Source: Streptomyces roseochromogenus subsp. oscitans DS 12.976 (GTDB lineage Bacteria; Actinomycetota; Actinomycetes; Streptomycetales; Streptomycetaceae). From it: DNA of 64,000 bases. Positions 1 through 64,000 of this stretch are shown in pieces (the first letter of the stretch is position 1; the number at the start of each line of letters is the position of its first letter). The notes under the pieces are model-generated. The model was not told where the DNA came from. It did no database searches and saw only the letters and a program-made list of their open reading frames with translations. Location of the stretch: positions 5,589,609 through 5,653,608 of the forward strand of contig NZ_CM002285.1 of NCBI RefSeq assembly GCF_000497445.1, in the 5' to 3' direction. Made by a program: the position numbers and the translations under genes.

Positions 1-2
1 AA

Positions 3-557
3 ATGAGCGACGCAGCGGCATCGATCGACGGCGACGAGGGGATAGCGATGCTCGAACAGGGCTATGCCGGGGCGAGTGCGATCACCGAACGCTACCGGCA
101 CTGTGCTCGGTGCGGCTGCCGCCTCAGCCGCTACAACAGCGATTCACGCTGCGGTGGATGCCAGCGACTCCCAGCGGATTTACCTTCGAGGCAACCCCAA
201 GTGCTGCCCGAGGTGTGGGCCAATGCGGGCGTTCAGGCCGCGCTTGTCGCCAGAGACTTCGGCAGGCTGTGCGCTCTCGTACGGGAAGCCAGCGGCCTAC
301 GGCAAGATGACATGGTCATGCTAACCGGCCTGAGTCAGTCGTTTCTCTCGATGCTGGAAACGGGTGCGCGCCGGCTGACGAACATCGACAAGATCATCAT
401 TCTCCTCGATGGACTGGGCACGCCAGCCGAACTGACGGGTCCGATGCTAGAACCAGACCACGGCTTAGATGACCCGCACCCACGTATGGACCGCACCCGG
501 GAAGCCCCCGCTCAGGCGCCCCTGACGGAACGAGGGATGCGACCGGGACCTCGTTGA
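3..557 (+). CDS. Zinc-ribbon plus XRE-type HTH regulator (copy 1)
   Basis: The protein has a four-cysteine ribbon near residues 34-53 (HCARCGC, then CGGC), followed by an XRE-like helix-turn-helix around residues 95-140 (GLRQDDMVMLTGLSQSFLS, then RRLTNIDKI). This suggests a DNA-binding regulator whose small Zn-binding module adds specificity or protein contact. A close paralogue lies at 5070-5516 with the same domain order and the shared core CRLSRYNSD. The tail after about residue 150 is proline- and charge-rich and looks disordered. The start is uncertain: ATG at 3 is at the edge of the window, so a start further upstream or an internal ATG is possible. The target and any partner are unknown. 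Confidence 0.7.
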   Translation: MSDAAASIDGDEGIAMLEQGYAGASAITERYRHCARCGCRLSRYNSDSRCGGCQRLPADLPSRQPQVLPEVWANAGVQAALVARDFGRLCALVREASGLRQDDMVMLTGLSQSFLSMLETGARRLTNIDKIIILLDGLGTPAELTGPMLEPDHGLDDPHPRMDRTREAPAQAPLTERGMRPGPR

Positions 558-677
558 TCTTCTCCCACGTGCCGCACGACTGCAGCGCCAGCAACGTTCG
601 GCACGGGCAGCAGGCGGAGGTGCCTGGCTGGGGTAAACGGGTCGTGGAAGGTGCCCTCCTGTTGGCACTCTGACGCC

Positions 678-1307
678 ATGTTGTTCATGCTCACCGGGTC
701 AAGCTGCTCGGGTAAGACGACCCTGGCCTATGCGACGGCCGGTCAGCTCGGGAAGATCGCGGTGCACGACTCCGACGAGCTTGGTGTGCCGGAGGGCGCC
801 AACCGCCACTGGCGCCATCGAATGACCGAGCAGTGGGTGCGACGCGCGTTGGACTACCAGGACCGTGGCATCGACCTCCTGCTCAGCGGGCAGTCGCCCT
901 TGGGCGAATTGCTGGCAGCGCCCTCCGCCCCGCTACTGGACGGCATCGCCGTTTGCCTGGTCGATGTCGCTCCCCCCGTCCGACGCGCTCGCCTCGCCGA
1001 GCGTGACCCCGGGCGGTGGAACACCCAGGCGATCGACGCCTACCTCCGCTGGGCTGCATGGCACCGCAAACACGCCCTCGACCCGTCTCACCGGCCCGAC
1101 GTCATCATCGAGGACGGCTGGCCCGAGATGGCCTGGCACCGCTGGACCGGGTGGCACTCCGATGATCCCCGATGGTGCACTCAGCTGCTCGACACCACGG
1201 ACCATTCAGTCCCCGAATCCGTAGCCCACGTCGAGCAGTGGATCACTGAGCAGCGCGACGCACACCAGGCCGGCCGACTCCCTCTGCGCCACGGCTGGGC
1301 TTCGTGA
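678..1307 (+). CDS. P-loop nucleotide kinase-like protein
   Basis: A Walker A motif (GSSCSGKTT) sits within the first 16 residues. It is followed by DSDE and a lid-like arginine-rich region (RRARLAERDPGRW), the layout of small AAA_33/shikimate-kinase-like ATP-dependent kinases. The substrate cannot be read from sequence. I chose ATG at 678 because the Walker A strand begins immediately after it; the frame is open back to a GTG at 651 that adds nine unconvincing residues. It is one of four P-loop kinase-like genes in the first 12 kb (also at 3287, 3835 and 11348), all beside regulators or small hydrolases. Confidence 0.75.
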   Translation: MLFMLTGSSCSGKTTLAYATAGQLGKIAVHDSDELGVPEGANRHWRHRMTEQWVRRALDYQDRGIDLLLSGQSPLGELLAAPSAPLLDGIAVCLVDVAPPVRRARLAERDPGRWNTQAIDAYLRWAAWHRKHALDPSHRPDVIIEDGWPEMAWHRWTGWHSDDPRWCTQLLDTTDHSVPESVAHVEQWITEQRDAHQAGRLPLRHGWAS

Positions 1308-1733
1308 CCGCTCAAACGGCTCGTTCCAGTGATCCCGATCCACAGGCGGCCCGGAGCCTGATCCTCGCGCTAGAGCTCGTCGCCAATGCGGCCCGGACAA
1401 CACCTCGGAGCGTCCGTCATCACGGACAACGCGGCTCGTTTTGGTCTCATCCACCCCGTCCGGCGCCGACCGACGTCCCTACCGTCACCTGCTCCACCGC
1501 ATGCTCTGCGGCATGACCGCCGCCCTGGACGAACTACGGCAGGGCGGCCTGGAAGTCGCGAGCATTCGACACCGCGCCGACTCGACGTCGGTATCGGTGC
1601 TGCGCAGTCACACCTCGACGTCGTACATCCTGGCCATCGCCGAGCTGGTGTCCCCGGTGCGCGCTTGACTGCTGCGGAACCAAATCACCAGCGTGATACG
1701 TCGCTGGCGCACTGGCCCGTAGGCTCTGCCTCC
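1308..1733 (+). pseudogene. Possible decayed small gene, frame-shifted
   Basis: No intact gene spans this stretch. Protein-like segments occur in different plus-strand frames: a GTG at 1304 overlapping the previous stop opens a frame encoding SLILALELVANAARTTPR. A segment reading VITDNAARFGLIHPV follows in another frame, and then a third frame (to 1668) reads HRMLCGMTAALDELRQGGLEV. A small reading frame with two frameshifts would explain this, but no family is recognisable. Confidence 0.25.
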
Positions 1734-2384
1734 ATGCAGCAGTTGGCGATCTTCGACCTCGACAACACCCTTGTGGACCGCCAAGGTCCATTGGCAGCCT
1801 GGATCTCAGCTTTCTCCGAGCAGCAAGCCCTGACGGACCTTGCTCGAACGCGCCTGTTCGATGCGATGCGCGACCGCGCCTCTTTGGGAACCTTTGAGGT
1901 GTTTTGCAGTGAATATGAGCTCTCGCCTTCGGCCGAAGCGTTGTGGCTCGATTACAGCGACTACATGGCGCGCTCCGTCAGATGTCCTGCAGGAGTACTT
2001 GACGGCCTATCCAGGCTCCGAGGTGCTGGCTGGAAGGTTGCCGTTGCTACGAACGGTGGGACCGAGATCCAGACGGCGAAAGCGACCGCATCGGGAATTG
2101 TCGATCACGTTGATGCGGTGTGCATCTCTGAGGCAGTCGGTGCGCGCAAGCCGGAAACGATGATCTTCCAGAAGGCGGCCGTCGCCTGCGGAGCTGATCT
2201 CGCACTGGGCGGCTGGATGGTCGGTGACGGTGTGGACACCGATATCCGCGGGGGTCGAGCAGCTGGGCTGCACACGATCTGGATCAGCGGCGGCAGGCCC
2301 TGGACCAGTGATGACGCGCGACCGGACCACGTCACTACCGACGTAGGCCAGGCGATCGATCTGCTGCTCACCACCGTGGGCTGA
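1734..2384 (+). CDS. HAD-superfamily hydrolase (subfamily IA)
   Basis: A 216-aa phosphatase-type protein with all four HAD motifs: motif I DLDNTL near residue 8 (nucleophile Asp and general acid Asp), motif II ATNGG, motif III lysine in GARKPE, and motif IV GDGVDTD. The size and cap insertion between motifs I and II fit HAD-IA phosphatases of small phosphorylated metabolites; the substrate is unknown. The frame is open about 350 nt upstream, but residue 1 is placed at the ATG just before the HAD core because the upstream translation is low-complexity. The oxidoreductase gene follows 12 nt downstream and is probably co-transcribed. Confidence 0.85.
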   Translation: MQQLAIFDLDNTLVDRQGPLAAWISAFSEQQALTDLARTRLFDAMRDRASLGTFEVFCSEYELSPSAEALWLDYSDYMARSVRCPAGVLDGLSRLRGAGWKVAVATNGGTEIQTAKATASGIVDHVDAVCISEAVGARKPETMIFQKAAVACGADLALGGWMVGDGVDTDIRGGRAAGLHTIWISGGRPWTSDDARPDHVTTDVGQAIDLLLTTVG

Positions 2385-2396
2385 GAGGACATCGTC

Positions 2397-3263
2397 GTGG
2401 ATTGTGAAGCGATCACGGTTGGGTTGTTGCACCCCGGCAGCATGGGTGCCGCATTCGGTGCCCAGTTGCGACGGCAGAACATTCGGGTGCTGTGGTGCAC
2501 GGACGGTCGTAGCAGCCGGTCCAGAGGCCGGGCCGAGGAAGCCGACTTCGAAGGTGTACAGAACCTCGGGCAACTGGTGGCGCGTGCCGATGTGCTGCTG
2601 TCTCTGTGTCCGCCTGCCGCGGCGGTGGATGTCGCACAGCAGGTGGCTGCCTGCGGGTTCAACCGGTTGTATATCGAGGCGAATGCGATCACGCCTCGCC
2701 GCGTCAAGGATGTCGCACAATTACTTCCTGGTGCCGTGGTCATCGACGGCGCGGTGGTCGGCTCCCCACCGGTGGGCGGCAAGCAGCCCACGTTGTATCT
2801 GTCCGGAGACCCCGCCGGCTGTTCCCAAGCCGAGATCTTGTTCGAAGCGAGCGACGTGAAGACGCATGTGCTGGGCGCCGAGGTGGGAACGGCCTCTGCG
2901 CTGAAGCTGGCGTACTCGAGCTACCAGAAGGCTTCCCGCGTCCTGGCGGCACTCGCCTACGGTGTCGCCGACGCCAGCGGCGTAGCCGACGAACTCCTCA
3001 AGATCGCCGGAAAGCGCGGCGGCAGCTACCTGACCGAAACCGACTACATCCCCAAGACAGCATCCCGCGCCTGGCGCTGGGGCCCCGAACTCGACGATGC
3101 AGCAGCCCTGCTGAGGGACGTCGGGCTCCCAGATGACCTGATGCGAGCAGCCAGCCGAGTCCTCCACTACTGGTCGGACGCCCGAGACCGCGAGCTCACC
3201 GTTGCGGAGGCACTCTCACTTCTGCACGTCGACCCTGGCCTGGAGGAAAGCGGAGACCGGTAG
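2397..3263 (+). CDS. NAD(P)-dependent oxidoreductase, 6-phosphogluconate dehydrogenase-like
   Basis: A 288-aa protein beginning with a Rossmann strand-turn-helix (VGLLHPGSMGAAFG), as in beta-hydroxyacid / 6-phosphogluconate dehydrogenase-like NAD(P)-binding proteins. LLSLCPPAAA and the region around GAVVGSPP match the conserved substrate-site segments of that family. The helical C-terminal half (KLAYSSYQKASRVLAALAYG) resembles the DUF1932-type domain often paired with this fold. The start is GTG at 2397, with a GAGAGGAC stretch 8-15 nt upstream. It is probably co-transcribed with the HAD hydrolase, which may hint at small-molecule salvage. The substrate is unknown. Confidence 0.8.
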   Translation: MDCEAITVGLLHPGSMGAAFGAQLRRQNIRVLWCTDGRSSRSRGRAEEADFEGVQNLGQLVARADVLLSLCPPAAAVDVAQQVAACGFNRLYIEANAITPRRVKDVAQLLPGAVVIDGAVVGSPPVGGKQPTLYLSGDPAGCSQAEILFEASDVKTHVLGAEVGTASALKLAYSSYQKASRVLAALAYGVADASGVADELLKIAGKRGGSYLTETDYIPKTASRAWRWGPELDDAAALLRDVGLPDDLMRAASRVLHYWSDARDRELTVAEALSLLHVDPGLEESGDR

Positions 3264-3286
3264 TGCGTCTTCCTGATTCCCTGCGA

Positions 3287-3838
3287 TCAGATCCCGCGGC
3301 GAATCAGGAGATCAATCTCCTGGGCAGCCTCTGTGGGCGACATGGCGTCGGTGTCCAGCTGCAGGTCCCAAGTGAAATCGGTGTTGGCCTCGATGTCTTG
3401 GGCCGTAGCGTCCCAGGCGGTCAGGCGGGCCTCAGTGTCGCTGTCGCCGCGTCCCTTGGAACGGATCGAGGTGCTCTCCCGCGAGCACCACAGCAACACA
3501 CTGGTCCACGAGGCGGGGAACTTCTCCACCATTGCCTCAAGGCCGGCGACCTGCCCGAGATGCAGGATGGGAATGCGCCCGTCCTGCATGGCCTGGGCAA
3601 GGCCAGGGCGGTCCACGAGGTAGATGTTGCCGTACCTGTCGTTTCGGTAGATCACGTCCCCGCGGGCCTCAAGCTCTGCCAGCTGATTGACGGTCCCCAT
3701 CCGGTAGCCGTGGGTTCGACCGCTACCGATCTTGAGACGCTCGAACGCGCTATATCCAGCGTTGAGTTTGCATAGCTCGGTGGTGATGGTGTCTTTCCCG
3801 GATGCAGGGGGACCGTACAGAAGGACGCCCTGGCTCAT
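3287..3838 (-). CDS. Guanylate kinase-like P-loop protein
   Basis: A 183-aa protein with an N-terminal Walker A motif (YGPPASGKDT) and a length close to guanylate/adenylate-kinase-like proteins. The body (NDRYGNIYLVDRPGL, then ILHLGQVAGLEAMV) resembles the GMP-binding part of guanylate kinase-like proteins but lacks clear catalytic signatures, so the substrate is not assigned. Its start overlaps the stop of the upstream XRE-kinase gene by 4 nt (ATGA type), so the two are translationally coupled. It converges on the oxidoreductase gene with a 23-nt gap. Confidence 0.75.
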   Translation of the reverse strand: MSQGVLLYGPPASGKDTITTELCKLNAGYSAFERLKIGSGRTHGYRMGTVNQLAELEARGDVIYRNDRYGNIYLVDRPGLAQAMQDGRIPILHLGQVAGLEAMVEKFPASWTSVLLWCSRESTSIRSKGRGDSDTEARLTAWDATAQDIEANTDFTWDLQLDTDAMSPTEAAQEIDLLIRRGI

Positions 3839-4875
3839 GCGAACACCGTCCCGAAGATCTGCCGAACCTGATCGGTGAGGGATATCGCCGCACCCAGACG
3901 GTTGTCGACCACCAAGTGCGGCACGACCGGCCGTAGGTCCGGATCAATCGTCGAGGCGTACTCGTCCCAGTTCTGCAACTTCCAGCTGTCGCGGGCTGCC
4001 GAGCGGAAGCTGATGTACTCGTGCATGGTCTCCAGGTCGCACTGGATCCAGATGACTGCCACGGTGACGCCCCGCGCCTCGCACCGGTTGATCAGCCGGC
4101 GCATCCACCGCTCATCGCTCACCTCGGCAACGAACGGTGCGGTGAGCACTGTGCTGATCGAACAGTCGACATTGGCGTAGGCGGTCTCCAGCAAGCACTG
4201 GTACTCCAATGGACGCACCTTGTCCCGATACAGCGGGGAGTGCCGGTCGTTTGGATCGCTTCCCATCTCGACTAGCAGCCGCTCAACGAGCGGACGGGTG
4301 ATGGGGTCCTTGTCGAGGACCGGCCACCCGGTGAGCCGTGAGATGAACCGTGAGAACTCCGACTTCCCGCTGCCAGCAAGCCCGGCCACCACCAGCAGCG
4401 TGGGTCGGTTCGGGTCGCCACCGGTGTGACGACGCTTCCACGCGTCAATGATCCGCTGCTGAACTTCCTGACCATTGGCGTTGGCATCACCCGGAGCGAT
4501 CTGAAGCACTGCGCGCTCAACGGCCAGCACGTGGTCGCCGAGTGGCTCTACCTCCGAGGGTGTGAGCTTGAGCTGAGTCTGCTCACCTGGCAGCGCCTTG
4601 CGGAAGCCCAACTCGGGCTCGGTCGCTCGGTAAAGAAGACAGTAAGCCCGGCGGTAGTGCGGACCGGGATACACCTCGCCCTGCTCGTGCTGCCACAGCG
4701 TCTGGAAGTTCGCTGCCGGCACGGTGAGTCCGGCAGCGCGCGCCACTTCACGTAGCCGCTCACCGGCACCCTCAAGCGTCAGACCATGCGCCTCACGCAT
4801 GGCGCGAAGCTGGTCCGGACGCCACCCCGCGCGGCCTTTCGCCATGCCCGCTACCGCCTGCCCATCACTCACCAT
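3835..4875 (-). CDS. XRE-type HTH fused to a P-loop kinase domain
   Basis: A 346-aa two-domain protein. Residues about 12-60 form an XRE-like helix-turn-helix (WRPDQLRAMREAHGLTLEGA). From about residue 165 there is a P-loop kinase domain with Walker A GLAGSGKSEFS and a later DKDPITRPL segment. It probably senses a nucleotide-linked signal and controls itself or its kinase partner, with which it is 4-nt coupled. Start at ATG 4875 was chosen because the translation upstream of it is cysteine/arginine-rich antisense noise, although the frame stays open to 5205. A second in-frame ATG ten codons later is possible. It diverges from the zinc-ribbon/XRE paralogue at 5070. Confidence 0.8.
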   Translation of the reverse strand: MVSDGQAVAGMAKGRAGWRPDQLRAMREAHGLTLEGAGERLREVARAAGLTVPAANFQTLWQHEQGEVYPGPHYRRAYCLLYRATEPELGFRKALPGEQTQLKLTPSEVEPLGDHVLAVERAVLQIAPGDANANGQEVQQRIIDAWKRRHTGGDPNRPTLLVVAGLAGSGKSEFSRFISRLTGWPVLDKDPITRPLVERLLVEMGSDPNDRHSPLYRDKVRPLEYQCLLETAYANVDCSISTVLTAPFVAEVSDERWMRRLINRCEARGVTVAVIWIQCDLETMHEYISFRSAARDSWKLQNWDEYASTIDPDLRPVVPHLVVDNRLGAAISLTDQVRQIFGTVFA

Positions 4876-5069
4876 GATCGTGACCCTAAGTCTGCCCCGA
4901 ATGAAGGCATGTGTAAGCGGATGTTGAAAAGTCACGTCGCCCGATGATGAGCAGCTTCGCCAAGCGCCAGTGATACGCCACAGAGCCGAACACCGGTGTG
5001 ATGGGGCCCACTCCGGCAGGCGTGCTTGCCGGATCCAGGAGTTCATCAGCCGGTGAAGGAGACGATCAG

Positions 5070-5516
5070 GTGTCGGGACCGCGAGCCACTGAGGTACCTG
5101 CAACTTCGTGGGGCACTCGTCGGTGCCGTACCTGCCAGTGCCGCCTGAGCAGGTACAACAGCGACGACATCTGTTCCGGCTGCGCTCGCAGCACGACAGC
5201 CGCACAGCCTGCGCGCCCCTTCGTTCCGACCCATGTATGGGCCTGTCAGGACGTCAGAGACGCCTTGTTACACAAGGACTTCGGCAAGCTGTGCCAGCTC
5301 GTGCGTGAGTACGGCCATCTCCGTCAGGAGGACATGGCCCTCCTGACGGGATTGAGTCAGGCTTTCCTGTCGATGCTGGAATCCGGGCATCGACGCCTCA
5401 CCAACATCGACCGGATCGTCGTGCTCCTAGACGGCTTGAACGCACCCGTCGACATCACCGGGCCGATGCTCCGCCCCGTAGCCGCTCCAGGTCCGCCTCT
5501 CCGGACCGTCTCCTGA
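5070..5516 (+). CDS. Zinc-ribbon plus XRE-type HTH regulator (copy 2)
   Basis: Paralogue of the gene at 3-557: the ribbon RCRTCQCRLSRYNSD with a later CSGC pair, and an HTH core LRQEDMALLTGLSQAFLS followed by RRLTNID. GTG at 5070 is preferred because AAGGAG lies at 5056-5061, a good Shine-Dalgarno spacing; an upstream GTG at 4998 would add 24 low-complexity residues. The gene diverges from the XRE-kinase operon, so the 190 nt between them probably carries both promoters. Both paralogues sit next to P-loop kinase genes, suggesting a repeated regulator-kinase pairing. Confidence 0.75.
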   Translation: MSGPRATEVPATSWGTRRCRTCQCRLSRYNSDDICSGCARSTTAAQPARPFVPTHVWACQDVRDALLHKDFGKLCQLVREYGHLRQEDMALLTGLSQAFLSMLESGHRRLTNIDRIVVLLDGLNAPVDITGPMLRPVAAPGPPLRTVS

Positions 5517-5883
5517 TACTCCAACCTCGATCGTGATCTGGCCGCCAAGCTGTGGTGCCGAGTATGACGACGGCCGTGACAACCAAACTTGCATTGACGC
5601 CGCTCTGTGAAGAAGGTACCCGGCTGATTCCGGCCCCGGTATCACACTTGTGATGTGCGAAGCGTGCGACGCCAATGCAGAGTTGAGCAATCAGAGGTGT
5701 CGCGGACACGCGTAGGCGATACCTTGCGATCTACGAGCGACGGAACGCGCGCCCACCTCATGCTGCCGTCGCCCGATGAGAGCCGCCCTGTCCTTCTGCT
5801 TCCCCCGTAGCGGAAGGGCAGGGCATCATCACTGCATCTGCTATGACGGTCGGCCTGAGCCATGTGCGACACGGGGGAGCTGG
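5517..5883. other. Intergenic region with a perfect palindrome
   Basis: No coding potential is evident here. The only structured element is a 14-nt palindrome, ATCACA-CT-TGTGAT, at 5641-5654. It lies about 230 nt upstream of the RNA-ligase-like gene and could be an operator. No convincing -35/-10 pair could be fixed. Confidence 0.4.
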
Positions 5884-6585
5884 ATGACGCTCGCGCCGGA
5901 CCCACGCGCCTTTCCACCAGCACCCCCAGCCGATAGCACCGACCCCGGCGTCATTTCGGCTCACGACTGGGACGCCTTCGCCGCAGTCGACCAGATGGTC
6001 AACCACTGGGACCGGCCCGGATGGACAAGTCGCACCCGCGCGTACTACTGGATGCTCACCTTCCCTGAGACGCTCGCGCTCATCAGGCAAGCCCGCCACT
6101 GCCAACGGGAACTTCAGGACCTCGACTTCGATGCGGTAGACGAAGACGGCTTCCACCTCACACTCGGCCGCATCGGACTCATCCACGAGATCGCCCCGCA
6201 TCGGTTGAAGCATCTGGCAGCCATCGCGCGAGAGCACGTCATCCACGCGTTCACGCTTCAGGCCATTCCACTGACGGCCTCCCGTGGGGCGATCCGCTAC
6301 AGCATCGCCCCCTGGGACCCCGTCTTGCGGCTTCACGCGACGCTAGCAGCCGCCGGCAGCGAGTCCGGCCTGCCCCTGGATAAGCCGACCGCCAGCATGC
6401 GGCCCCACATGGGCATCGCGTACTGCAACCGGTCGATGCCCGCGCGCGACGTAAGAGCCGCCATACGGCCCCTCCGCGATCTCGACCCGATGCATGTGGA
6501 CGTACACCACGTGGAACTCGTTGAACTCCGCCGCGAACGCAGGGCGTACCGCTGGCAGGTCGTCCACTCACTCTCACTGCGGTGA
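5884..6585 (+). CDS. 2'-5' RNA ligase / cyclic phosphodiesterase-like (LigT superfamily)
   Basis: A 233-aa protein with the two H-x-T/S-x-like tetrapeptides of the 2H phosphoesterase fold: HLTLGRI near residue 89, and a second, degenerate histidine motif HMGIAYC near residue 175. 2H enzymes cleave or ligate 2'-5' bonds or cyclic phosphates in RNA and small nucleotides. The second motif has Met-Gly in place of the usual x-T/S, so activity may be altered. ATG at 5884 follows a GGGGGAGCTGG stretch that can act as ribosome binding site. The gene stands alone on the plus strand; the nearest relatives in function are the other small nucleotide-related genes of this region. Confidence 0.7.
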   Translation: MTLAPDPRAFPPAPPADSTDPGVISAHDWDAFAAVDQMVNHWDRPGWTSRTRAYYWMLTFPETLALIRQARHCQRELQDLDFDAVDEDGFHLTLGRIGLIHEIAPHRLKHLAAIAREHVIHAFTLQAIPLTASRGAIRYSIAPWDPVLRLHATLAAAGSESGLPLDKPTASMRPHMGIAYCNRSMPARDVRAAIRPLRDLDPMHVDVHHVELVELRRERRAYRWQVVHSLSLR

Positions 6586-6660
6586 GCCGCCGAAGCGCCG
6601 GGCCACTACGGCCAGGCGGTCCTGCTGCCTCCCACGTCGACGATGTGATGCAGCTTGGGA

Positions 6661-6694
6661 GGAACAGGAACGTGGCTTCGCGGACCGAGTCGAG
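6661..6694 (-). pseudogene. Relic of an aspartyl-tRNA synthetase 3' end
   Basis: This 34-nt stretch matches the 3' end of the aspartyl-tRNA synthetase gene at about 9705-9738 with only a few differences. On the minus strand it reads LDSVREATFLF, where the intact gene has LDSIREATFLF, part of class II synthetase motif 3. The flanking sequence does not continue the match. It looks like the residue of a second synthetase copy or of an old recombination event. Confidence 0.6.
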
Positions 6695-6746
6695 GTCTTC
6701 TTAGCAACGGCCTTCCCCCGGTGGTCCTTCACGATCAACGGCTTCT

Positions 6747-6947
6747 ATGCCCTCTCTGCCTCGGGGGTCGCGTCGACGAGTCTTTCAGGGAGCGGCGGGA
6801 GACCGAACGCACCTCGCCCAGCTCGTGCGCAACAATCCATGTGTCCGCGAGACCCTTCGCGACCTGAGGAAGCAGTCACCGGTCACGGGCGGCAGCCACT
6901 TGTCCGAGCTGCTGGCCATGGCCCAGCGATGCAGGGCGGTGCAGTGA
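6747..6947 (+). pseudogene. Probable 3' remnant of a small helical protein gene
   Basis: The last 45 codons read as a plausible helical C-terminus (AQLVRNNPCVRETLRDLRK) and end in a GTGA overlap with the flavoprotein start at 6944, the usual sign of an operon partner. Upstream the frame is closed by a stop at 6702 and the neighbouring plus-strand frames carry unlinked coding-like scraps, so the 5' part appears lost or frame-shifted. No family recognised. Confidence 0.35.
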
Positions 6948-7531
6948 GGTCAAGGCAGGGCAAGGTGCTGGGCGTCGTCGGATCGAGCGCCGGCGGGATT
7001 GAAGAACTGCGTACAGGGCTCGTGGTCCCCGCGCTCGAACGGGGCTGGACGGTTGCGGTCACGCTCACACCGACCGCAGATCAGTGGCTCCGCGCGAGCG
7101 GGGAGACGGCGGAGCTCGAGGGGCTGACTGGCCTTCCTGTACGGTCCGAATCACGCCTGCCGGGTGACCCCCGGCCGCATCCGCCTGTGGACTGCTACGT
7201 GGTGGCCCCGGCAAGTGCCAACACCGTCGCCAAGCTCGCCCTGGGGGTCTCAGACAACCAAGCGTTGACACAGGTCAACGAAGCCATCGGAACACTGGAC
7301 CTCCCGGTAGTCGTCTGGCCCCGGGTGAACGCGGCGCACGCTCGCCACCCCGCATGGGCAGGGCACATCAAAGCTCTTCACGATTCAGGGGTGCGGTTGA
7401 TCTACGGAGACGAGGTATGGCCGCTCGCCGAGCCGCGGGCTGGGATGTCAGGGCGCCGGTGTCCATGGGAAGCCGTACTAGACGAGGCCAGCTTGGCGAT
7501 CCCGACAGTCTATCCGGGCCCTTCATCCTGA
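6944..7531 (+). CDS. HFCD-type flavoprotein
   Basis: A 195-aa protein of the flavin-dependent cysteine decarboxylase (HFCD) fold. It has an N-terminal nucleotide-binding turn (VVGSSAGGIEELR), a central PASANTVAKLALG segment matching the conserved PASANT motif that contacts FMN, and SDNQALTQVNEA, like the active-site helix. Members decarboxylate C-terminal or pantothenoyl cysteine or act as related flavoenzymes; the substrate here is open. GTG at 6944 overlaps the preceding stop. The frame is open far upstream, but that translation has no family character. Confidence 0.75.
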   Translation: MRSRQGKVLGVVGSSAGGIEELRTGLVVPALERGWTVAVTLTPTADQWLRASGETAELEGLTGLPVRSESRLPGDPRPHPPVDCYVVAPASANTVAKLALGVSDNQALTQVNEAIGTLDLPVVVWPRVNAAHARHPAWAGHIKALHDSGVRLIYGDEVWPLAEPRAGMSGRRCPWEAVLDEASLAIPTVYPGPSS

Positions 7532-7590
7532 CTGGCGCCAGCCTGAGGGCATCACCGGCCACGGACGGACCGCCCCGTCAGCTACCGCGA

Positions 7591-8055
7591 TCACTCGACC
7601 GGCTGAGGCAGGTCGTCGGCTAGCAGACGCTCATGAAGTTCGCCGAGAGCCGTGCGGTTGCTGTCGAACCGCAGTATTTTGACGGCCGCCTCCCAGCCCA
7701 ACCACTGGACATCGGTGTGCTCCTGGGAGGTCTTGGTCTCCACATCGGTCAGGTCGATGGCGAACGAGTGCTCCGGCACGACGTACGTCCCAGCAGGCCA
7801 ACTGCCGCGATCCGCGAAAAACCGCGCCGGGATGCTGGCCGTGGTCTGCAGCGGGTACAGCGGGACCGGACGGGCGAGACCGAGTTCCTCACGGGCCTCA
7901 CGTACGGCAGCCTGTTGCGGCGTCTCGCCGACCTCGCCACCCCCAGCCACGGCCTGCCATACGTTCATATCCTTGCGACGCAGCACAGCGAATTGGACTT
8001 GGCCGCCAACTCGGCGGAAGGGGACGACAAGAACTTGAAACGGCGCCCGGGGCAT
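7591..8055 (-). CDS. NUDIX hydrolase
   Basis: A 154-aa protein with a complete Nudix box from about residue 37 (GGGEVGETPQQAAVREA continuing REELGL), matching G-x5-E-x7-RE-U-x-EE-x-G-U. NUDIX enzymes hydrolyse nucleoside diphosphates linked to another moiety in a Mg-dependent way. Overall layout and length resemble the dATP/Ap4A-type pyrophosphatases, but the substrate is not identifiable. It converges with the flavoprotein gene across a 59-nt gap. Confidence 0.88.
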   Translation of the reverse strand: MPRAPFQVLVVPFRRVGGQVQFAVLRRKDMNVWQAVAGGGEVGETPQQAAVREAREELGLARPVPLYPLQTTASIPARFFADRGSWPAGTYVVPEHSFAIDLTDVETKTSQEHTDVQWLGWEAAVKILRFDSNRTALGELHERLLADDLPQPVE

Positions 8056-8513
8056 TGTGGGTCCTCGACTAGTTATGGGATGAGATGCGCATTCGTCCGA
8101 GCTGATTCTGCTTGTTGCGCAGCTGGCCGTCCTGACGATCTGGTGTGGCCTGGTTGCCGGCGTTCATGCGCTCGATCAACGTGCTGCCGTTCGAGGTGGA
8201 CGAACAGGCGGCACTCCAGTACCGCGCTCTCCTCCGTGGCATGGCGATCCATCAGCCTGCGTTAGGCTCTGCCACGATGCGTTCCGTCTCAGTCCGGGCG
8301 AGTCCCATGCGGGGATCGCCCGGATAGGCGTGGGGGCCGAGGATCTTCGTGCAATAGAAGACCTGCTCGGTATCGAGTCACCTGATCAGTGGTGATCCCC
8401 TGAATGGCCGGCTGCCGAACTGCTGGCTCTCTTGTGGCTCGCCTCCTGAACCTCGGGAATGGCACTGTTGACACGTCTCTGGGGTCCCCCTCGGACGGGC
8501 TGAGGTGCGCAGG
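8056..8513 (+). pseudogene. Decayed genes: possible VapC-like PIN fragment and an unrelated C-terminus
   Basis: No intact gene lies here. One plus-strand segment (about 8163-8260) reads INVLPFEVDEQAALQYRALL, reminiscent of the centre of VapC-type PIN-domain toxins. A different frame from about 8290 to 8394 reads GIARIGVGAEDLRAIEDLLG and ends at a natural stop, like the tail of another small protein. Neither has a start or a partner gene. Confidence 0.3.
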
Positions 8514-9512
8514 TCAGTACGCGAAGAGAGAGAACTTCTCCATGATCGTCTCGCGGTCCGCGTCTTGTACCAGCAGCCCATGGAGTAGGAGGCGTGCTTG
8601 GTAGGGGCCAAGATTGCCAGCCGGGATGAGCCCACGGCTGATCAGATCCTTCTCGGACCCGGGAAAGCCGTACGTCCTGGTCAGGACAGGGCCATTTCCG
8701 ATGCGCGATGAGAGAACCACGGGGATCCCTGCGGCGAGCCGTTCGAGGCTCTCAACGAGTCGCTGAGGAACGTGACCGACACCGAAGGCAGCGACGACGA
8801 GCCCGTCACATCGGCCGTCCCATGCCGCGAGTAGTTCCCCATCGTCGCTGAGACTGACCGTGTACAAACCCACGCGAACCTGACGGCTTCGCGGCTGCAC
8901 CAAGGGGTCATAGCGGTGGGGTAGCGCAGCGGTTAGCTGTACGCCGTCCTCGGCGATCCGGCCGATGGGCCCTGCGCCGGGTGACGTGAAGGCGGCGGGG
9001 CTGGTGGTGTGGGATTTGCGGACGTGGCGTGCCGCGTGAATCTCGTCGTTCAGGACAACCAGGGCACCGGCGCCACGCAGCCGCGGGTCGGCTGCGGCGA
9101 GGACAGCCGCATGCAGGTTGGCGGGTCCGTCGGGACTTGCCATGGTGGGATTGCGCATGGCGCCGGTGACGATGATCGGCTGCTCGTGGCCGTGATGAAG
9201 GTCAAGGAAGAACGCGGTCTCCTCGATGGTGTCGGTGCCCTGCGTGATCACAACACCGTCGACGTCGCCGCCAGCGAGGGTCTTGTCGACCGCCGCGCCA
9301 AGTTCGGTGAGGTCGTCGAAGGTCAGCGAGGCACCGGGCACACGGCGGAAGTCGTGCACGCGCAGCTCGAGTCCGTGGCCGTCCAAGCCGGGCACGGCTG
9401 CGAGGAGGTCGTGGGCGGAGAGGGCCGGCACGACTCCGCCGGTCGCCGGATCGGTGGTCATGGCGATGGTGCCGCCGAGAGAGTAGACAGCAACCGTTCT
9501 CGTCGCGCCCAT
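8514..9512 (-). CDS. Type II-like asparaginase
   Basis: A 332-aa L-asparaginase-fold protein that would hydrolyse Asn to Asp and ammonia. The first threonine motif is present as SLGGTIAMT near residue 11, and the second catalytic motif as VVITQGTDTIEETA (Thr-Asp-Thr) near residue 90, with the following TGAMRNP segment typical of the family. No signal peptide is apparent, so it is probably cytoplasmic. It lies just downstream of the aspartyl-tRNA synthetase on the same strand, with about 160 nt between. An Asn-to-Asp enzyme next to an Asp-charging enzyme under an Asp-type T-box may be a functional pair. Confidence 0.88.
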   Translation of the reverse strand: MGATRTVAVYSLGGTIAMTTDPATGGVVPALSAHDLLAAVPGLDGHGLELRVHDFRRVPGASLTFDDLTELGAAVDKTLAGGDVDGVVITQGTDTIEETAFFLDLHHGHEQPIIVTGAMRNPTMASPDGPANLHAAVLAAADPRLRGAGALVVLNDEIHAARHVRKSHTTSPAAFTSPGAGPIGRIAEDGVQLTAALPHRYDPLVQPRSRQVRVGLYTVSLSDDGELLAAWDGRCDGLVVAAFGVGHVPQRLVESLERLAAGIPVVLSSRIGNGPVLTRTYGFPGSEKDLISRGLIPAGNLGPYQARLLLHGLLVQDADRETIMEKFSLFAY

Positions 9513-9674
9513 CCTCGCCCTCCAGCTTCTGACCAGCCTGGATGAATCTCGTCCCTCGGAGATCGCTCGATGCAGGCTATCGGGTAACCCCTGAGGACGT
9601 CAGCCAGACTGAAATGCGGTGAAGCCGCAAGTCGTCGATCGCGTCATCGTGATCGCGCCCTGGTCTTTGGGCCG

Positions 9675-10997
9675 CTACGGAGTCAGCCGGTTCGGGCCAC
9701 GGAACAGGAACGTGGCCTCGCGGATCGAGTCGAGCCCGAGCAACACCATCAGCACCCGACTCAGCCCCAGGCCCAGGCCTCCGTGGGGCGGGCAGCCGTA
9801 CCGGAAGACGTTGATGTAGTCCTGCATCGGTTCAGGCCTCAGACCCTTTGCCGCAGCCTGCTTCACGAGCACGTCGTAGCGGTGCTCACGCTGGGCGCCG
9901 GTCGTAACTTCCAGCCCCTGCCACAGCAGGTCGAAGCTGAGCGTCACAGACGGGTTGTCCGCCGGCCGCATGTGGTAGAAGGGCCGGACACTCGTCGGGT
10001 AGTGGGTGACGAACACCCATTCATGGCCGGTGTGCTCCCTGAGAAGCGCGCCGATACCGCGCTCGCCCTCGGGGTCCAGGTCCTCCTTCACACCCTGCGG
10101 GTCCCAGCCCTTCGCCCGAAGCATCTCCTGAGCCTCCGCCATCGTGATCCGTGGGAACGGCACCGTCGGCACCGTCACCTCAACGCCGAACGCATCCCGG
10201 ATCGCCTCCCCGTACGCGTCGGCGACCCGGGCGATGGCGTGCGCAAGCATCCGCTCCTCGAACGCCATGACGTCCTCGACCCCGTCGATCCACGCCAGCT
10301 CTACGTCCACGCCGGTGAACTCGGTGGCGTGCCGGGAGGTGAACGACGGCTCGGCGCGGAACACCGGACCGATCTCGAAGACGCGGTCGATGCCGGCCGC
10401 GATCGCCATCTGCTTGAAGAACTGCGGCGACTGCGCCAGGTAGGCAGAGCGGCCGAAGTAGCCGAGTTCGAACACCTCCGCGCCGGACTCCGAGGCGGTG
10501 CCCATCAGCTTCGGCGTGTGCATCTCCGTGCAGCCCTGCCCGTACGCGTACTCTCGCATCCCCTGCTCCAGCGTGCTCTGCACAGCGAACAGCAGCTGCG
10601 CGGCCGGGCGGCGCCGGACGTCCAGGAACCGCCAGTCCAGGCGGTGTTCCAGGCCGGTCTGCTCGTCGATCGGCAGCGGCGTCTCGGCCCGGTTCAGGAC
10701 CTCGACCGCCTCTGGGATGATCTCCAGACCATGGAGCTTCACGATCGGGTTCTCGGCGACACGGCCGGTGATCCGCACCGCGGACTCCGGCGTGAGCTGC
10801 TGCAGGGCGGCCTCGATGTCGTCGCCTGCGCCGCCGCGCCGGTGGGTCACCTGCACCATGCCGGTGTGGTCACGTACGACGACGAACTGCACCTGACTCA
10901 GCAGCCGCAGAGTATGAGCCCAGCCCGACACGGAAACGGTCCGGCCCACGTGCTCACGCAGCTCGGACACCAGTACACGGTCGGTCGTGTGGATCAT
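9675..10997 (-). CDS. Archaeal-type aspartyl-tRNA synthetase
   Basis: A 440-aa class II synthetase of the compact archaeal/eukaryotic AspRS type, not the roughly 590-aa bacterial type. It has an N-terminal OB-fold anticodon-binding domain (GWAHTLRLLSQVQFVVV), motif 2 (FRAEPSFTSRHATEFTGVD) and motif 3 (GLGLSRVLMVLLGLDSIRE). Start ATG 10997 is preceded by GGAGGG. Such enzymes are often non-discriminating, charging tRNA-Asn with Asp for GatCAB, but the discriminating residues cannot be judged safely here. It is probably an extra copy beside a housekeeping bacterial-type aspS outside the window. The T-box upstream indicates control by uncharged tRNA. Confidence 0.9.
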   Translation of the reverse strand: MIHTTDRVLVSELREHVGRTVSVSGWAHTLRLLSQVQFVVVRDHTGMVQVTHRRGGAGDDIEAALQQLTPESAVRITGRVAENPIVKLHGLEIIPEAVEVLNRAETPLPIDEQTGLEHRLDWRFLDVRRRPAAQLLFAVQSTLEQGMREYAYGQGCTEMHTPKLMGTASESGAEVFELGYFGRSAYLAQSPQFFKQMAIAAGIDRVFEIGPVFRAEPSFTSRHATEFTGVDVELAWIDGVEDVMAFEERMLAHAIARVADAYGEAIRDAFGVEVTVPTVPFPRITMAEAQEMLRAKGWDPQGVKEDLDPEGERGIGALLREHTGHEWVFVTHYPTSVRPFYHMRPADNPSVTLSFDLLWQGLEVTTGAQREHRYDVLVKQAAAKGLRPEPMQDYINVFRYGCPPHGGLGLGLSRVLMVLLGLDSIREATFLFRGPNRLTP

Positions 10998-11019
10998 CGC
11001 AGCCCTCCAGGGCGTCATG

Positions 11020-11251
11020 GTGATCCCTTGGGGGCGCGGGCGAGAAGGGGACTCGCGGTTCCACCGCGCCTTCACTGCCGCCCGACAGCGGCAGCCTCGT
11101 TCGTGGCCGGTAACGAGGCCAGCCGGCGGGGCATTGGGCCACGGGCCGTTTCTCCCCGCACTCGGGAGGGTCTTCGCCCCGGGGGCGCGAGGCTGCCTTC
11201 CCAGCTGCCGGCAGCTCTCTCATCTCGCGTGATCCCGGGCTACTCGTCTCC
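11020..11251 (-). promoter_or_regulatory. T-box leader, apparently Asp-specific
   Basis: In transcript direction the leader has a stem I base and AGTA element (11241-11251 on the plus strand). It then forms a GCCCGGG/CCCGGGG helix and an upper CGCGAG/CTCGCG helix, and returns through an internal loop carrying GAAGAC. The triplet GAC at 11172-11170 sits where the specifier codon is expected and is an Asp codon. Downstream, GGTGGAACCGCG (11065-11054) matches the T-box consensus GGTGGNACCGCG exactly. GGCGCGG can alternatively pair with CCGCGCC near 11033-11040, close to the start region. No U-run follows, so control may be translational, as in other actinobacterial T-boxes. Confidence 0.75.
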
Positions 11252-11347
11252 GTCATCGCGTTGCTACGGAGGATAGCGAGCCAGGGCCTCGCGAGGACAG
11301 CGAGATTCCCGCGCGGATCACGATCTTGCTTTCGAAGGTGGATCGAT

Positions 11348-11944
11348 ATGCGCTCGCGTGAGGCGATCGCCCGCTGGCACGCTGCCCTCATGGATCAAGC
11401 TGAAGTACTGCTCATCGGCGGACGAGCCGGCGTCGGCAAGACGACGGTGGGGTGGGAGGTTTCCGCGCTGCTGCGCGCCGCGGCGGTCCCTCACGCGGTC
11501 ATCGAGGGGGACTACATGGGGCAGGTGCATCCAGCACCAGCAGGGGACCCTCACCGCACGGAGATCACCGAGAGCAACCTGACCGCCGTGTGGGCAAACT
11601 TCGCCCAGCGCGGCTACCGACGTCTGATCTACACGAACACCGTGAGCGTGCTGCCCGAGGCGACAGGCATGTTCGAGCGCGCCATGGGGGACGGGGTGCG
11701 GATCATACGGGCCCTGCTCACCGCCTCCGATGCCACCGCCCGCGAGCGGCTGGTGGGGCGGGAACTCGGCTCGGAGCTGGACAAGGAGCTGGAAGCGAGC
11801 ATCCGCAAGGCGCGGCTCCTTGACCAGCGGGCCGCCGCAGATACCGTGCGGGTGCTGACGGACGGACGATCCGTCGTGGACATCGCGCGGGAGGTGGTAG
11901 CCGCCACCGGCTGGACACAGCCTCATTCCGCGCCGGGATCGTGA
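11348..11944 (+). CDS. P-loop kinase-like ATPase (AAA_33 / zeta-like)
   Basis: A 198-aa protein with Walker A GGRAGVGKTTVG near residue 24, an EGDYMG segment after it (like the DE/ED substrate site of small kinases), and an arginine-rich lid region (TARERLVGRELGSEL). The layout resembles AAA_33 kinases and uridine/zeta-type P-loop proteins; no antitoxin partner is visible, so a toxin role is not supported. ATG at 11348 follows GAAGG with good spacing. It diverges from the T-box/AspRS transcript. Confidence 0.75.
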   Translation: MRSREAIARWHAALMDQAEVLLIGGRAGVGKTTVGWEVSALLRAAAVPHAVIEGDYMGQVHPAPAGDPHRTEITESNLTAVWANFAQRGYRRLIYTNTVSVLPEATGMFERAMGDGVRIIRALLTASDATARERLVGRELGSELDKELEASIRKARLLDQRAAADTVRVLTDGRSVVDIAREVVAATGWTQPHSAPGS

Positions 11945-12296
11945 TCACGCCCGCCGATCAGTTTGGGAACGGGTGCGGCCAACTGTTGAGTCACATTGCG
12001 ATGGCTGGCCGACCGGCGTGGCCGGACAATCTGATCCGAGGTGCCCCTCATTCAGCGATTGCCAGATAGCCCTCAGCATCAGGCCGACGAGCGATGCTCC
12101 AGCAGCGCGGGCACAAGCCTGCTCGCGGCTCGGCCAGAGCGGCGGTTGGCAGCAGGAACCTCTCCGTGCTCCCTGCTTCACGGCGTAGACCTCGTCGACA
12201 AACTTCGGAAATCGGACCGGTCTCCCGCTGTTGCGAGAGCATGGGTGCTCTCTACGCCCCAGTCTTCGGGTGGAGGCATTAAGTAGCCTTGCAAGC
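11945..12296. other. Gene-free interval before the REase-NTPase gene
   Basis: Scattered protein-like scraps in several frames, such as FPKFVDEVYAVKQGA on the minus strand near 12174-12218, suggest a decayed gene, but nothing is identifiable. A promoter for the following gene is expected near 12250-12290; none is convincing by eye. Confidence 0.3.
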
Positions 12297-14645
12297 ATGA
12301 CCAGTTCACGGACTCATCGGTACCCCGGAGAGGCGGCTGCCCGCCCAAGCTATCGACTGCACACCCTTGGATGGCGAGCATTCGAGGATCTCGCGTTGGA
12401 CATCATGCGGGAGATCCTGGGGCCGACAGTAGTGAGCTTCGCTGAGACGGGCGACGGGGGGCGTGACGGCGCCTTCTACGGCGACTGGGAACCGGGCCGA
12501 AGCCATCAGGCACCAGCCCCATTCGGGGAGGCTGAAGTAAACGGCCTGAAGGGCCCATTCGTCATCCAATGCAAATTCAAACAGAGCGAGTCGGAAACTC
12601 TGATGCCCTCAGAGGTGTCCGGCGAACTGAAGAAAGTGAGCAAGCTGGTCGGAGAAGGGGCCTGCTCAACCTATGTGCTCATGACCAACGCGCGCATCAC
12701 AGCGGGCAGTGAATTGAAGATGCGCAAGGACTTCCAAGCCGCAGGAGCCAGGAACGTACTTATCTTGGGCGGCACTTGGATTGAGGAAATCATCTCCAGC
12801 AGCCCAAACTTGCGTAGGAAAGTGCCGCGAATCTATGGCTTGGGTGACCTGACTCAGATCCTCGATGAAAGGAAGTACCACCAAGCGCATGCCCTTCTGT
12901 CATACCTCGGCGACGAAAACCTTGTCACCTTCGTGCGCACCAGGTTCTATGAGCAGGCTGTAGATTACTTGGATCGCCGGGGATTCGTTGTCTTGTCCGG
13001 TAGACCCGGGTCCGGAAAGTCCATCAGTGCAGCCGCCCTGGCGGTGGGTGCCATCGATGCTTACGGAAGCGCGGTCGTCAAGATTGATACCCCCGGGGAA
13101 TTCAAGGACGCGTGGAACCCCCATGAGCCGGACCAGCTCTTCTGGGTGGATGACGCATTCGGCGTCTACAGGTTCGACACCCAGGCGACCGAAAAGTGGG
13201 GCCGCAGCATCGGCCTGGTTCAAACCGCGATCAAGCGCGGCGCTCGATTTGTCTTCACCAGCCGTGATTACATCCTCCAAGAGGCGCAGAGTCAGTTCAC
13301 GGGCTCCGCGCGAGAGTTGCTCGACTGCCGGGTGAAGATCGCTCCAACTCACCTTGTTGTCGAAGAACGCGAGCAAATCCTCTACAACCACCTGAGATAC
13401 GGCGATCAGTCTCGGAGCTTCCTCACGGAGATCAAGCCCCATCTATCGACCGCAGCGCGCTCTGCTCACTTCAGCCCGGAGCAAGCCCGAAGGCTCGGAA
13501 GTTCCTACTTGTCCTCCGGTCTTGAGGCTATCTCAGAGAAGAACCTGCTGGACTTCTTCGAGAACCCTATTGATCATCTCTGTGAAGTGCTTCGGGGGCT
13601 AGATCAAGACGCACTCGCCGCTCTGTGCCTGATCTACATGGCCGGCGGAGAGCTCAAATCTCCCCTGTCGCTGACACAGCGGGAGCTAGGGGTACTCGAC
13701 CTCGTCGGGGGAACTAAAGCAAGCGTAGCCAAAGCACTCGCCCGCTTGGAAGGTTCCTTCCTGCTCAGGGTAAACACCCGCACAAGCCCGCGTTGGAAGT
13801 TCTATCACCCCAGTCTGGCGAACGCACTCGCAAAACACATTGGCCAAAATGCTGAACTTGTAGAAGTTTTCATCTCTGGTCTGACTCCGCGTGCGCTGTT
13901 CAGCCTCGTCGACTGTGGGAGCGATGAGAAGGACGAACGCGAGACTGTCGCTATCCCGGAAGTCTGCTATGACCTCCTCATCAACCGGATCTCGGAACTT
14001 CATGCATCTCATCATCTCTGTGACTCGCCGCGCTTCGTCGGGTTCCTTTCCTCCTGCAGCGCAAGCTTCCTCTACAGACTTGCCCACCTGAGAAGCGGCA
14101 TCATCGGAAAGTTCACCACCGCAGACACGGTAGGCTTCGGCCCAAGCGGAATCACGCTCCTGGCGCGTCTTCACCAGGTAGGGCTCCTCGCAGAAGAAGA
14201 GCGGACCTCCGCCGTGTCCAGAATCATGGACAGCTCTACATCCACGTATGATCTGGAGGTCGACTACGACTGGGCTGAATCGTCTGCGACCGCCGACCTC
14301 TGTACCGCGTCAGAATACAGCCAGCTCCGCGAGCGAGTCCTCAGTGAAGTCATCCCCGAACTCGTAGAAGTGATTGACGACCCAGGGGCCACGATCGAGT
14401 GGGAGTCAGAAGAGGACTGGCGCGAACTCGCCCGCCACTATGAAAACGCAGTGCGCGCCTACCGCAACGCCTACGGAGACCACCCCGATGGCGCCGCTGA
14501 GGTTGAGCACGCCGGCGAGCTGATCCACTCCCTCCTCTACTCGGCGCCCATGTGTGGGGGAGACTTTGAGGAGCAAGAGGACGAAGAAGCGGAGGTCGAC
14601 GAGGATACAAGGCGGAGCATCTTCGATGACCTCGACACCGTGTGA
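12297..14645 (+). CDS. Restriction-endonuclease-like domain fused to a STAND-type NTPase
   Basis: A 782-aa protein. Residues about 20-165 form a PD-(D/E)xK-like nuclease: GWRAFEDLALDIM, then GDGGRDGAF (metal Asp) and FVIQCKF (Q-x-K, Mrr style). From about residue 233 there is a P-loop NTPase with Walker A SGRPGSGKS, an acidic WVDDAF Walker B, and FTSRDYIL, like the sensor segment of novel STAND families. The long C-terminal part is helical and ends in an acidic tail. Nuclease-STAND fusions are typical of anti-phage sensors that detect an invader component and then cut DNA. Base composition is visibly less GC-rich than the neighbours, which suggests transfer. It is followed by a strong terminator and stands alone. 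Confidence 0.8.
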   Translation: MTSSRTHRYPGEAAARPSYRLHTLGWRAFEDLALDIMREILGPTVVSFAETGDGGRDGAFYGDWEPGRSHQAPAPFGEAEVNGLKGPFVIQCKFKQSESETLMPSEVSGELKKVSKLVGEGACSTYVLMTNARITAGSELKMRKDFQAAGARNVLILGGTWIEEIISSSPNLRRKVPRIYGLGDLTQILDERKYHQAHALLSYLGDENLVTFVRTRFYEQAVDYLDRRGFVVLSGRPGSGKSISAAALAVGAIDAYGSAVVKIDTPGEFKDAWNPHEPDQLFWVDDAFGVYRFDTQATEKWGRSIGLVQTAIKRGARFVFTSRDYILQEAQSQFTGSARELLDCRVKIAPTHLVVEEREQILYNHLRYGDQSRSFLTEIKPHLSTAARSAHFSPEQARRLGSSYLSSGLEAISEKNLLDFFENPIDHLCEVLRGLDQDALAALCLIYMAGGELKSPLSLTQRELGVLDLVGGTKASVAKALARLEGSFLLRVNTRTSPRWKFYHPSLANALAKHIGQNAELVEVFISGLTPRALFSLVDCGSDEKDERETVAIPEVCYDLLINRISELHASHHLCDSPRFVGFLSSCSASFLYRLAHLRSGIIGKFTTADTVGFGPSGITLLARLHQVGLLAEEERTSAVSRIMDSSTSTYDLEVDYDWAESSATADLCTASEYSQLRERVLSEVIPELVEVIDDPGATIEWESEEDWRELARHYENAVRAYRNAYGDHPDGAAEVEHAGELIHSLLYSAPMCGGDFEEQEDEEAEVDEDTRRSIFDDLDTV

Positions 14646-14673
14646 ACTCGTGATCCTGCTCGTCATGCCGCGC

Positions 14674-14706
14674 GCCTTCTCGTCCACACACTGTGGACGA
14701 GAAGGC
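14674..14706 (+). terminator. Strong hairpin terminator after the REase-NTPase gene
   Basis: A perfect 15-bp stem (arms 14674-14688 and 14692-14706) with a 3-nt loop, 28 nt after the stop codon at 14645. Confidence 0.85.
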
Positions 14707-14911
14707 TTCCGTACGTATTGCCGCTGCGAGTTGAGGACAGCGAGGCTCGCCCGACAGTAGGGGCACCGCTTCCACTTCTTGTCCAGGCCACGCGACCGAA
14801 GAGTCGCGCTCACTCGCTTGGCCGGGAAGGTCGAGCCCCTAAGAGGTCCGCCCCCGCGCCGCATTGCGTGACGCTGCAGGCCGGTTACGGCCCTGCCTCT
14901 TTGCCGTCACC

Positions 14912-15283
14912 CTACGCAGCGGTGTGGACTGCGACGAATTGTTCCCGAACCGAACGTGGGATCCGTCCTCGTGCAGGCACCGCGATCTTCCGCTCCTTTG
15001 CCCACTTACGGATCTCGGCGGGATCCGGCTCGGCATCGCTGAACGTGGCAGCGGGAACTCGCTTCCGGGTGGGTGCCTTGCGAGACCTCGTCCTCCTGCC
15101 GGAAGATGTCCGGCGGGCAGCCTTCACGAAGGGGGAGAGCGTGGATTCGAGGGTCTCATATGAAGCCGCGCTGAGGTCTATTTCGTAGGAGACGCCGTCG
15201 AGTTCAAATGAGCGTGTCTGGACGTCATCACCCCGCTCCTGGGTCAAGTCGTCCACGAAATAGGTCTCTACGTGCCTTGCCAT
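14912..15283 (-). CDS. lsr2: Lsr2-family nucleoid protein
   Basis: A 124-residue-class Lsr2 protein, a DNA-bridging silencer of AT-rich horizontally acquired DNA in actinobacteria. The N-terminal oligomerisation domain (VETYFVDDL, then the motif SYEIDLS) is typical. A basic linker (RRTRSRKAPTRKR) leads to the C-terminal DNA-binding segment with the AT-hook-like RGRIP. Start ATG 15283 is preceded by GGAAGGAG. Its presence in an island rich in foreign genes is consistent with a mobile-element copy that represses cargo expression; Streptomyces usually also has chromosomal lsr2 genes. Confidence 0.88.
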   Translation of the reverse strand: MARHVETYFVDDLTQERGDDVQTRSFELDGVSYEIDLSAASYETLESTLSPFVKAARRTSSGRRTRSRKAPTRKRVPAATFSDAEPDPAEIRKWAKERKIAVPARGRIPRSVREQFVAVHTAA

Positions 15284-15399
15284 GTCTCTCCTTCCGTTCC
15301 GCGACGGAGACATTACATGACATCGGTAAGCAGGTGAAAATCGGAATGTGGCCCGAGAGGAATATGGGAGGTGTTGCTAACGAGTATCTAAGACGTGGC

Positions 15400-16191
15400 C
15401 TATTTGATTCCTTGTATGCCGTGACCAGTGGCATCGAGGGTGTGCTGATCGACAGCATCGAGGAGGGTCAGCAGGGGGCCGTTGTCTAGATGGGCTTGCA
15501 CGCCGTGTTCGGTAAGTAGGTCTTGCAGGGCGACGGTGTAGTACCGGATGGCGGCGATGATCGCCGCGGGATCGTAGGGGGCTGGGGCGGCTGCCAGGCG
15601 CGCCGCCCAGGCGTCATATCGGGTGCCACCGTGTCGATGGTGGGTGGTGCTCTTGGCCTGGTCGCGGAGCACCATCCCAACGACCAGGATGTGACGGGCT
15701 AGGCCAAGGGCCAAATGTGCGCCGATCAGTACATCCCTGCGTGCCGCCTTGCATGCGGCCAGTACGGCGTCGAATCGGAAGTCGTTGACCAGAGGATCGA
15801 TCACACCGTTCACGTCCCTGGGTGGCGAGGTACTCGCCGCGCCTGGGTGGTGCTGGGCCGCGTCCAATACGGTGAGATCCAGTCGGCGCAGGTCACACAA
15901 CACCAGTCGGACTGTATATCGGTTGGTGTCTCCGCTACGGTTCGCGGCGAACACCGGCGCATGGTGCTCAGCGATCTCCTGGACCACATCCTCAGCGACC
16001 GCAAGCGGCTCACGGGCTGTGATCAGCACATCAAGATCAGACCACTGGTCCAGTGTCTCCGCGCAGCCGCCGGCTGATCCGTGGACGCGCATCTCGCGGA
16101 TGCGTCCGTCCAGGGTCGAGAACTCGGCGAGCGCCGAGGCGAGTGTGCGCTGCCAGCCAGCTGCGGGTAGTTGGGAGTGCCCTCCTGTCAT
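15400..16191 (-). CDS. Nucleotidyltransferase, aminoglycoside 6-adenylyltransferase-like
   Basis: A 263-aa protein with the Pol-beta nucleotidyltransferase signature G-S-x-A and WSDLDVLI near residues 39-58 and a third catalytic aspartate in LDLTV. The domain order, with a helical C-terminal half, resembles ANT(6)-type streptomycin adenylyltransferases and related uncharacterised proteins. A drug target is an inference only; the enzyme could transfer NMP to another small molecule or protein. It diverges from the kinase-fold gene at 16329. Confidence 0.7.
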   Translation of the reverse strand: MTGGHSQLPAAGWQRTLASALAEFSTLDGRIREMRVHGSAGGCAETLDQWSDLDVLITAREPLAVAEDVVQEIAEHHAPVFAANRSGDTNRYTVRLVLCDLRRLDLTVLDAAQHHPGAASTSPPRDVNGVIDPLVNDFRFDAVLAACKAARRDVLIGAHLALGLARHILVVGMVLRDQAKSTTHHRHGGTRYDAWAARLAAAPAPYDPAAIIAAIRYYTVALQDLLTEHGVQAHLDNGPLLTLLDAVDQHTLDATGHGIQGIK

Positions 16192-16328
16192 GGACCATAG
16201 GCTGACACACGCGGGGGAACGGCGAGGCTGGCGCGAGCAGGAGTGGTCATCTTGGACTCGGGAGTCTCTCCGGTCAGGTGCAGCATGCGGTGCGCGGAAT
16301 GTGCGCGGGTCGGCGAGCGAGTGACATC

Positions 16329-17147
16329 ATGTACGAAATGACGACGAACCCGTTTCATAGCGTCACGCACGTTGCGACGCTCGGAGCCGCTCTCGACCGG
16401 TTGGGCACCGTCTTCCAGAGGTTCGAAGCGCAGGACTCTGGCTGCATCTCATACGGACTGCTGGCATCAGGGCAACGTTGGTTCGTGAAAGGCGCTTCGA
16501 CGCCGCAGGGGATCTCCTCCTTGCGGCGGGCGGTCTCGTTTCACCAAAGCGTCTCACACCAGGCCATCGTCCCCCTGATGAATTCCTTCACCACAGAGGA
16601 CGGCCTTGTGCTGGTCTACCCATGGATGAGTGGAGAGGTTCTCTATCATCCGACCCTCTCACGCCAGGGGGGTCGGGCAGCCCCGGACAGCCCGATGGCA
16701 CGGTTCAGGGCCCAGCCCCTTCCCCTAATTCATGCCGCGCTGGAATGCATCCTCTCTGCCCATCTGGCTGTGGAGGAGGCCGGATTTGTCGCAGTCGACT
16801 TCTATGACGGATGCATGTTGTACGACTTCGACGAGCACCGCGTGGTGCTGTGCGACTTGGACGAATACCGGGCGGGCCCCTTCGTTCTGGAGGTGGACCG
16901 GCTGCCCGGGTCGATGCGTTATATGGCGCCAGAGGAGTTCGTGCGCGGATCGCTGATCGACATCCGGACAACAGTGTTCGCTCTGGGGCGGGCACTCCGC
17001 CTCCTTTTGGACGCTGGCGACCAGGAGAAGGAATGGCGCGGGACACCCGAGCAGTTGGAGGTCGTCAGGACTGCGACTGCCACCGATCCAGAGCGCCGGT
17101 TCCCATCCGTCCGGTCACTCGTCGGCGCCTGGCAGACGGCAGCCTGA
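16329..17147 (+). CDS. Protein-kinase-fold protein
   Basis: A 272-aa protein that resembles a compact eukaryotic-like kinase. An N-lobe lysine lies in RWFVKGAST. The catalytic-loop equivalent is VDFYDGCMLYDF, with Asp in place of the usual HRD context. DLDEYRAG stands for DFG, and RYMAPEE stands for the APE motif. The loop lacks a canonical HRD, so it may be an atypical or weakly active kinase. No transmembrane or sensor domain is present. ATG at 16329 was chosen over the upstream open frame, which is low-complexity. Confidence 0.65.
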   Translation: MYEMTTNPFHSVTHVATLGAALDRLGTVFQRFEAQDSGCISYGLLASGQRWFVKGASTPQGISSLRRAVSFHQSVSHQAIVPLMNSFTTEDGLVLVYPWMSGEVLYHPTLSRQGGRAAPDSPMARFRAQPLPLIHAALECILSAHLAVEEAGFVAVDFYDGCMLYDFDEHRVVLCDLDEYRAGPFVLEVDRLPGSMRYMAPEEFVRGSLIDIRTTVFALGRALRLLLDAGDQEKEWRGTPEQLEVVRTATATDPERRFPSVRSLVGAWQTAA

Positions 17148-17204
17148 CCTCGGAGTGTGCGCCCCCCTACAACGCCAGCTTCTCGATCACAACGCCCGAC
17201 GCGT

Positions 17205-17531
17205 CTATCGACGGGGTCGAGAAAACAACTGCACGGTCGTAAGCAAGCTGTGGCTGGGTCTGGATGGGTCATCGGGAGCATCCGCGGCATTGATGTGGGC
17301 GGCGCGCCTCTCCAACGCGGCGACGTTGGCCGAGTTATCAATCGTCACCACGCCGTTGACGGTGACCTTCAACGGCTCGGCAACGAGCACAGCGATGCGC
17401 TCTTGCACTACTTCGAGAGCGACCGCTCGGGCGGAACCGAGACGCTCATATCGGCTGGTGAGGTCCGTCGTGTCTACATCGGGTCCGAGCTGGGCTTGAA
17501 GCCAGCGCAGTACGTCGCTGTGCACAGTCAT
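17205..17531 (-). CDS. Small phage head-completion-type protein
   Basis: A 108-residue protein starting at ATG 17531 (MTVHSDVLRWLQAQL). It is last in the minus-strand head cluster, after the major capsid protein and a 68-aa protein, where head-completion or head-tail connector genes normally lie. It contains an NGVVTIDNSANVA segment and no recognised catalytic motif. The role is inferred from position. After it no further structural gene follows: the cluster ends without tail genes. Confidence 0.55.
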   Translation of the reverse strand: MTVHSDVLRWLQAQLGPDVDTTDLTSRYERLGSARAVALEVVQERIAVLVAEPLKVTVNGVVTIDNSANVAALERRAAHINAADAPDDPSRPSHSLLTTVQLFSRPRR

Positions 17532-17589
17532 TCCTGGAAAGTCGAGGGTGGGGAGCAGCGTGAGTGCTGCTCCCCACCGCTGAGTGGGG

Positions 17590-17796
17590 TTACTGAGCGG
17601 CTTTCGACTTACGGGTGCTCGTTCGGCCTGAGCCGGGAGTCTCGGCCTGCCAGCACCGCGGATTGGTGATCTGCTCGGCGATCGCCGGGTCAGTAACCTC
17701 GATGCCGGCTTCCAGTACGAGCGGAACTCGCTCGACAGGATCGAGTACATGCACGGTCGCGGCGAGGATGCCCCTGGTGGAGCTGTTGGTGCTCAC
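17590..17796 (-). CDS. Small protein after the major capsid gene
   Basis: A 68-aa protein (STRGILAATVHVLDPVERV) whose ATG overlaps the stop of the capsid gene by 4 nt, so it is translationally coupled to it. A basic Lys/Arg/Ser-rich C-terminus follows a short folded region. Similar short genes occur directly after capsid genes in actinophages; function unknown. Confidence 0.6.
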   Translation of the reverse strand: MSTNSSTRGILAATVHVLDPVERVPLVLEAGIEVTDPAIAEQITNPRCWQAETPGSGRTSTRKSKAAQ

Positions 17797-18842
17797 AGGA
17801 CGGTCGCCGTGATGTGGCAGTCCGGCGCGTACAGGACCGGCATTGCGGCAGCAGCGCCCTTGGTCCAGATCTGCACCGGGTCGTCCTCGGCGTCACGAGT
17901 GATCACGATGCCCGGGGCGTCCTCGCGCTCGATCTGCGGGTTCGTGCCCCGGGACAGGGCGAGCGACTCGGTCGTGGTGCCGTACTGCGTCTGGCCCCAC
18001 TTCGCCCGGTCCGGCGGAAGCATGATCCACCGGTCCTCCGGCAGGACCCGCTTCGACACATCGTCCTGCCACACCTGCGCCTTGTAGAGAGTCACCGGCG
18101 GCAGCCCATACGTGCCGCGCACCGAATTGACCTGCTCCGGGTTCAGGGTCGCCGTCGGTGTCTGGCCGCCTGCCGGGGTGCCGTAGTAGGCCGCCCGGTA
18201 GGCGCCATTCGACGCCAGGTGAGACCACGCCTTCCGCGAGGTCACCACCATCTCCGGCGCCGGAGCGCCGATGGAGTCGAGATAGTCGATCCACCGCAAC
18301 TCGTCTGCGATCGGGTCCGCGTCCGGGGCGCTCCACGGCTTCGGAGCGGTCGGCATGTTCGCCGCGGGCACGCCGTAGTCGACTTCGACGGTCAGGCCGT
18401 TCTCTCCAGCCAGGGTGAACTTGCCGTCGACCAGGACGTCACCTGCCGCCAGTTCCAGGCGGGAGCGGATGGCCTCGACGTGCCTTTCGGTGTCGTCGTA
18501 GAGCAGTTCGATCAGCCGGTCCTCGTCCGCGCCGCGTGTCGCATCGAGGAGAAGCTGTTCCATCTCGCCGACGAGGAGCTTCTGGCCCAGTGCCGGCAGG
18601 GTGCCCTCGGTCTGCGTGGACTCGGCCTGGCGCTTCGCGAACGGCACGCTGGCGTCGTACGCGCGGTAGGACGCGGCATTGACGCGACGCTTGGACTGTC
18701 GCACCCGCCACTTCACGTCCTGGACCTTGGCTTCGGCGAAGACACTCTGGGTGAGCAGGAAGTCCGCGGGGGTCGGGATCGACCGGGCGTAGACGGTCAG
18801 GTCCGCGACGGAGACGTTCTTGAGGAGGTCGGCGACGCTCAC
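17793..18842 (-). CDS. Phage major capsid protein, lambda E-like
   Basis: A 349-aa protein resembling the lambda gpE / phage major capsid protein E family: an N-terminal SVADLTVYARSIPTPADFL, a strand-rich centre with EVDYGVPAANM, and a C-terminal GVTI-like region (PGIVITRDAEDDPVQIWT). It would form the icosahedral shell. Gene order supports this: scaffold and decoration genes precede it with a 4-nt overlap to the decoration gene. Length is typical for the family (about 340 aa), and the gene appears intact. Confidence 0.85.
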   Translation of the reverse strand: MSVADLLKNVSVADLTVYARSIPTPADFLLTQSVFAEAKVQDVKWRVRQSKRRVNAASYRAYDASVPFAKRQAESTQTEGTLPALGQKLLVGEMEQLLLDATRGADEDRLIELLYDDTERHVEAIRSRLELAAGDVLVDGKFTLAGENGLTVEVDYGVPAANMPTAPKPWSAPDADPIADELRWIDYLDSIGAPAPEMVVTSRKAWSHLASNGAYRAAYYGTPAGGQTPTATLNPEQVNSVRGTYGLPPVTLYKAQVWQDDVSKRVLPEDRWIMLPPDRAKWGQTQYGTTTESLALSRGTNPQIEREDAPGIVITRDAEDDPVQIWTKGAAAAMPVLYAPDCHITATVL

Positions 18843-19267
18843 GCGCTCACCGCCTCAAGAAACCGGATCTGTGCGCCGGCCGGGCTAGGGGCGATCTTCG
18901 ACGGGTCGATGCCGCCGGGGATCTTCGCCGCCTTCACCGTGCCGTGCCAGAACAGCGCCGCGGGAACCTTGGTCGTGCCGGGCGTGAACGGGGCCTCGGC
19001 GTAGACGAGGCCGGCGAAGACTTCCCGGCCGTCCTTCGCGGCAGGATCGTATGCGCCGAACAGGCCGGAGGCGGTGATGCGGCCGACCGGGACACCGGAG
19101 CGTACGTAGCCGTGCGGCTGGCCCGCGGTCGTTTCGACGTAGTGGGTGTCCTTGGTCAGCTTCTGCAGGTCGAGAGTGATGGTCTCCGTGGAGTCGGTGC
19201 CGTGCCGGGAGGCGAGCCAGTCCCGGTTCGCAGTCATGGTGACGGAGGTGGTGTACGGCTGGATCAA
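18839..19267 (-). CDS. Head decoration protein D-like
   Basis: A 142-aa protein placed directly before the capsid gene, overlapping it by 4 nt, as lambda D precedes E. It has a beta-rich segment with GVPVGRITASGLFGAYDP and FAGLVYAEAPF, matching decoration-protein repeats that bind a capsid surface trimer. I chose TTG at 19267 because AGGAG lies 7-8 nt upstream; an ATG at 19237 is the alternative. Its role would be capsid stabilisation. Confidence 0.8.
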   Translation of the reverse strand: MIQPYTTSVTMTANRDWLASRHGTDSTETITLDLQKLTKDTHYVETTAGQPHGYVRSGVPVGRITASGLFGAYDPAAKDGREVFAGLVYAEAPFTPGTTKVPAALFWHGTVKAAKIPGGIDPSKIAPSPAGAQIRFLEAVSA

Positions 19268-19381
19268 GCCGCTTCTCCTGGTGGTGCAAGGGGGCGGTCG
19301 CGCACTCACCGGCGGTGGCGCGGTCCACGAGGAGAAGTCGGGGCGTGGTCCCCAACACGGCTGACCGTGCGTTCCGTTGGA

Positions 19382-20050
19382 TTAGGCGGTAGGCGGGATG
19401 TGCCCTCGACGGCGGGCCATCTGGAGGCCGGCAGATCCCAGGTCGCGTTCCGCACCACTGGGGCGCGGCGGAGGCACGGACGCGGGCGCACCGCCCGGAG
19501 CAGCCGGAACTCGGCCGTCTGCCGGGCGAGCGCCGAACAGTTCCGGGCGGCGGGACTTCAGTTCTTCTGCCGCCTCCCGCAGCACGGCAGCATCGGCGTC
19601 GTCCGGGGCACGCAGGAGCGCGATGGCGTCATCCAGGTCGGCGCCGGTTGCGCCGAAACCGGCAAGGACCGCACGGCAGGTGGCCTCCCGCTCACGAGCG
19701 ACGGCAGCAGCTTCACGGGCAGCGGCTGCCTTCTCGCGCTCGGCGATCTCCTGTTCACGGCGCTCCGCATCGGTGAGGCGCTGCTCCTCCGCCTGGCGCT
19801 GGACGCTGACGTACTCCTCTAGAGCAGCCGCGTTAGAGAAGCCCAGCCGCTCCATCAGGCCACGGACAGCCGCCCGGCCACCCTGGTCCTTCTCTCGAGC
19901 CATGAGCGTGTTCAGCTGCTTCTGGCTGAGGGTGACCTGGACCTCGTTGTTCGACGCGTCCTCGGAGGAGGCACCGAGGACGGGATAGATCGGACGACCG
20001 TCCCCTCGGTGGCCGACAGGAACTCGAGGATCAGGCAGGGTGCGGGTCAT
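19382..20050 (-). CDS. Capsid scaffold-like protein
   Basis: A 222-aa protein with a long charged coiled coil in the middle (LTDAERREQEIAEREKAA, followed by an Ala/Glu/Arg-rich stretch) and a Gly/Pro-rich tail. This composition and position before the decoration and capsid genes are typical of phage scaffolding proteins that guide procapsid assembly. No protease motif is visible. ATG at 20050 is preferred; a TTG directly upstream is also in frame. There is no separate prohead protease in the cluster. Confidence 0.75.
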   Translation of the reverse strand: MTRTLPDPRVPVGHRGDGRPIYPVLGASSEDASNNEVQVTLSQKQLNTLMAREKDQGGRAAVRGLMERLGFSNAAALEEYVSVQRQAEEQRLTDAERREQEIAEREKAAAAREAAAVAREREATCRAVLAGFGATGADLDDAIALLRAPDDADAAVLREAAEELKSRRPELFGARPADGRVPAAPGGAPASVPPPRPSGAERDLGSAGLQMARRRGHIPPTA

Positions 20051-20174
20051 CAAGTGGTGTTGCTCCCACGACGGCCCCGCGCCATGGCCGAGTCTACGTA
20101 CGCCAAGGCCCGGCTCTTTGTGGCGGCGGATGGAAGGTGTCGCTGGAGCGGTTCCGCCCGCTCTGGTCGAGCGC

Positions 20175-20202
20175 AGGTTGATCTTTCTGTGAAGATCAAC
20201 CT
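20175..20202. promoter_or_regulatory. Perfect inverted repeat ending at an ATG
   Basis: Arms AGGTTGATCTT (20175-20185) and AAGATCAACCT (20192-20202) form a perfect 11-bp inverted repeat with a 6-nt spacer. The next base is the A of the ATG of the plus-strand gene at 20203. It could be an operator or a 5' mRNA hairpin masking the start; a terminator for that strand is unlikely because it lies before the gene. Confidence 0.5.
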
Positions 20203-20730
20203 ATGTCTAGAACGTCAGCATCTAATGGGATCTCTTCTCGTATGGCTGCAGCGAAGGGCCTCGGACGGACCGCCTGCGCTGGTGTCACGATGTGGGCGGT
20301 CGTTGCGGTGGTTCCTGCGGCGGGAGGGCTCGGGCTGTGGATGTGGGAGCCGGGGAAGGATCGAAGCCCGTTCACGGCCACAGTTGCTGGAGTTTCACCC
20401 TTGGCCGAGCGGGCGGATGCCGGCGAGGTCTGTACGCCCAAGCTCGCAGGCCAAGCAGTGGTCATCTACGACGCCTCGGGCAAGAGGGAGTTGGCCTCTG
20501 GTGTCGAGCCGAGCGAGGGTGAGGTACTGCCTTCATCGCATGGGGACACGGCTGGTTGGTGCTTCCACGCGACGCAGGTACAGCAGCTCCCGGGCGGCGA
20601 GGGCACCTACAAGGTCCAAATCGGCGGCGGGAACATCGTGACCATCGACGAGGACCAGTTGCGCGCCTCGATTGCTCACCAACGCGAGGTGATGATGAAC
20701 AGGACACTGTTGTCCAACGAGGACGTCTGA
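20203..20730 (+). CDS. Membrane-anchored protein of unknown function
   Basis: A 175-aa protein with one N-terminal transmembrane or signal-anchor segment near residues 24-48 (TMWAVVAVVPAAGGLGLWMW) and a mature part that would lie outside the cell (VVIYDASGKREL, GDTAGWCFHATQV). Two cysteines (near 77 and 119) could form a disulfide. No family recognised. It opposes the head genes and precedes the methyltransferase gene at 20846 by 115 nt. Start is uncertain: ATG 20203 sits right against an inverted repeat with no Shine-Dalgarno, and ATG 20242 is an alternative. Confidence 0.55.
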   Translation: MSRTSASNGISSRMAAAKGLGRTACAGVTMWAVVAVVPAAGGLGLWMWEPGKDRSPFTATVAGVSPLAERADAGEVCTPKLAGQAVVIYDASGKRELASGVEPSEGEVLPSSHGDTAGWCFHATQVQQLPGGEGTYKVQIGGGNIVTIDEDQLRASIAHQREVMMNRTLLSNEDV

Positions 20731-20845
20731 GCAGTGCCGACAACGGGCATGAGCGCGTCATGGCGTGAAGATCCACTTTCTACACGCAGCGGACGCCTCA
20801 TGCCTCTAAGTTGTGGGTGACAACTGGCTAACTCGGGGAGCCCCT

Positions 20846-21640
20846 ATGTCAATTGAACGCCCGCCCATCAACAGCAGCGTGCCGCACTCCGCCCGCATCT
20901 GGAACTACTGGCTGGGCGGCAAGGACTGCTACGAGATCGACCGGCAGGTCGGCGACCAGATCGCCGCGGCCAACCCGGGGATTCTCGACACCGCCCGGGC
21001 GCAGCGGGCGTTCCTCGTCCGTGCTGTCGAGTACCTCGTCCGCGACGCCGGCATCCGCCAGTTCCTGGACGTGGGCACGGGCCTGCCCACCGCCGACAAC
21101 ACCCACGAGGTCGCGCAGCGTCTGCTGCCCGAGGCGCGGATCGTCTACGTCGATCACGACCCGGTCGTCCTGGTGCACGCCGAGGCGCTGCTCACCAGCA
21201 CGCCCGAGGGTGCGACGGACTACATCGACGCCGATCTGCGGAATCCGGAGCAGATCCTCGAACAGGCTGCCAAGACACTGGACTTCACCCAGCCAGTGGC
21301 GTTGGTCCTGCTGGGCATTGCCGCCCATGTCACCGACGACTCCGCCTACGACATCGTGAACCGCCTGGTCGACGCCCTGCCGCCCGGCAGCTACCTCGTG
21401 TTCTGCGACAGCACCGACGTCATCCACCCCGAGCAACAACGCGCGATGGTCGAGCAGTGGAACGAGGCGAGCGACAACCCCCGCGTCAACCGCAGCCCCG
21501 ACCAACTCGCCCGCTTCTTCGATGGCTTCGAGCTGCTGGAGCCCGGCCTGGTCTCGACGTCTCGGTGGCGTCCCGACTCGAATGGTCTCGAAGAACCCGT
21601 TGAAGTCGACAACTTCGGCGGCGTGGCGCGGAAGCTGTAG
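20846..21640 (+). CDS. SAV2177-type SAM-dependent methyltransferase
   Basis: A 264-aa protein of the actinobacterial SAV2177/DUF574-like methyltransferase family: the N-terminal signature RIWNYWLGGKDCYEIDR, a SAM-binding loop FLDVGTGLP, and VYVDHDPVVLVHA. These proteins are abundant in Streptomyces and their substrates are mostly unknown. ATG at 20846 is preceded by GGGGAG at a suitable spacing. It sits on the plus strand inside a minus-strand head cluster, 24 nt from the portal stop, so it is a cargo or moron-type gene. Confidence 0.88.
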   Translation: MSIERPPINSSVPHSARIWNYWLGGKDCYEIDRQVGDQIAAANPGILDTARAQRAFLVRAVEYLVRDAGIRQFLDVGTGLPTADNTHEVAQRLLPEARIVYVDHDPVVLVHAEALLTSTPEGATDYIDADLRNPEQILEQAAKTLDFTQPVALVLLGIAAHVTDDSAYDIVNRLVDALPPGSYLVFCDSTDVIHPEQQRAMVEQWNEASDNPRVNRSPDQLARFFDGFELLEPGLVSTSRWRPDSNGLEEPVEVDNFGGVARKL

Positions 21641-21664
21641 GCGCCACCAGTCGAGTCGTGGACG

Positions 21665-23533
21665 TCAATCCACTCCAGGACGAGATGCCTTCGCAGCGGT
21701 GTGTGCGGAAGACGTGGGAGCGTCTCGCGCTGAGCGATTATCCAGCCTCGGGACAGTCTTGCGGCTGATGATGCGGTTGACCTCTTCCCGAGTGTCACCG
21801 ATCGGGTACCCGGCGTCTTGCAGCATGCGGACGCCGGTTTCCAGTGACAAGACTTCGGCTGAGACCGCTTTGACGACCTCGTCGAGGATCGCAGTCCGGT
21901 CTGTCGGAGTGTGCGGCCCGAATACGAGGCGCGCCGGGTACACGATGCCGGTGGGCCATCCTTCGGCCCCGCCGGCCTGGTGGATGCGCTGCACCATCTT
22001 GAGTAGCAGCGCGTACTTGTGGGCTCTGGCCAGCCGCATCGCGTCGACGAGCGAGTCCAGAGGCGCTAGGGACAGCTGAAGGGCATAGCCGCTGGGAACG
22101 TCGGACGGGTCGAGGGTCCCCAGGCTCACGGCAGGGAGCCGGGCGTTGACAGCCGCACGGTCGCGGATCTCCTCGACACGGGCCCGGAGCTCAGCGAGCT
22201 GCCCGGATGTGTCCAACACGTCCATGCGACCGCCGTCGCCGAGCTGAAATACCGTGCCAGGTTCGATGGACAGTGGCCTGGGGTGTCCGGTAGCACGGTC
22301 GACTTCGGCCCGGGCGCCAGCCAAGCCGATGATCGGCGCGCCGGTGGTGGCCGAGGCCCGCGCGGAATCCGTGTCGGTCTCTGCCAGCTCGTCCAATGCC
22401 TGCATGACCTTGGCCAGGCTGGACTGACCGAAGTGCTCTCCGTCGGCCACCGTGTTGCTGATGTGTACCAGCGGGATGAAGTCGAGCTGGAGATCAAGGC
22501 GATGTAGCACTTCACCGTCGGGTCGGGTGCGGATGTGGGCTTGGTCCAGCGGAAGGTCGTCGAGGCTCTGACCGTGACGTAGGTCATCGAGGAACCATTC
22601 GGCGTCGGTGAGGTAGCACGTCGTCGTCGAGGGCCGATCGGGCGCCCACGGGTACCTGCGCTCGATCCGACCGGACTCCGGCGCGTAGACGTCGCCCGGC
22701 TGAAGCACGTAGTCTCCGGCCTCGTCGACGACAGGATTCCGTGATGTCTGCCCACGGTTGTCCACGGCGCTCCGGGTCGCGGGAGCGATAGGACCGAGCT
22801 CATAGGTGATGCGACGGACACGAGCCTTCGCACCCCGCCTGGGGTCTTCGGGGATCTCCCAAGCCAGATGCACGCGCCGCGGGTAGTCGCCGGGATCAGC
22901 ATCGGCTTCGATGACCGGGAAATAGAAGCCGGGATCGTAAGTCTTGAGCCGAACACGCCCCATCTCCGGATCCCAGGCCAGCAGGTAGAGCGCATCTCCG
23001 AGCAGAACCGCCTTCCGCTCAGCCGCCTGCATCCGCAGCGGCAGCAGCTCCGCCTCGGCCCAGACACGCAGCCGCTGCTGTGCTTCCGCCGCGGCCTCCG
23101 ACTCAGGTGAGGCGTCCTCATCGCGTGCATGCTCGGCTCCGGGCACGGTGATCTGTTGGGACTTGCCCAACAGATGGGTGAGCGCGGTGTCCACGAACGT
23201 TGAGGGATCCCCGAACTCTCGGCGCTCGGAAGCAGCCTCGTTGCCCGTCAAAGCTGCCAGCTCGCCCGCCTGATTGGAGTCATAGGCAGCCAAGAGCTTG
23301 TAGGCAGCCAAGCGGCGCACGGCCTCGTCGGGAAGCCAGCTGGCGTGCAGCTCGGGCCCGAGGGCCCGGTGAGGACGGCCGTCGTGTGTGCCGGCCATTG
23401 CTGGCTTGTAGTTCAGCCATGACCAGGCGTCGGTCAGGAAGGTGCGGAGGCCCACGGGGACAGGTCCGTAACGTCGATCCCGCGCCACGTACAGCGTAGG
23501 TGAGCGAGCCAGTTCCACCTCAAGGGTTGGCAT
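21665..23533 (-). CDS. Phage portal protein
   Basis: A 622-aa portal-like protein, the dodecameric gate at one capsid vertex through which DNA is packaged. Typical features are an N-terminal Leu/Arg-rich wing, a central RLKTYDPGFYFPVIEAD segment, strands with FIPLVHISNTVADGEHFG, and a helical C-terminal part (EELRDRAAVNARLPAVSLGT-like) matching portal stems. It is the only large gene between the dnd-associated block and the scaffold gene. Its 5' end lies close to the divergent methyltransferase gene at 23608, so the defence insertion abuts the portal gene without breaking it. Confidence 0.8.
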   Translation of the reverse strand: MPTLEVELARSPTLYVARDRRYGPVPVGLRTFLTDAWSWLNYKPAMAGTHDGRPHRALGPELHASWLPDEAVRRLAAYKLLAAYDSNQAGELAALTGNEAASERREFGDPSTFVDTALTHLLGKSQQITVPGAEHARDEDASPESEAAAEAQQRLRVWAEAELLPLRMQAAERKAVLLGDALYLLAWDPEMGRVRLKTYDPGFYFPVIEADADPGDYPRRVHLAWEIPEDPRRGAKARVRRITYELGPIAPATRSAVDNRGQTSRNPVVDEAGDYVLQPGDVYAPESGRIERRYPWAPDRPSTTTCYLTDAEWFLDDLRHGQSLDDLPLDQAHIRTRPDGEVLHRLDLQLDFIPLVHISNTVADGEHFGQSSLAKVMQALDELAETDTDSARASATTGAPIIGLAGARAEVDRATGHPRPLSIEPGTVFQLGDGGRMDVLDTSGQLAELRARVEEIRDRAAVNARLPAVSLGTLDPSDVPSGYALQLSLAPLDSLVDAMRLARAHKYALLLKMVQRIHQAGGAEGWPTGIVYPARLVFGPHTPTDRTAILDEVVKAVSAEVLSLETGVRMLQDAGYPIGDTREEVNRIISRKTVPRLDNRSARDAPTSSAHTAAKASRPGVD

Positions 23534-23607
23534 CTGCCGAATCCGCCTCCTCGGCGCCGGGCCGCCGATACCCTCCGCTTGTCACCCGGTTGTACGAGGG
23601 CGCGAAC

Positions 23608-25065
23608 ATGGTGCAGCAAACATGGAACAGTGACCGCAGACTGACCGCGATCAGTCGCGCAGGGCTCTCCGTGCCCGCCCGTCAAGCCGTCCTCGACAGG
23701 CAGGTGACTCCGGGACGCAGTGTCCTGGACTACGGCTGCGGCCGCGGCGACGACGTACGCGCGCTTCAGCGCCTCGACTGCGTGGCCGCCGGCTGGGACC
23801 CCTTCTTCCAGCCGGACGCGAAGATGGAGCCGGCGGACGTCGTCCTGCTTACCTACGTTCTCAACGTCATCGAAGACCCACACGAGCGCCGAAAGACGCT
23901 GCAGGCGGCCTGGAACCTGGCGGGCACGGTGCTCGTCGCCTCAGCACGGTTGACGTGGGAGAAATCGAAGGTCAAGGGCGAGGCCTTCGGCGATGGGCTC
24001 CTCACCAGCCGGCAGACCTTTCAGCACCTCTTCAGGGCAAGCGAGCTACGCGACTACGTCGAGGAAGTCACAGGCGTACGGACAGTCTCCGCTGCTCCAG
24101 GGGTCGTCTACGCGTTCAAGGACGAGACCGCGCGGTTGAGCTACCTTGCGCATCGGATTGTCCCCGACGCTGAGTGGCTCGCTTCAGAAGACACGACCTC
24201 GGCGATCGCGGCTGTCGTGGATCACGTGGAACGCCGCGGGCGCACGCCACGCGTGGAAGAAATGCCACAGCCCATGGCCGAACTCCTCAGCCACTTGCGC
24301 CCCAACGAGCTGAGCCGACTGGTTCGAGACTCCGCAGACCAGGCCAAGGTCGAAGAGGGCGCCAGGCGGTCCACGCTCAATACCCTGCTCTTCCTCGCCG
24401 TCGAGCTCTTCAACGGTCGTGGCCCCTTCGCCAGCCTCCCGTTCAGCGTCCAGCTCGACGTCCGCGCCTTCTTCTCCTCCTACAGGGAGGCATGCCAGCG
24501 ATCCGACCGGCTACTCCTCAAACTGCGCGACGACACCTACGTCCGCGGAGCTATGAACGCCTCGACAGTGGGGAAGCTGACGCCGACCGCCCTGTATGTG
24601 CACCAGCGTGCTGTCGACCGCATGCCTACGGTCCTTCGGCTATACGAGCACTGCGCTTCGATCGCGGCCGGCCGACCTCAGGCATGGACCGTCGCCAAGC
24701 TCCGCCACCAGGGACGAGCTGTTAGCTGGCTGGACTACCCGGACTTCGACACAGACCCCCACCCGCGGCTTCTGTCCTCGTACCAGGTCGACTTGAAGAC
24801 GCTCGAGGCCTCGCACACCTCGTACGCCGAATCTTCGAACCGGCCGCTGCTACACCGCAAACACGAGTTCCTGGCTCCCGACGACGCCGATTCCGAGAAG
24901 TACCGGCGGCTAACGGAGGCAGAAGTAAAGGCCGGCCTGTACGAACATCCCCACCTCATTGGCACAGAGAGCGGCTGGGAAGCGGAGCTGGACCGGTGTG
25001 GTCGAGAGCTGCGTGGTCACCGTCTTGTACGAGCCAAGGCTGATCGTCAGGCTCGGCTGGACTGA
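23608..25065 (+). CDS. DNA phosphorothioation-associated putative methyltransferase
   Basis: A 485-aa protein with a SAM-binding motif near residues 38-47 (VLDYGCGRGDDV), followed by a long helical domain (ALYVHQRAVDRMPTVLRLYE). This combination matches the dnd-linked putative methyltransferase family that is usually encoded beside dndABCDE. Its substrate is unknown; it is not needed for sulfur insertion in studied systems as far as I recall. ATG at 23608 is chosen over an upstream GTG in the portal overlap. Its 3' end overlaps the end of dndA by 19 nt (convergent). Confidence 0.85.
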   Translation: MVQQTWNSDRRLTAISRAGLSVPARQAVLDRQVTPGRSVLDYGCGRGDDVRALQRLDCVAAGWDPFFQPDAKMEPADVVLLTYVLNVIEDPHERRKTLQAAWNLAGTVLVASARLTWEKSKVKGEAFGDGLLTSRQTFQHLFRASELRDYVEEVTGVRTVSAAPGVVYAFKDETARLSYLAHRIVPDAEWLASEDTTSAIAAVVDHVERRGRTPRVEEMPQPMAELLSHLRPNELSRLVRDSADQAKVEEGARRSTLNTLLFLAVELFNGRGPFASLPFSVQLDVRAFFSSYREACQRSDRLLLKLRDDTYVRGAMNASTVGKLTPTALYVHQRAVDRMPTVLRLYEHCASIAAGRPQAWTVAKLRHQGRAVSWLDYPDFDTDPHPRLLSSYQVDLKTLEASHTSYAESSNRPLLHRKHEFLAPDDADSEKYRRLTEAEVKAGLYEHPHLIGTESGWEAELDRCGRELRGHRLVRAKADRQARLD

Positions 25066-26201
25066 AAGCCCGCAATCGTGGACACCAACGCGTCAATGTC
25101 CAGATCCCCCGTTTGGCTGGGGAACCAGGACAGCCTTAGACCATTCTTTGCGGCCTCCTTCGGCAGACCCATGGCAGTGAGGACGTGACTGGGCGTGTAT
25201 GACGCGCTCGTGCATGCAGATCCGGTCGCTACAGCCACTTGCTCCTTGAGCGCGACGATCAGAGCTTCAGCGTTCACCCCTTCGAACGACAGGTTCAGGA
25301 TGTGCGGCACGACGTGGTCCTGGTCGCCGTTGAGGCGAAACTGCGTCTTGCCCAGTGCGCTCAGGAGGCGCGAGCGCAGCTCGGCCGCAGCCTTGAACCA
25401 CACCTCACGTTCACGGTGGAAGATCTTTGCGGCTTCTTCGAGTCCCATGATCAGTGGGACAGGCAGCGTTCCCGGGCGAAGCTCACGCTCTTGCCCGCCG
25501 CCATACATGATCGGCTGCAGCGGTAGATCGTCGAGATCCTCCGTCTGGCGGGTGACAAGCATCCCGACACCCTTGGGAGCGCCGATCTTGTGGCCGCTGA
25601 CACTGATCAAGTCGATCGGGGCGGTCAGGTCCTGCGTGAGCTTCCCATACCCCTGCGCTGCGTCCACATGAAAGAACGTGGGCGTGTCCCGAAGCTGCTC
25701 GGCGAGCTCGACAACAGGCTGGACTACACCTGTCTCGTTGTTGACGTGCATCAGCGACACGAGGAGCGTGTCCGGACGCAGTCGGTCCATCACGGCCGCG
25801 GATGAGACTCGCCCGGTTGGTCCCGGCTCGATGAAGTCGACGTCGAAGCCGCGGGACTGGAGGTGCTGTAGTGGTTCGATGACCGCTTTGTGTTCGATGG
25901 CCGAGGTGATGATGTGGCGCCTACCACTCTCCTCACCGTAGGGAGCGAGACCGAGCAGGGCAATGTTGTTGCTCTCCGTGGCGCCGCTAGTGAAGATCAA
26001 CTCGTCCACATCGGCGTTGAACGTGCTGGCCAGGTACTGGCGCGCTCGCTGCACAGCACGTTTCGCGCGGGATCCGTACTCGTGGGTCCGGCTCCCTGCG
26101 TTGCCGAAGTCCTCCGTCATCCAGTGCAGGACCACCTCTGCAACGCGTGGGTCCACACGTGTGGTTGCTGCTGCATCCAGATACGTCGCCACTAACCCCA
26201 C
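25047..26201 (-). CDS. dndA: Cysteine desulfurase DndA
   Basis: A 384-aa PLP enzyme that would supply sulfur from L-cysteine for DNA phosphorothioation. The PLP lysine is in SVSGHKIGAPKG, the NETG motif in HVNNETGVVQP, and the persulfide cysteine in GSACTSASYTPSH near the C-terminus. Length and motifs fit the IscS/NifS-like group that includes DndA. It is divergent from dndB, the S. lividans-type arrangement, and shares the intergenic control region at 26202-26269. An alternative GTG start lies three codons downstream. Confidence 0.92.
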   Translation of the reverse strand: MGLVATYLDAAATTRVDPRVAEVVLHWMTEDFGNAGSRTHEYGSRAKRAVQRARQYLASTFNADVDELIFTSGATESNNIALLGLAPYGEESGRRHIITSAIEHKAVIEPLQHLQSRGFDVDFIEPGPTGRVSSAAVMDRLRPDTLLVSLMHVNNETGVVQPVVELAEQLRDTPTFFHVDAAQGYGKLTQDLTAPIDLISVSGHKIGAPKGVGMLVTRQTEDLDDLPLQPIMYGGGQERELRPGTLPVPLIMGLEEAAKIFHREREVWFKAAAELRSRLLSALGKTQFRLNGDQDHVVPHILNLSFEGVNAEALIVALKEQVAVATGSACTSASYTPSHVLTAMGLPKEAAKNGLRLSWFPSQTGDLDIDALVSTIAGFQSSRA

Positions 26202-26232
26202 CAGACCTTAGTGCGTCATTCCTGCACATCGC

Positions 26233-26254
26233 GTACGTCTTTTCTCTCACGTAC
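26233..26254. promoter_or_regulatory. Inverted repeat in the dndA-dndB control region
   Basis: GTACGT (26233-26238) and ACGTAC (26249-26254) form a 6-bp inverted repeat separated by 10 nt. It lies between the divergent dndA and dndB starts, so it is a good candidate operator for the whole locus. DndB-family proteins have been described as negative regulators of dnd expression, but a link to this site is my inference. Confidence 0.5.
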
Positions 26255-26269
26255 GATACCGTTGCACGG

Positions 26270-27400
26270 GTGGGTTCATCGTCATCTCTGCAGCTCGCTG
26301 ACACTGCTACGTCGTCTGGATTCGAGTACATCTTTCCAGCCATCCGGGGCATCCAGGCCGGACGTGAGTTCTATGTGTCCATGTGTCCGCTTCGTCTGAT
26401 TCCAAAGATCTTCTTGTTCAATGAGGACGAGCTAGCCCCTGAAGTGCGAGCTCAGCGCGTCCTCAACAAGGGGCGCCTGCCGGCCCTGACTCGCTACATT
26501 GTGGACAATCCGGACGATTACGTCTTCAGTGCTCTTACGGCTTCCGTCGACGGGCCGATGCAGTTCGAGAGCATCTCCGACTCCGGAGTGGGTATGCGGG
26601 TCGGTCAGATCCGGATCCCGATGGCCGCCCGCTTCCTCATCAACGACGGACAGCACCGCAGGGCAGCGATCGAGGCAGCCCTGAAGGAATACCCCGACCT
26701 GGGCGAGGAGACCATCGCCGTCGTCTTCTTTCACGACGCCGGCCTCGCCCGCTGCCAGCAGATGTTCGCCGACCTGAACCGCCACGCCGTGCGGCCGCCG
26801 CGGTCTATCGGGGTGCTGTACGACCACCGCGACGATCTGGCGATCACGGCGCGTCTCCTGGCGATGAAGTCGGCGGTGTTTAAGGGGCATGTAGACATGG
26901 AGAGCAGTACTCTCTCCCAACGGTCCCGAAAACTCTTCACACTCAGCGCCCTCTACTTCTCAACTCAGTCGCTGCTTCAGGGACTTGGGCTCAAGAAGGA
27001 GCCTGCTCAGGAGATTGTGCAGCAGTACTGGGAAGCAGTGGACCAAGTCATCCCTGAATGGGGCATGGTCCGCCGAAGAGAGTTGACAGCACCCGAAGTC
27101 CGCAAGGATTTCATCCACAGTCATGGCATCGCCTTGCATGCACTTGGTCGGATCGGTAACACCTTGCTGAAGGAGTCGCAGGATCCCAAGTCTTGGAAGC
27201 CAAAGCTTAATCGCCTGAAGACCATTGACTGGTCGAGGACCAACTCTGACTGGGAAGGTCGGGCCCTGATCGGGGGCCGCGTGCAGAAGAGTCACCAGAA
27301 CCTGGCTCTGACTGTCAACTATCTCCGTCAGCGCATGAACCTCCGACTCAGCCCTGAAGAGCAGCGCGCAGAAGACGCATACGTACGAGGAGACGAATGA
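26270..27400 (+). CDS. dndB: DNA sulfur modification protein DndB
   Basis: A DGQHR-domain protein (about 376 aa) with the family motif NDGQHRRAAIEAAL near residue 125 and typical flanking segments (EYIFPAIRGIQAGREFYV at the N-terminus). DndB is not essential for modification but influences its level and is reported as a regulator of dnd operons. The start is uncertain: the frame is open to 26147, inside dndA, so GTG 26270 is the likeliest; it is weak in Shine-Dalgarno. Its stop overlaps the dndC ATG by 4 nt. Confidence 0.9.
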   Translation: MGSSSSLQLADTATSSGFEYIFPAIRGIQAGREFYVSMCPLRLIPKIFLFNEDELAPEVRAQRVLNKGRLPALTRYIVDNPDDYVFSALTASVDGPMQFESISDSGVGMRVGQIRIPMAARFLINDGQHRRAAIEAALKEYPDLGEETIAVVFFHDAGLARCQQMFADLNRHAVRPPRSIGVLYDHRDDLAITARLLAMKSAVFKGHVDMESSTLSQRSRKLFTLSALYFSTQSLLQGLGLKKEPAQEIVQQYWEAVDQVIPEWGMVRRRELTAPEVRKDFIHSHGIALHALGRIGNTLLKESQDPKSWKPKLNRLKTIDWSRTNSDWEGRALIGGRVQKSHQNLALTVNYLRQRMNLRLSPEEQRAEDAYVRGDE

Positions 27401-28902
27401 GCATCCCGGCACAGACCGCCGCCCCGTTCCAGGGGCGGAGTCTCTCCGACGTTGTCAGCGAGCTGACTGAGGAAGTTCGCGAGCTCTACACAGCAGACGA
27501 GGTGCCTTGGGTCGTTGGCTACAGCGGAGGCAAAGACTCCACTGCCGTCCTGCAACTTGTCTGGCTTGCCTTGAAGGGGCTGCCTGCAGAGCAGCGCACC
27601 AAGCCTGTCTACGTCATCAGCACAGACACGCTTGTCGAAAACCCTGTGGTCGCCCTGTGGGTCTCCCAGTCCCTCGACACCATGAAGAAGGCTGCTGAGG
27701 AACAAGGACTCCCCATTGAGCCGCACAGGCTTACCCCCAAGGTGGAAGACACGTTCTGGGTTAACTTGATCGGACGTGGCTACCCGGCACCGCGTCCCAA
27801 GTTCCGTTGGTGCACGGAGCGGATGAAGATCAAGCCCTCCAATACATTCATCCGCAAGGTGGTACGCCGGCACGGTGAAGCGATCCTCGTGCTGGGCATC
27901 CGCAAGGCGGAGAGCCAAGCTCGCGCTCGGGCAATGGCCAAGCACGAGAAGCGCCGAGTGCGTGACCGTCTTTCTCCCAACGGCAATCTCCCCAACTCTC
28001 TCGTCTACAGCCCCATCGAGGACTGGACTAACGACGAGGTGTGGATGTTCCTCATGCAGGAAGACAATGCCTGGGGACACGACAACCAGGACCTGTTGGC
28101 GATGTATCAGGGGGCATCCAGCGACTCGGAGTGCCCACTGGTAGTGGATGACAGCACCCCTTCGTGTGGTGACAGCCGGTTTGGATGCTGGACCTGCACC
28201 TTGGTGGACCAGGACAAGTCCATGACCGCGATGGTCCAGAACGACAAGGAGAAGAAGTGGATGCGGCCACTTCTTCGCCTCCGGGACGAGCTGGATGACG
28301 TCTCCAAAGAGGGGGAGACCCGGGACTTCCGAAGGATGAACGGGCGAGTGCAGCTCTTCCACGACGAAGTCATCAGAGGGCCGTACACGCAAGAGGCACG
28401 CGAGAAGTGGCTGCGGAAGCTCCTCGAGGCCCAGACCAAGGTGAGGTCGAGGGCTCCCGAACACGTACGGAATATTGAGCTCATCACAATTGAAGAGCTC
28501 AAGATGATTCGCAGGCTTTGGGTCTTCAACAAGCACGAAGTCGAAGACTCCCTTCCCCGTATTTACGAAGAGGAAACTGGGGAGAAGTTCCCGGATGCAG
28601 ACTTGGATGAACAGCTCGTCATCCGGGCAAGCGAGATCGAACTCCTACGCGAAATTTGCGACGGAGACGAGATTCACTTCGGGATGGTCCGAGAACTCAT
28701 GGGTGTAGACCGCGAGTTCCGCACCAAGACCCGGCGCAAGGGACTCTTTGATGCCTTCGAGAAAGTCATCGAGAAGGGATATTACGAAAACAAGGACGAC
28801 GCGCTAGAGTTTGCTCTGCGTAAGAAGGAAGTCCGTGGTGGCAACGCGCAGACGGAGATCAGCGCCAAGCCCGAAGCCCTCCCCCTCGAACAAGACAAGT
28901 AA
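27397..28902 (+). CDS. dndC: DNA sulfurtransferase-like DndC
   Basis: A 501-aa ATP pyrophosphatase of the PAPS-reductase-like family that activates or transfers sulfur for the DNA backbone. It has the PP-loop motif VGYSGGKDSTAVL near residues 44-56, FRWCTERMKI near residue 138, and cysteines near residues 245-270 (ECPLV, PSCGD, GCWTCTL) that would bind a 4Fe-4S cluster. A DndE-interacting or targeting region probably lies in the C-terminal half. It starts in a 4-nt overlap with dndB and ends 2 nt before dndD. Confidence 0.93.
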   Translation: MSIPAQTAAPFQGRSLSDVVSELTEEVRELYTADEVPWVVGYSGGKDSTAVLQLVWLALKGLPAEQRTKPVYVISTDTLVENPVVALWVSQSLDTMKKAAEEQGLPIEPHRLTPKVEDTFWVNLIGRGYPAPRPKFRWCTERMKIKPSNTFIRKVVRRHGEAILVLGIRKAESQARARAMAKHEKRRVRDRLSPNGNLPNSLVYSPIEDWTNDEVWMFLMQEDNAWGHDNQDLLAMYQGASSDSECPLVVDDSTPSCGDSRFGCWTCTLVDQDKSMTAMVQNDKEKKWMRPLLRLRDELDDVSKEGETRDFRRMNGRVQLFHDEVIRGPYTQEAREKWLRKLLEAQTKVRSRAPEHVRNIELITIEELKMIRRLWVFNKHEVEDSLPRIYEEETGEKFPDADLDEQLVIRASEIELLREICDGDEIHFGMVRELMGVDREFRTKTRRKGLFDAFEKVIEKGYYENKDDALEFALRKKEVRGGNAQTEISAKPEALPLEQDK

Positions 28903-28904
28903 CG

Positions 28905-30896
28905 ATGCTTCTTCATAACATCACCCTGCGCGACTTTGGGGCGTACCAAGGAGAGCAGCGACTCGACCTGCGCACCGAGTCCGGACGGCCGATTGTCTTG
29001 ATCGGCGGCCTGAACGGGTGCGGCAAAACGACGCTGCTCGACGCCATCCAACTGGTTCTCTACGGCCCCAAGGCAGACTGGAGCGGCCGTGGCCGCTCTT
29101 ACAACGACTACCTCCAGCAGTGCATCAACCGGAAGGCAGATGAGGCTGAGGGGGCGTCGATCGCTCTCGAGTTCACTGTCACGGTGGAAGGGGTTGAGCG
29201 CCACTATCGAGTCACCCGGAACTGGTACGTTGCGGGTAGTAAGACGCTGAAGGAATTTGTCACTGTCCTGATCGACGGTGACTTCAGCCGGACTCTTACT
29301 GAGACTTGGGCTGATCATGTTGAAACGATCCTCCCTATTGACGTGGCTTCGCTCTTCTTCTTCGATGGCGAAAAGATCGAGGAGCTTGCTGATCCTGCAC
29401 GAGCAGCAAAGGTCATTGAGTCGGCAATCTACTCGCTTCTCGGCGTGAGCAACCTGGAGCGATTGCGTAATGACCTGAGGGTATTTCAGACCAGGCAGCG
29501 TCTTGAAGATGCCGATAAGGAAGTCCTGGAGAATTTCGAGGCCCAAGAGCGCGCATACGATGCTGCCAAGCAGGCGACCTCTGACGCCAACCAGCGATTG
29601 GTGGGTGCGCGTACGCAGCTCGCTGCGCAGAAGCGAGAACTCGCGAAGGTCGAGCGAGCCTTCAAAGACGGCGGCGGGGAGGCGTACGAGCGCCGCCACG
29701 AGCTCGAGAAGGAACGCGACCGTGCCGAGGAGCAGGTAGCGGCGACAAACAAGTCACTGGTCTCGGTTGCGGAAGGCCCTCTCCCGCTTCTACTCCTGAG
29801 GAAGGAGCTTGACGAGCTCAGGGAGCAGGCAAGGCTCGAACTGGACGCTGAGGACGCGTCTCGTGTGGTCGGGGTGCTGGAGCAGCGTGACGAATGGCTA
29901 CTCCGGCAGGTCGAGGAAGCACTGCCGGCTAGCACCCGAACCGAGCTGAAGAAGACGCTTGCCGACGATCGACAGAAGCGCGCCGCTGCTGCCGATCTTG
30001 AACAGAACCTTGAACTGCCGCACGACATGCTGGTGCAGCTCTCGACTCTGGATCAGGCTCTATCCACCGAGGCCGCGCGAGCACGCGAACTCGTCCAAGA
30101 AGCGGAGGATGCTGCCGAGCACCTTGAGGTGGCGAAGCAGCATATGTCAGCCGTGCCCGAAGAGGACGTGGTCCAGGACCTCGTGAGCCGCCGCAGTCTC
30201 GCCATGGAGCAGGTAGCCATGGAGCAGGCCCGAGTCGCGCGTGCAGAAGCTGAGCACAGCGAAGCGGAGGGAAGGCAGCGACGCTTGAAGGAGGAGCTTG
30301 ACCGGAGCCGCCGTGCTCACGCCGAGGCCAAGTGGAACTCCGCACGCCGTGAGCGGATCATCAAGTACACAGACAAAACGCAGGAAACGCTCGCAAAGCT
30401 CAAGGATCGCCTCCTGAGCCTCCACATCGAGAATGTGGAAGTCGCAGTCCTGAAGAGCTTCAACAAGCTCATGCGGAAGCAGGGCCTCATCCGTGACATC
30501 CAGATCGACACGGAGAAGTTCACCCTCGTCCTGACGGGCCCTGACGACAAGCGCGTCGATCCTGGACGCCTCAGCGCCGGCGAACGGCAGCTACTGGCCG
30601 TGTCACTCCTTTGGGGACTGGCGAAGACTGCAGGTAACCGGCTGCCAAGCATCATCGATACGCCGCTGGGACGACTGGACAGCCAGCACCGGCAGCACCT
30701 GATCGACCGCTACTTCCCGGAAGCCGGACGACAGGTTCTGCTTCTCTCGACAGACGAGGAGATTGACGAGCAGCTTTACGAACGGCTGAAGCCGCACGTC
30801 GCTCACACCTACACGCTGGTCCACGACGACGCAGACTTCACCACCACGGTCGTGCCGGGCTACCTGTGGAGCAGAGGAGCAGCACATGTCGCTTGA
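28905..30896 (+). CDS. dndD: SMC-like ATPase DndD
   Basis: A 663-aa SMC/RecF-type ATPase of the Dnd modification complex, thought to couple ATP hydrolysis to DNA structural change before sulfur insertion. Walker A is GGLNGCGKTTLLDA near residue 38. Two long coiled-coil arms fill the middle (for example KRELAKVERAFKDGGGEA). The ABC signature SAGERQLLAVSLLWG and a Walker B-region SIIDTPLGRLD lie near residues 555-595. The gene is intact, and the DndE start overlaps its end by 11 nt. Confidence 0.93.
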   Translation: MLLHNITLRDFGAYQGEQRLDLRTESGRPIVLIGGLNGCGKTTLLDAIQLVLYGPKADWSGRGRSYNDYLQQCINRKADEAEGASIALEFTVTVEGVERHYRVTRNWYVAGSKTLKEFVTVLIDGDFSRTLTETWADHVETILPIDVASLFFFDGEKIEELADPARAAKVIESAIYSLLGVSNLERLRNDLRVFQTRQRLEDADKEVLENFEAQERAYDAAKQATSDANQRLVGARTQLAAQKRELAKVERAFKDGGGEAYERRHELEKERDRAEEQVAATNKSLVSVAEGPLPLLLLRKELDELREQARLELDAEDASRVVGVLEQRDEWLLRQVEEALPASTRTELKKTLADDRQKRAAAADLEQNLELPHDMLVQLSTLDQALSTEAARARELVQEAEDAAEHLEVAKQHMSAVPEEDVVQDLVSRRSLAMEQVAMEQARVARAEAEHSEAEGRQRRLKEELDRSRRAHAEAKWNSARRERIIKYTDKTQETLAKLKDRLLSLHIENVEVAVLKSFNKLMRKQGLIRDIQIDTEKFTLVLTGPDDKRVDPGRLSAGERQLLAVSLLWGLAKTAGNRLPSIIDTPLGRLDSQHRQHLIDRYFPEAGRQVLLLSTDEEIDEQLYERLKPHVAHTYTLVHDDADFTTTVVPGYLWSRGAAHVA

Positions 30897-31266
30897 CAGG
30901 ATCCGTCTCTCGAAGACTGCCAAGGATCAGCTGTCATGGCTCAAACGTCACACAGGCATCACTCACTGGAACGTCCTGTGCCGGTGGGCGCTTGCCTTGT
31001 CGCTGCGTGATGAGACCACGCCGTTGGTCAAGGACATCGTCACCGACTCCAATGTCGAGATGGACTGGAAGACCTTCGCGGGAACCATCTATGGTGACAT
31101 CTACCTGGCGCTGCTGAAGCAGCGGTGCCTGGCCGATGGCGAAGAGCCGACGGAGGAGGCCCTCTCCCGCACACTCACCGTGCACATTCACCGCGGGATC
31201 GGCTACATGCACGGTCGTCGTGACCTGAGGAGCGCCAGCGCCTTCGTGGCCGCGGCTCTCCAGTAG
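30886..31266 (+). CDS. dndE: DNA sulfur modification protein DndE
   Basis: A 126-aa small basic helical protein at the end of dndBCDE, the usual size and place of DndE, which binds nicked or duplex DNA in the modification complex. Its N-terminal LDRIRLSKTAKDQLSWLKR and ribbon-helix-like layout fit. AGAGGAG upstream of ATG 30886 is a good ribosome binding site. A bidirectional terminator follows directly. Confidence 0.9.
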   Translation: MSLDRIRLSKTAKDQLSWLKRHTGITHWNVLCRWALALSLRDETTPLVKDIVTDSNVEMDWKTFAGTIYGDIYLALLKQRCLADGEEPTEEALSRTLTVHIHRGIGYMHGRRDLRSASAFVAAALQ

Positions 31267-31271
31267 CGAAC

Positions 31272-31309
31272 GGCCTGGCAGGGACGCACAGGAGCGTCCT
31301 TGCCAGGCC
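31272..31309. terminator. Bidirectional terminator between dndE and the MORC-like gene
   Basis: Two 16-nt arms (31272-31287 and 31294-31309) pair with a single G-T wobble around a 6-nt loop, lying between convergent transcription units. Confidence 0.85.
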
Positions 31310-31338
31310 TATGCGTGGATCAGAGGCCGGTTACGGCG

Positions 31339-33075
31339 TTAGACGACGTCCTTGATCTTGGTCAGGTACTGCTCGGTGAAGCTACCCCACCACTTCCGCA
31401 GTTCCTTGTACTGGGCGATCGGCGTCTCGTGCATCGACTCGGCCTTTGCGTAGGCCACGAGCAGCAACGTAATCGCCTCGATTGCCCGGCGGGCAGTAGC
31501 TGATGCATCGGGGCCGGTACTCGTCTTGCCGGCCTTCGCCAGAACCTGGAGCGGTTCGAACATCTCCTGGTAGAAGAAGTGCCGCTGGTTCAGGCGGATG
31601 ATCGTCTGTTCGCCTAGGTGCGTGAGCAGGAAGAGGTCGTCGCCAGGAACGTCGACGGTCTCAAGCACAAACGGGAGATCCTTGATCTCCTGCACGTAGG
31701 CGGCCTTCTCCTCCTTGGTGGCGCTTCGCCCGGCGTCCTTCGCAAGGTTGTCGTACTCCTTCTCACGCTGAGCGGGCGTCGGCACCTCCTTCACCCGCCC
31801 CTTCGGCATCGTACGATCGACGCTGCTGACCGCGCGTGCGATCGGAGCGTGCTCCCCGGACTTCACTGCGGCCTTGCGGTTTTCCTCGCTCCAGACGCGC
31901 TGGATCTCGTCACGAGCCTTGGGAACGTAGCTTGCGGCGATGGTGGTCAGAGTCTTGCGCAACTCGTCCGAGGGGACCGCGCCGCGCTTGACATTGCGCA
32001 CTCCCATCATCCGATCCAGTTCGGGCGTGAAGTGGACCTCGAACCCGATGTACCGGTCGGGCGTGTCGACACTGCCGGGGAACAGACGTGGCACGGTGCC
32101 GTAGCTGATCTCGCGATCCAAACGCATGAAGCTGATGGCGCCCTGGTTCTCAGGGACTCGCAGCTTCTGCGCCAGCTTGTCACCGCCGGCGCCCTTGTAC
32201 CGCAGCACCTCGGGGGGTGCCAGGGTGATGACGACTCGGATCTTGTGGTCAGTGCCCTGGACCTTGACTTCCTCGTTGAAGAAGACCTGGCCGTGGAAGT
32301 GCCGCTCGTCCCCGCGCTTGTAGGGGATACCGCTCGTTCGCGCGAGTTCCTCAGTGAGAACGGCGTCCACCCATGTGCCCTTGCGCAGAAACGTCGGATC
32401 ATGCGGCTTCAGCACCACTCCGTCGACCGAGATCCGGATGCCGCCGCACAGGAACTCCCGGAAGATGCGGGACAGCTCCTTGTTCAACTCGTTGCGCACG
32501 TGGTCCGGGGTGCTGCGACCGTGCCCGTCGGAGACACGGTCGATCTTCGACCAAAGCACCAGCGTCCCGGATCCCTCAGGGAACACCTCCTCGAGATGTG
32601 GCGGAAGAGGCTCGTCATCCGGCGGGTTGATCCCGACCTTCTTGCCCTGCTTCTCCGCGTTGACCGCGGCATCGAGGTCGAACTTGACGTGCCTGATCCG
32701 ATCGCTGCCCTGGACGCGTGACCACGCTTCGATGCAGGTGCCGACGCTGAGGCTGGCCAGCTTCGCGCCGACACCGAACTTGCCGATCGTCTTCTCGGAC
32801 ATGAATCGCTTCGAGAAACCCAGCTGCAGGTAGTGGTGGAGGGTGTGGTCGTCCATGCCCTCGCCATCGTCGATGAACGCGATCTGGTCGAGCGCCTTCT
32901 TACGCCCCTTCATGACCTCTTCGGTCAGAATCTGGATGTTGTTGGCGCGCGCCTCAATGCTGTTGTCGATGACTTCACCGACAGCGGAGGGGAAGTTGTG
33001 CCCGGACTCCCGCAGACTGAGCAGAGCCTGCCCAGACAGTACGACAGGGATGGCACCTTCGTCGGCGATGGTCAT
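31339..33075 (-). CDS. MORC-like GHKL ATPase
   Basis: A 578-aa Hsp90-fold (GHKL) ATPase. It carries the N-box Asn in EVIDNSIEARANN near residue 39, the G1 motif IDDGEGMDD near 71, and FGVGAKLASLSVG near 100. An S5-like second domain then carries HFHGQVFFNEEV. Prokaryotic MORC-like GHKL ATPases are known from restriction-linked contexts and are thought to clamp or loop DNA. It is the last gene of a three-gene minus-strand operon; its ATG overlaps the GIY-YIG-like gene by 4 nt. The C-terminal region is helical and unassigned. Function in the Dnd context is inferred only from location. Confidence 0.75.
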   Translation of the reverse strand: MTIADEGAIPVVLSGQALLSLRESGHNFPSAVGEVIDNSIEARANNIQILTEEVMKGRKKALDQIAFIDDGEGMDDHTLHHYLQLGFSKRFMSEKTIGKFGVGAKLASLSVGTCIEAWSRVQGSDRIRHVKFDLDAAVNAEKQGKKVGINPPDDEPLPPHLEEVFPEGSGTLVLWSKIDRVSDGHGRSTPDHVRNELNKELSRIFREFLCGGIRISVDGVVLKPHDPTFLRKGTWVDAVLTEELARTSGIPYKRGDERHFHGQVFFNEEVKVQGTDHKIRVVITLAPPEVLRYKGAGGDKLAQKLRVPENQGAISFMRLDREISYGTVPRLFPGSVDTPDRYIGFEVHFTPELDRMMGVRNVKRGAVPSDELRKTLTTIAASYVPKARDEIQRVWSEENRKAAVKSGEHAPIARAVSSVDRTMPKGRVKEVPTPAQREKEYDNLAKDAGRSATKEEKAAYVQEIKDLPFVLETVDVPGDDLFLLTHLGEQTIIRLNQRHFFYQEMFEPLQVLAKAGKTSTGPDASATARRAIEAITLLLVAYAKAESMHETPIAQYKELRKWWGSFTEQYLTKIKDVV

Positions 33076-33530
33076 GTTCCGCTCCTATTCTGTGCGCTTT
33101 GTGTCTGGCGAAGGGCCCGAGCCCAGGCTGCTCGGACAGCCGGCTCGGGGCAGAAAGGACAGCGTTGCCCAGTCCCTGAAGGGCTGGCCGGGTGGATTTG
33201 GTTCGCTATGGGGCGGCCTGAGGACAGGCATCGGTGGTACCAATACGACGCGATGGCGTACGCCTGGAGCGAGTTGCGAGCCGGTGCAGCAACGAAGTGG
33301 GTGGCGACGTCGGCCAGGGGGTGACGGATGAGGCGGCTGCGCAGACAAGTGTCCGACCGCCCTACGAAGAGCGGGCGAACGGTCTCCGCGCAGTGGCGTA
33401 GCAGTAGGTACGCGCCCACGGTTCTACTCGGGATCTGTAGGTTCACGACAGCACTCGTGTACCGAAGGGTGAGTCGTGCGCCCCGGTACGGATCCGCGAT
33501 GCGGATCGTGAACTCTGCGCCTGAGCTCAC
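33072..33530 (-). CDS. GIY-YIG-like nuclease domain protein
   Basis: A 152-aa protein starting at GTG 33530, which overlaps the stop of the upstream HTH gene by 4 nt; the frame extends further upstream but that translation is noise. GAYLLL and LFVGRSDTCLRSRL are the two strands and conserved Tyr/Arg pattern of a GIY-YIG nuclease, with FVG in place of YIG. A following helix ends in YWYH, and a cysteine pair (CPFC) lies near the C-terminus. A catalytic Glu equivalent could not be fixed, so it may be divergent or inactive. It is directly coupled to the MORC-like ATPase. Confidence 0.6.
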   Translation of the reverse strand: MSSGAEFTIRIADPYRGARLTLRYTSAVVNLQIPSRTVGAYLLLRHCAETVRPLFVGRSDTCLRSRLIRHPLADVATHFVAAPARNSLQAYAIASYWYHRCLSSGRPIANQIHPASPSGTGQRCPFCPEPAVRAAWARALRQTQSAQNRSGT

Positions 33531-34060
33531 GAGTTGATTCCAGCGAGGGACTGGGCGTGCAGCCGGATCGCACGACGAGTTCGTTCTACCGTCGCGATGG
33601 AGACACCCGTCTGCTTGGCAGAGGCCGATGCCGGCACGCGGTCCAGCATGCCCTGAAGACAACCAAGGCCATGGGCTCCAAGGCCCGCAGCAAACTCCCG
33701 CAGCTCCCGGAACGTCTCCTCTGCGATTGCCCAGGCTTCAGGCGAAGCCTGGGTGACCATCTCAGCAGTAGGCCGGCCATCGTTGGTCAGCGTGCAGACG
33801 CGTCGGCGAGCGGCATCAGCGAGAGGCCGGCACGCAGCAGCCTCACGGGAGCTGGCTGCCGACCGGTGAAGCGTACGTCGTGCGTCACGGATGACGTTGC
33901 GGCACAGGTAAGCAGCGTTGTCCGCCGCCCGCTTGTGACCGAGAGTGAGATCAAGCGCCGTGTCGAGGAGGTCTTGCCATTCCCCGTCCCACGGCCGTTG
34001 TTCCTGCTTCTGGTACAGGCGTCGCATCACGGAGACGCGGACGTCATCGAGCTGGAGCAT
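33527..34060 (-). CDS. Sigma-factor-like HTH protein
   Basis: A 177-aa protein with a C-terminal helix-turn-helix like sigma-70 region 4 (SASAKQTGVSIATVERTRRA near residues 145-165) and an N-terminal helical region without clear sigma region 2. It is the first gene of the operon with the GIY-YIG-like and MORC-like genes, so it may be its regulator. The start could be either of two adjacent ATGs (34063 or 34060) after a GGGGAGGGG stretch; the second has better spacing. A sigma-like HTH within a defence operon suggests a dedicated switch. Confidence 0.55.
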   Translation of the reverse strand: MLQLDDVRVSVMRRLYQKQEQRPWDGEWQDLLDTALDLTLGHKRAADNAAYLCRNVIRDARRTLHRSAASSREAAACRPLADAARRRVCTLTNDGRPTAEMVTQASPEAWAIAEETFRELREFAAGLGAHGLGCLQGMLDRVPASASAKQTGVSIATVERTRRAIRLHAQSLAGINS

Positions 34061-34442
34061 CATGCCCCTCCCCGGTGCCCGACTGCTGTGTGCCGGACCC
34101 ATGTGGTCGTTGCCTGCTCTCCCTTTGGCCGTCGTCGCCTGGCGGTCGACTTGGCATGAGCAGGTGCTTGAGACTGTAGAGCGCATGACTGACAGCCGGC
34201 GCTCGATTCGGTCTCATACTCAATGGGACAGCCCAGGCATGCATCCCCTCACGTTCAGGCCAACTTCCTGAGGAACCGGCCTCGTTGGTGCTGTGACCTG
34301 CTGGTTCATAAGCGGCAGCTGGGTGCGGGGCACGCCAAGTCGTGGCTGTCAGGCGTTAGATGGGACTGGAGATGCCATCGGCAGGGGCCGCGGCTCCCGC
34401 CCTGCATGGTGCAGGCGTGGCGGGAGCCGCTGGTAGGACGAG
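34061..34442. other. Gene-free interval between the two minus-strand defence operons
   Basis: It is expected to hold the promoter of the HTH/GIY-YIG/MORC operon on its left side and the terminator of the PLD-helicase operon at 34390-34430 on its right. No open frame here looks coding. Confidence 0.6.
34390..34430 (-). terminator. Hairpin terminator after the PLD-helicase operon
   Basis: Perfect 12-bp arms GCGGCTCCCGCC (34390-34401) and GGCGGGAGCCGC (34419-34430), just downstream of the stop of the 157-aa gene at 34443. Confidence 0.8.
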
Positions 34443-34916
34443 TCACACGGTCGGGACGAGCGTCGTGTCGAGGTTTTGCTTGAAGATGCGGAGGAACGTC
34501 TCGAGGGAGCGCGGTCTGTCACCGGAAAACCACTCGAGAAGAACGTCGTAGCCCCCGTGAGCGTACTGGTTGAAGTGCTTGACCCCTTCGTCGCTCAGGT
34601 TATGGGGTGCCGTCGGGTCGACTAGTTTTGCGATCGAGGAGTGGACGACCTTCTTCTCGTTCATGGTGACCCCGAGAATTTCTAGCTCTTTTGCCAGGAA
34701 CAGCGCGACGAGCAGTTTTCCCCGGTCTGTATATCGACCTGGAAAGCTCGCCACGAGTTCCGGCGCGTGCTCGTTTGTGATGTGCAATTTTCGCGACTTG
34801 GAAATCCCTGCAATGAAGCAGAAATAGAAGATGTCGAAGTCAATCTTGAAACTATCGTCCTCCCTGAGGTCTTTGAACCAATTGCGAGCGTCTTTCCTGA
34901 GACGGAAAGGCTGCAT
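34443..34916 (-). CDS. Dnd-island protein of unknown function (157 aa)
   Basis: The last gene of the four-gene minus-strand operon, starting exactly at the end of the SMC-like gene (1-nt overlap). It has a compact, mixed alpha/beta sequence: DFDIFYFCFIAGISKSRK, then VALFLAKELEILGVTMNEKK and a C-terminal KHFNQYAHGGYDVLLEWF. It resembles small proteins that occur only in dnd gene clusters, but I cannot name a family. Composition is AT-richer than the neighbours. It may be an adaptor for the ATPase. Confidence 0.65.
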   Translation of the reverse strand: MQPFRLRKDARNWFKDLREDDSFKIDFDIFYFCFIAGISKSRKLHITNEHAPELVASFPGRYTDRGKLLVALFLAKELEILGVTMNEKKVVHSSIAKLVDPTAPHNLSDEGVKHFNQYAHGGYDVLLEWFSGDRPRSLETFLRIFKQNLDTTLVPTV

Positions 34917-36877
34917 CAGGCCGCCTCCTCTACCTGGAATTTATTGAAAAATGATTCGCCGCGGACAACAATCCCGTCAAGGGTTTCCGTATGGTTCGGA
35001 GTGGTTCGCGCGTCTTCGATCAGCTGCTCATCAGCCTTCCGGAACAGCGTGATGAACTGCACCTTGCCCCCGCAGGCTTGCTGGAGATTCGGTACGAACT
35101 GGTCGCGCTCCGAGGAGATGGTGAAGGCGATGAACTGCCGTGTGAGTTGAGGGATGAGGGGACCGATCCTGGAGCGATTTGCCAAGTCGATGGAGTTGGC
35201 CGGGCTGTCGACAATGAAGGGAAGCTGATGCTCAGAGCGGTTGAATAGTGAAGCTAGGAATGCGTAGGCCACAGAAAGGTTCTCGCCGACACTTCCACCT
35301 TCCTTCCCGTCAAGCACGAGACACTTCTCGATACGCATAATACGAATGTTATTATGAGGCAGCAATTCTGTGATCCGCTGGTTTGCGGCGTCACAGACTT
35401 CGTCCAAGATGCCCCTGCGGGCAGTCTGATAGGCCTCCCTGAGGATCCTTCTCAGGACGTCGCGCTTGCGCTTGAGGATAATCGTCTTGGTGATTTCGGC
35501 GACGTCGTCTTCTGCAGCCTTGACGCGTTCTGCGAGGATATTCACATCGCGCGTGTTTTCGGCCGTGTCGCCATTGGTGTATTTATCAAGGTTCCTGGCG
35601 ATGCCCGCTAGCTCCGCTTCCAGTTTTTTGATTTCCTCGCTGGCTTCCCGGACGGCGGGATCGGCTTGTTCCGCAGCCCTCTGGAGAAGAGCGACTTCGT
35701 TTCGAGCGTCCCGTTCGTCGTGCATCGCCTCACCGAGGGAATGCAGTTTGTCGCGGAGCTGCTCCTCGGCGGTCTCGTGAGATTCACCGACTGCATCCTG
35801 GATGGCCGTCTTCATCGAGTTAAGGAGGATGACATCGTCCGAACCCAGGTACTGCTCTGCGCGGCTATGAATTACATCCCTTACGTGATCGTCAATGGGT
35901 CGCCCGCAAACGCAGAATTCCTCCTGCGCGAGTTCGGTAAAAAACTCGCGAGCTGCACTCTCTGGGAGCTTGACCCGATCAAGGCCAATCTTAAGCTCAT
36001 GGAGCCTCTTCGCGAAGATGGGTGACAGGGCGTTCGGGGCCCGCATGACATCAAGGATGTCAAGAGACTCCTCGCGTACGCGACTCTTCAAGGATGCGAC
36101 TTCTTCCTTGTGAGCCTCTAGTTCTTGTGCCCGTGAATTTTCCTTACTGATCTCCTGCTCGTACGTGGCGTGCTGCTTCTGAAGCCGGCCTGAGGTTTCA
36201 TCGCGATCACGCTCTAGCCGCTCTTTCTCTGATTCGCACTTAGCCAGGCGCTCCTTCAGTTTTTCTAGCTTGTTCTGGCGTCGCGTGAGGGCTATTTCCT
36301 CGGTCGCCGACTTCTTGGTGAGTTTCTCCCAGTACTCGGTTACCTTATCTTCGAGTTTCTTGAGGGTGCCAACTTGGAAAAGGTCCTCTACGAGCTCCTC
36401 TGCCCGCAGATGCTTCTCATCCAGGAGTCGCTCTGCCAGCTCTCCGTCGAAGACAAATGCCTCCACGAAGGTTTCGCTCATGAACCTCCGGAATTCGTAA
36501 GGGGGTTCAAAGCCATCCACCTGTCCTTCGCCACGCGTGGTCTTGTAGCGAACCCGAGATGTTTCGAAGTCGAAGTTCATGATGATGGTGACCCGCTCGG
36601 AACCAAGCATGAGCCGTACTTCGAAGGCTCCGTGACTCTGATCGCTCTCGAGTTTCCGGTACTTCATCGTCTCCGAGCCGTCCCAGCTGCCATTGGCAGC
36701 AGAACCTGACAGGGCGGCTCGAAGGAGATTAAGTGTCGTCGTCTTGCCCGTCCCGTTGGGCATCTGAATTAGAGACACCCTGTGAGGATCGTCCCCCGCC
36801 TCCCGGAAGTCGATCTCGTGATCTGGACACCGAAGCCCATCAGCTTTCCAGCCGAGGATCTGCATTACAGCAGACAT
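34916..36877 (-). CDS. SMC/DndD-like ATPase of the putative restriction operon
   Basis: A 653-aa RecN/SMC-type ATPase: Walker A QMPNGTGKTTTLN near residue 45 and long coiled coils in the middle. A CVCGRPI pair near residue 345 resembles a zinc hook. A signature-like GGSVGENLSVAYAFL and Walker B LPFIVDSPANS lie near residue 560. It is a second SMC-like ATPase besides dndD and may be the motor or clamp of the restriction complex. Its ends overlap the flanking small genes by 1 nt, so the operon is tightly coupled. GC content is clearly lower than in the phage genes around it. Confidence 0.8.
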   Translation of the reverse strand: MSAVMQILGWKADGLRCPDHEIDFREAGDDPHRVSLIQMPNGTGKTTTLNLLRAALSGSAANGSWDGSETMKYRKLESDQSHGAFEVRLMLGSERVTIIMNFDFETSRVRYKTTRGEGQVDGFEPPYEFRRFMSETFVEAFVFDGELAERLLDEKHLRAEELVEDLFQVGTLKKLEDKVTEYWEKLTKKSATEEIALTRRQNKLEKLKERLAKCESEKERLERDRDETSGRLQKQHATYEQEISKENSRAQELEAHKEEVASLKSRVREESLDILDVMRAPNALSPIFAKRLHELKIGLDRVKLPESAAREFFTELAQEEFCVCGRPIDDHVRDVIHSRAEQYLGSDDVILLNSMKTAIQDAVGESHETAEEQLRDKLHSLGEAMHDERDARNEVALLQRAAEQADPAVREASEEIKKLEAELAGIARNLDKYTNGDTAENTRDVNILAERVKAAEDDVAEITKTIILKRKRDVLRRILREAYQTARRGILDEVCDAANQRITELLPHNNIRIMRIEKCLVLDGKEGGSVGENLSVAYAFLASLFNRSEHQLPFIVDSPANSIDLANRSRIGPLIPQLTRQFIAFTISSERDQFVPNLQQACGGKVQFITLFRKADEQLIEDARTTPNHTETLDGIVVRGESFFNKFQVEEAA

Positions 36878-37095
36878 CAGAAGATACCCCCACCATCTCG
36901 ATTGACGTCATCCACTTCAGTGCTGCTGAATAGAAGCTCAAGTCGACGATCTGTGTCGCTTGAATCGTGCAGATCCTCACTACCGGACGTAACCGCCTCC
37001 ATCCACGTGATCAGCCGGTGTGCCAGTGCCGGTTCCTGCTCCGAGTTGGCAACTGCTTCCCTGATCGCATGGCTAATCTTTAGGTCAAGGCTCAT
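36877..37095 (-). CDS. Small acidic-tailed protein (72 aa)
   Basis: A short helical N-terminus (SLDLKISHAIREAVANSEQE) and an acidic tail with DLHDSSDTDRRLELLF. It is wedged between the helicase (4-nt overlap) and the SMC-like ATPase (1-nt overlap), so it is a genuine operon member. It may be a stabilising or inhibitory partner of the restriction complex; no family recognised. Confidence 0.65.
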   Translation of the reverse strand: MSLDLKISHAIREAVANSEQEPALAHRLITWMEAVTSGSEDLHDSSDTDRRLELLFSSTEVDDVNRDGGGIF

Positions 37096-39002
37096 GCGGG
37101 AGTCTCCTTGTGCCGTAGGGCAGCCATCTCTGCGAGCCAGTCTGCCCGCTCCTGATCAGAATTCTGGGCCTCGCCGTCAGAGTCGCGAACGAAATCGACG
37201 ACATTCGCAATCTTCTGAGGGTTTGCTGGATCAGACCGAAGGCATCTACCAATCCGCTGAATAGTCTCCAGGCGAGCCCGTGCTGAAGAAAACAGAATAA
37301 CGGTATTGAGGGACTGGATGTCGATCCCCTCCGAGAGCCTATGGCAGGTGATCAAACATTGCAGATCACCCCGAGCGAATCGGCTGAGAGTCGATGAATT
37401 CTGCGCCGTGAAGTAGGTGTGAAAGTCAGGCCGGTACTTGTGAACGATGCTCAGTACCTGCCTCCCATATTCCTGAGTCTCGACGAAGATGATGCAGCGT
37501 TCCAGCAACTCTTGATGGGATGCAATGAATTCGTCGAATACGGGAAGCTTGGCCGGGGACGTCTTGTGGACCTTGGCCAACTCGATCCAGACTTCTTCGT
37601 CCCTCATCGGGTTGCCGGCGGCAGCCCTGGCCGCCTGCCGCTTGTACACGTCCCGCATCCGTTCGCGGTCCTGCTGCGTCAACTCGTACGGCAAAGGATG
37701 GTAGTTGAAGGGAGCGAGGATCCCACGCTCGATTGCGTCACTCAGCTCGAACGACATCAGCACCGGACCGATGTGCTCCTCGATGAACGCGTTCCCCTCC
37801 TCGTCGTACTCGCGATCCGGCGTCGCGCTCAAGCCCAGCCGGAACCGCACTTCGTCGGACAGGCCTGTTAGCCGCTGCCTCGTTCCTGGGCTGCCAAGCC
37901 GATGAACCTCGTCGTGGATGAGTAGTGTCCTTCGGGCCGATCGGCGGTCCAACTGCCGAAGAGCCGACGCAAGCGGATCACGGCGCTCGTCGCCGCGGCG
38001 TGAGACCAGGAGGATGCGTTCTCGTGTCGACAACGAGAACTCCTGCAACTCCTTGTGAGCCTCGTAGTCTCGGTACACGTGTGGCGACCGCCCCAGCTGA
38101 CGCCGGGTGGACAGCAGCTCGTTGTACCACTGATCCAGGAGATCGGTGCCGTCCATCGCGACGATGACGTTGTCGATGTCTCCAGCGTCAAAGAGCGCCT
38201 TCGTGATCTTCAGCGCGGTCCGTGTCTTGCCCGTGCCGGTGGCCATGTTGAGGACGCCGCGTTCCGAGGAGAGGAAGATCCGTAGTGCTTCCTCTTGGTG
38301 GCGCCACTTGTCACTTCGCGGCCTCGGCGTGCCCGTTTGAGCACGAGCATGGTAGGCCTGCAAGAGCCTCTGCCTGGCTGCCTCCGGGAATGAGTAGACC
38401 TCGACGCCGATGTCTGTGCCGGCCCACACCTGCTCGAAGTGGCTGCGCTTGCGCTCCGCTCGAATCGGCGACTCCCATGCCGTGAAGACGTCTATGCATT
38501 CACGGTTCTGTTCAAAGGCGCTGCGTGATTCGTTCGAGGACCCACTGAACGCGACGTATTCGCCATCGTTGTCGAAGAACAGGCCGATCTTCTCGTGGTA
38601 GATGCCGGATCCGTGCTTGGGGACGGCAATACGGATCTCCAGTCGTCCCAGTTCGAGTAGACGGCTGAGACGCGCGACACCTGTCCCCATGCCGTCAGTG
38701 AAGTCCTCTTCGACGATCTGCTGGAGTCGCTGGGCGCAGACCGTCTCCTTGGAGGCTCCTTCGGATATTGCCTTGAGGTCCGTTTCAGTGAGTTCGACGC
38801 TTGTTACCAAGCGGATCTTTCCGCCGTTCATGACGAACTCGCCGAGCGGGGAACCGAAGGATTCCAACGCGGTGCTTGAGAAGTAGCCGACCGCCCGCCA
38901 GTATGAGCTGGCCTCTCTGAGCGAAGGGCGGAAGAACTCCTCGACGAGGTTGTTGTACCCGGAGCGGTAGTCCTCCTGGTACTTGATACTCCTCAAGGCC
39001 AT
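37092..39002 (-). CDS. PLD-nuclease plus DEAD/DEAH helicase, putative Dnd restriction enzyme
   Basis: A 636-aa fusion that matches the dnd-linked restriction-enzyme family I know as a PLD/helicase fusion. A phospholipase-D-like nuclease motif near residue 140-165 reads HEKIGLFFDN with a following GSSNESR, giving H-x-K and G-S-x-N. A superfamily 2 helicase then shows Walker A MATGTGKTRTAL near 253, DEVHR near 350, SATP near 377, and motif VI QRIGRCLR near 600. It would unwind and cut DNA lacking phosphorothioate. It is first in a four-gene operon that includes the SMC-like ATPase and ends next to the large terminase gene. Confidence 0.82.
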   Translation of the reverse strand: MALRSIKYQEDYRSGYNNLVEEFFRPSLREASSYWRAVGYFSSTALESFGSPLGEFVMNGGKIRLVTSVELTETDLKAISEGASKETVCAQRLQQIVEEDFTDGMGTGVARLSRLLELGRLEIRIAVPKHGSGIYHEKIGLFFDNDGEYVAFSGSSNESRSAFEQNRECIDVFTAWESPIRAERKRSHFEQVWAGTDIGVEVYSFPEAARQRLLQAYHARAQTGTPRPRSDKWRHQEEALRIFLSSERGVLNMATGTGKTRTALKITKALFDAGDIDNVIVAMDGTDLLDQWYNELLSTRRQLGRSPHVYRDYEAHKELQEFSLSTRERILLVSRRGDERRDPLASALRQLDRRSARRTLLIHDEVHRLGSPGTRQRLTGLSDEVRFRLGLSATPDREYDEEGNAFIEEHIGPVLMSFELSDAIERGILAPFNYHPLPYELTQQDRERMRDVYKRQAARAAAGNPMRDEEVWIELAKVHKTSPAKLPVFDEFIASHQELLERCIIFVETQEYGRQVLSIVHKYRPDFHTYFTAQNSSTLSRFARGDLQCLITCHRLSEGIDIQSLNTVILFSSARARLETIQRIGRCLRSDPANPQKIANVVDFVRDSDGEAQNSDQERADWLAEMAALRHKETPA

Positions 39003-39169
39003 GGGTGACGGGCACTCCCTTCAGACATGAGCGCACCAGCACCACCTGGGTGTCCTCCGTACGCTGGACTTCGTCCTTAAGGATGCCAGGGGGTTGGCCT
39101 GATGCGCCGGGCTACGGCTGATGATGCCTCACGGCAGTCATGTCAGAGGCTCAGCGAGCCGTGGGAGTG

Positions 39170-40708
39170 CTACCTGCGACGGGTGAGCCTCTGGTCCCGG
39201 TATGCGGACGGGGCCTGCTCGGCCAGTCGTGGGCTGGCGAGCTCGGTGAGGGAGTGCACCGCCGCGTCCATGCGGTCCGGACTGTCCATGCCGGCTACCC
39301 AGGTCACCATCTGCTGCTCCAGCACTGGCCATTCGCCGACATGGTGGACGCGGCCCTGCTCGTAGAGCTGTGCGATCGGCTCCGCCCGCAATCTCTTGCC
39401 ATGCTTCGCCGTGACCGACACAACAGCGGGCATCAGGAGGTTCTCTGTGCGTTTCTCGCCCTGGAGCTCCTGCCAGGCTTGATAGAGGATCTGACGGGAC
39501 ATGTCGCCGCCGTAGTTGCTTTCCACCACGATCGCATCCGCGCGCAGTTCGATCGCCAGCAGGCACGTCTCCCGCCCCCAGTCACCGGCCCCACGGTTGC
39601 CGGACCGGTCGTCGAGGACGTACAGATGACCGTCACGATCCGAGGCTGCGGCCACGATGCCGGTCTCGTCACCGACCGCGGACTCGCCGCCGGCCGGGTC
39701 GACAGCGACCACAATGCGCGTGAGATCGATGCCGCGGAACTGCCCGGCGCTGATGCGGTTGTTGGTGATCCACGGCCACTGCCACACACCGCCGTCCTGC
39801 GGGCGCGGCTGCTGCATGTACAGGCTCCACCAGACGCGTTCGCCAACCGAGCGGCGGATCTCAGCGAGTGCATCGGCGTCGTACCGCTCGGGCCACAGCG
39901 GCGCGCCCACAGTGCGGCCGAGAGCGTCGTCCTCGGACAGGGCCAGGGCGGGCAGGTCGATGACCGTCCACCGGTCGCCTTCCTCGGCGAGGACCCGTCC
40001 GGCGAGGTCGTCCTCGTCCCAGCGGGTCTGGATGAGGATCACTGAGCCGCCGGGCTCGATACGCGTCAGCAGGACGGCCTGCCACCACTCCCACAGCCGC
40101 TTCCGCATCGTGGGCGAGGAGGCCTCCGCGGCATCCTTGATGGGGTCGTCGACAACGGCCAGGTGGGCGCCCTTACCGGTGAGGCCACCGCCGACGCCGG
40201 CCATGACCGCGCCGCCCTCTGTACCGACGAGGTCGAACCGGTTCGCGGCGGATGAGCCGGGTCGCAGGTTGATGCCGAGCTGTGGGCCGTAGGTGAGGAT
40301 CGCGTCCCTGATCCACCGGCCGTGGTCGTCGGCGAGATCGGAGGAGTAGGAGGCGATCATCACCCGGTGCTCCGGGCGGCGGCGCAGGTACCAGAGGGGC
40401 GCCCACCTGGCGGCGCGGCGGCTCTTGCCGTGCCGGGGCGGCATCGTCAGCAGCAGCCTCGTCGGCTTGCCGGCAGCGACCTGCTCAAACGCGGCATCGA
40501 TCAGCCCCAGGTGCGGGGCCTGCATCTCCCGTCCGTCAGTGAGGACCGCCGCCATCGCGCCGGGAGAGCGGTCCATCGCCAGCTCGCGTTCGACACGGAT
40601 GAGCTGCGCGCGGAGCTCAGGGGTGGAGGCTGCGGCGATCTCACGACGGCGCTGCGCGGGAAGCGTCCGGTAGAGCCGGAGAACCGCAGCCTCGTCAGGC
40701 CTCCCCAT
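39170..40708 (-). CDS. Phage terminase large subunit
   Basis: A 512-aa DNA-packaging motor. The N-terminal ATPase has Walker A MPPRHGKSRRA near residue 88, Walker B HLAVVDDP near residue 180, and a coupling motif SVILIQTRW. The C-terminal nuclease has the first aspartate in IVVAVDPAGG near 305, followed by DDRSGNRG and FDLVGTEGG-type segments. The gene overlaps the small terminase by 14 nt. It is separated from the portal gene by 15.6 kb of defence genes, whereas in phages these genes are normally adjacent. Confidence 0.9.
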   Translation of the reverse strand: MGRPDEAAVLRLYRTLPAQRRREIAAASTPELRAQLIRVERELAMDRSPGAMAAVLTDGREMQAPHLGLIDAAFEQVAAGKPTRLLLTMPPRHGKSRRAARWAPLWYLRRRPEHRVMIASYSSDLADDHGRWIRDAILTYGPQLGINLRPGSSAANRFDLVGTEGGAVMAGVGGGLTGKGAHLAVVDDPIKDAAEASSPTMRKRLWEWWQAVLLTRIEPGGSVILIQTRWDEDDLAGRVLAEEGDRWTVIDLPALALSEDDALGRTVGAPLWPERYDADALAEIRRSVGERVWWSLYMQQPRPQDGGVWQWPWITNNRISAGQFRGIDLTRIVVAVDPAGGESAVGDETGIVAAASDRDGHLYVLDDRSGNRGAGDWGRETCLLAIELRADAIVVESNYGGDMSRQILYQAWQELQGEKRTENLLMPAVVSVTAKHGKRLRAEPIAQLYEQGRVHHVGEWPVLEQQMVTWVAGMDSPDRMDAAVHSLTELASPRLAEQAPSAYRDQRLTRRR

Positions 40709-41243
40709 CCCTGCGCGGGCTGCCCGCGAGGTTGATCAGATGCTCGAGCTCCTCGAGACCTGCGGTTTCCACCTTGACCGCGGTCCCGTCTGGGCCGGAC
40801 AGCTCGGTGCGGATGGGCCGGTCGAGACCAAGGAGTCGGCTGCTGCGTTCGATGATCCGTACCGCTCGGTCGACGGCCTGGTAGTCGCCGTTGCGGATCG
40901 CGGCACGGTAGACACCGAAGAACAGGCGCTCCAGTCGCTCCACCATGAGCTGCCGGAGTTCGTCGGTGTTCTCTTCCAAGGCCGTGGTGCGCTCGTTGAG
41001 GGCCTTGGAGACGTCCTTGCAGGCGAGTTCGATCAGCCGCTTGTCGCTCGGCGGCTCCAGGCCGCGGCGGTACTTGTCGATGCCGTAACCCTGCGGGTAG
41101 GCGATCCCGTCGGAGTTGATGGCCGGGTCGGCGGCGAGCTTGCGGCCGATCGTGAGCCAGTCGACGCCGGCAAGCTTCAGATCGATCGCGTCAGCTCGGC
41201 GCTGGGTGATGGCGGCCCGGGTGGCGCGGTTGGGGCGGCCCAT
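40695..41243 (-). CDS. Terminase small subunit-like protein
   Basis: A 182-aa protein with an N-terminal helical region (AITQRRADAIDLKLAGVDW), where terminase small subunits have their HTH, and a helical C-terminus. Position directly upstream of the large terminase and the 14-nt overlap make the assignment likely. It would recognise the packaging site. Confidence 0.7.
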   Translation of the reverse strand: MGRPNRATRAAITQRRADAIDLKLAGVDWLTIGRKLAADPAINSDGIAYPQGYGIDKYRRGLEPPSDKRLIELACKDVSKALNERTTALEENTDELRQLMVERLERLFFGVYRAAIRNGDYQAVDRAVRIIERSSRLLGLDRPIRTELSGPDGTAVKVETAGLEELEHLINLAGSPRRDGEA

Positions 41244-41338
41244 ACGAGGAACTCCCTGGCCCCGCGCCTCCCTCTATGATCCCTGACCGAGCCATCACTC
41301 CAGGCGCGCGACCAGCCCATGCCGTGTGGGGCAGGGGG

Positions 41339-42868
41339 TCAGGCGTGCTGCGTCGCCTGCTGGAGGCGGCGGAAGAGGGGTGCTGCGGGCGGCAGGCTGC
41401 CGTCGACGGATGTCACCTGATCCGCGATGAGGGCTGCGGCGTCGGGGATGAAGGGCCGCAGCTCCTCGGCCAGGACCCGGCACGCTCTGACCAGCGCGGC
41501 GAGGACCGCGTCGAGGCGTTCGGCCGCGTCGCCGTTGCCCTGCCGTTCCGCTCGGGCCAGTTCCCAGGGCCGGGTGGCGTCGATGCAGCGGTTGGCCGCC
41601 TCTACGATGCCCCAGGCGACGCCCGTGGCGCGACGGAAGTCGAAGTCCGCCAGCGCCGCATCGATCTGGCTGGGAGCCTTCTCGCACACGTCCAGCAGCG
41701 GCGTCACGGCGAATCGGTCGTCACCGAGTACGGGCACTGCCCCGCTGCGGTAGCGGTGGACCATCGTCACGATGCGATGCACGAGGTTGCCCAGCCCTCC
41801 GGCGAAGTCCGCGTCGGCCCGGGCGATCAGCCGGTCGGGCGTGAAGTCGGCGTCCCCGACCCGGGGAACCTCGCGCAGCAGCCACCAGCGCACCGCGTCA
41901 GTGCCGTACGCCTCGGTCAGGGCGACCGGGTCGACGGTGGTCCCGCCGGACTTGCTGATCTTGCGGCCGCCGACGGTGAGGTAGTCGTGGACCAGGATGT
42001 CGGTGGGCAGTGGCAGCCCGGCCGACAGCAGCATCGCCGGCCAGTACACGGCGTGGAAGCGGACCACGCCCTTGCCGACCAGGTGGGTGCGGCGCTCGCT
42101 GGTTACCCACCACTGCTCGTAGGTGGGGTCGTCGGTGCCGTAGCCGAGGCTGGTGACGTAGTTGCCCAGCGCGTCCCACCACACGTAGACGACCTGAGTG
42201 GGGTCGTCGGGCACGGGGATGCCCCAGCCGCGGGCGCGGGTGTGGGAGCGGGAGACGGAGAAGTCGTGCAGGCCGCTGGCGATCAGGGCGAGGACCTCGT
42301 TGCGGCGGGCGGCGGGTTCGATGCGCAGGGTGCCGTCGGCGATCAACTCGTGCAGTCGGGCGGCGTGGCGGGACAGGCGGAAGAACCAGTTCTCCTCCGC
42401 CACGAGATGCGGCTCGGTGCTGTGCTCGGCGCAGCGCCCGTCGACCAGTTCAGCCTCGGTGTAGAACTGCTCGCAGCCGACGCAGTACAGGCCCTCATAG
42501 TGCTTGCGGTAGAGGTCGCCCGCCTCGGCGCACCGGCGCCACAGGCGCTCGACGCCGATGCGGTGGCGCGGGTCGCGGCTGGTGCGGATGAAGTCGTCGA
42601 GCGACAGCGTCAGCGGGCCGCGCAGGGCGGCGAACGCCTCGGCGTTGCGGTCGACCAGCGACTGTACGTCGATGCCCTCGGCTTCGGCGGCCAGCACGTT
42701 CTTGAGGGAGTTGTCGTCGGTGCCGCTCAGCAGACGGACGTGATCGCCGCGCCGACGGTGGTGGCGGGCCAGCGTGTCCGCCTGGACGAGTTCCAGGGCG
42801 AAGCCCAGGTGCGGGCGGGCGTTGACGTACGGGATCGTTGTGGTGATGTAGTGGCGAGGTGCAGTCAT
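41339..42868 (-). CDS. Methionyl-tRNA synthetase, extra copy
   Basis: A 509-aa class I MetRS. The HIGH-type motif is HLGF near residue 20, KISKS (GGRKISKS) is near 290, and the helical anticodon-binding domain follows. The zinc-knuckle region carries CVGCEQF. ATG 42868 follows AGGAGG. In a mobile head-packaging region, between small terminase and ParB-type genes, it is more likely cargo than a housekeeping gene; candidate roles are resistance to a MetRS inhibitor or support of phage translation. Its GC-rich codon use matches the host. Confidence 0.9.
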   Translation of the reverse strand: MTAPRHYITTTIPYVNARPHLGFALELVQADTLARHHRRRGDHVRLLSGTDDNSLKNVLAAEAEGIDVQSLVDRNAEAFAALRGPLTLSLDDFIRTSRDPRHRIGVERLWRRCAEAGDLYRKHYEGLYCVGCEQFYTEAELVDGRCAEHSTEPHLVAEENWFFRLSRHAARLHELIADGTLRIEPAARRNEVLALIASGLHDFSVSRSHTRARGWGIPVPDDPTQVVYVWWDALGNYVTSLGYGTDDPTYEQWWVTSERRTHLVGKGVVRFHAVYWPAMLLSAGLPLPTDILVHDYLTVGGRKISKSGGTTVDPVALTEAYGTDAVRWWLLREVPRVGDADFTPDRLIARADADFAGGLGNLVHRIVTMVHRYRSGAVPVLGDDRFAVTPLLDVCEKAPSQIDAALADFDFRRATGVAWGIVEAANRCIDATRPWELARAERQGNGDAAERLDAVLAALVRACRVLAEELRPFIPDAAALIADQVTSVDGSLPPAAPLFRRLQQATQHA

Positions 42869-43231
42869 CGGAACCTCCTGTCAGGGAGACGAGGCCCGCT
42901 CCGCACAACCACGTGAGGCCCCGTCCCCGGGGCCTCGGATGTGTCACGCGTCCATGCTCAGCAGCCCCGTCAACGGGGCATCATCCGGTGCTGAGGCCAA
43001 GGCGTGATCATGGAGCCGATGCTAGCAACCAGGCCTGCAGCCGGCACGCGAATTTTCGTGGAACGCCGGGCTTCAGGTGCTCTCGCAGCAGGTCCGAAAG
43101 GCGCAGGCCCAGCCTCGTTAGCCGGTGCACGCCATAGGTTCGAATCCTGCCCGGTGCCCACGGAACAACCATGCCCCGCCCCCTCGTGCGTCAGAGCCGG
43201 TGAGCAGTACGACCCTCGACCATGTGCTGGC
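42869..43231 (-). promoter_or_regulatory. MetRS leader with possible attenuator, and a tRNA-like element
   Basis: Upstream of metRS the leader strand has GAGGCCCC that can pair with either GGGGCCTC (a tight hairpin at 42915-42936) or a later GGGCCTC at 42891-42897, an attenuator-like alternative. A second GCCCCGTTGACGGGGC hairpin lies near 42964-42979. No T-box consensus was found. A plus-strand tRNA-like segment is listed separately. Confidence 0.35.
43064..43160 (+). tRNA. Possible degenerate tRNA (T-arm and acceptor recognisable)
   Basis: The 3' part has a clear T-loop TTCGAAT with flanking GG/CC and ends CCCGGTGCCCA, a discriminator C plus CCA. The first seven bases CGCCGGG can pair with CCCGGTG, allowing one G-T. 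The D-arm and anticodon arm cannot be folded convincingly in between. It may be a decayed tRNA or an attachment-site remnant. Confidence 0.25.
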
Positions 43232-43759
43232 CTAGGAGAACGACAACTGCTCCGGTCCCTCTTCGCTGATGTCTTTTGCTGTGAACATTTGCGCGTCAGG
43301 GACATCGCGATGGGTGCGCAGCCACCAAGCGAACTGCCAGTTCCGGCATGTGCGGTGCAGTCGCGAATTCCGCATCGGTGCATCGCGGGGGATGGAGTGC
43401 TCGCCCCAGCCCATGATGGGACGAGCGTTAGTGAGGTGCACGCCAAGGCCGCGGACGAGGGCGTCACCTGCCCAGGTCTCGCCGGGGGCATACTCGAACG
43501 CGAGGTGAGCGTTCCGCGACCAGTCCCATGGGATTGGCAGCGCACACAGGTACCAGGCGGCGGGTGGATTGGCCGCCGACAGGCGAAGCGTCTGACGGCG
43601 CAGTTTGGTGTCGACACGGTGCCGGTCGCACTCGCCGAAGGTCTTCAAGCAATGCTGGGTCAGATCGAGTGCACGGACGCCGGCCAGCCACATGATGTGG
43701 TACCTGTCGCGAGCCTCTATGCCTACACGGACCTCCTCTGAGTCCGCCCCCGGATTCAT
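43232..43759 (-). CDS. Hypothetical protein in the ParB/methyltransferase cluster
   Basis: A 175-aa protein without recognised family. It has a hydrophobic/aromatic core (HLAFEYAPGETWAGDALV) and ends with KDISEEGPEQLSFS. It is 4 nt from the ParB-methyltransferase gene and on the same strand, so probably co-transcribed with it. It may be a phage-type DNA-modification accessory. Confidence 0.5.
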   Translation of the reverse strand: MNPGADSEEVRVGIEARDRYHIMWLAGVRALDLTQHCLKTFGECDRHRVDTKLRRQTLRLSAANPPAAWYLCALPIPWDWSRNAHLAFEYAPGETWAGDALVRGLGVHLTNARPIMGWGEHSIPRDAPMRNSRLHRTCRNWQFAWWLRTHRDVPDAQMFTAKDISEEGPEQLSFS

Positions 43760-43763
43760 TCCA

Positions 43764-45200
43764 CTACTCCTCTAGATGTGAATTCCTCTCCTTGATCAAT
43801 TCTATCAGGATTTCTGAAATACCCTCGTGCTTGTTGTGTCGAAAGTCGTTAGGGTAGGGCATGTTGAATTCTTCCGAGAAAGCCCTTTCGTATTCTTCGG
43901 TGGGCAACGCCAAGGGGCGCCCGCACACGGCCTTGACCGTGGCCCGTGAGGTGTCGCTGATCTCCACCTCCTCGAAATAGCGTGACAGCAGCCCGCGGAG
44001 GGACTCCGGCGTGTGGTAGCGGATCCGCTGCCACTTGCCGCGCACAAACCGCATGTCCACGTTCTCGCTGTCGAGAAACGACAGACGTGTGGAGTCACGG
44101 CTGATGGAGTGCTCGGAGTTCTCGTACGCCAACTCGCGCTCCAGATTCCGGGTGCCGATGCACACACGCCCGTCCGCAGCGCACAGCGCGTTCACGGTGA
44201 CCAGCACCCAGTGCTGGTAATCGAGGCTGGTCGTGGCGTTGATGACGGAGTCCAGGACCACGACCTCATACAGGCCGTTCTTGCGCAGTTCCCTCTCGAT
44301 GGAGCGGAGTTGGCCGACGACTGCGCGGATGTCCACGGCGTACTTCCCCTTCAGGGTGCGGTACGGCTCGTAGTCGTGGATCTTGTAGCCCTTGGAGCGC
44401 AGGTGCTGGGCGTAGTCACCGTGGCCGGCGCCGAAGTCCACTACTCGGTGGGATGTGGTCAGCGAGGGCAGCACGAGACGCTCCCAGACCTCGGATTTGT
44501 AGCGGACCTTGTCCGCCTTCGCCTTCGAGGAGTGCTCGCGCAGACGGTTGGGCTGGACGATGTGCTGATTCCACACCGGTGCCTGCTCTTCGAGGCCGGA
44601 CCAGTCGTACACGCCGTACTCGCCGGTGAGATCCTCCACGAGCTGGCCGGCGTCGAAGGAGGCGACGGTCCAGGCGAGGACGTCGAAGCGTTGGGACTTG
44701 GCGACAGCCGCGTACTCGGCGTTCAGCACGATGCGGCCCTGGTCGTCGATCACCACGGAGCCCCAGGGGCCGTGCGCGGCGGTCATGAAGCCGATCGCCT
44801 GCTGGAAGGGAAGGTTCTTGGAATCCTCGACCTGGATGGTCTGCCACGGGATCCAGCACCACTGGCCGATGGGCCCGGGCTCCGCGTACACGACGGACGA
44901 TTCGGTTTCGACTCGGTTGTGGAGGAGGTTGAACTTGATCTCGTCCTGGAGGCGGACCTTCTGCGGGAGGATCATTGCCGGGGTCGTCGTCTGCCCGATG
45001 GCCTTCAGGCCCTTGGTCCTCTGGTGGCCCGCGACCAGGGTGCCGTCGGCGTTCAGGATGACTGGCTTGACCACACCGTGGCGGCGCAGCGACGCCTGGA
45101 GCCGGGTGAAGGACTCCTCCGACAGCCGTCGCGGGTTGTAGTCCGCAGGCCTGAGCTTGCTCAGCGGGTACGCGGGGTCGAAGCGGACGTCGAGGCTCAT
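43764..45200 (-). CDS. ParB-like domain fused to a SAM-dependent methyltransferase
   Basis: A 478-aa fusion. Residues about 12-100 are ParB/Srx-like (YNPRRLSEESFTRLQASL, GTLVAGHQRTKGLKAIG), and from about residue 250 there is a methyltransferase with VVDFGAGHGDYAQHL. Such ParB-methyltransferase fusions are common in actinophages and mobile elements; the target is probably DNA or a DNA base intermediate, but this is unproven. It overlaps the ParB-only gene by 4 nt. The C-terminal end is AT-richer than the rest. Confidence 0.8.
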   Translation of the reverse strand: MSLDVRFDPAYPLSKLRPADYNPRRLSEESFTRLQASLRRHGVVKPVILNADGTLVAGHQRTKGLKAIGQTTTPAMILPQKVRLQDEIKFNLLHNRVETESSVVYAEPGPIGQWCWIPWQTIQVEDSKNLPFQQAIGFMTAAHGPWGSVVIDDQGRIVLNAEYAAVAKSQRFDVLAWTVASFDAGQLVEDLTGEYGVYDWSGLEEQAPVWNQHIVQPNRLREHSSKAKADKVRYKSEVWERLVLPSLTTSHRVVDFGAGHGDYAQHLRSKGYKIHDYEPYRTLKGKYAVDIRAVVGQLRSIERELRKNGLYEVVVLDSVINATTSLDYQHWVLVTVNALCAADGRVCIGTRNLERELAYENSEHSISRDSTRLSFLDSENVDMRFVRGKWQRIRYHTPESLRGLLSRYFEEVEISDTSRATVKAVCGRPLALPTEEYERAFSEEFNMPYPNDFRHNKHEGISEILIELIKERNSHLEE

Positions 45201-45865
45201 GCCGCAGCCCCTTTTTCGGCACGATGCTCGTCGTTGAGGACGTGCCAGCCGAAGCCCATGTCGGTGTCGTGCTCGCCGACGAACTCCTTGTACAACGCGT
45301 CGAGCAGCTCGACCTCAGCCTGCGTGATCCGCACGCGGGTGGTGGACCACTGCAAGTAGCCCCACTGGAGGTAGTCCACCGTCGCCGCGGCACCCGTGTC
45401 AGCGCCGTCGGTGGGCAACTCGATGGGCGTCGGCAGCGCCGTCTCGTCAAGGAGCTGGTCGAGCTGGTCCTGGTCGTAGCCGGTGCCCTGAAGGTCGGGG
45501 AGCTCGGTGAGGATGTCCGCGAGGAGCACGCTGTCGTAGCCAGCCAGGTCGCTGGTGCGGTTGTCGACGATGACGATCTTGGCCGCTGCGTCGTCGTCGA
45601 CGTCGAGCCAGGTGACAGCGATGTCAGTCCAGCCGAGCTGCTGGGCGGCCTTGAACGTGTGGTTGCCGGCGAGGATCTCGTTCGGGCGGCCGGTCATGGT
45701 TCCGCGGTTGACGACGATCGGCCGGTACTGCCCGTTGACGGACAGGGATTCGCAGATGGCGTCGAGATCACCCGTCCGCGGGTTGCGGTGGTACAGGTTG
45801 AGCTTGCCGATCGGGACGGCCAGATTCGCGAGGGAGGCGGGGATGCGGGTTGCGGCAGTGGACAC
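45197..45865 (-). CDS. ParB/Srx-fold nuclease-like protein
   Basis: A 222-aa ParB-like N-terminal-domain protein with NLYHRNPRTGDLDAICESL, GRPNEILAGNHTFKAAQQLG and a C-terminal tail. It lacks the central HTH of a true centromere-binding ParB, matching the phage ParB-like group that works with the following methyltransferase (4-nt overlap). No ParA is encoded in the window. Its role may be DNA modification or nicking rather than segregation. Confidence 0.75.
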   Translation of the reverse strand: MSTAATRIPASLANLAVPIGKLNLYHRNPRTGDLDAICESLSVNGQYRPIVVNRGTMTGRPNEILAGNHTFKAAQQLGWTDIAVTWLDVDDDAAAKIVIVDNRTSDLAGYDSVLLADILTELPDLQGTGYDQDQLDQLLDETALPTPIELPTDGADTGAAATVDYLQWGYLQWSTTRVRITQAEVELLDALYKEFVGEHDTDMGFGWHVLNDEHRAEKGAAA

Positions 45866-46072
45866 GAGACTCCAGCCCCACGCCCACCGTCGAGCCTAAG
45901 CGATCACCCGCGAGGCGCTGTCAACCGAGGGCGACTCCGGATCGGGGTGCAGATCTGTCCTCGTGCCCGACGTGGCGCTCGCACGGTGCAAGGTCACCGG
46001 CTCGGCGAACAGAGTGCTGGCAGAAGGAACACTCTGCTCCACCGCCCTGGGGCGGAACCCGCCGACCGCTCC

Positions 46073-46708
46073 TCAGTGCGTCCGCACCGCCGACTGTGCT
46101 GTTGCGGGTTCGGTGGAGGCGGGTGTGCCCGTGCCTGGGCGGTAGGTGATGCCGTAGTTGCGGCTAAAGCGGTTGGCCGCAGTGACGTGGCCTCTGTGCC
46201 CCTCCAGGTAGAAGGCGTACGCGATGGAGGCAATCTGTGCTTCGGTTACGTGTAGAAGCCAGCGATTGGACTCCTTGCGGAATTGGGCCTTCCGGACGGC
46301 TTCGTCTAGCCCTGTGGCTGGGGGATGCTGAAGGCTGCCGCCGAGCGAGAGGAAGAGACGCAACATCGTCATCTCGGAAGGAAGTAGGCCGACTTCCTTG
46401 CGACCGGGCTCGGGTTCTGGCGAGGGTGGCTGCTGTGACGGTGGACGCGTCCGTGCCTCGGTATACAGCAGGATATCGAGGCCTTCGCTGCTTGGCCGGG
46501 CTGCCCAGACGACGGGCCTCCCTGCGTATGCGGACAACTCGGCCCGCTCACTGGGGTCCGCCCACTCGGCCAGACCGGTGGCCACGAGCTGCTCGACGCT
46601 GTGGCGGCTCAGCCCCAGGGTCTCGGTCACCCACCCGTGAGGCGAAGCGCGATGCGCTGTGCGGAGCGCCTCCAGGAGTACGTACTGATGGTCCTTGGTG
46701 CGTCCCAT
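46073..46708 (-). CDS. Streptomyces-type HTH-like protein of unknown function
   Basis: A 211-aa protein starting at ATG 46708 (MGRTKDHQYVLLEAL). The N-terminus looks like a winged HTH (VTETLGLSRHSVEQLVATGL). The C-terminal half carries NRWLLHVTEAQIASIAYAFY, and the middle is proline-rich. This type is frequent in Streptomyces accessory regions (DUF6417-like by recollection). It is probably a small regulator. Confidence 0.55.
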   Translation of the reverse strand: MGRTKDHQYVLLEALRTAHRASPHGWVTETLGLSRHSVEQLVATGLAEWADPSERAELSAYAGRPVVWAARPSSEGLDILLYTEARTRPPSQQPPSPEPEPGRKEVGLLPSEMTMLRLFLSLGGSLQHPPATGLDEAVRKAQFRKESNRWLLHVTEAQIASIAYAFYLEGHRGHVTAANRFSRNYGITYRPGTGTPASTEPATAQSAVRTH

Positions 46709-46911
46709 CCGCCCCTGCCTCTCGGCATCGTTTCCACCAGGTCGCGGCCGTACCGGCTGTGGTGGACACGGTAGTGCAGCCCACCCACTACGGCGGCCGG
46801 CTCCGGCCAACAGCCGTAGTTGTTGGGTATGCCTTCCGCCCGTCGTCTAACGTCCCCAGCTGATCAGTGCCTCAGACTTCCCGGCGGTCGTGCCGGTCAG
46901 GGTTTGCTGAG

Positions 46912-47430
46912 TCAGTTCGTGTTGCCGATGACGCTGCGGGCTGCGAGGCGGAAGTCCTTGACCGCTTGGTAGAGGATTCGTTCTCGTTCATCAGCAAGGG
47001 CGGTGTCCTCGGCTTTGCGGGTGGTGTCTCCCGTGCGCGCGTCCTCGGCCATCCGCCGCATGATGTGGGAGAGGTCGCTGGAGGCGTGGGTGACTCGCTC
47101 GGCGACTTCCACGAGGGCAGCCGGTCCTTCGAGGATGACGACTTCAGCAGCGCGATGGACCTCACGGGCCAGGGCGATGAAGCGGCGTATCTTCTCGTCG
47201 ACGTCGGGCAGGTCGGGGGCGTCGGAACGCAGCGCGTCGAAGATGGCGTCCATGGCAATGTCGCGGTCGTGGAGGGCGCTGAGGTAGCTGGCGTATGCGT
47301 CCCGGCGGTGCTGACGGCGCCACTGATCATGTTGTGCCCGTGCCTGTACCCGGCCGCTCACGATTGCGGCACCAAGAGTGGTGGCAGAGCCGACAGCGGC
47401 GCCAAGCAGCGCGGCAAGTCCTGCGTCCAT
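46912..47430 (-). CDS. Membrane-associated protein of unknown function
   Basis: A 172-aa protein with one N-terminal transmembrane helix (AGLAALLGAAVGSATTLGAA), followed by a long charged helical domain (RRDAYASYLSALHDRDIAMD). Similar single-helix proteins with a DUF-type cytoplasmic part are common in Streptomyces. Function unknown; it may be a phage or plasmid immunity-type gene, but nothing supports that directly. Confidence 0.6.
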   Translation of the reverse strand: MDAGLAALLGAAVGSATTLGAAIVSGRVQARAQHDQWRRQHRRDAYASYLSALHDRDIAMDAIFDALRSDAPDLPDVDEKIRRFIALAREVHRAAEVVILEGPAALVEVAERVTHASSDLSHIMRRMAEDARTGDTTRKAEDTALADERERILYQAVKDFRLAARSVIGNTN

Positions 47431-47528
47431 GGGCTCAGTCTGCCGTTGTTGTCGTTCATCGAGTGCGCCGGGGCTTCGTCCCGGTGCCAGGCCGGGGCGA
47501 CGCGGCGGAAGAGTACAGGCCCGCCCGG

Positions 47529-47783
47529 TCAGGCGCTCTGCCTCCAGGCTTGCCGTACGGCCTGGAGGGCGCGAGAGGCGTCGTTCCGGCTGCTGAAGCC
47601 GTGGACGCTCATCTGCGGATCCCTAGGGCTTTGGCCGGTGCGTGTGTAGCCGTGCCAGCGGCCGCATCCGTAGCAGTCGGGCGTCGGCAGGCAGGGGAAG
47701 ACGTCACCGACCCATTCGTGATGGTCTGTGTAGGCGGCGTACCCGTGCAGATGGCGCTCGTAGGTGAAGACGCTCTCGCTCAC
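47529..47783 (-). CDS. Small cysteine-containing protein (84 aa)
   Basis: Starting at GTG 47783, it has a PCLPTPDCYGCGRWHGY segment that could bind zinc and a C-terminal KND-like helix (VHGFSSRNDASRALQAVRQA). The upstream part of the same frame overlaps the next gene antiphase and is not coding. Function unknown. Confidence 0.5.
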   Translation of the reverse strand: MSESVFTYERHLHGYAAYTDHHEWVGDVFPCLPTPDCYGCGRWHGYTRTGQSPRDPQMSVHGFSSRNDASRALQAVRQAWRQSA

Positions 47784-47824
47784 TATTTCGTGTCGTCCTC
47801 CGTGATATCGGCCTGCTTCCAGCG

Positions 47825-48478
47825 TCAGGCCCGAAGCCGTCGGTAGGCGGCCTGTATGGCCTCGATGTAGCGGTGGAACTCCTCGGTGAGGTTGGTCCGG
47901 TTGCCGCCGCTCATGTCGTTGTTCGTGAAGAACGCGGCTCGCTGTGCCCTGGAGAGTTCCAGTTGGACGCCGCGCCCGGCCAGGTTGCGGTTGCAGATGT
48001 TCTTGGGGCTGCTCCCGGCCCTCTCCGGCGTCGCTTCGGCGACCGGGAAGCCGGCGTGCTGCAGGGACGCGGTGATCCAGTAGGAGAAGTCGTGGTCGAG
48101 GCCGCCGACTTCGGTGATCTTGTCGCCGCTGCTGAACCCGTGCCAGGAGACCGTTCGCGCCATGCCGCTTTGCAGGTCGACGCACTGAGGTTCATCGAAG
48201 TGGGTCGAGGTGACGTGCAACGTTCGGTTGGCGCCCGTCTTGATGCCCTTGAACGAGTAGTAGTTGTCCGTAGTGCCCGCGCATGCGAGTGCCGCTTCTG
48301 TCGTGCCGGCCTCAATGTGGCCGCCGTGAATCGCGATGTGCGCGAGATCGGAGCCGGGGACGCGGCGGCATTCGCGCGTCCAGTGCAGGCCCTCGTCCTC
48401 ATGGGCGGCAAGGTCAGCGAAGTTGCTGTACGTGTCGGAAGCGGTCGGGGCGGCGTTGTGTATGGAGCCGGTTGTCAC
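47825..48478 (-). CDS. Poly-gamma-glutamate hydrolase family protein
   Basis: A 217-aa protein matching the phage poly-gamma-glutamate hydrolase family. The zinc and catalytic motif AIHGGHIEAGTTEAA lies near residue 50, and LHVTSTHFDEPQ and VSWHGFS follow, with a later LTEEFHRYIEAIQ. Phage members strip the capsule of bacilli; in Streptomyces related genes are often phage-borne. No signal peptide is present, so release would require lysis or a holin, neither of which is encoded here. Confidence 0.8.
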   Translation of the reverse strand: MTTGSIHNAAPTASDTYSNFADLAAHEDEGLHWTRECRRVPGSDLAHIAIHGGHIEAGTTEAALACAGTTDNYYSFKGIKTGANRTLHVTSTHFDEPQCVDLQSGMARTVSWHGFSSGDKITEVGGLDHDFSYWITASLQHAGFPVAEATPERAGSSPKNICNRNLAGRGVQLELSRAQRAAFFTNNDMSGGNRTNLTEEFHRYIEAIQAAYRRLRA

Positions 48479-48565
48479 AGTGCGAGGTCTTCGAGTTCGA
48501 GGGGATCAGGACGGTGCGCCGAGCCGCCCGACGATGGTCGGTGGGCAATGCGCGGCGGAGAGCAG

Positions 48566-48871
48566 TCAGGGCTGGGCGGCTTCTGCCTGCGCGTCGTCAC
48601 CAGCTGGTGTCTCGGTGGCGCCGATGTAGCAGGCGTAGAGCTCTGCGGTGCCGTCGCCGACGCTGCGCGCTGTGGCGTCGAAGGCGCCTGCGGGCCGGAA
48701 CGCGGCGTGCATGCCGGTGCGGATGCGGTAGCCCAGGTTCGTGGCCCGGTTCAGGTTGGCGAGCGTTTCGATGTGCGCCCACTCGCCGGGCCGATCACGC
48801 AGTGCCTGGGCGGTGTCGTGCGCCTCCTGGCTGCGTTTCTGGCTGGGGAGGGGTTGGAAGCGGGCGTGCAT
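48566..48871 (-). CDS. Small phage-type protein (101 aa)
   Basis: Starts at ATG 48871 in an ATGA overlap with the preceding gene. The protein has helices (EAHDTAQALRDRPGEWAH) and an aromatic core (ELYACYIGATE). No family is recognised. Its start lacks a Shine-Dalgarno, consistent with translational coupling. Confidence 0.5.
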   Translation of the reverse strand: MHARFQPLPSQKRSQEAHDTAQALRDRPGEWAHIETLANLNRATNLGYRIRTGMHAAFRPAGAFDATARSVGDGTAELYACYIGATETPAGDDAQAEAAQP

Positions 48872-49107
48872 CAGGAGGCTCCGGCGGTTGGACGGGCGGT
48901 TTCGGCGAGGTCTCTGATCTGGGCGGCCAGGCGCCATTGGTCGTCGGTGAGGTGCTCGCACAGTTCGTTGGCGAGGTGGGCGATCCCCTTGAGGGCCTTC
49001 CCGGCGGTTAGGTCCGGTGTGGCTTCGGGGGGTGTGACCGGCTCGCGGGACGGGGTGGCGGATGTGGTGGGCGCCGCCGGTTCGGCTGCGCGAGCAGGAG
49101 TGGTCAC
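48871..49107 (-). CDS. Small helical protein (78 aa)
   Basis: GTG 49107 start is tentative. The C-terminal helix (KGIAHLANELCEHLTDDQWR) is convincing, and the frame ends in a 3-nt overlap with the next gene. The N-terminal part is proline-rich and disordered. Function unknown. Confidence 0.45.
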   Translation of the reverse strand: MTTPARAAEPAAPTTSATPSREPVTPPEATPDLTAGKALKGIAHLANELCEHLTDDQWRLAAQIRDLAETARPTAGAS

Positions 49108-49123
49108 GGTGATGTGCCAGGGG

Positions 49124-49243
49124 TCAGCGGTTGTTGCAGCGGCAGGTGTTGGTGATGACGTTGAACCAGCTGTCGCAGGAGTTGCACCAGATGGATCCGG
49201 GTGCGGGCGGTACCTCGGAGGGGCGGAGGTCGGCGTTAAGCAC
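49124..49243 (-). CDS. Tiny zinc-ribbon protein (39 aa)
   Basis: Two cysteine pairs (WCNSCDSW and CRC) in a 39-residue frame starting at GTG 49243, with AAGGAG upstream (about 11 nt). Too short for a functional assignment, but the cysteine spacing and ribosome binding site argue that it is translated. Confidence 0.45.
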   Translation of the reverse strand: MLNADLRPSEVPPAPGSIWCNSCDSWFNVITNTCRCNNR

Positions 49244-49262
49244 GGTGAGCGGGGTCTCCTTG

Positions 49263-49583
49263 TCAGAAGTGTTCGGGGAGTTGGGCTCTGGGGCCGTTGG
49301 GAGCGAGAACGGTGACGATGAGGTCGAGGTCCTTGGGCCGCCACAGGGCGGTTTCGAAGCCGCAGGCCGCCAGGTGACGGAGCCAGTCGCGTTGCTCGGG
49401 GCGTAGACGCCCGGTGTTGGACTTGAACTCGGCGAAGATCGTCCGCCTGGTCTTCGGGTGCCCGTACACCTCGTCGGGCCAGCCGGCGTCACTGCGCTGC
49501 GAGTTGTGGGTGTGGTAGGCGAGGGTCCAGCCCCGGAGTGCGGCGATCTTGCGGACGTGGCGACGGAACTGCTCCTCGGTCAC
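49263..49583 (-). CDS. VRR-NUC-type nuclease
   Basis: A 106-aa PD-(D/E)xK nuclease of the VRR-NUC type common in phages: GWPDEVYGHP provides the metal Asp, and IFAEFKSNTGRLRPEQ gives the E-x-K motif and downstream conserved residues. Such nucleases act on branched or flapped DNA. It overlaps the upstream 85-aa gene by 4 nt. Confidence 0.85.
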   Translation of the reverse strand: MTEEQFRRHVRKIAALRGWTLAYHTHNSQRSDAGWPDEVYGHPKTRRTIFAEFKSNTGRLRPEQRDWLRHLAACGFETALWRPKDLDLIVTVLAPNGPRAQLPEHF

Positions 49584-49837
49584 GCGGCGCTCCGGCGCGG
49601 GCGCGGGGCGGTGGCTTCGAGGAGAGCGGCGTAGTGCGCGGCGGCGTCCGAGTCTGGCTTGGGCTGCTGCCGCACGGGGACGGGCGGTACCCGGGGGCGG
49701 CGCTGCTGCTCCTTGAGGAGTTCGGGCAGGGGGCGCCGGGTCTGCTCCTGGAGGAGTTCATCGAGGGTGCGGCCGTACCGCTCCAGGATGAGGGCCTCGT
49801 ACAGGGCGTTTTCGTTTCGAGTGCTTGTGGCAGGCAT
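49580..49837 (-). CDS. Small protein upstream of the VRR-NUC gene
   Basis: An 85-aa protein with an N-terminal helix (NALYEALILERYGRTLDELL) and an Arg/Pro-rich disordered tail. Coupled by 4 nt to the nuclease gene. Function unknown; perhaps a nuclease partner. Confidence 0.5.
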   Translation of the reverse strand: MPATSTRNENALYEALILERYGRTLDELLQEQTRRPLPELLKEQQRRPRVPPVPVRQQPKPDSDAAAHYAALLEATAPRPRRSAA

Positions 49838-50043
49838 TGGGGCGTCTCTCCATGGGGTGGCCGGGACCCGCGGGGGTGTGCGGGTCCCGGCCGGAGGGGT
49901 GGCTCGTATCGGACGAGCCGTTCCGGGCGGGCGGGGCGCGGGGGGTCGCTGCCCGTCCGGAGGTCGGGTGGGTGGTCGGGCCGTGCCAGGGCTTGACCTC
50001 GATCAAGAACCTAACACGAAGATGTGCACTGACCTATTTCTGG

Positions 50044-50238
50044 TCAGTCGGCGAGGGCCAGTTCGTCGGGGTCGTAGGGGAGGGGCTTGGCCGCGCCGGG
50101 CCACAGAACCATGACCTGCCGTTGGCCGGTGAAAGGGTCGGTCGCGTGACCGGTCACCTGCCCGAAGAGGCGGAGCATGCCCTTCGGGACAGGCTTGGCG
50201 AGAGTGACTTCGGCATGCTCTTCGAAGAAGTCCATCAC
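50044..50238 (-). CDS. Small phage-type protein (64 aa)
   Basis: Contains FGQVTGHATDPFTGQRQVMV and an acidic C-terminus (DPDELALAD). The 15-nt motif CCTATTTCTGGTCAG overlaps its stop codon and recurs at the end of the 80-aa gene at 50550. Function unknown. Confidence 0.45.
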   Translation of the reverse strand: MMDFFEEHAEVTLAKPVPKGMLRLFGQVTGHATDPFTGQRQVMVLWPGAAKPLPYDPDELALAD

Positions 50239-50251
50239 GATTCCTTACTGT

Positions 50252-50515
50252 TCACGGGGCTGTGGCGGCGACGGTGTCCAGCCCGCGGCCCCACTCGGCG
50301 GTGATGGGCTCGTCGAAGACGAACCCGGAGCCCGGGCCTTCAAGTTCTGTGGCCCGCCAGTCCGCACTGCCACCGGCGGTGGGGCGCTCGAAGTGCTGAG
50401 TGGCACCGTCGGGCAGGGTGATGGCCAGCCGGACGATCCCGGGCGGCGCGCTGGCGCGGGTGACCCGTTGTCCGGTGCGCAGGGCTTCCGCCGTGAGGGT
50501 GTCTCCGAAAGTCAT
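50252..50515 (-). CDS. Small phage-type protein (87 aa)
   Basis: A beta-rich, compact sequence (IVRLAITLPDGATQHFE) with a hydrophobic end (EWGRGLDTVAA). It is one of a run of short minus-strand genes in this interval. Function unknown. Confidence 0.45.
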   Translation of the reverse strand: MTFGDTLTAEALRTGQRVTRASAPPGIVRLAITLPDGATQHFERPTAGGSADWRATELEGPGSGFVFDEPITAEWGRGLDTVAATAP

Positions 50516-50549
50516 CGCAATCTCCAGTTGAGTATCGGCCTATTTTTGG

Positions 50550-50792
50550 TCAGCAGAGAACGGCAAAGCCCTCACAGGTCCAGCAGGTCTCGCCGGTCTT
50601 CGGGCTCGTCCCGTCGGTGCAGCCGGGGCATGGCGTGCGGCGCCCAGCCCCGTAACAGGCGTCGCATTCGCGCGTCAGCTCGTACGGCCCATGGGAGAAG
50701 GTGACCGTGCCGACTCCCTCGCACTCGTCGCACTCAGGCGCAGCAACACCGAGGACGTTGATGGCGTCGACCATCGTTGGACTGGCTGGCAT
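50550..50792 (-). CDS. Small zinc-finger protein with DnaJ-like CxxCxG repeats
   Basis: An 80-aa protein with four C-x2-C pairs: CDECEGVG, CDACYGAG, CPGC and CWTC. They are arranged like the zinc-finger domain of DnaJ. It lacks a J-domain, so it is a free-standing Zn module, often seen in phages. Its role is unknown. Confidence 0.6.
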   Translation of the reverse strand: MPASPTMVDAINVLGVAAPECDECEGVGTVTFSHGPYELTRECDACYGAGRRTPCPGCTDGTSPKTGETCWTCEGFAVLC

Positions 50793-50798
50793 CGGCGC

Positions 50799-51023
50799 TC
50801 AGAACAGCCCGTCCTGCCCGCCAGAGTCGCCAGGTTGGGGCGGCCGGGCACGCCGCTGCGGTGCGGGCACCTGATCGCCGAAGAGCGCCTCGGTACCGAA
50901 CGCGTCCGGCGCGGCCGGGATACGCCGCCGGCCCGTGGGGACGGGCAGCTCGATGGGAGCGTCGTGGTCGAACTCGGCGCGCTGCATGGCCGCCCAGTCC
51001 CTGCCTGCTGAGGCGGAGCTCAC
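50799..51023 (-). CDS. Small phage-type protein (74 aa)
   Basis: Contains DHDAPIELPVPTGRRRIPAA. It overlaps the downstream end of the 104-aa gene by 4 nt. No family recognised. Confidence 0.45.
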   Translation of the reverse strand: MSSASAGRDWAAMQRAEFDHDAPIELPVPTGRRRIPAAPDAFGTEALFGDQVPAPQRRARPPQPGDSGGQDGLF

Positions 51024-51334
51024 TGGGTGGCCTCCTCGCTTGCGGCCGACGTCAGGCGGCGCTGGGTTTCAAGAACGGAGTCCGCCCAGTCGTGAACGAG
51101 CGCGGTGGCCGCCCGGGCTGCCGCCTCACCGGGGGACAGATCCTCTTCGAGGGCCCGCAGGTAGCGAGCGGCAGTGACCTCCACCGAGGGAGAAGTGGTG
51201 AAGGCCCGCATGAGGCTGTCGATGTTGATGCCGTGCATGTGATGCAGGGCGTTCGCGGCGGTGCCGAGGATCATCCCGACGTCCTTGCCGAGTTGTATGG
51301 CCTGGGCACGGGTGAGGGGTGCGCTGTAGCGCAT
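51020..51334 (-). CDS. Helical phage-type protein (104 aa)
   Basis: An all-helical protein (LGKDVGMILGTAANALHHMH, then VTAARYLRALEEDLS). No family recognised. It is coupled by 4 nt to the 74-aa gene downstream. Confidence 0.5.
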   Translation of the reverse strand: MRYSAPLTRAQAIQLGKDVGMILGTAANALHHMHGINIDSLMRAFTTSPSVEVTAARYLRALEEDLSPGEAAARAATALVHDWADSVLETQRRLTSAASEEATQ

Positions 51335-51417
51335 GGTGGTGCTGTCTCCCTGGGATGTGGAAGGTCGGTGCTGCGGGTGCGCGGATGATGGGGCCGCGCA
51401 CCCGGCTGGAGTTGTGG

Positions 51418-52368
51418 TCAGGCGGCGGCAGGCTCGCGTGCCGTGTCCTGCTGACTGTCGTGTACGGCGTCGGGGTTGACCGTCACCAACTGCCTGGCTT
51501 CGGCGTGCGCCTTGGCCTGCTTGACCTGGAATCGGGCCCTGGTCAAGGACTCTGCGACCCGGTCGAGCTGCTCCAGGCGCGCTCCTACCTGGCCGTCGAG
51601 CATCTCGGCGAGCTTGATCGGTTCGGTGCGTGCGATCTCGTCGAGGAGTCCGCGGACCTGCTCGATCTTGTCGAGCGTGCTGCGAGTCTTCTTTTGCGCC
51701 GAGGCGCGCTCGCGGCGCTCCTCGTCCGTCATCTCCTCGACGATCATGAGGACGGCCTGGTCCTGCTGCTGCCTCATCGCGAAGGCGAAGTGTACGATCT
51801 CGTTGTCCGAAGCGAACTCTCCACGTGCGAACTTGGCCAGCAGCGCGCCCTGGTTGGCGTGCGACAGGGCAGCGATCTGAACGGCTGCCTGGGTGCCGAT
51901 CTCGCCGGCCTCGACGTGCTTGGCGACCTCCTCACGCAGGTCCAGCAGGGCCAGGCGCAGCTTGATGTAGGTGACCGTCTTGCCGAAGTCGTCCGCGACG
52001 GACTCGACGGTGGCGCCTTCCTCTTCGTCGAGGATGCGCTGGAACCCGCGTGCCTCCTCGAACGGGGTCATGTCCGCGCGGTTGACGTTCTCGGACATGG
52101 ATCGCTTGAACCGCTGGATCTCGCTCTTCTCGGAGATGATGTTGGCGCGGATCTTGGTCTTGCCGAGGATCTGGTGGGCGCGCCAGCGGCGTTCACCGGA
52201 GACGATCTCGTAGCCCCCGAGTTCGTTGTCGGGGCGGACCTCGATGGCCTGCATGAGGCCGTACTTGTCGATCGACTTGGCCAGTTCGTTGAGCGCGTCC
52301 TGGTCGAAGTACTCGCGCGGCTGGCGCGGGTTGCGGTGAACCTGGGACATCTTGAGGACGCGCTGCAC
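51418..52368 (-). CDS. ParB-family protein with HTH
   Basis: A 316-aa ParB-like protein. It has a ParB N-domain (HRNPRQPREYFDQDALNELA, GGYEIVSGERRWRAH), then the central HTH (VESVADDFGKTVTYIKLRL) of true ParB/Noc/KorB proteins, and a C-terminal coiled coil. It could bind a parS-like site and support maintenance of an excised element, or act as a regulator. No partner ParA lies in the window. GTG 52368 follows GGAG, and the AT-rich promoter region upstream is unusually distinct. Confidence 0.8.
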   Translation of the reverse strand: MQRVLKMSQVHRNPRQPREYFDQDALNELAKSIDKYGLMQAIEVRPDNELGGYEIVSGERRWRAHQILGKTKIRANIISEKSEIQRFKRSMSENVNRADMTPFEEARGFQRILDEEEGATVESVADDFGKTVTYIKLRLALLDLREEVAKHVEAGEIGTQAAVQIAALSHANQGALLAKFARGEFASDNEIVHFAFAMRQQQDQAVLMIVEEMTDEERRERASAQKKTRSTLDKIEQVRGLLDEIARTEPIKLAEMLDGQVGARLEQLDRVAESLTRARFQVKQAKAHAEARQLVTVNPDAVHDSQQDTAREPAAA

Positions 52369-52422
52369 TTTCGGGCTCCAAGAGGTGGTGTGAGGTGCTC
52401 TTTCCCCCTCACTTCTGTAATT

Positions 52423-52450
52423 ATTCTACTATCAATCGGGGTGGGGTCCA
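52423..52450 (-). promoter_or_regulatory. Promoter of the ParB operon
   Basis: On the minus strand, a -35 TGGACC (52450-52445) and a -10 TAGAAT (52428-52423) are separated by 16 nt in a locally AT-rich patch, about 55 nt upstream of the GTG at 52368. It is the clearest sigma-70-like promoter in the window. Confidence 0.5.
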
Positions 52451-52822
52451 CTCCCGGCAGCCCCCGCCCACGTGACCTCGACCACGAACGAAACAGGCTC
52501 ACTGCCTGCCGAAACGCACGGCAGCGGCCCGACGAGCTGACGACGTGGAGTTGCGTCCCTGGGAATGCGTGGACGACAAGCCGTCGCCCCTCCCCACAGC
52601 CGGTTCAGGGGCGGCGTCTGCTGCGGTCGAAGTCGCCGAGCTCCAACGCTTCCGGGGACAGGCCCTCTCTCCGCTCGCCGCTCAGCACGATGGGATCACC
52701 GCCCCGCGGCGCGAGCCGGCGTCCGCCGAGGGGACAAGGTCCGCACGTTCCCGAGTCGATGGGCCTGCTCTCGAATTTCAACCTGGTAATGCGAATGTCG
52801 CGATGAACCAATCAGCACCAGG
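52451..52822. other. Intergenic interval right of the ParB promoter
   Basis: No convincing gene. It divides the minus-strand phage genes from the plus-strand 271-aa gene, so it must hold the latter's promoter, which could not be placed. Confidence 0.5.
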
Positions 52823-53638
52823 ATGGTGGCCATGAGCGAGAAGCCGATCTGGGACGAGTGGACACAGCGGATCTACCTGACCTGGCTGGTACGCGACATG
52901 CGATACGCGCAGGTCGCGCTCCTGGAGATCCGAGTGCGGGCTGGCCAGACACCCCCAGATCCGCTGATTTGGATTCCGCTTGAGACCTTCCTGATGTTCA
53001 CGGCCAAGGTCTCCAAGATGCTCAAGCCCATCGGCGTGGACAAGGGTAGGCCGAAGAATGCCGGGCCGGCACAGGACGTCTACGATCGCCGCAAGCTCCG
53101 TGGAGAGCAACTGCGCGCCATCTTGGAGGTGGACGACGCGTCGCCTGTCCTTGACCGGAAGGTCCGGGATGCCAGCGAACATTTTGACGAGCGCCTCGAC
53201 GCGTGGACAGGTGAGTACCCCCGAGTCACAGCCGAAGAGATGGAAACCGGTGACCTGCCGACCTTCCCTGCACCACCGATGCGGAGAGTCGACCACGGTT
53301 CTTGGATCGTCGAGGTAGCGGGCGAGACTCTCAATCTGGAGGTCATCGAGGTCGAACTGCGACGGATGCTCGCTCGGGCGATGGCACTGGAGCCGCTGAG
53401 CACAGTGGAGGATCCGGTCCTGGCAACGCTGCTGGCCGGACTTCCGCCGTTCCCGGCGGAGCTTCAGCTGCACGCGCCGACCCGTCGTTCAGACGAGGAT
53501 GTGCGTTCTGGGATCGATCGACAGGCAGCGGCAGGAGGTCAGAAAGATTTCGACGAGACGATCGCACGAGCCATTGACTTTCTCACCACTGCCGAAGGCA
53601 CGGATGATCCAGGGCCAGATGCACCCGAGGCCGGATGA
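52823..53638 (+). CDS. Hypothetical protein (271 aa)
   Basis: Without recognised family. Helical N-terminus (YLTWLVRDMRYAQVALLEI) and a segment LIWIPLETFLMFTAKVSKM, then an acidic middle (DLPTFPAPPMRRVDH). An ATG at 52832 is an alternative start. It is divergent from the ParB operon and is followed by a terminator at 53734. It may be an element-specific gene. Confidence 0.6.
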   Translation: MVAMSEKPIWDEWTQRIYLTWLVRDMRYAQVALLEIRVRAGQTPPDPLIWIPLETFLMFTAKVSKMLKPIGVDKGRPKNAGPAQDVYDRRKLRGEQLRAILEVDDASPVLDRKVRDASEHFDERLDAWTGEYPRVTAEEMETGDLPTFPAPPMRRVDHGSWIVEVAGETLNLEVIEVELRRMLARAMALEPLSTVEDPVLATLLAGLPPFPAELQLHAPTRRSDEDVRSGIDRQAAAGGQKDFDETIARAIDFLTTAEGTDDPGPDAPEAG

Positions 53639-53733
53639 GACACGGTCCCGACAGAGAGACCGACTTACGAGGCGAGTCATCCGCTCAAGAGCGAGACAGT
53701 TTCGCATGGACACGTCGCTAGCCCGCTATCGGG

Positions 53734-53757
53734 CGTAGCCCACCCTCGTGGGCTACG
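53734..53757 (+). terminator. Hairpin terminator
   Basis: Perfect 10-bp arms with a CCTC tetraloop, about 95 nt after the stop of the 271-aa gene. Confidence 0.75.
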
Positions 53758-53819
53758 TCGCCGCCTTGGGCGCGGCGGCTTGATGGCCGGTCTCATCTTC
53801 CAGAGCCGTCCGGGGCCGA

Positions 53820-53849
53820 GGTGGGCGCCGAATCGCTTCGGCGCCCACC
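53820..53849. terminator. Hairpin terminator next to the WhiB-like gene
   Basis: Arms GGTGGGCGCCGAA and TTCGGCGCCCACC around TCGC. It lies 3 nt beyond the stop of the WhiB-like gene and probably serves both directions. Confidence 0.75.
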
Positions 53850-53852
53850 CGT

Positions 53853-54191
53853 TCACCTATCTCGTCCGCCCGTGAGGCCTCCGTCTATACGCGCTCGCCA
53901 CACGCGCACAGCAGGAGGTGCGCCTGCCAGGTGGGCGGTGAAGCAGTCGCGTCGGATCGGGCAGCCCCCGCACACCCGCGCCTCATCCCTGCGGCACTCC
54001 GCCGAGTCCTGGTCTGCTCGGCGATGCTCCGTCATGCACCGAGCTGCTGACCAGGCGACCGGTGACGCCAAGGGAATGGTGGCAACTCCCAGGCCGCCCA
54101 GCATTCTGACCCGGTCGGCGTCGCGTCCCCGGCTTACGCCGGCGTGCGGCGGTTCCTTCGCCAGGGCGAGGATGCGGTCAGGGTCGATCAC
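53853..54191 (-). CDS. WhiB-like iron-sulfur regulator
   Basis: A 112-aa WhiB-type protein that would bind a 4Fe-4S cluster and act with the principal sigma factor. The cysteines are in ARCMTEH, then VCGGCPIRRDC, giving C-x(n)-C-x2-C-x5-C. The usual G-V/I-W-G-G turn is degenerate (RVWRARIDGG), so it may be a divergent phage or mobile-element copy. Its start and N-terminal DRVRMLGG context are plausible but not fixed. Confidence 0.65.
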   Translation of the reverse strand: MIDPDRILALAKEPPHAGVSRGRDADRVRMLGGLGVATIPLASPVAWSAARCMTEHRRADQDSAECRRDEARVCGGCPIRRDCFTAHLAGAPPAVRVWRARIDGGLTGGRDR

Positions 54192-54320
54192 TCCCGCCCC
54201 CTCGGCCCGCGGCGCGGTCCGGCCGCTGTGTGCCGGACCTGAGGCGTTCGCGCGGTGCAGGTAGCCGGTGATGTTCCCCCGCAGCCTGGTCAGGGCTGCC
54301 GTTTTTACAGGTCACCGCTG

Positions 54321-55372
<1,052 letters not shown>

Positions 55373-56236
55373 ATGGGCGACTTGCCACCGATCACGCGCA
55401 TGCTCCGTGCTTGGCGTAAGGCACGCGACCGCAAGGCCGTGCCCGGCCTCACTGCCCGATACGGAGCCCGGCGCAGGAAAGGTCTCACCCAGGCTGAGGT
55501 GGCCTTTCTTGCCGGCGTGAGCGAAGGCTGGTACAGCAGGCTCGAACGCGGAGTCCCCGACGGCTACAGCGACGAGTTCCTTGACAGCCTCGTCCGCATC
55601 CTCGGCCTCGACGAGGCCCAGCGCACCCATCTCTTCCTCGAGGTCACCGGACGCGAACCGGCCCTCCGCTGCCGTCCCGACGCCAGCACCATCGACCCCG
55701 TCGTGTCCCAGATCGTCCACTGCCTTCCGTGGCCCGCCTACACCTACGACGCCCGCTGGGACATACGCGTCTTCAACGAAGCAGCCGCCCGCGACTTCCC
55801 CTGGATGATCCACGGCGTCAACGTGATGATCTGGGCCCTTACCTACCCAGAAGCCCGATTCCAGCTCATCGACTGGGAGGAAACCTGGGCCAAGCCCATG
55901 GCCTCACAACTCCGCATCGCCTGGCGCGCCCACCCTCACGACCCTCGGCTCGCCGAAGTCGTCCAGCACATCAAGGACGCCGATCCGGTGGCCGGCCGCA
56001 TCCTCGAACACGACGTCACCGCCGTCACCCACCCCGACGGCGACCGGCGCCGCCTCTACCTCCCGCACCAGGACGAGGAAGTCGCGGTGGAATTCGTTGC
56101 CTTCGGCCGACTGGGCAACACCATCCGCCTCATGGTCGTGATGCCCGCCGACATCGCTCAGCACGCCAAGGACGCCATGCCCTCCACCATTGCGAGCGTG
56201 CTCGACGGCACCCTCGAAAACCCGGCTTCCGCGTAG
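55373..56236 (+). CDS. XRE-family regulator with MmyB-like ligand domain
   Basis: A 287-aa regulator. N-terminal HTH: RRRKGLTQAEVAFLAGVSEG, followed by RLERGV near residues 34-63. The C-terminal MmyB-like ligand domain has the signature YDARWDIRVFNEAAA and WEETWAKPMASQLR. This family regulates neighbouring genes in response to fatty-acid-like or similar ligands. ATG 55373 follows GGGAGCGG; a TTG at 55349 also opens the frame. It overlaps the opposite MBL gene by 79 nt. Confidence 0.85.
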   Translation: MGDLPPITRMLRAWRKARDRKAVPGLTARYGARRRKGLTQAEVAFLAGVSEGWYSRLERGVPDGYSDEFLDSLVRILGLDEAQRTHLFLEVTGREPALRCRPDASTIDPVVSQIVHCLPWPAYTYDARWDIRVFNEAAARDFPWMIHGVNVMIWALTYPEARFQLIDWEETWAKPMASQLRIAWRAHPHDPRLAEVVQHIKDADPVAGRILEHDVTAVTHPDGDRRRLYLPHQDEEVAVEFVAFGRLGNTIRLMVVMPADIAQHAKDAMPSTIASVLDGTLENPASA

Positions 56237-57117
56237 GCGGCCGCGGCCTGCGTGAACAGCCGCTCCGGATGCGCCCACCTGCCAGCGTGGCCCGCCATCA
56301 ACCGGCGGGCCGCGTCGGCCAGCGGCACACCACGTCGCGCGTACTGCGTGGCTTCTTCAGCAACGTGCGCAAGGCGGTCGCGGATCTCTGCCACCCCTCT
56401 GCGGTCCAGCAGCGGCCCGTGACCCGGCACGAACAACTCCGCGCCCGTGTCCAACAGCATCTGGCACGCCCCGATACAACCGCTCAGCGAGCCCGACCAC
56501 ACGACCATATGGGCTCCGGAAAACAGGGCGTCCCCGGCGAACACCACACCCTCTTCCGGTACATGCACGGCGACGTCGCCCGCACTGTGCCCCGCCCCGA
56601 GATCGATCAACTCCACGAGCACGGTGCCGACCTTGACGTCCTCACGGCCCCGGAAGGTGCGCGTAGGGCCCGTCACCTTGATGCCGGTGAAGTCGAAGTG
56701 CGCGAAGTGCCGGGCAACGTATGCGCCAGCCGCATCCGGCCCGCCCGACCGGGCCAGCAGCGTCAACTGCTCGGGCCCCATCTCGTGACACAAGCCGGCG
56801 GCGCCTGACGCCGACGTGATGATCTCCGTCCCAGCCAGAAGCTGGTTCCCCCACGTGTGATCGCCGTTCTGGTGCGTGCACACCAGGAGGCCGATCTCCT
56901 CCCGTGGGCAGACCGCCTCCACCGCCGCGAGCAGCTCCTCCGTGGCGTGCAAGGTGAACTGGGTGTCGACGAGCAGCGCCTGCCCCCCGGACACGATGAG
57001 GCCGCTGTTGCTGTACCCCCAGTCCGTGCGGTCGTGCAGCCACGCCCAACTCGACGCGGACAGAGGGCGAAGGCCAGGAGTCGGCACGAGCGGTAGGTCC
57101 TTGTGTCGTTGGGTCAC
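56158..57117 (-). CDS. Metallo-beta-lactamase-fold hydrolase
   Basis: A 319-aa MBL-fold protein. The metal motif is THQNGDHTWGN near residue 80 (H-x-N-x-D-H, i.e. the second His replaced by Asn, as in some MBL branches). Later come GAGHSAGDVAV and VPGHGPL with metal-binding histidines, and FAGDALFS with the bridging aspartate. It is cytoplasmic. As a target gene of the convergent XRE/MmyB regulator it is possible but unproven; their 3' ends overlap by 79 nt. Confidence 0.85.
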   Translation of the reverse strand: MTQRHKDLPLVPTPGLRPLSASSWAWLHDRTDWGYSNSGLIVSGGQALLVDTQFTLHATEELLAAVEAVCPREEIGLLVCTHQNGDHTWGNQLLAGTEIITSASGAAGLCHEMGPEQLTLLARSGGPDAAGAYVARHFAHFDFTGIKVTGPTRTFRGREDVKVGTVLVELIDLGAGHSAGDVAVHVPEEGVVFAGDALFSGAHMVVWSGSLSGCIGACQMLLDTGAELFVPGHGPLLDRRGVAEIRDRLAHVAEEATQYARRGVPLADAARRLMAGHAGRWAHPERLFTQAAAAYAEAGFSRVPSSTLAMVEGMASLAC

Positions 57118-57125
57118 GGATCACA

Positions 57126-58061
57126 TCAAGCAGCGGCGGGCTCGCGCCAATCGATCGCGACGCGCGCACGGGGATCGTTGCCGCCCTCACCCCGCGGTGA
57201 GACGCGCACGTGGACGATCTCCAGCAAGACCAAGCCGCGCTTTGCGTCAAGCGAGGCGGTGCGCCACCAGGCCACCAGGTCATGCACATCCCCGACCGGA
57301 AGATCCGTCATCAACTCCAGGTGCTTCAGACGCACCCGAGCGTCGCGGAGGTCCTTCTCCGTGGCCTTCTTCGCCTCGACGAACGCTGTCTCCACCATCA
57401 GGCCACGCTTGTACAGATCCTTCAGGCCGGCGAACCGCTCGTCGCCGCCCGCGATGTGCTCCCTCAGGCGGCCGACCTCCGCCTCGATGTCCCGCAGCAG
57501 TGCCTCCAGCCGCTCACGAGCACCGGGCTTGAGAAGCTCGGCGAGAACGTACTCGGCCACAGTGTCCTCAAGACGGTCCGCGTTGATCCTCGTCTTGCCG
57601 CAGCCATCGCACTTGTACGACGGCGGAGCATCCGCATGGGCGCGGCTGCCGATCATCGCCGTCGAACACTCGCCGCACACCGCGCAGCCACCAGTCAGCA
57701 TGTACTCGTACGCGTCACGAGGCTTGGCCCGCTGCTCATCCCGCTCGGCATGCGTCTCCTGCACACGCCGGAAGATCTCTGGCTCCAGCACCCGCTGGCC
57801 CCAGCCCTCGATCGGCTCGCCGGCCTTGTCCAGGCCGGCAATCTTCGGGTTTACGGACCACCGATGGAAGACCTCACGCCGCCACTCGTTACCGCGCGGC
57901 GTAGTGATGCCCTGCTTGTTCAGGAAGGTGGCTGCATCGGCGTCACTGCGTGTCTCCAGGAAGAGATCAACGGCCTCGCGCAGCTTCGGGGCTTCCCCGG
58001 GATGCGTCACCCCATCCCGCACATAGCCCGACAACCGTCCCACGCCGCTGACTCCATCCAT
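57126..58061 (-). pseudogene. Truncated large serine recombinase
   Basis: A 311-aa remnant with a recombinase domain (FLNKQGITTPRGNEWRREV), then the zinc ribbon with two C-x2-C pairs (CAVCGEC and CDGCGK) and a C-terminal coiled coil (KDLRDARVRLKHLEL). The N-terminal catalytic resolvase domain with its serine is missing, and the DNA upstream of 58061 does not encode it. Hence it cannot recombine DNA; it is evidence for an earlier serine-integrase element at this place. Confidence 0.75.
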
Positions 58062-58342
58062 TGGCCCGGCGACCGCTCACTTAGCGATCGCGTAGGTCTT
58101 CCATAGGCCAATGTATATCGACGGGATCACTGCCTATGTGCAGGAGAGCAGGTGACCAGCCGGTAACTACGGGATCTTTGCAGGTGACGCCCTTCACGGA
58201 GTCGCTAGATGTGGCATAGGCCATGTCGACCACCACTCGGCGGATCAAGCCCCTAGTGGCCAAAGAGCCTGCATCGCTGCTTGGGGAGCGGTGTCGACCC
58301 CCTCTTGGGGCCTTGATCGCGCCGTATAGGTGGGTGCACATC
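58062..58342. other. Junction between serine-recombinase remnant and integrase region
   Basis: No gene is visible. The two short arms ATTGGCC (58059-58065) and GGCCAAT (58106-58112) are inverted. This position is where the missing resolvase domain should be. Confidence 0.4.
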
Positions 58343-58594
58343 TCAATAAGCCAAGCCCAGCGCCTCCCACAGGCTTGCCGTCGACACCTTCCTCGTCGAC
58401 CCCAGCGAGATCGTCCGCGCAGGGAACTCCTCCCGCTTGATCAACTCATACGCCTTGTCCGGTCCGATACCGAGCGCCTTCGCCGCCGTCGCCACACTCA
58501 CCGCAGCCGGCAGCGCCAGCACTTCCTCCACCGACATCCCGCCACGCGAGCCAGAAGTCTCACGCTCCGTAGTCGCAATCACAGATGAGGACAA
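58343..58594 (-). CDS. Excisionase-like HTH protein
   Basis: An 83-aa protein with a MerR/excisionase-type winged HTH (VATAAKALGIGPDKAYELIK) and a basic wing (LGSTRKVSTAS). It diverges from the tyrosine integrase with about 130 nt between starts, the usual arrangement of an integrase and its directionality factor. Confidence 0.7.
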   Translation of the reverse strand: MSSSVIATTERETSGSRGGMSVEEVLALPAAVSVATAAKALGIGPDKAYELIKREEFPARTISLGSTRKVSTASLWEALGLAY

Positions 58595-58721
58595 AGGTGG
58601 TCACATCCCTCTTCCCCGCGCCACCTGGCAGGAAGCATACGGTGACCAAGGAAGCGTCTCCTTGACTACAGCAAGATCAGGACACGTAAGGAACAACCCA
58701 GCACATTCTTGGGGGAACCAC

Positions 58722-60338
58722 GTGTTCAAAGGCAGCACCTACAAGCGATGCGCCTGCAAGGAGCCCGTACTCGACGCATCCGGACAGCCCGAACTCGACA
58801 GCAAGGGCCAGCCCAAGCTTCGCCAGCTCGGGTCCAACTGCCCCCTCCTCAAGAAGCGCGACCACGGCTCCTGGTACTACTACGTCAAGCTCCCCGACGG
58901 CCCCCGCGGCGAACGCCGACGCCCCCGCAAGGGCGGCTTCCTCACGCAGAAGAAGGCCGAGGAAGCAGCACAGAAGATCTGGGACGAGGCCCAAGGTGGC
59001 GTCGACGTCGAATCCAAGGAGACCGTCAGCGAGTACCTACACCGCTGGCTCAAGAAGCGCGTGGACCTCAAGCGCAGCACCCGCGACGACTACGAGGCCA
59101 TCCTCACCGGCGTCTTCATCCCCGCTCTCGGCCACCTGCGCATGCGCGAACTCCGCGACCGCCAGATCCAGGAAGTCTTTCAAGAGATATGGGACTCCAA
59201 CGAGGTCAAGCGCGCCAACCGCATCGCCGCCCAGCAGGCCAAGACGATCTGCGAGACCGCCTACAAGACCTGGAAAACCGCCCCCAAGCCCAAGCCGCCC
59301 GAGCTCCGCCAGGCCTGGCACCAGGCACGCCAAGCCCTCAAGGAAGCACGCACAAAACCCCGCCAGGACACCGGCCCCGGCAGGCAACTGAAGATCCTCA
59401 ACACCCTCTCCAAAGCCCTGGACGACGCCGTCGCCGAAAAGCTCATCACCGAGAACTGGGCCAAACTCGTCACCATCCCCAAGTACGACAAGCCCGACCC
59501 GCTCGTCTGGACCGACGAGCGCGTAGCCCGCTGGCGCGAAACCGACGAAAAACCCGGCCCCGTCATGGTGTGGACCCCACAGCAGACCGGCGAGTTCCTC
59601 GACGCCGCCGTCGCACACCCCCTGTACATCATGTGGCACCTCATGGTCTTCCGCGCACCCCGCCGCGGCGAAGCAACAGGCCTGCCCTGGACCGAAGTCG
59701 ACATGACCAAGGGCACCGCCAACATCGTCGAAACCCTCGTCACCAACTCCGCCTACGAAGTCTGGGAAGACACCCCCAAGAGCCGCGCCAGCAGACGCTC
59801 CGTCACCTTCGACCACGCCACCTTCGCCCTCCTCACCGCCTGGCGCGACGTGCAGAAAGCCCAACGCGAAGAATGGGAAGCCAAACACCGCGCCGAACCC
59901 GACAAGTACGGCCCCTACGTGAACAGCGGCTGCGTATTCACCCAAGCCGACGGAACCCCCTGGCACCCCGACAACGTCTCCCAAGCCTTCGAACGCTTCA
60001 TCAAACGCCTCGGCCTGCCACCCATCCGCCTCCACGACCTACGCCACTGCGCAGCATCCCTCAGCCTCGCCGCCGGCCTCTCCATGAAGGCCATCCAAGC
60101 CCTCCTCGGCCACGCCTCCTACTCGCTCACCGCCGACACCTACACCTCACTCATGCCGCAGTTCGAGCAAGAAGCCGCCAACGCACCCGTCAGCCTCGTT
60201 CCCCGGCAGAACTCACCCGAGAAGCCCACCGACCCCGACCGAGACAACAAGACGGAACCGACACCCTCGAACACACCCCAGGCAACGCCCCAACTCACCC
60301 TCGTTCACGGCGGAACCGCCAACGAGGCGGCAGCCTGA
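58722..60338 (+). CDS. int: Tyrosine-type site-specific integrase
   Basis: A 538-aa integrase. The N-terminal SAM-like core-binding region has VSEYLHRWLKKRVDLKRS. The catalytic arginine lies in FRAPRRGEATGL near residue 314, HDLRHCAAS gives H-x-x-R, LGHASYSLTADTY the second His and the Tyr nucleophile near 470. GTG 58722 follows GGGGGAA; the reading frame is open upstream but overlaps the excisionase gene antiphase. It ends in a perfect terminator. The most likely target is the tRNA-Arg whose 5' half lies at 61882-61923. Confidence 0.92.
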   Translation: MFKGSTYKRCACKEPVLDASGQPELDSKGQPKLRQLGSNCPLLKKRDHGSWYYYVKLPDGPRGERRRPRKGGFLTQKKAEEAAQKIWDEAQGGVDVESKETVSEYLHRWLKKRVDLKRSTRDDYEAILTGVFIPALGHLRMRELRDRQIQEVFQEIWDSNEVKRANRIAAQQAKTICETAYKTWKTAPKPKPPELRQAWHQARQALKEARTKPRQDTGPGRQLKILNTLSKALDDAVAEKLITENWAKLVTIPKYDKPDPLVWTDERVARWRETDEKPGPVMVWTPQQTGEFLDAAVAHPLYIMWHLMVFRAPRRGEATGLPWTEVDMTKGTANIVETLVTNSAYEVWEDTPKSRASRRSVTFDHATFALLTAWRDVQKAQREEWEAKHRAEPDKYGPYVNSGCVFTQADGTPWHPDNVSQAFERFIKRLGLPPIRLHDLRHCAASLSLAAGLSMKAIQALLGHASYSLTADTYTSLMPQFEQEAANAPVSLVPRQNSPEKPTDPDRDNKTEPTPSNTPQATPQLTLVHGGTANEAAA

Positions 60339-60344
60339 ACCAGG

Positions 60345-60376
60345 AAGGCCCCGAAAGCGGGCACCTTCGGGGCCTT
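60345..60376 (+). terminator. Integrase terminator
   Basis: Perfect 11-bp arms AAGGCCCCGAA and TTCGGGGCCTT directly after the integrase stop. Confidence 0.85.
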
Positions 60377-60483
60377 GCTCTTGAGCGGCGCGCTCTGCCG
60401 CGCTGGCCGATCAGACCATCCGGACAGCCACGGCCCGGATCGCTGCACCACTCGGCAGACGCCGTTGGCGAATCAGCAGCGGG

Positions 60484-60518
60484 GCTCCGTCCCAACGACC
60501 TCAGGGTCGGGACGGAGC
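60484..60518 (-). terminator. Cold-shock gene terminator
   Basis: Perfect 10-bp arms GCTCCGTCCC and GGGACGGAGC around a 15-nt loop, 23 nt from the cold-shock gene stop. Confidence 0.75.
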
Positions 60519-60540
60519 CTCTCTGCATGCTCCTTCACTG

Positions 60541-60747
60541 TTACGCCCGCCGAACGACGTTCTCCGCCTGCGGTCCCTTCGGTCCCTGCGTCACCGCGTA
60601 CTCGACCCTGTCACCCTCGTACAGCTCCTTGAACCCGGTGGACTGGATGGCCGAGAAGTGGACGAACACATCCGGTCCGCCGTCATCCTGCTGGATGAAC
60701 CCGAATCCCTTATCAGCGTTGAACCACTTCACTACGCCTGCTGCCAT
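60541..60747 (-). CDS. Cold-shock protein (CspA family)
   Basis: A 68-residue CspA-type nucleic-acid chaperone with RNP1 KGFGFIQQD and RNP2 VFVHFSAI, and a C-terminal GPQAENV end. Start ATG 60747 follows GGAGAGA. Several copies occur in any Streptomyces; this one lies between the integrase and the presumed right boundary. Confidence 0.93.
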
Positions 60748-61100
60748 CGGTACGAGTCTCTCCCTCGCCGCTGCACGAGCGACACGCAAGGCCAAGGCAG
60801 CCCGCTGCTGCCCGCTTCACCCTTGAATACCCCTCGTGGAGTCGATCTCCAAGCATCGGCAGGCGGCAAGTCGCCATCAGCGTCCTCGGCATCAAGATCG
60901 ACCAACCTCAAGAGGTATGCCGGCAGTCCCTCACAACGCCGTTGAGCTGCCTACGGGCCGAGCAACCGGCTGTCCCAGCCTCTCGGAGCCGCGGACTACC
61001 GATCGGTCTCCTCCCACAGCTCCCCGCGGGGACCCTGTTCCGTGTGGTGCGAACGTGGGCCACCGCATCTGAAGCGCCAACGCCTGCCACCCCGACGCAC
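60748..61100. other. Gene-free interval
   Basis: Nothing coding was recognised. It contains the promoter of the cold-shock gene on its left, and otherwise GC-rich sequence without clear repeats. Confidence 0.4.
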
Positions 61101-61655
61101 TTACTCCAGATGCGATACCGAAGCGATCTCCACCACGGACAGGTGATCCAGCGTGGTAATCGCGCAGGAGGGAACGCCCTGTTCCATGAGTTCGATCGGC
61201 ACCGCTTGGTCACCGATCAAGGTGCGCAACAGGTCCACCGTGGCGCCGCCGTGTGTCACGACGGCAATCGGGCCCGGTTCTTGGGCCAGGTCGGCCAGAC
61301 AGGCTCGCATCCGCTCGGCGGTAGCGCGGGAGGAGCCACCAGAAGAAGGGACAAAATCGCGGTCCCTCACCGAAGCTGCCCAGTCCGCCTGGAACTCTTC
61401 GATGCGCTGGGACTCGTCCCAGTTCATCCGCTCGCGCAGGCGGGCGTCCTCTTCAACCTGCAGTCCGGTCCGTGAGGCAATCATCTGCGCGGTCTCGCGA
61501 GCGCGCCGCAAGGGGCTGCTGAACAGCGCCCGCACACCAACCTGCCGTACCCACTCGGCCGTCTTGGCGGCCTGTCGTTGCCCCAGCTCAGTCAGGCCCG
61601 GATCACCAGGCTCACGCTTCTTCTCCGCGTGCTGCACCAGGTAGATGACCGTCAT
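61101..61655 (-). CDS. Histidine phosphatase superfamily protein
   Basis: A 184-aa phosphoglycerate-mutase-like protein. The usual R-H-G/A catalytic triplet reads LVQHAEKK at residue 5, with Gln replacing the conserved Arg. The rest of the fold is present: LTELGQRQA, SSPLRRARETA with the second conserved Arg, and VVTHGGATVDLL with the second catalytic His. Loss of the first Arg may weaken phosphate binding. ATG 61655 is preferred. Function is unknown. Confidence 0.85.
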   Translation of the reverse strand: MTVIYLVQHAEKKREPGDPGLTELGQRQAAKTAEWVRQVGVRALFSSPLRRARETAQMIASRTGLQVEEDARLRERMNWDESQRIEEFQADWAASVRDRDFVPSSGGSSRATAERMRACLADLAQEPGPIAVVTHGGATVDLLRTLIGDQAVPIELMEQGVPSCAITTLDHLSVVEIASVSHLE

Positions 61656-61788
61656 GCTCGTAGCGTGGCGGATCCATGGGGCGCCATCCACCGAAATACC
61701 GGCCGTCGAAGATCACCTTGACCGACGACTCCAGCCGAAGGACAGCACTCTCTGACGGCGCGTCCCCACCCTGTCCCCACCGCAACGA

Positions 61789-61824
61789 AACAGCCCCCTG
61801 GAAGACCGTTTCCAGGGGGCTGTT
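61789..61824 (-). terminator. Strong hairpin next to the tRNA-Arg fragment
   Basis: A 15-bp perfect stem around a short loop with a following TTTCGTT on the minus strand. It is the expected terminator of the tRNA-Arg transcription unit. Confidence 0.75.
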
Positions 61825-61881
61825 GAATGCGTTGACGCAGGTCAGAGAGCTGCGACGGAGATGGATCAAAGGTGAGTCTCA

Positions 61882-61923
61882 CGCTTTAGGAGAGCGGTGC
61901 TCTATCCCCTGAGCTACGAAGGC
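61882..61923 (-). tRNA. 5' half of tRNA-Arg(CCT), broken; probable att site
   Basis: Minus strand: acceptor GCCTTCG, D-arm GCTCAGGGGATAGAGC, then CCGCT-CTCCTAA-AGCG with anticodon CCT. The expected pairing partner of C27 and the normal variable/T-arm are absent; the sequence departs at this point. A T-arm-like GTCGCAG/CTGCG relic follows about 30 nt later. A canonical tRNA cannot be folded. tRNA-Arg(CCT) is, from memory, a common integration target in Streptomyces, so this is the likely right edge of the element. Confidence 0.65.
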
Positions 61924-62044
61924 GGGGCCTTGCGGGGAGCGTGGCTGGATACTCGGGGTGAGTATGCGGCTGCGCTCGGCAAGGGAGGGACCGTCGGTGG
62001 GACGGTCCCTGACAGGGTAGCGGATGGGGAGGGGTGGTGGGTGG

Positions 62045-63223
62045 TCAGGAGGAGAAGGTGAACAGGTCGCCCGTGTCCTCCAGGGCGTGGATCACGGCGG
62101 CCGCGCTGCGGAGCAGGCTTTCGTCCTCGTGGACGAAGTACGCCGCGCCCCAGGAGAAGGAGGAGAGCGCGTCGGTCGGTGCGGGCGTGCCGAAGGCCGG
62201 CAGGGACGTCACGCTGTGGAAACCCGGCAGCCGGCGCAGGCGGTTGAGGCCCGGGACCGCGCTCAGGCGGCCGTAGGCGCCCTGCGGCGGGCGGAGGTCG
62301 ATTCGGATCAGGGCGCGCGGGCGGGTGAAGTCCCGCCTCAGGCGTTGCTCGAAGCGGTCCGGGTGCAGCAGGCTCTCGGCCAGCAGGTGGGCCCGGGTGA
62401 AGCCGAAGGCGGCGAAGTAGGGGTCGTCCGAGCCGCGCGGGCCGTCGAGGCCGGACCGTATCCGCACCACCTCGGGTCCGTCGGGGCCGAGCCGCAGTTC
62501 CGTCACGGCGGCGCCCTCGCGGATGCCGAGCGCGTCCAGGCAGTCCGGTACGACGGTGAGGAACCGCCGCTCCGGCTCGCTCAGCCCGGCCAGGCTCTCG
62601 CTGTGCCGGCGCCGTATCACGCCGTCCGCGACCGTCTCGTGGTGTCGCTGGACCTCCGCCACCAGGTGGCGTCCTGCCGAGCTGACGGTGTGCACCTGGT
62701 AGGTGTCGTCCCCCGGAGATGTGTGCAGGAGCGCCGCCGTCGGGGCGAGCGCTCGCAGCGCCGTGAGCGCGTGTCCGGTCTGTTCGGCGTCCTGCACCTC
62801 GACGGCTACGCCCGCGTCCGCGGCGGAGTCCGGCCGGAGTACGGCGGGCCACGTGTCCCAGGCCGCGGGCAGGGTCGGTCCGGGCTCCGACGACGTGTCC
62901 GTGGTCAGCGACGTCCCCTGCACCGTCGGTATGCCGGCCGCCCGTAGCGTCCGTCCCATCTGGGCCAGGTCGCGGCGTGCCACGGCCTGCCGCGGATCCT
63001 GTTGCGGCAGGCCGAGTTCCGCTGCCAGGCGCTCCGCGTACTCCGTGCCGAAGCGGCTGGCGGCTACCACCGACGCCGGCTTCCGCTGCACCGCCGCGGC
63101 CGCCGCGCCGCCCGTCGCCCGCCCGGGACCGTCGGTGTACAGGGGCATCCAGTCGGCGCCCAGCTCCTTGAAGGCGCGGGCCAGATCGGCGCCGCTGAAG
63201 ACGGGATCGACCAGTACGAACAT
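62045..63223 (-). CDS. ATP-grasp-like protein
   Basis: A 392-aa protein with ATP-grasp character: an N-terminal FVLVDPVFSGADLARAF Rossmann-like part, a lid region with QDPRQAVARRDLAQMGRTL, WPAVLRPDSAADAG as the ATP-binding strand, and a metal/ATP-binding VTELRLGPDGPEVVRIRSG. These enzymes ligate carboxylates to amines or thiols. It is on the same strand as an MFS transporter immediately upstream, so the pair may be part of a natural-product or self-resistance cluster extending right. It is outside the presumed mobile element. Confidence 0.7.
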   Translation of the reverse strand: MFVLVDPVFSGADLARAFKELGADWMPLYTDGPGRATGGAAAAAVQRKPASVVAASRFGTEYAERLAAELGLPQQDPRQAVARRDLAQMGRTLRAAGIPTVQGTSLTTDTSSEPGPTLPAAWDTWPAVLRPDSAADAGVAVEVQDAEQTGHALTALRALAPTAALLHTSPGDDTYQVHTVSSAGRHLVAEVQRHHETVADGVIRRRHSESLAGLSEPERRFLTVVPDCLDALGIREGAAVTELRLGPDGPEVVRIRSGLDGPRGSDDPYFAAFGFTRAHLLAESLLHPDRFEQRLRRDFTRPRALIRIDLRPPQGAYGRLSAVPGLNRLRRLPGFHSVTSLPAFGTPAPTDALSSFSWGAAYFVHEDESLLRSAAAVIHALEDTGDLFTFSS

Positions 63224-63232
63224 GAGCAGCAC

Positions 63233-63540
63233 ACCTCGTTTGCGGTCGGCAGCGAAGAAGCTCGGGCGCGGTCAGGGAGGTCGTCAGCCCGTGCCGCTCC
63301 AGCAGAACAGATGGCTGGGCCGGGCCGGAAACGGCCGGGCGGCCTGCTTGTCCGGCACTTGAACGTCCCTTCACCCGGCCGTCCCTTCACTCGACCGCCC
63401 GTTCACTCGACCGCCCCTTCACGTGAGTGTCCCTTCACGTGAATGTCAGCCGAACGTCCCTCGGGGGGCGGTCCATCGCCGAGCCTCCCGCTGGGGCAGC
63501 CAGCCCCTGTCTTCCCAACTCCGCCTCGGCATCCCTGCCT
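63233..63540. repeat. Spacer with degenerate tandem CCCTTCAC repeats
   Basis: Between about 63365 and 63446, CCCTTCAC/CGTTCAC units recur roughly every 16-18 nt (CCTTCACCCGGCCGT, CCTTCACTCGACCG, GTTCACTCGACCG, CCTTCACGTGAGTG, CCTTCACGTGAATG). No gene is visible. It lies between the MFS transporter stop and the ATP-grasp start. Confidence 0.55.
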
Positions 63541-64000
63541 TCACACCTCCGCCGGTACGGTCGCCGGCGCCACCCCGGACTGCTCGGTCGTCGTCCGGGT
63601 GCCGTTCCGGGTGTCCGCCCCGCGCAGGCCCAGAGCCACCGCGGCGACGCCCAGGAGGCCGAAGGCCACGGGGACGGCGAAGGCCGTGCGGGGGCCCGCC
63701 GTGGCGACCGCCTGGCCGGCCAGGGCCGCGCCGAGGGCGATGCCGAAGCCCAGGCCGGTGCTGGACCAGGTCATCCCCTCGGTCACCTGCTCGCGCGGCA
63801 CCGTCGCCTCGATCAGGCCCAGTGCGGTCGCCAGGGTCGGCGCGCAGGCGCCGCCCGCGACGAACAGCACCACGCCCAGGACCAGCAGGCCGTTCGTCAT
63901 CAGGAGCGGCAGCATGGTCAGCGTCATGAGCGCCGCCCCCACCACTACCCGCTGCCGTAGCGTGCCCGGCGGACGCAGGCCGCCGTACACCAGGCCCGCC
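63541..64000 (-). CDS. MFS transporter, C-terminal part
   Basis: A partial gene running off the right edge. It shows four to five transmembrane helices (ALMTLTMLPLLMTNGLLVLG, GVVLFVAGGACAPTLATALG, GFGIALGAALAGQAVA, VPVAFGLLGVAAVALGL) with GTWSSTGLG-type loop motifs of major facilitator drug exporters. It ends in a soluble tail. It could export the product of, or protect from, a nearby biosynthetic cluster. Confidence 0.8.
   Translation of the reverse strand, partial: AGLVYGGLRPPGTLRQRVVVGAALMTLTMLPLLMTNGLLVLGVVLFVAGGACAPTLATALGLIEATVPREQVTEGMTWSSTGLGFGIALGAALAGQAVATAGPRTAFAVPVAFGLLGVAAVALGLRGADTRNGTRTTTEQSGVAPATVPAEV

Follow-up and report, generated by a model that had tools for sequence, protein, structure and literature searches.

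The window, the whole 64,000-nucleotide stretch that we analysed, carries head and packaging genes of a phage element, with a tyrosine integrase at one end of the element (Table 1). A preliminary description had placed a dnd block between the portal and the terminase large subunit genes, and gene calls and profile matches bear this out: about 15.6 kb of dnd and nuclease genes separate the two, and the scaffold, decoration and capsid genes, described there as intact, are all open. From portal to terminase the block consists of a methyltransferase gene, dndA, dndBCDE, a GHKL-type ATPase module and a pbeABCD-like operon. Called from its first ATG, the portal reading frame would span 21665-23533(-); the portal protein gave no match in PDB. 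From its position, the conserved gene directly upstream of the terminase may encode the small terminase, and the methionyl-tRNA synthetase-like gene has a 76% copy in relative L102.

Table 1 Features of the element in the window, in order of position.
Feature	Coordinates	Strand	Basis
Conserved core gene g18, after capsid	17205..17750	-	Kept in relatives
Major capsid protein E	17793..18842	-	185.9 bits; 97-98% in S. regalis
Head decoration protein	18839..19309	-	Profile matches
Scaffold protein	19382..20053	-	PHROG 2303
Small ORF, second slot (portal to scaffold)	20203..20730	+	35-56% in close relatives
Portal, 596 aa from conserved GTG at 23455	21665..23455	-	PHROG 64, 55 bits
Promoter-like motif before portal, slot boundary	23480..23504	-	Motif kept in relatives
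Methyltransferase of dnd cassette	23608..25065	+	Position beside dndA in other dnd loci
dndA, cysteine desulfurase	25047..26201	-	Profile matches; PDB 3vax 617 bits
dndB	26147..27400	+	PF14072 457 bits
dndC	27397..28902	+	PADLOC DndC 669 bits
dndD	28905..30896	+	PADLOC DndD 690 bits; Walker A, without CxC
dndE	30886..31266	+	PF08870 142 bits
GHKL-type ATPase, HATPase_c_3	31339..33075	-	PADLOC MzaB-like, 47 bits
196-aa protein, GIY-YIG-like by eye only	33072..33662	-	Kept beside dnd in four other genomes
219-aa protein	33527..34186	-	Kept beside dnd in four other genomes
pbeD candidate, 157 aa, overlaps pbeC end	34443..34916	-	Size and position only
pbeC-like coiled-coil ABC ATPase	34916..36877	-	PADLOC PbeC 57 bits
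pbeB candidate, 72-aa ORF overlapping both neighbours	36877..37095	-	Size and position only
pbeA-like, PLD nuclease domain and SF2 helicase	37092..39002	-	PADLOC PbeA 959 bits; PLDc_2, ResIII
Terminase large subunit	39170..40708	-	Terminase_6N/6C; PHROG 38, 355 bits
Conserved gene directly upstream of terminase	40695..41243	-	PHROG 645; kept in relatives
Methionyl-tRNA synthetase-like gene, variable gap g39-g37	41339..42868	-	N-terminus read by eye; no search behind name
Conserved core gene g39	43232..43759	-	Kept in relatives
ParB-methyltransferase fusion, element core	43764..45200	-	Profile matches; kept in relatives
ParB-like protein 2, element core	45197..45865	-	Profile matches; kept in relatives
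ParB-like protein 1, element core	51418..52368	-	PHROG 4715; kept in relatives
Recombinase-domain protein, element core	57126..58061	-	PF07508 4.8e-07; kept in relatives
Tyrosine integrase, one end of element	58437..60338	+	Phage_integrase 3.8e-17; S. regalis copy 79%

DndA/IscS, DndC, DndD and DndE, the proteins of Dnd phosphorothioate (PT) modification, were all found with catalytic features, and Cys330 is the sole cysteine of DndA. Because the first start codon of dndB overlaps dndA, its true start is probably further in. We assign the methyltransferase to the cassette since each of the 20 other dnd loci fetched has it next to dndA; these loci come from 20 of the 21 other genomes with a strong DndB match. 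None of DndF, DndG or DndH was among the PADLOC matches listed (the best 25 for two proteins) for nine cassette proteins other than the methyltransferase and the 196- and 219-aa proteins. The DndD protein scores higher with a PADLOC model labelled PbeC (786 bits) than with the DndD model.

The restriction half of the block looks like a PbeABCD operon. PbeA and PbeC were matched, the latter with a CVC motif of Zn-hook type at residue 322. The 157-aa pbeD candidate had no Pfam or PADLOC match, and the 196-aa protein had none in Pfam. In the available text on DndCDEA-PbeABCD (PMC6459918), a system rectified as CxC-DndE in PMC10853773, PbeB of H. jeotgali has 66 aa and PbeD 152 aa. That system shares with the source block pbeA, a small ORF, a pbeC with a CxC motif, a gene of ~150 aa and the operon order beside dnd. 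The source block differs in its dndB, its divergent dndA and its added methyltransferase and GHKL-ATPase module; an 80% copy of this ATPase adjoins dnd in relative G106.

GC content per kb is 0.55-0.65 over 25001-39000 within the block; on the portal side, 5 kb of sequence have 0.64-0.67, and on the side of the terminase, 4 kb have 0.68-0.71. Terminase and portal might derive from two unrelated integrations, joined with dnd between them, as their 15.6-kb separation and the presence of dnd genes on both strands could indicate. Repeats flanking the block alone had been named beforehand as the observation that would speak for this; direct repeats between 23001-27000 and 36501-40000 reach at most 12 bp, and no inverted repeat longer than 13 bp links these intervals. 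Furthermore, relatives keep the order and orientation of the two genes, with gaps down to 26 bp, and TerL and portal identities across relatives correlate (rho 0.81, n=40). We therefore read the block as the cargo of one element, as the preliminary description proposed, and consider separate integrations extremely improbable.

By gene content and order, the element is related to the Streptomyces plasmid-phage ZL12 (NC_013420) and is integrated: homologous terminase, portal, scaffold, decoration, capsid and tail genes are present in conserved order. ZL12 both replicates as a plasmid and produces phage. Its TerL and those of phage-plasmids such as pSLE1 and pCQ3 are 60-67% identical to the source TerL, and their head and tail genes are ordered like those of the element. 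Among the matches listed, ZL12-type replicons are mostly 85-94 kb long, with one of 151.9 kb, and five opened records have terminase-portal gaps of 0.56-3.9 kb. Unlike these replicons, the source element is chromosomal, has an integrase and covers at least 131.8 kb. The locus had been called a head cassette, which holds as far as the head genes go; however, the element is not head-only, as a tail module lies at about C1:5518154-5536748, ~70 kb beyond the capsid and outside the window. This rules out a tail-less, capsid-forming satellite.

Integrase to last tail match spans 131.8 kb in the source, compared to 90.4 kb for the whole of phage ZL12, which makes packaging of the complete element uncertain, and with it the earlier suggestion that the element modifies its own packaged DNA. 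Such a span, in which capsid and tail lie 70.7 kb apart, could also mean that the prophage is dead and decayed and that a host defence island landed by chance in its remains. No repeats delimiting the element were found: the integrase-side and far flanks share only 14-bp matches, and comparing the integrase side with 100 kb of far-side sequence gave no direct repeat of at least 15 bp. An empty-site search with the integrase-side flank matched 150 of 150 genomes, mostly over a stretch read as a cold-shock gene. Decay would also fit the broken terminases of some relatives and the lack of a portal match in 4 of 12 genomes searched. However, comparison of the two 120-130-kb elements shows five virion genes under purifying selection, with dN/dS between source and S. 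regalis of 0.095 for TerL, 0.092 for portal, 0.031 for capsid, 0.19 for scaffold and 0.18 for tape measure, and no stops in the stretches compared. In addition, many elements carry cargo at the terminase-portal gap, whereas the core gaps around it remain closed. Chance insertion into a dead prophage is thus unlikely in our view, although it retains some weight.

The preliminary description had regarded the placement of the block as unusual. A singular placement is not supported: the terminase-portal gap is a recurrent cargo slot in a family of prophages and phage-plasmids of Streptomyces and Kitasatospora. The gap was measurable in 52 of 62 sequences (31 of 47 named loci, 26 G-regions and 5 phage or plasmid records); it has a median of 1364 bp, ranges from 26 bp to 23.9 kb, and exceeds 1 kb in 31 and 3 kb in 14 elements, counts that are not independent events since many relatives are close kin. 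The named loci left out were L103, L107 and L113 (re-fetched longer as G341, G342 and G343), L116, L117 and L119 (duplicates of G036, G115 and G081), L114, L131, L136, L138, L140, L143 and L145-L147 (no portal match in reach), and L144 (a weak portal match and a two-piece terminase, 1429 bp apart). Included were G141, with broken portal copies, G021, with two portal matches, and G110, whose terminase runs over two frames. Neighbouring junctions are tight, with maxima of 277 bp for scaffold-decoration (n=40), 114 bp for decoration-capsid (n=41) and 165 bp for ParB2-ParB-methyltransferase (n=30); the g37-TerL gap has a median of 30 bp (n=55), with one case above 1 kb. A third variable gap, g39-g37, exceeds 1 kb in 17 of 33. 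In IMG/VR, whose genomes are partly shared with the main set, 72 of 77 loci gave a terminase-portal gap, and 23 of these exceed 1 kb, compared to 0 of 50 and 0 of 50 at two other junctions; as flanks end at 10 kb, larger gaps, such as that of L231, go unseen. Conserved genes thus flank a single junction at which the turnover of unrelated cargo is high.

Among the occupants are predicted members of known antiviral systems, and it is this other cargo that makes the gap look like a loading bay for such systems. The slot of G080 holds a type I-E CRISPR-Cas system (Cas3e, Cas8e, Cas7e, Cas5e, Cas6e and Cas1e) with arrays of 39 and 77 repeats. Lamassu is represented by LmuB in G155 and, in the pooled set, by one match each to LmuA and LmuC; AbiJ-like and Ymh/PD-Lambda-3_B matches, that is, Ymh/HEPN genes, also occur. 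Much of the cargo is non-defence: the slots of S. natalensis (23.9 kb) and S. olivoreticuli (21.7 kb) contain metabolic, regulatory, transposase and unknown genes, and 6 of 10 slot proteins examined had neither a PADLOC nor a Pfam match.

A genome search for terminase and portal flanking dnd, as had been suggested, found dnd in the gap of 2 of 52 elements, the source and S. regalis. The latter carries a second, phylogenetically different cassette together with an Mrr-type nuclease. In a Dnd tree of 21 loci, the source cassette groups with G106 and G489 and the S. regalis cassette with G115 and G481, each with support of 100, which rules out the simple version of one cassette inherited by both elements. 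The portal-methyltransferase junction nevertheless aligns between the two, and replacement in place or re-insertion may each account for it. In G106 the dnd cassette lies upstream of the terminase, outside the gap.

The preliminary description also suggested that the block could arm the host against competing phages. In support of this, spacers of the sibling G080 match portal and tail genes of the family: one matches the S. himastatinicus portal at 32 of 33 letters, others match three more sibling portals (29/33, 28/33 and 28/33), and one matches a tail-region gene of a sibling element (31/33). At least 24 letters matched for 5 of 113 spacers but for none of the 113 reversed controls. With an E threshold of 0.01, the spacers gave 28 matches and their reversed forms 11, which means that many of the weak matches arise by chance. 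None of the 50,697 phage records searched matched the arrays, and no consistent PAM was seen across the G080 spacer matches. For the source itself, we infer that the PT system is active and protects against phages.

The position of a modification module between packaging genes could instead mean that dnd serves the phage: PT would label phage DNA to be packaged or to enter hosts that restrict, and defence of the host would come second. A PT-modified archaeal virus escapes PbeABCD, according to the available text of PMC6459918. However, dnd occupies the gap in just two elements, and the CRISPR or Lamassu systems of other slots do not mark DNA. DndC relatives are also scarce in phages, with only 4, all below 60% identity, among the 50,697 phage records and one (77%) in IMG/VR, on a contig that also carries terminase L231. 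We regard this role as quite unlikely. Of the dnd-bearing Streptomyces plasmids, the one opened, H38 (138.6 kb), was set aside; it is typed as conjugative, and the 37 kb shown contain dndC and no annotated phage genes.

A promoter-like motif marks the portal side of the slot, ~43 bp upstream of the portal start, and it precedes portal in 46 of 51 relatives. Within 2.47 Mb it had 71 matches, 51 before a portal copy, 15 before scaffold and 5 elsewhere, an enrichment at portal that is partly circular since sequences upstream of portal served to derive the pattern; the minus strand of the same 2.47 Mb had 0 matches. It precedes scaffold in only 15 of the 40 elements that have this gene, being absent there in the source and S. 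regalis, and none was found in the g39-g37 gap. ZL12, pCQ3 and pNBC_01422 have the motif before portal, whereas pNA02950 and the S. decoyicus plasmid do not. No -35 box was seen by eye near the motif, which we take as a putative promoter.

We think it likely that an integrated ZL12-type phage has a defence hotspot upstream of the portal's own putative promoter and that the block is exchangeable cargo in it. With this motif before portal, the terminase-portal gap would separate two transcription units and could tolerate insertions upstream of the motif. DndA and DndBCDE would place sulfur in the backbone of the lysogen's DNA, including that of the prophage, and the PbeABCD-like operon with the GHKL-ATPase module would act against unmarked incoming DNA. 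The lysogen, and hence the prophage, would thereby be shielded from competing phages, and CRISPR-Cas or Lamassu would play an equivalent role in other family members. A more speculative version, which we consider improbable, is that the elements are swap-body carriers in which promoters before portal, and often scaffold, mark bays for exchanging immune systems, with cargo spread by packaging of segments in their own capsids; segments rather than whole elements are invoked because the 132 kb of the source and 123 kb of S. regalis, the largest members, exceed the 90-kb ZL12 genome, although both retain virion genes under selection. If this were true, the elements would be chromosomal islands with their own capsids that exchange immune systems among sibling phages.

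A comparable arrangement is a variable locus between two conserved phage genes, adjoining portal in P2, that holds unrelated antiviral systems (2022, PMC9122126). In the available text of that work, such loci are ~1-5 kb, lie beside cos and occur in E. coli phages and satellites. Our slot, in contrast, lies between terminase and portal, reaches 23.9 kb, belongs to Streptomycetaceae and has a promoter-like motif at its boundary, with further slots before scaffold and before g37. R-M, Abi, Lamassu and CRISPR systems are reported from actinobacterial prophages, with frequencies given by genus (PMC10023795); the portions of that paper available describe no terminase-portal slot, and the count of 'dnd' in the paper is 0. 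As far as the text of PMC8569181 was available, dndBCDE and prophages show a strong negative correlation in Streptomyces, with which a PT system inside a prophage contrasts. The slot could be mined for unknown defence genes, as several 1-3-kb occupants have no match, and the proposed private portal promoter offers a testable explanation of how late genes could withstand insertions as large as 24 kb. The mapped slot would be a site at which complete antiviral systems pass from one phage of antibiotic-producing bacteria to another.

The preliminary description held that the head genes look intact and that dnd and nuclease genes separate terminase from portal, and both points are borne out. The genes for the terminase large subunit, portal, scaffold, decoration protein and capsid are all open and all on the minus strand; the portal frame has its first ATG at 23533, and alignment of 15 relatives gives conserved coding from a GTG at 23455. 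The interposed genes are, in window order, a methyltransferase gene, a divergent dndA, dndBCDE, the gene of a GHKL-type ATPase together with two small genes, and an operon resembling pbeABCD (gene names and sizes as in passages of PMC6459918 and PMC10853773). Its members are a PLD-helicase (959 bits to PbeA), a small ORF of 72 aa that overlaps the genes on either side, an ATPase with coiled coil and CVC motif, and a gene of 157 aa. Twenty-one further genomes have a strong DndB match; in all 20 whose dnd locus was fetched, the methyltransferase gene adjoins dndA.

Terminase and portal belong to one element, not two. Among 200 genomes of the same family, 31 held a terminase match at E up to 1e-20, and the common order in relatives is integrase, recombinase, ParB1, ParB2, ParB-methyltransferase (ParB-MT), g39, g37, terminase, portal, scaffold, decoration, capsid and g18 (numbered core genes), some relatives lacking some of these. 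A scan of 84,980 species, one genome each, found 47 loci, each in a record titled Streptomyces, Kitasatospora or Actinobacteria bacterium. Identity to the window copy is correlated between terminase and portal (rho 0.81, n=40). Repeats flanking the block alone, which would have spoken for two unrelated integration events, do not exceed 12 bp (direct) or 13 bp (inverted).

The gap between terminase and portal is a cargo slot. Across 52 elements it ranges from 26 bp to 23.9 kb (median 1364 bp), exceeding 1 kb in 31 and 3 kb in 14, although these counts are not independent events because many elements are close kin. In contrast, maximum gaps in the same set are 277 bp for scaffold-decoration (n=40), 114 bp for decoration-capsid (n=41), 165 bp for ParB2-ParB-MT (n=30) and 112 bp for ParB-MT-g39 (n=33), no capsid-g18 gap (n=40) is above 500 bp, and the g37-terminase gap (n=55) has a median of 30 bp with a single case of 2776. 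Portal-scaffold (>1 kb in 16/40, maximum 9.4 kb) and g39-g37 (>1 kb in 17/33, maximum 11.8 kb) are further slots. The same contrast between junctions appears in 77 IMG/VR loci, partly from the same genomes.

Occupants of the slot differ between elements (see table). In genome G080, a small gene after cas1 is cas2 by eye, and no Cas11 was identified among the slot genes. A pooled set of 64 slot proteins contained one LmuA and one LmuC match, which may stand beside the LmuB of genome G155. Six of ten slot proteins scanned had neither a PADLOC nor a Pfam match (both of locus L123 and those of L127, L128, L108 and L105). Furthermore, the 55 pooled slot proteins of S. natalensis, S. olivoreticuli and S. 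regalis include NUDIX, HAD, methyltransferase, phosphoketolase, transposase and beta-lactamase-fold families, and the S. natalensis and S. olivoreticuli cargo counts against a pure defence slot.

Features of the window element and of relatives (unprefixed positions, window; C1, source-strain contig; G, genomes; L, fetched loci; H, plasmid record)
Feature	Coordinates	Size	Content
Window	C1:5589609-5653608		in 9.78-Mb genome
Terminase	39170-40708 (-)
Portal	21665-23455 (-)
Promoter-like motif	23480-23504 (-)		before portal
Tail genes	C1:5518154-5536748 (about)		70.7 kb beyond capsid
Capsid-tail cargo	8514-11075		class II (D/K/N) tRNA synthetase gene, 85% conserved in S. regalis element, beside asparaginase-like gene (by eye)
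Candidate defence gene	12231-14645		after capsid; nSTAND3 NTPase, PADLOC PDC-S73 match
Neighbouring slot before terminase	41339-42868; L102:1554-3068		methionyl-tRNA synthetase-like gene (by eye), two elements
Window slot			dnd and pbe-like genes
S. regalis slot		17.4 kb	dnd, distant GHKL ATPase (32%), protein with Mrr-type restriction domain, others
G080 slot	L048:600-17420	17.6 kb	type I-E CRISPR-Cas inside prophage packaging locus: Cas3e, Cas8e, Cas7e, Cas5e, Cas6e, Cas1e; two arrays (39 + 77 repeats), 113 spacers, one array with duplicated spacer block
G155 slot			LmuB
L109 slot			AbiJ-like (33 bits)
L121 slot			Ymh; weaker PD-Lambda-3_B and Aga HEPN matches
L121, L122, L141, L144 slots		367-409 aa	recurrent proteins; L121 copy with Hypoth_Ymh (HEPN-like) C-terminus
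Recurrent occupant	L123:12046-14145; L129:11734-13833; L137:3192-5297	~700 aa	no PADLOC or Pfam match for L123 copy
Terminase genes of two phage-plasmids	L186 (pCQ3) 20001-22628; H29		apparently split by HNH-type endonuclease segment

Of 394 family genomes, 91 contain a DndB-domain match, which falls below E 1e-120 in 22. Of these 22, 21 were opened (all but G020), and, judged by homology to the terminase and portal of the window, only the window strain has dnd between the two genes. Genome G106 also has dnd within a related but more distant element (contig C55; L195, L219, L220), where the closest cassette (GHKL ATPase 80%) lies before the terminase, not after, and in IMG/VR one contig carries a DndC relative (77%) together with terminase locus L231. 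In a concatenated DndA-E tree of 21 loci, the window cassette groups with G106 and G489, and that of S. regalis with G115, whose dnd lies 1.1 Mb from its own terminase, and G481 (support 100 each). S. regalis falls beside G481/G115 in the single-gene trees of DndD and DndC as well; at this point the methyltransferase tree has weak resolution. However, the head genes of the two elements are close (capsid 97-98%, terminase 89%, portal 83%) and their portal-methyltransferase junctions align, so the dnd occupant was either exchanged where it stood or inserted on two occasions at this one position.

The nearest phage record to the window element is ZL12 (TerL 59.6%, 90.4 kb), and related terminases occur in 43 plasmid records of Streptomyces (63-67% identity in the 15 of 43 listed). 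Passages of PMC4487206 describe pZL12 as a well characterised plasmid that has phage particle protein genes in common with pSLE1. Integrase to last tail match spans 131.8 kb here, 122.6 kb in S. regalis and 50-77 kb in five other elements, two of these being lower bounds set by the end of the fetched stretch. Comparison of the window and S. regalis elements shows purifying selection on five virion genes (dN/dS: TerL 0.095, portal 0.092, capsid 0.031, scaffold 0.19, tape measure 0.18; for the integrase, 0.33), with no stops within the compared stretches, which argues against long decay.

In 15 close relatives, conservation ahead of the portal sets in only ~50 bp from the start codon; further out the sequence is mostly unrelated. 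The pattern TANN[CG]T[GA]-N2-9-GGCG[CT]GGG lies upstream of portal in 46/51 relatives, and is absent there in G199, G085, G126 and the plasmids of S. decoyicus and NA02950. Its 71 matches across all elements comprise 51 before a portal copy, 15 before scaffold, one before ParB2 and four elsewhere, one of these beyond the last tail match of the window element; the portal count is partly circular because the pattern was derived from portal upstream regions, whereas the scaffold matches are not. The minus strand of the 2.47 Mb gave none. A profile search gave 68 matches (47 portal, 17 scaffold, one ParB2, three other), the window and S. regalis elements having the portal match alone, and the IMG/VR set gave 90 (68 portal, 16 scaffold, six other). 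Position, TANNNT core and repeated use would fit a phage-specific promoter; no -35 box was seen by eye. The missing motif in G126, with its 26-bp gap, fits the idea that a promoter here would let the slot tolerate cargo, whereas the g39-g37 slot, also without motif, does not.

We consider it probable that this is a prophage defence hotspot, with exchangeable cargo upstream of a portal gene that has its own putative promoter; we stop short of higher confidence because the motif precedes scaffold in only 15/40 elements, the window and S. regalis elements not among them. The nearest published description is that of the P2/P4 hotspots (PMC9122126), and the defence systems of actinobacterial prophages are surveyed in PMC10023795; the passages found in the open-licence literature searched held no description of a terminase-portal slot.

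Some of the G080 spacers match sibling elements. For spacer B15462, 32/33 letters agree with the S. himastatinicus portal, and 29, 28 and 28 with those of the S. decoyicus plasmid, L134 and L132; spacer A2721 matches a tail-region gene in the phage-plasmid of Streptomyces sp. NBC_01422 in 31/33. A match weaker than that to portal, of spacer A1072, lies in the G155 terminase (25/29 letters; L041:19436-19464). At least 24 letters match for 5/113 spacers and for no reversed spacer; with the limit set at E 0.01, the spacers give 28 matches and the reversed spacers 11, so many weak matches are chance. Elsewhere in the G080 element, beyond the arrays themselves, the best match reaches 22 letters, a search of 50,697 phage records gave none, and protospacer flanks share no common PAM. 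These targets may be read as competition between sibling elements.
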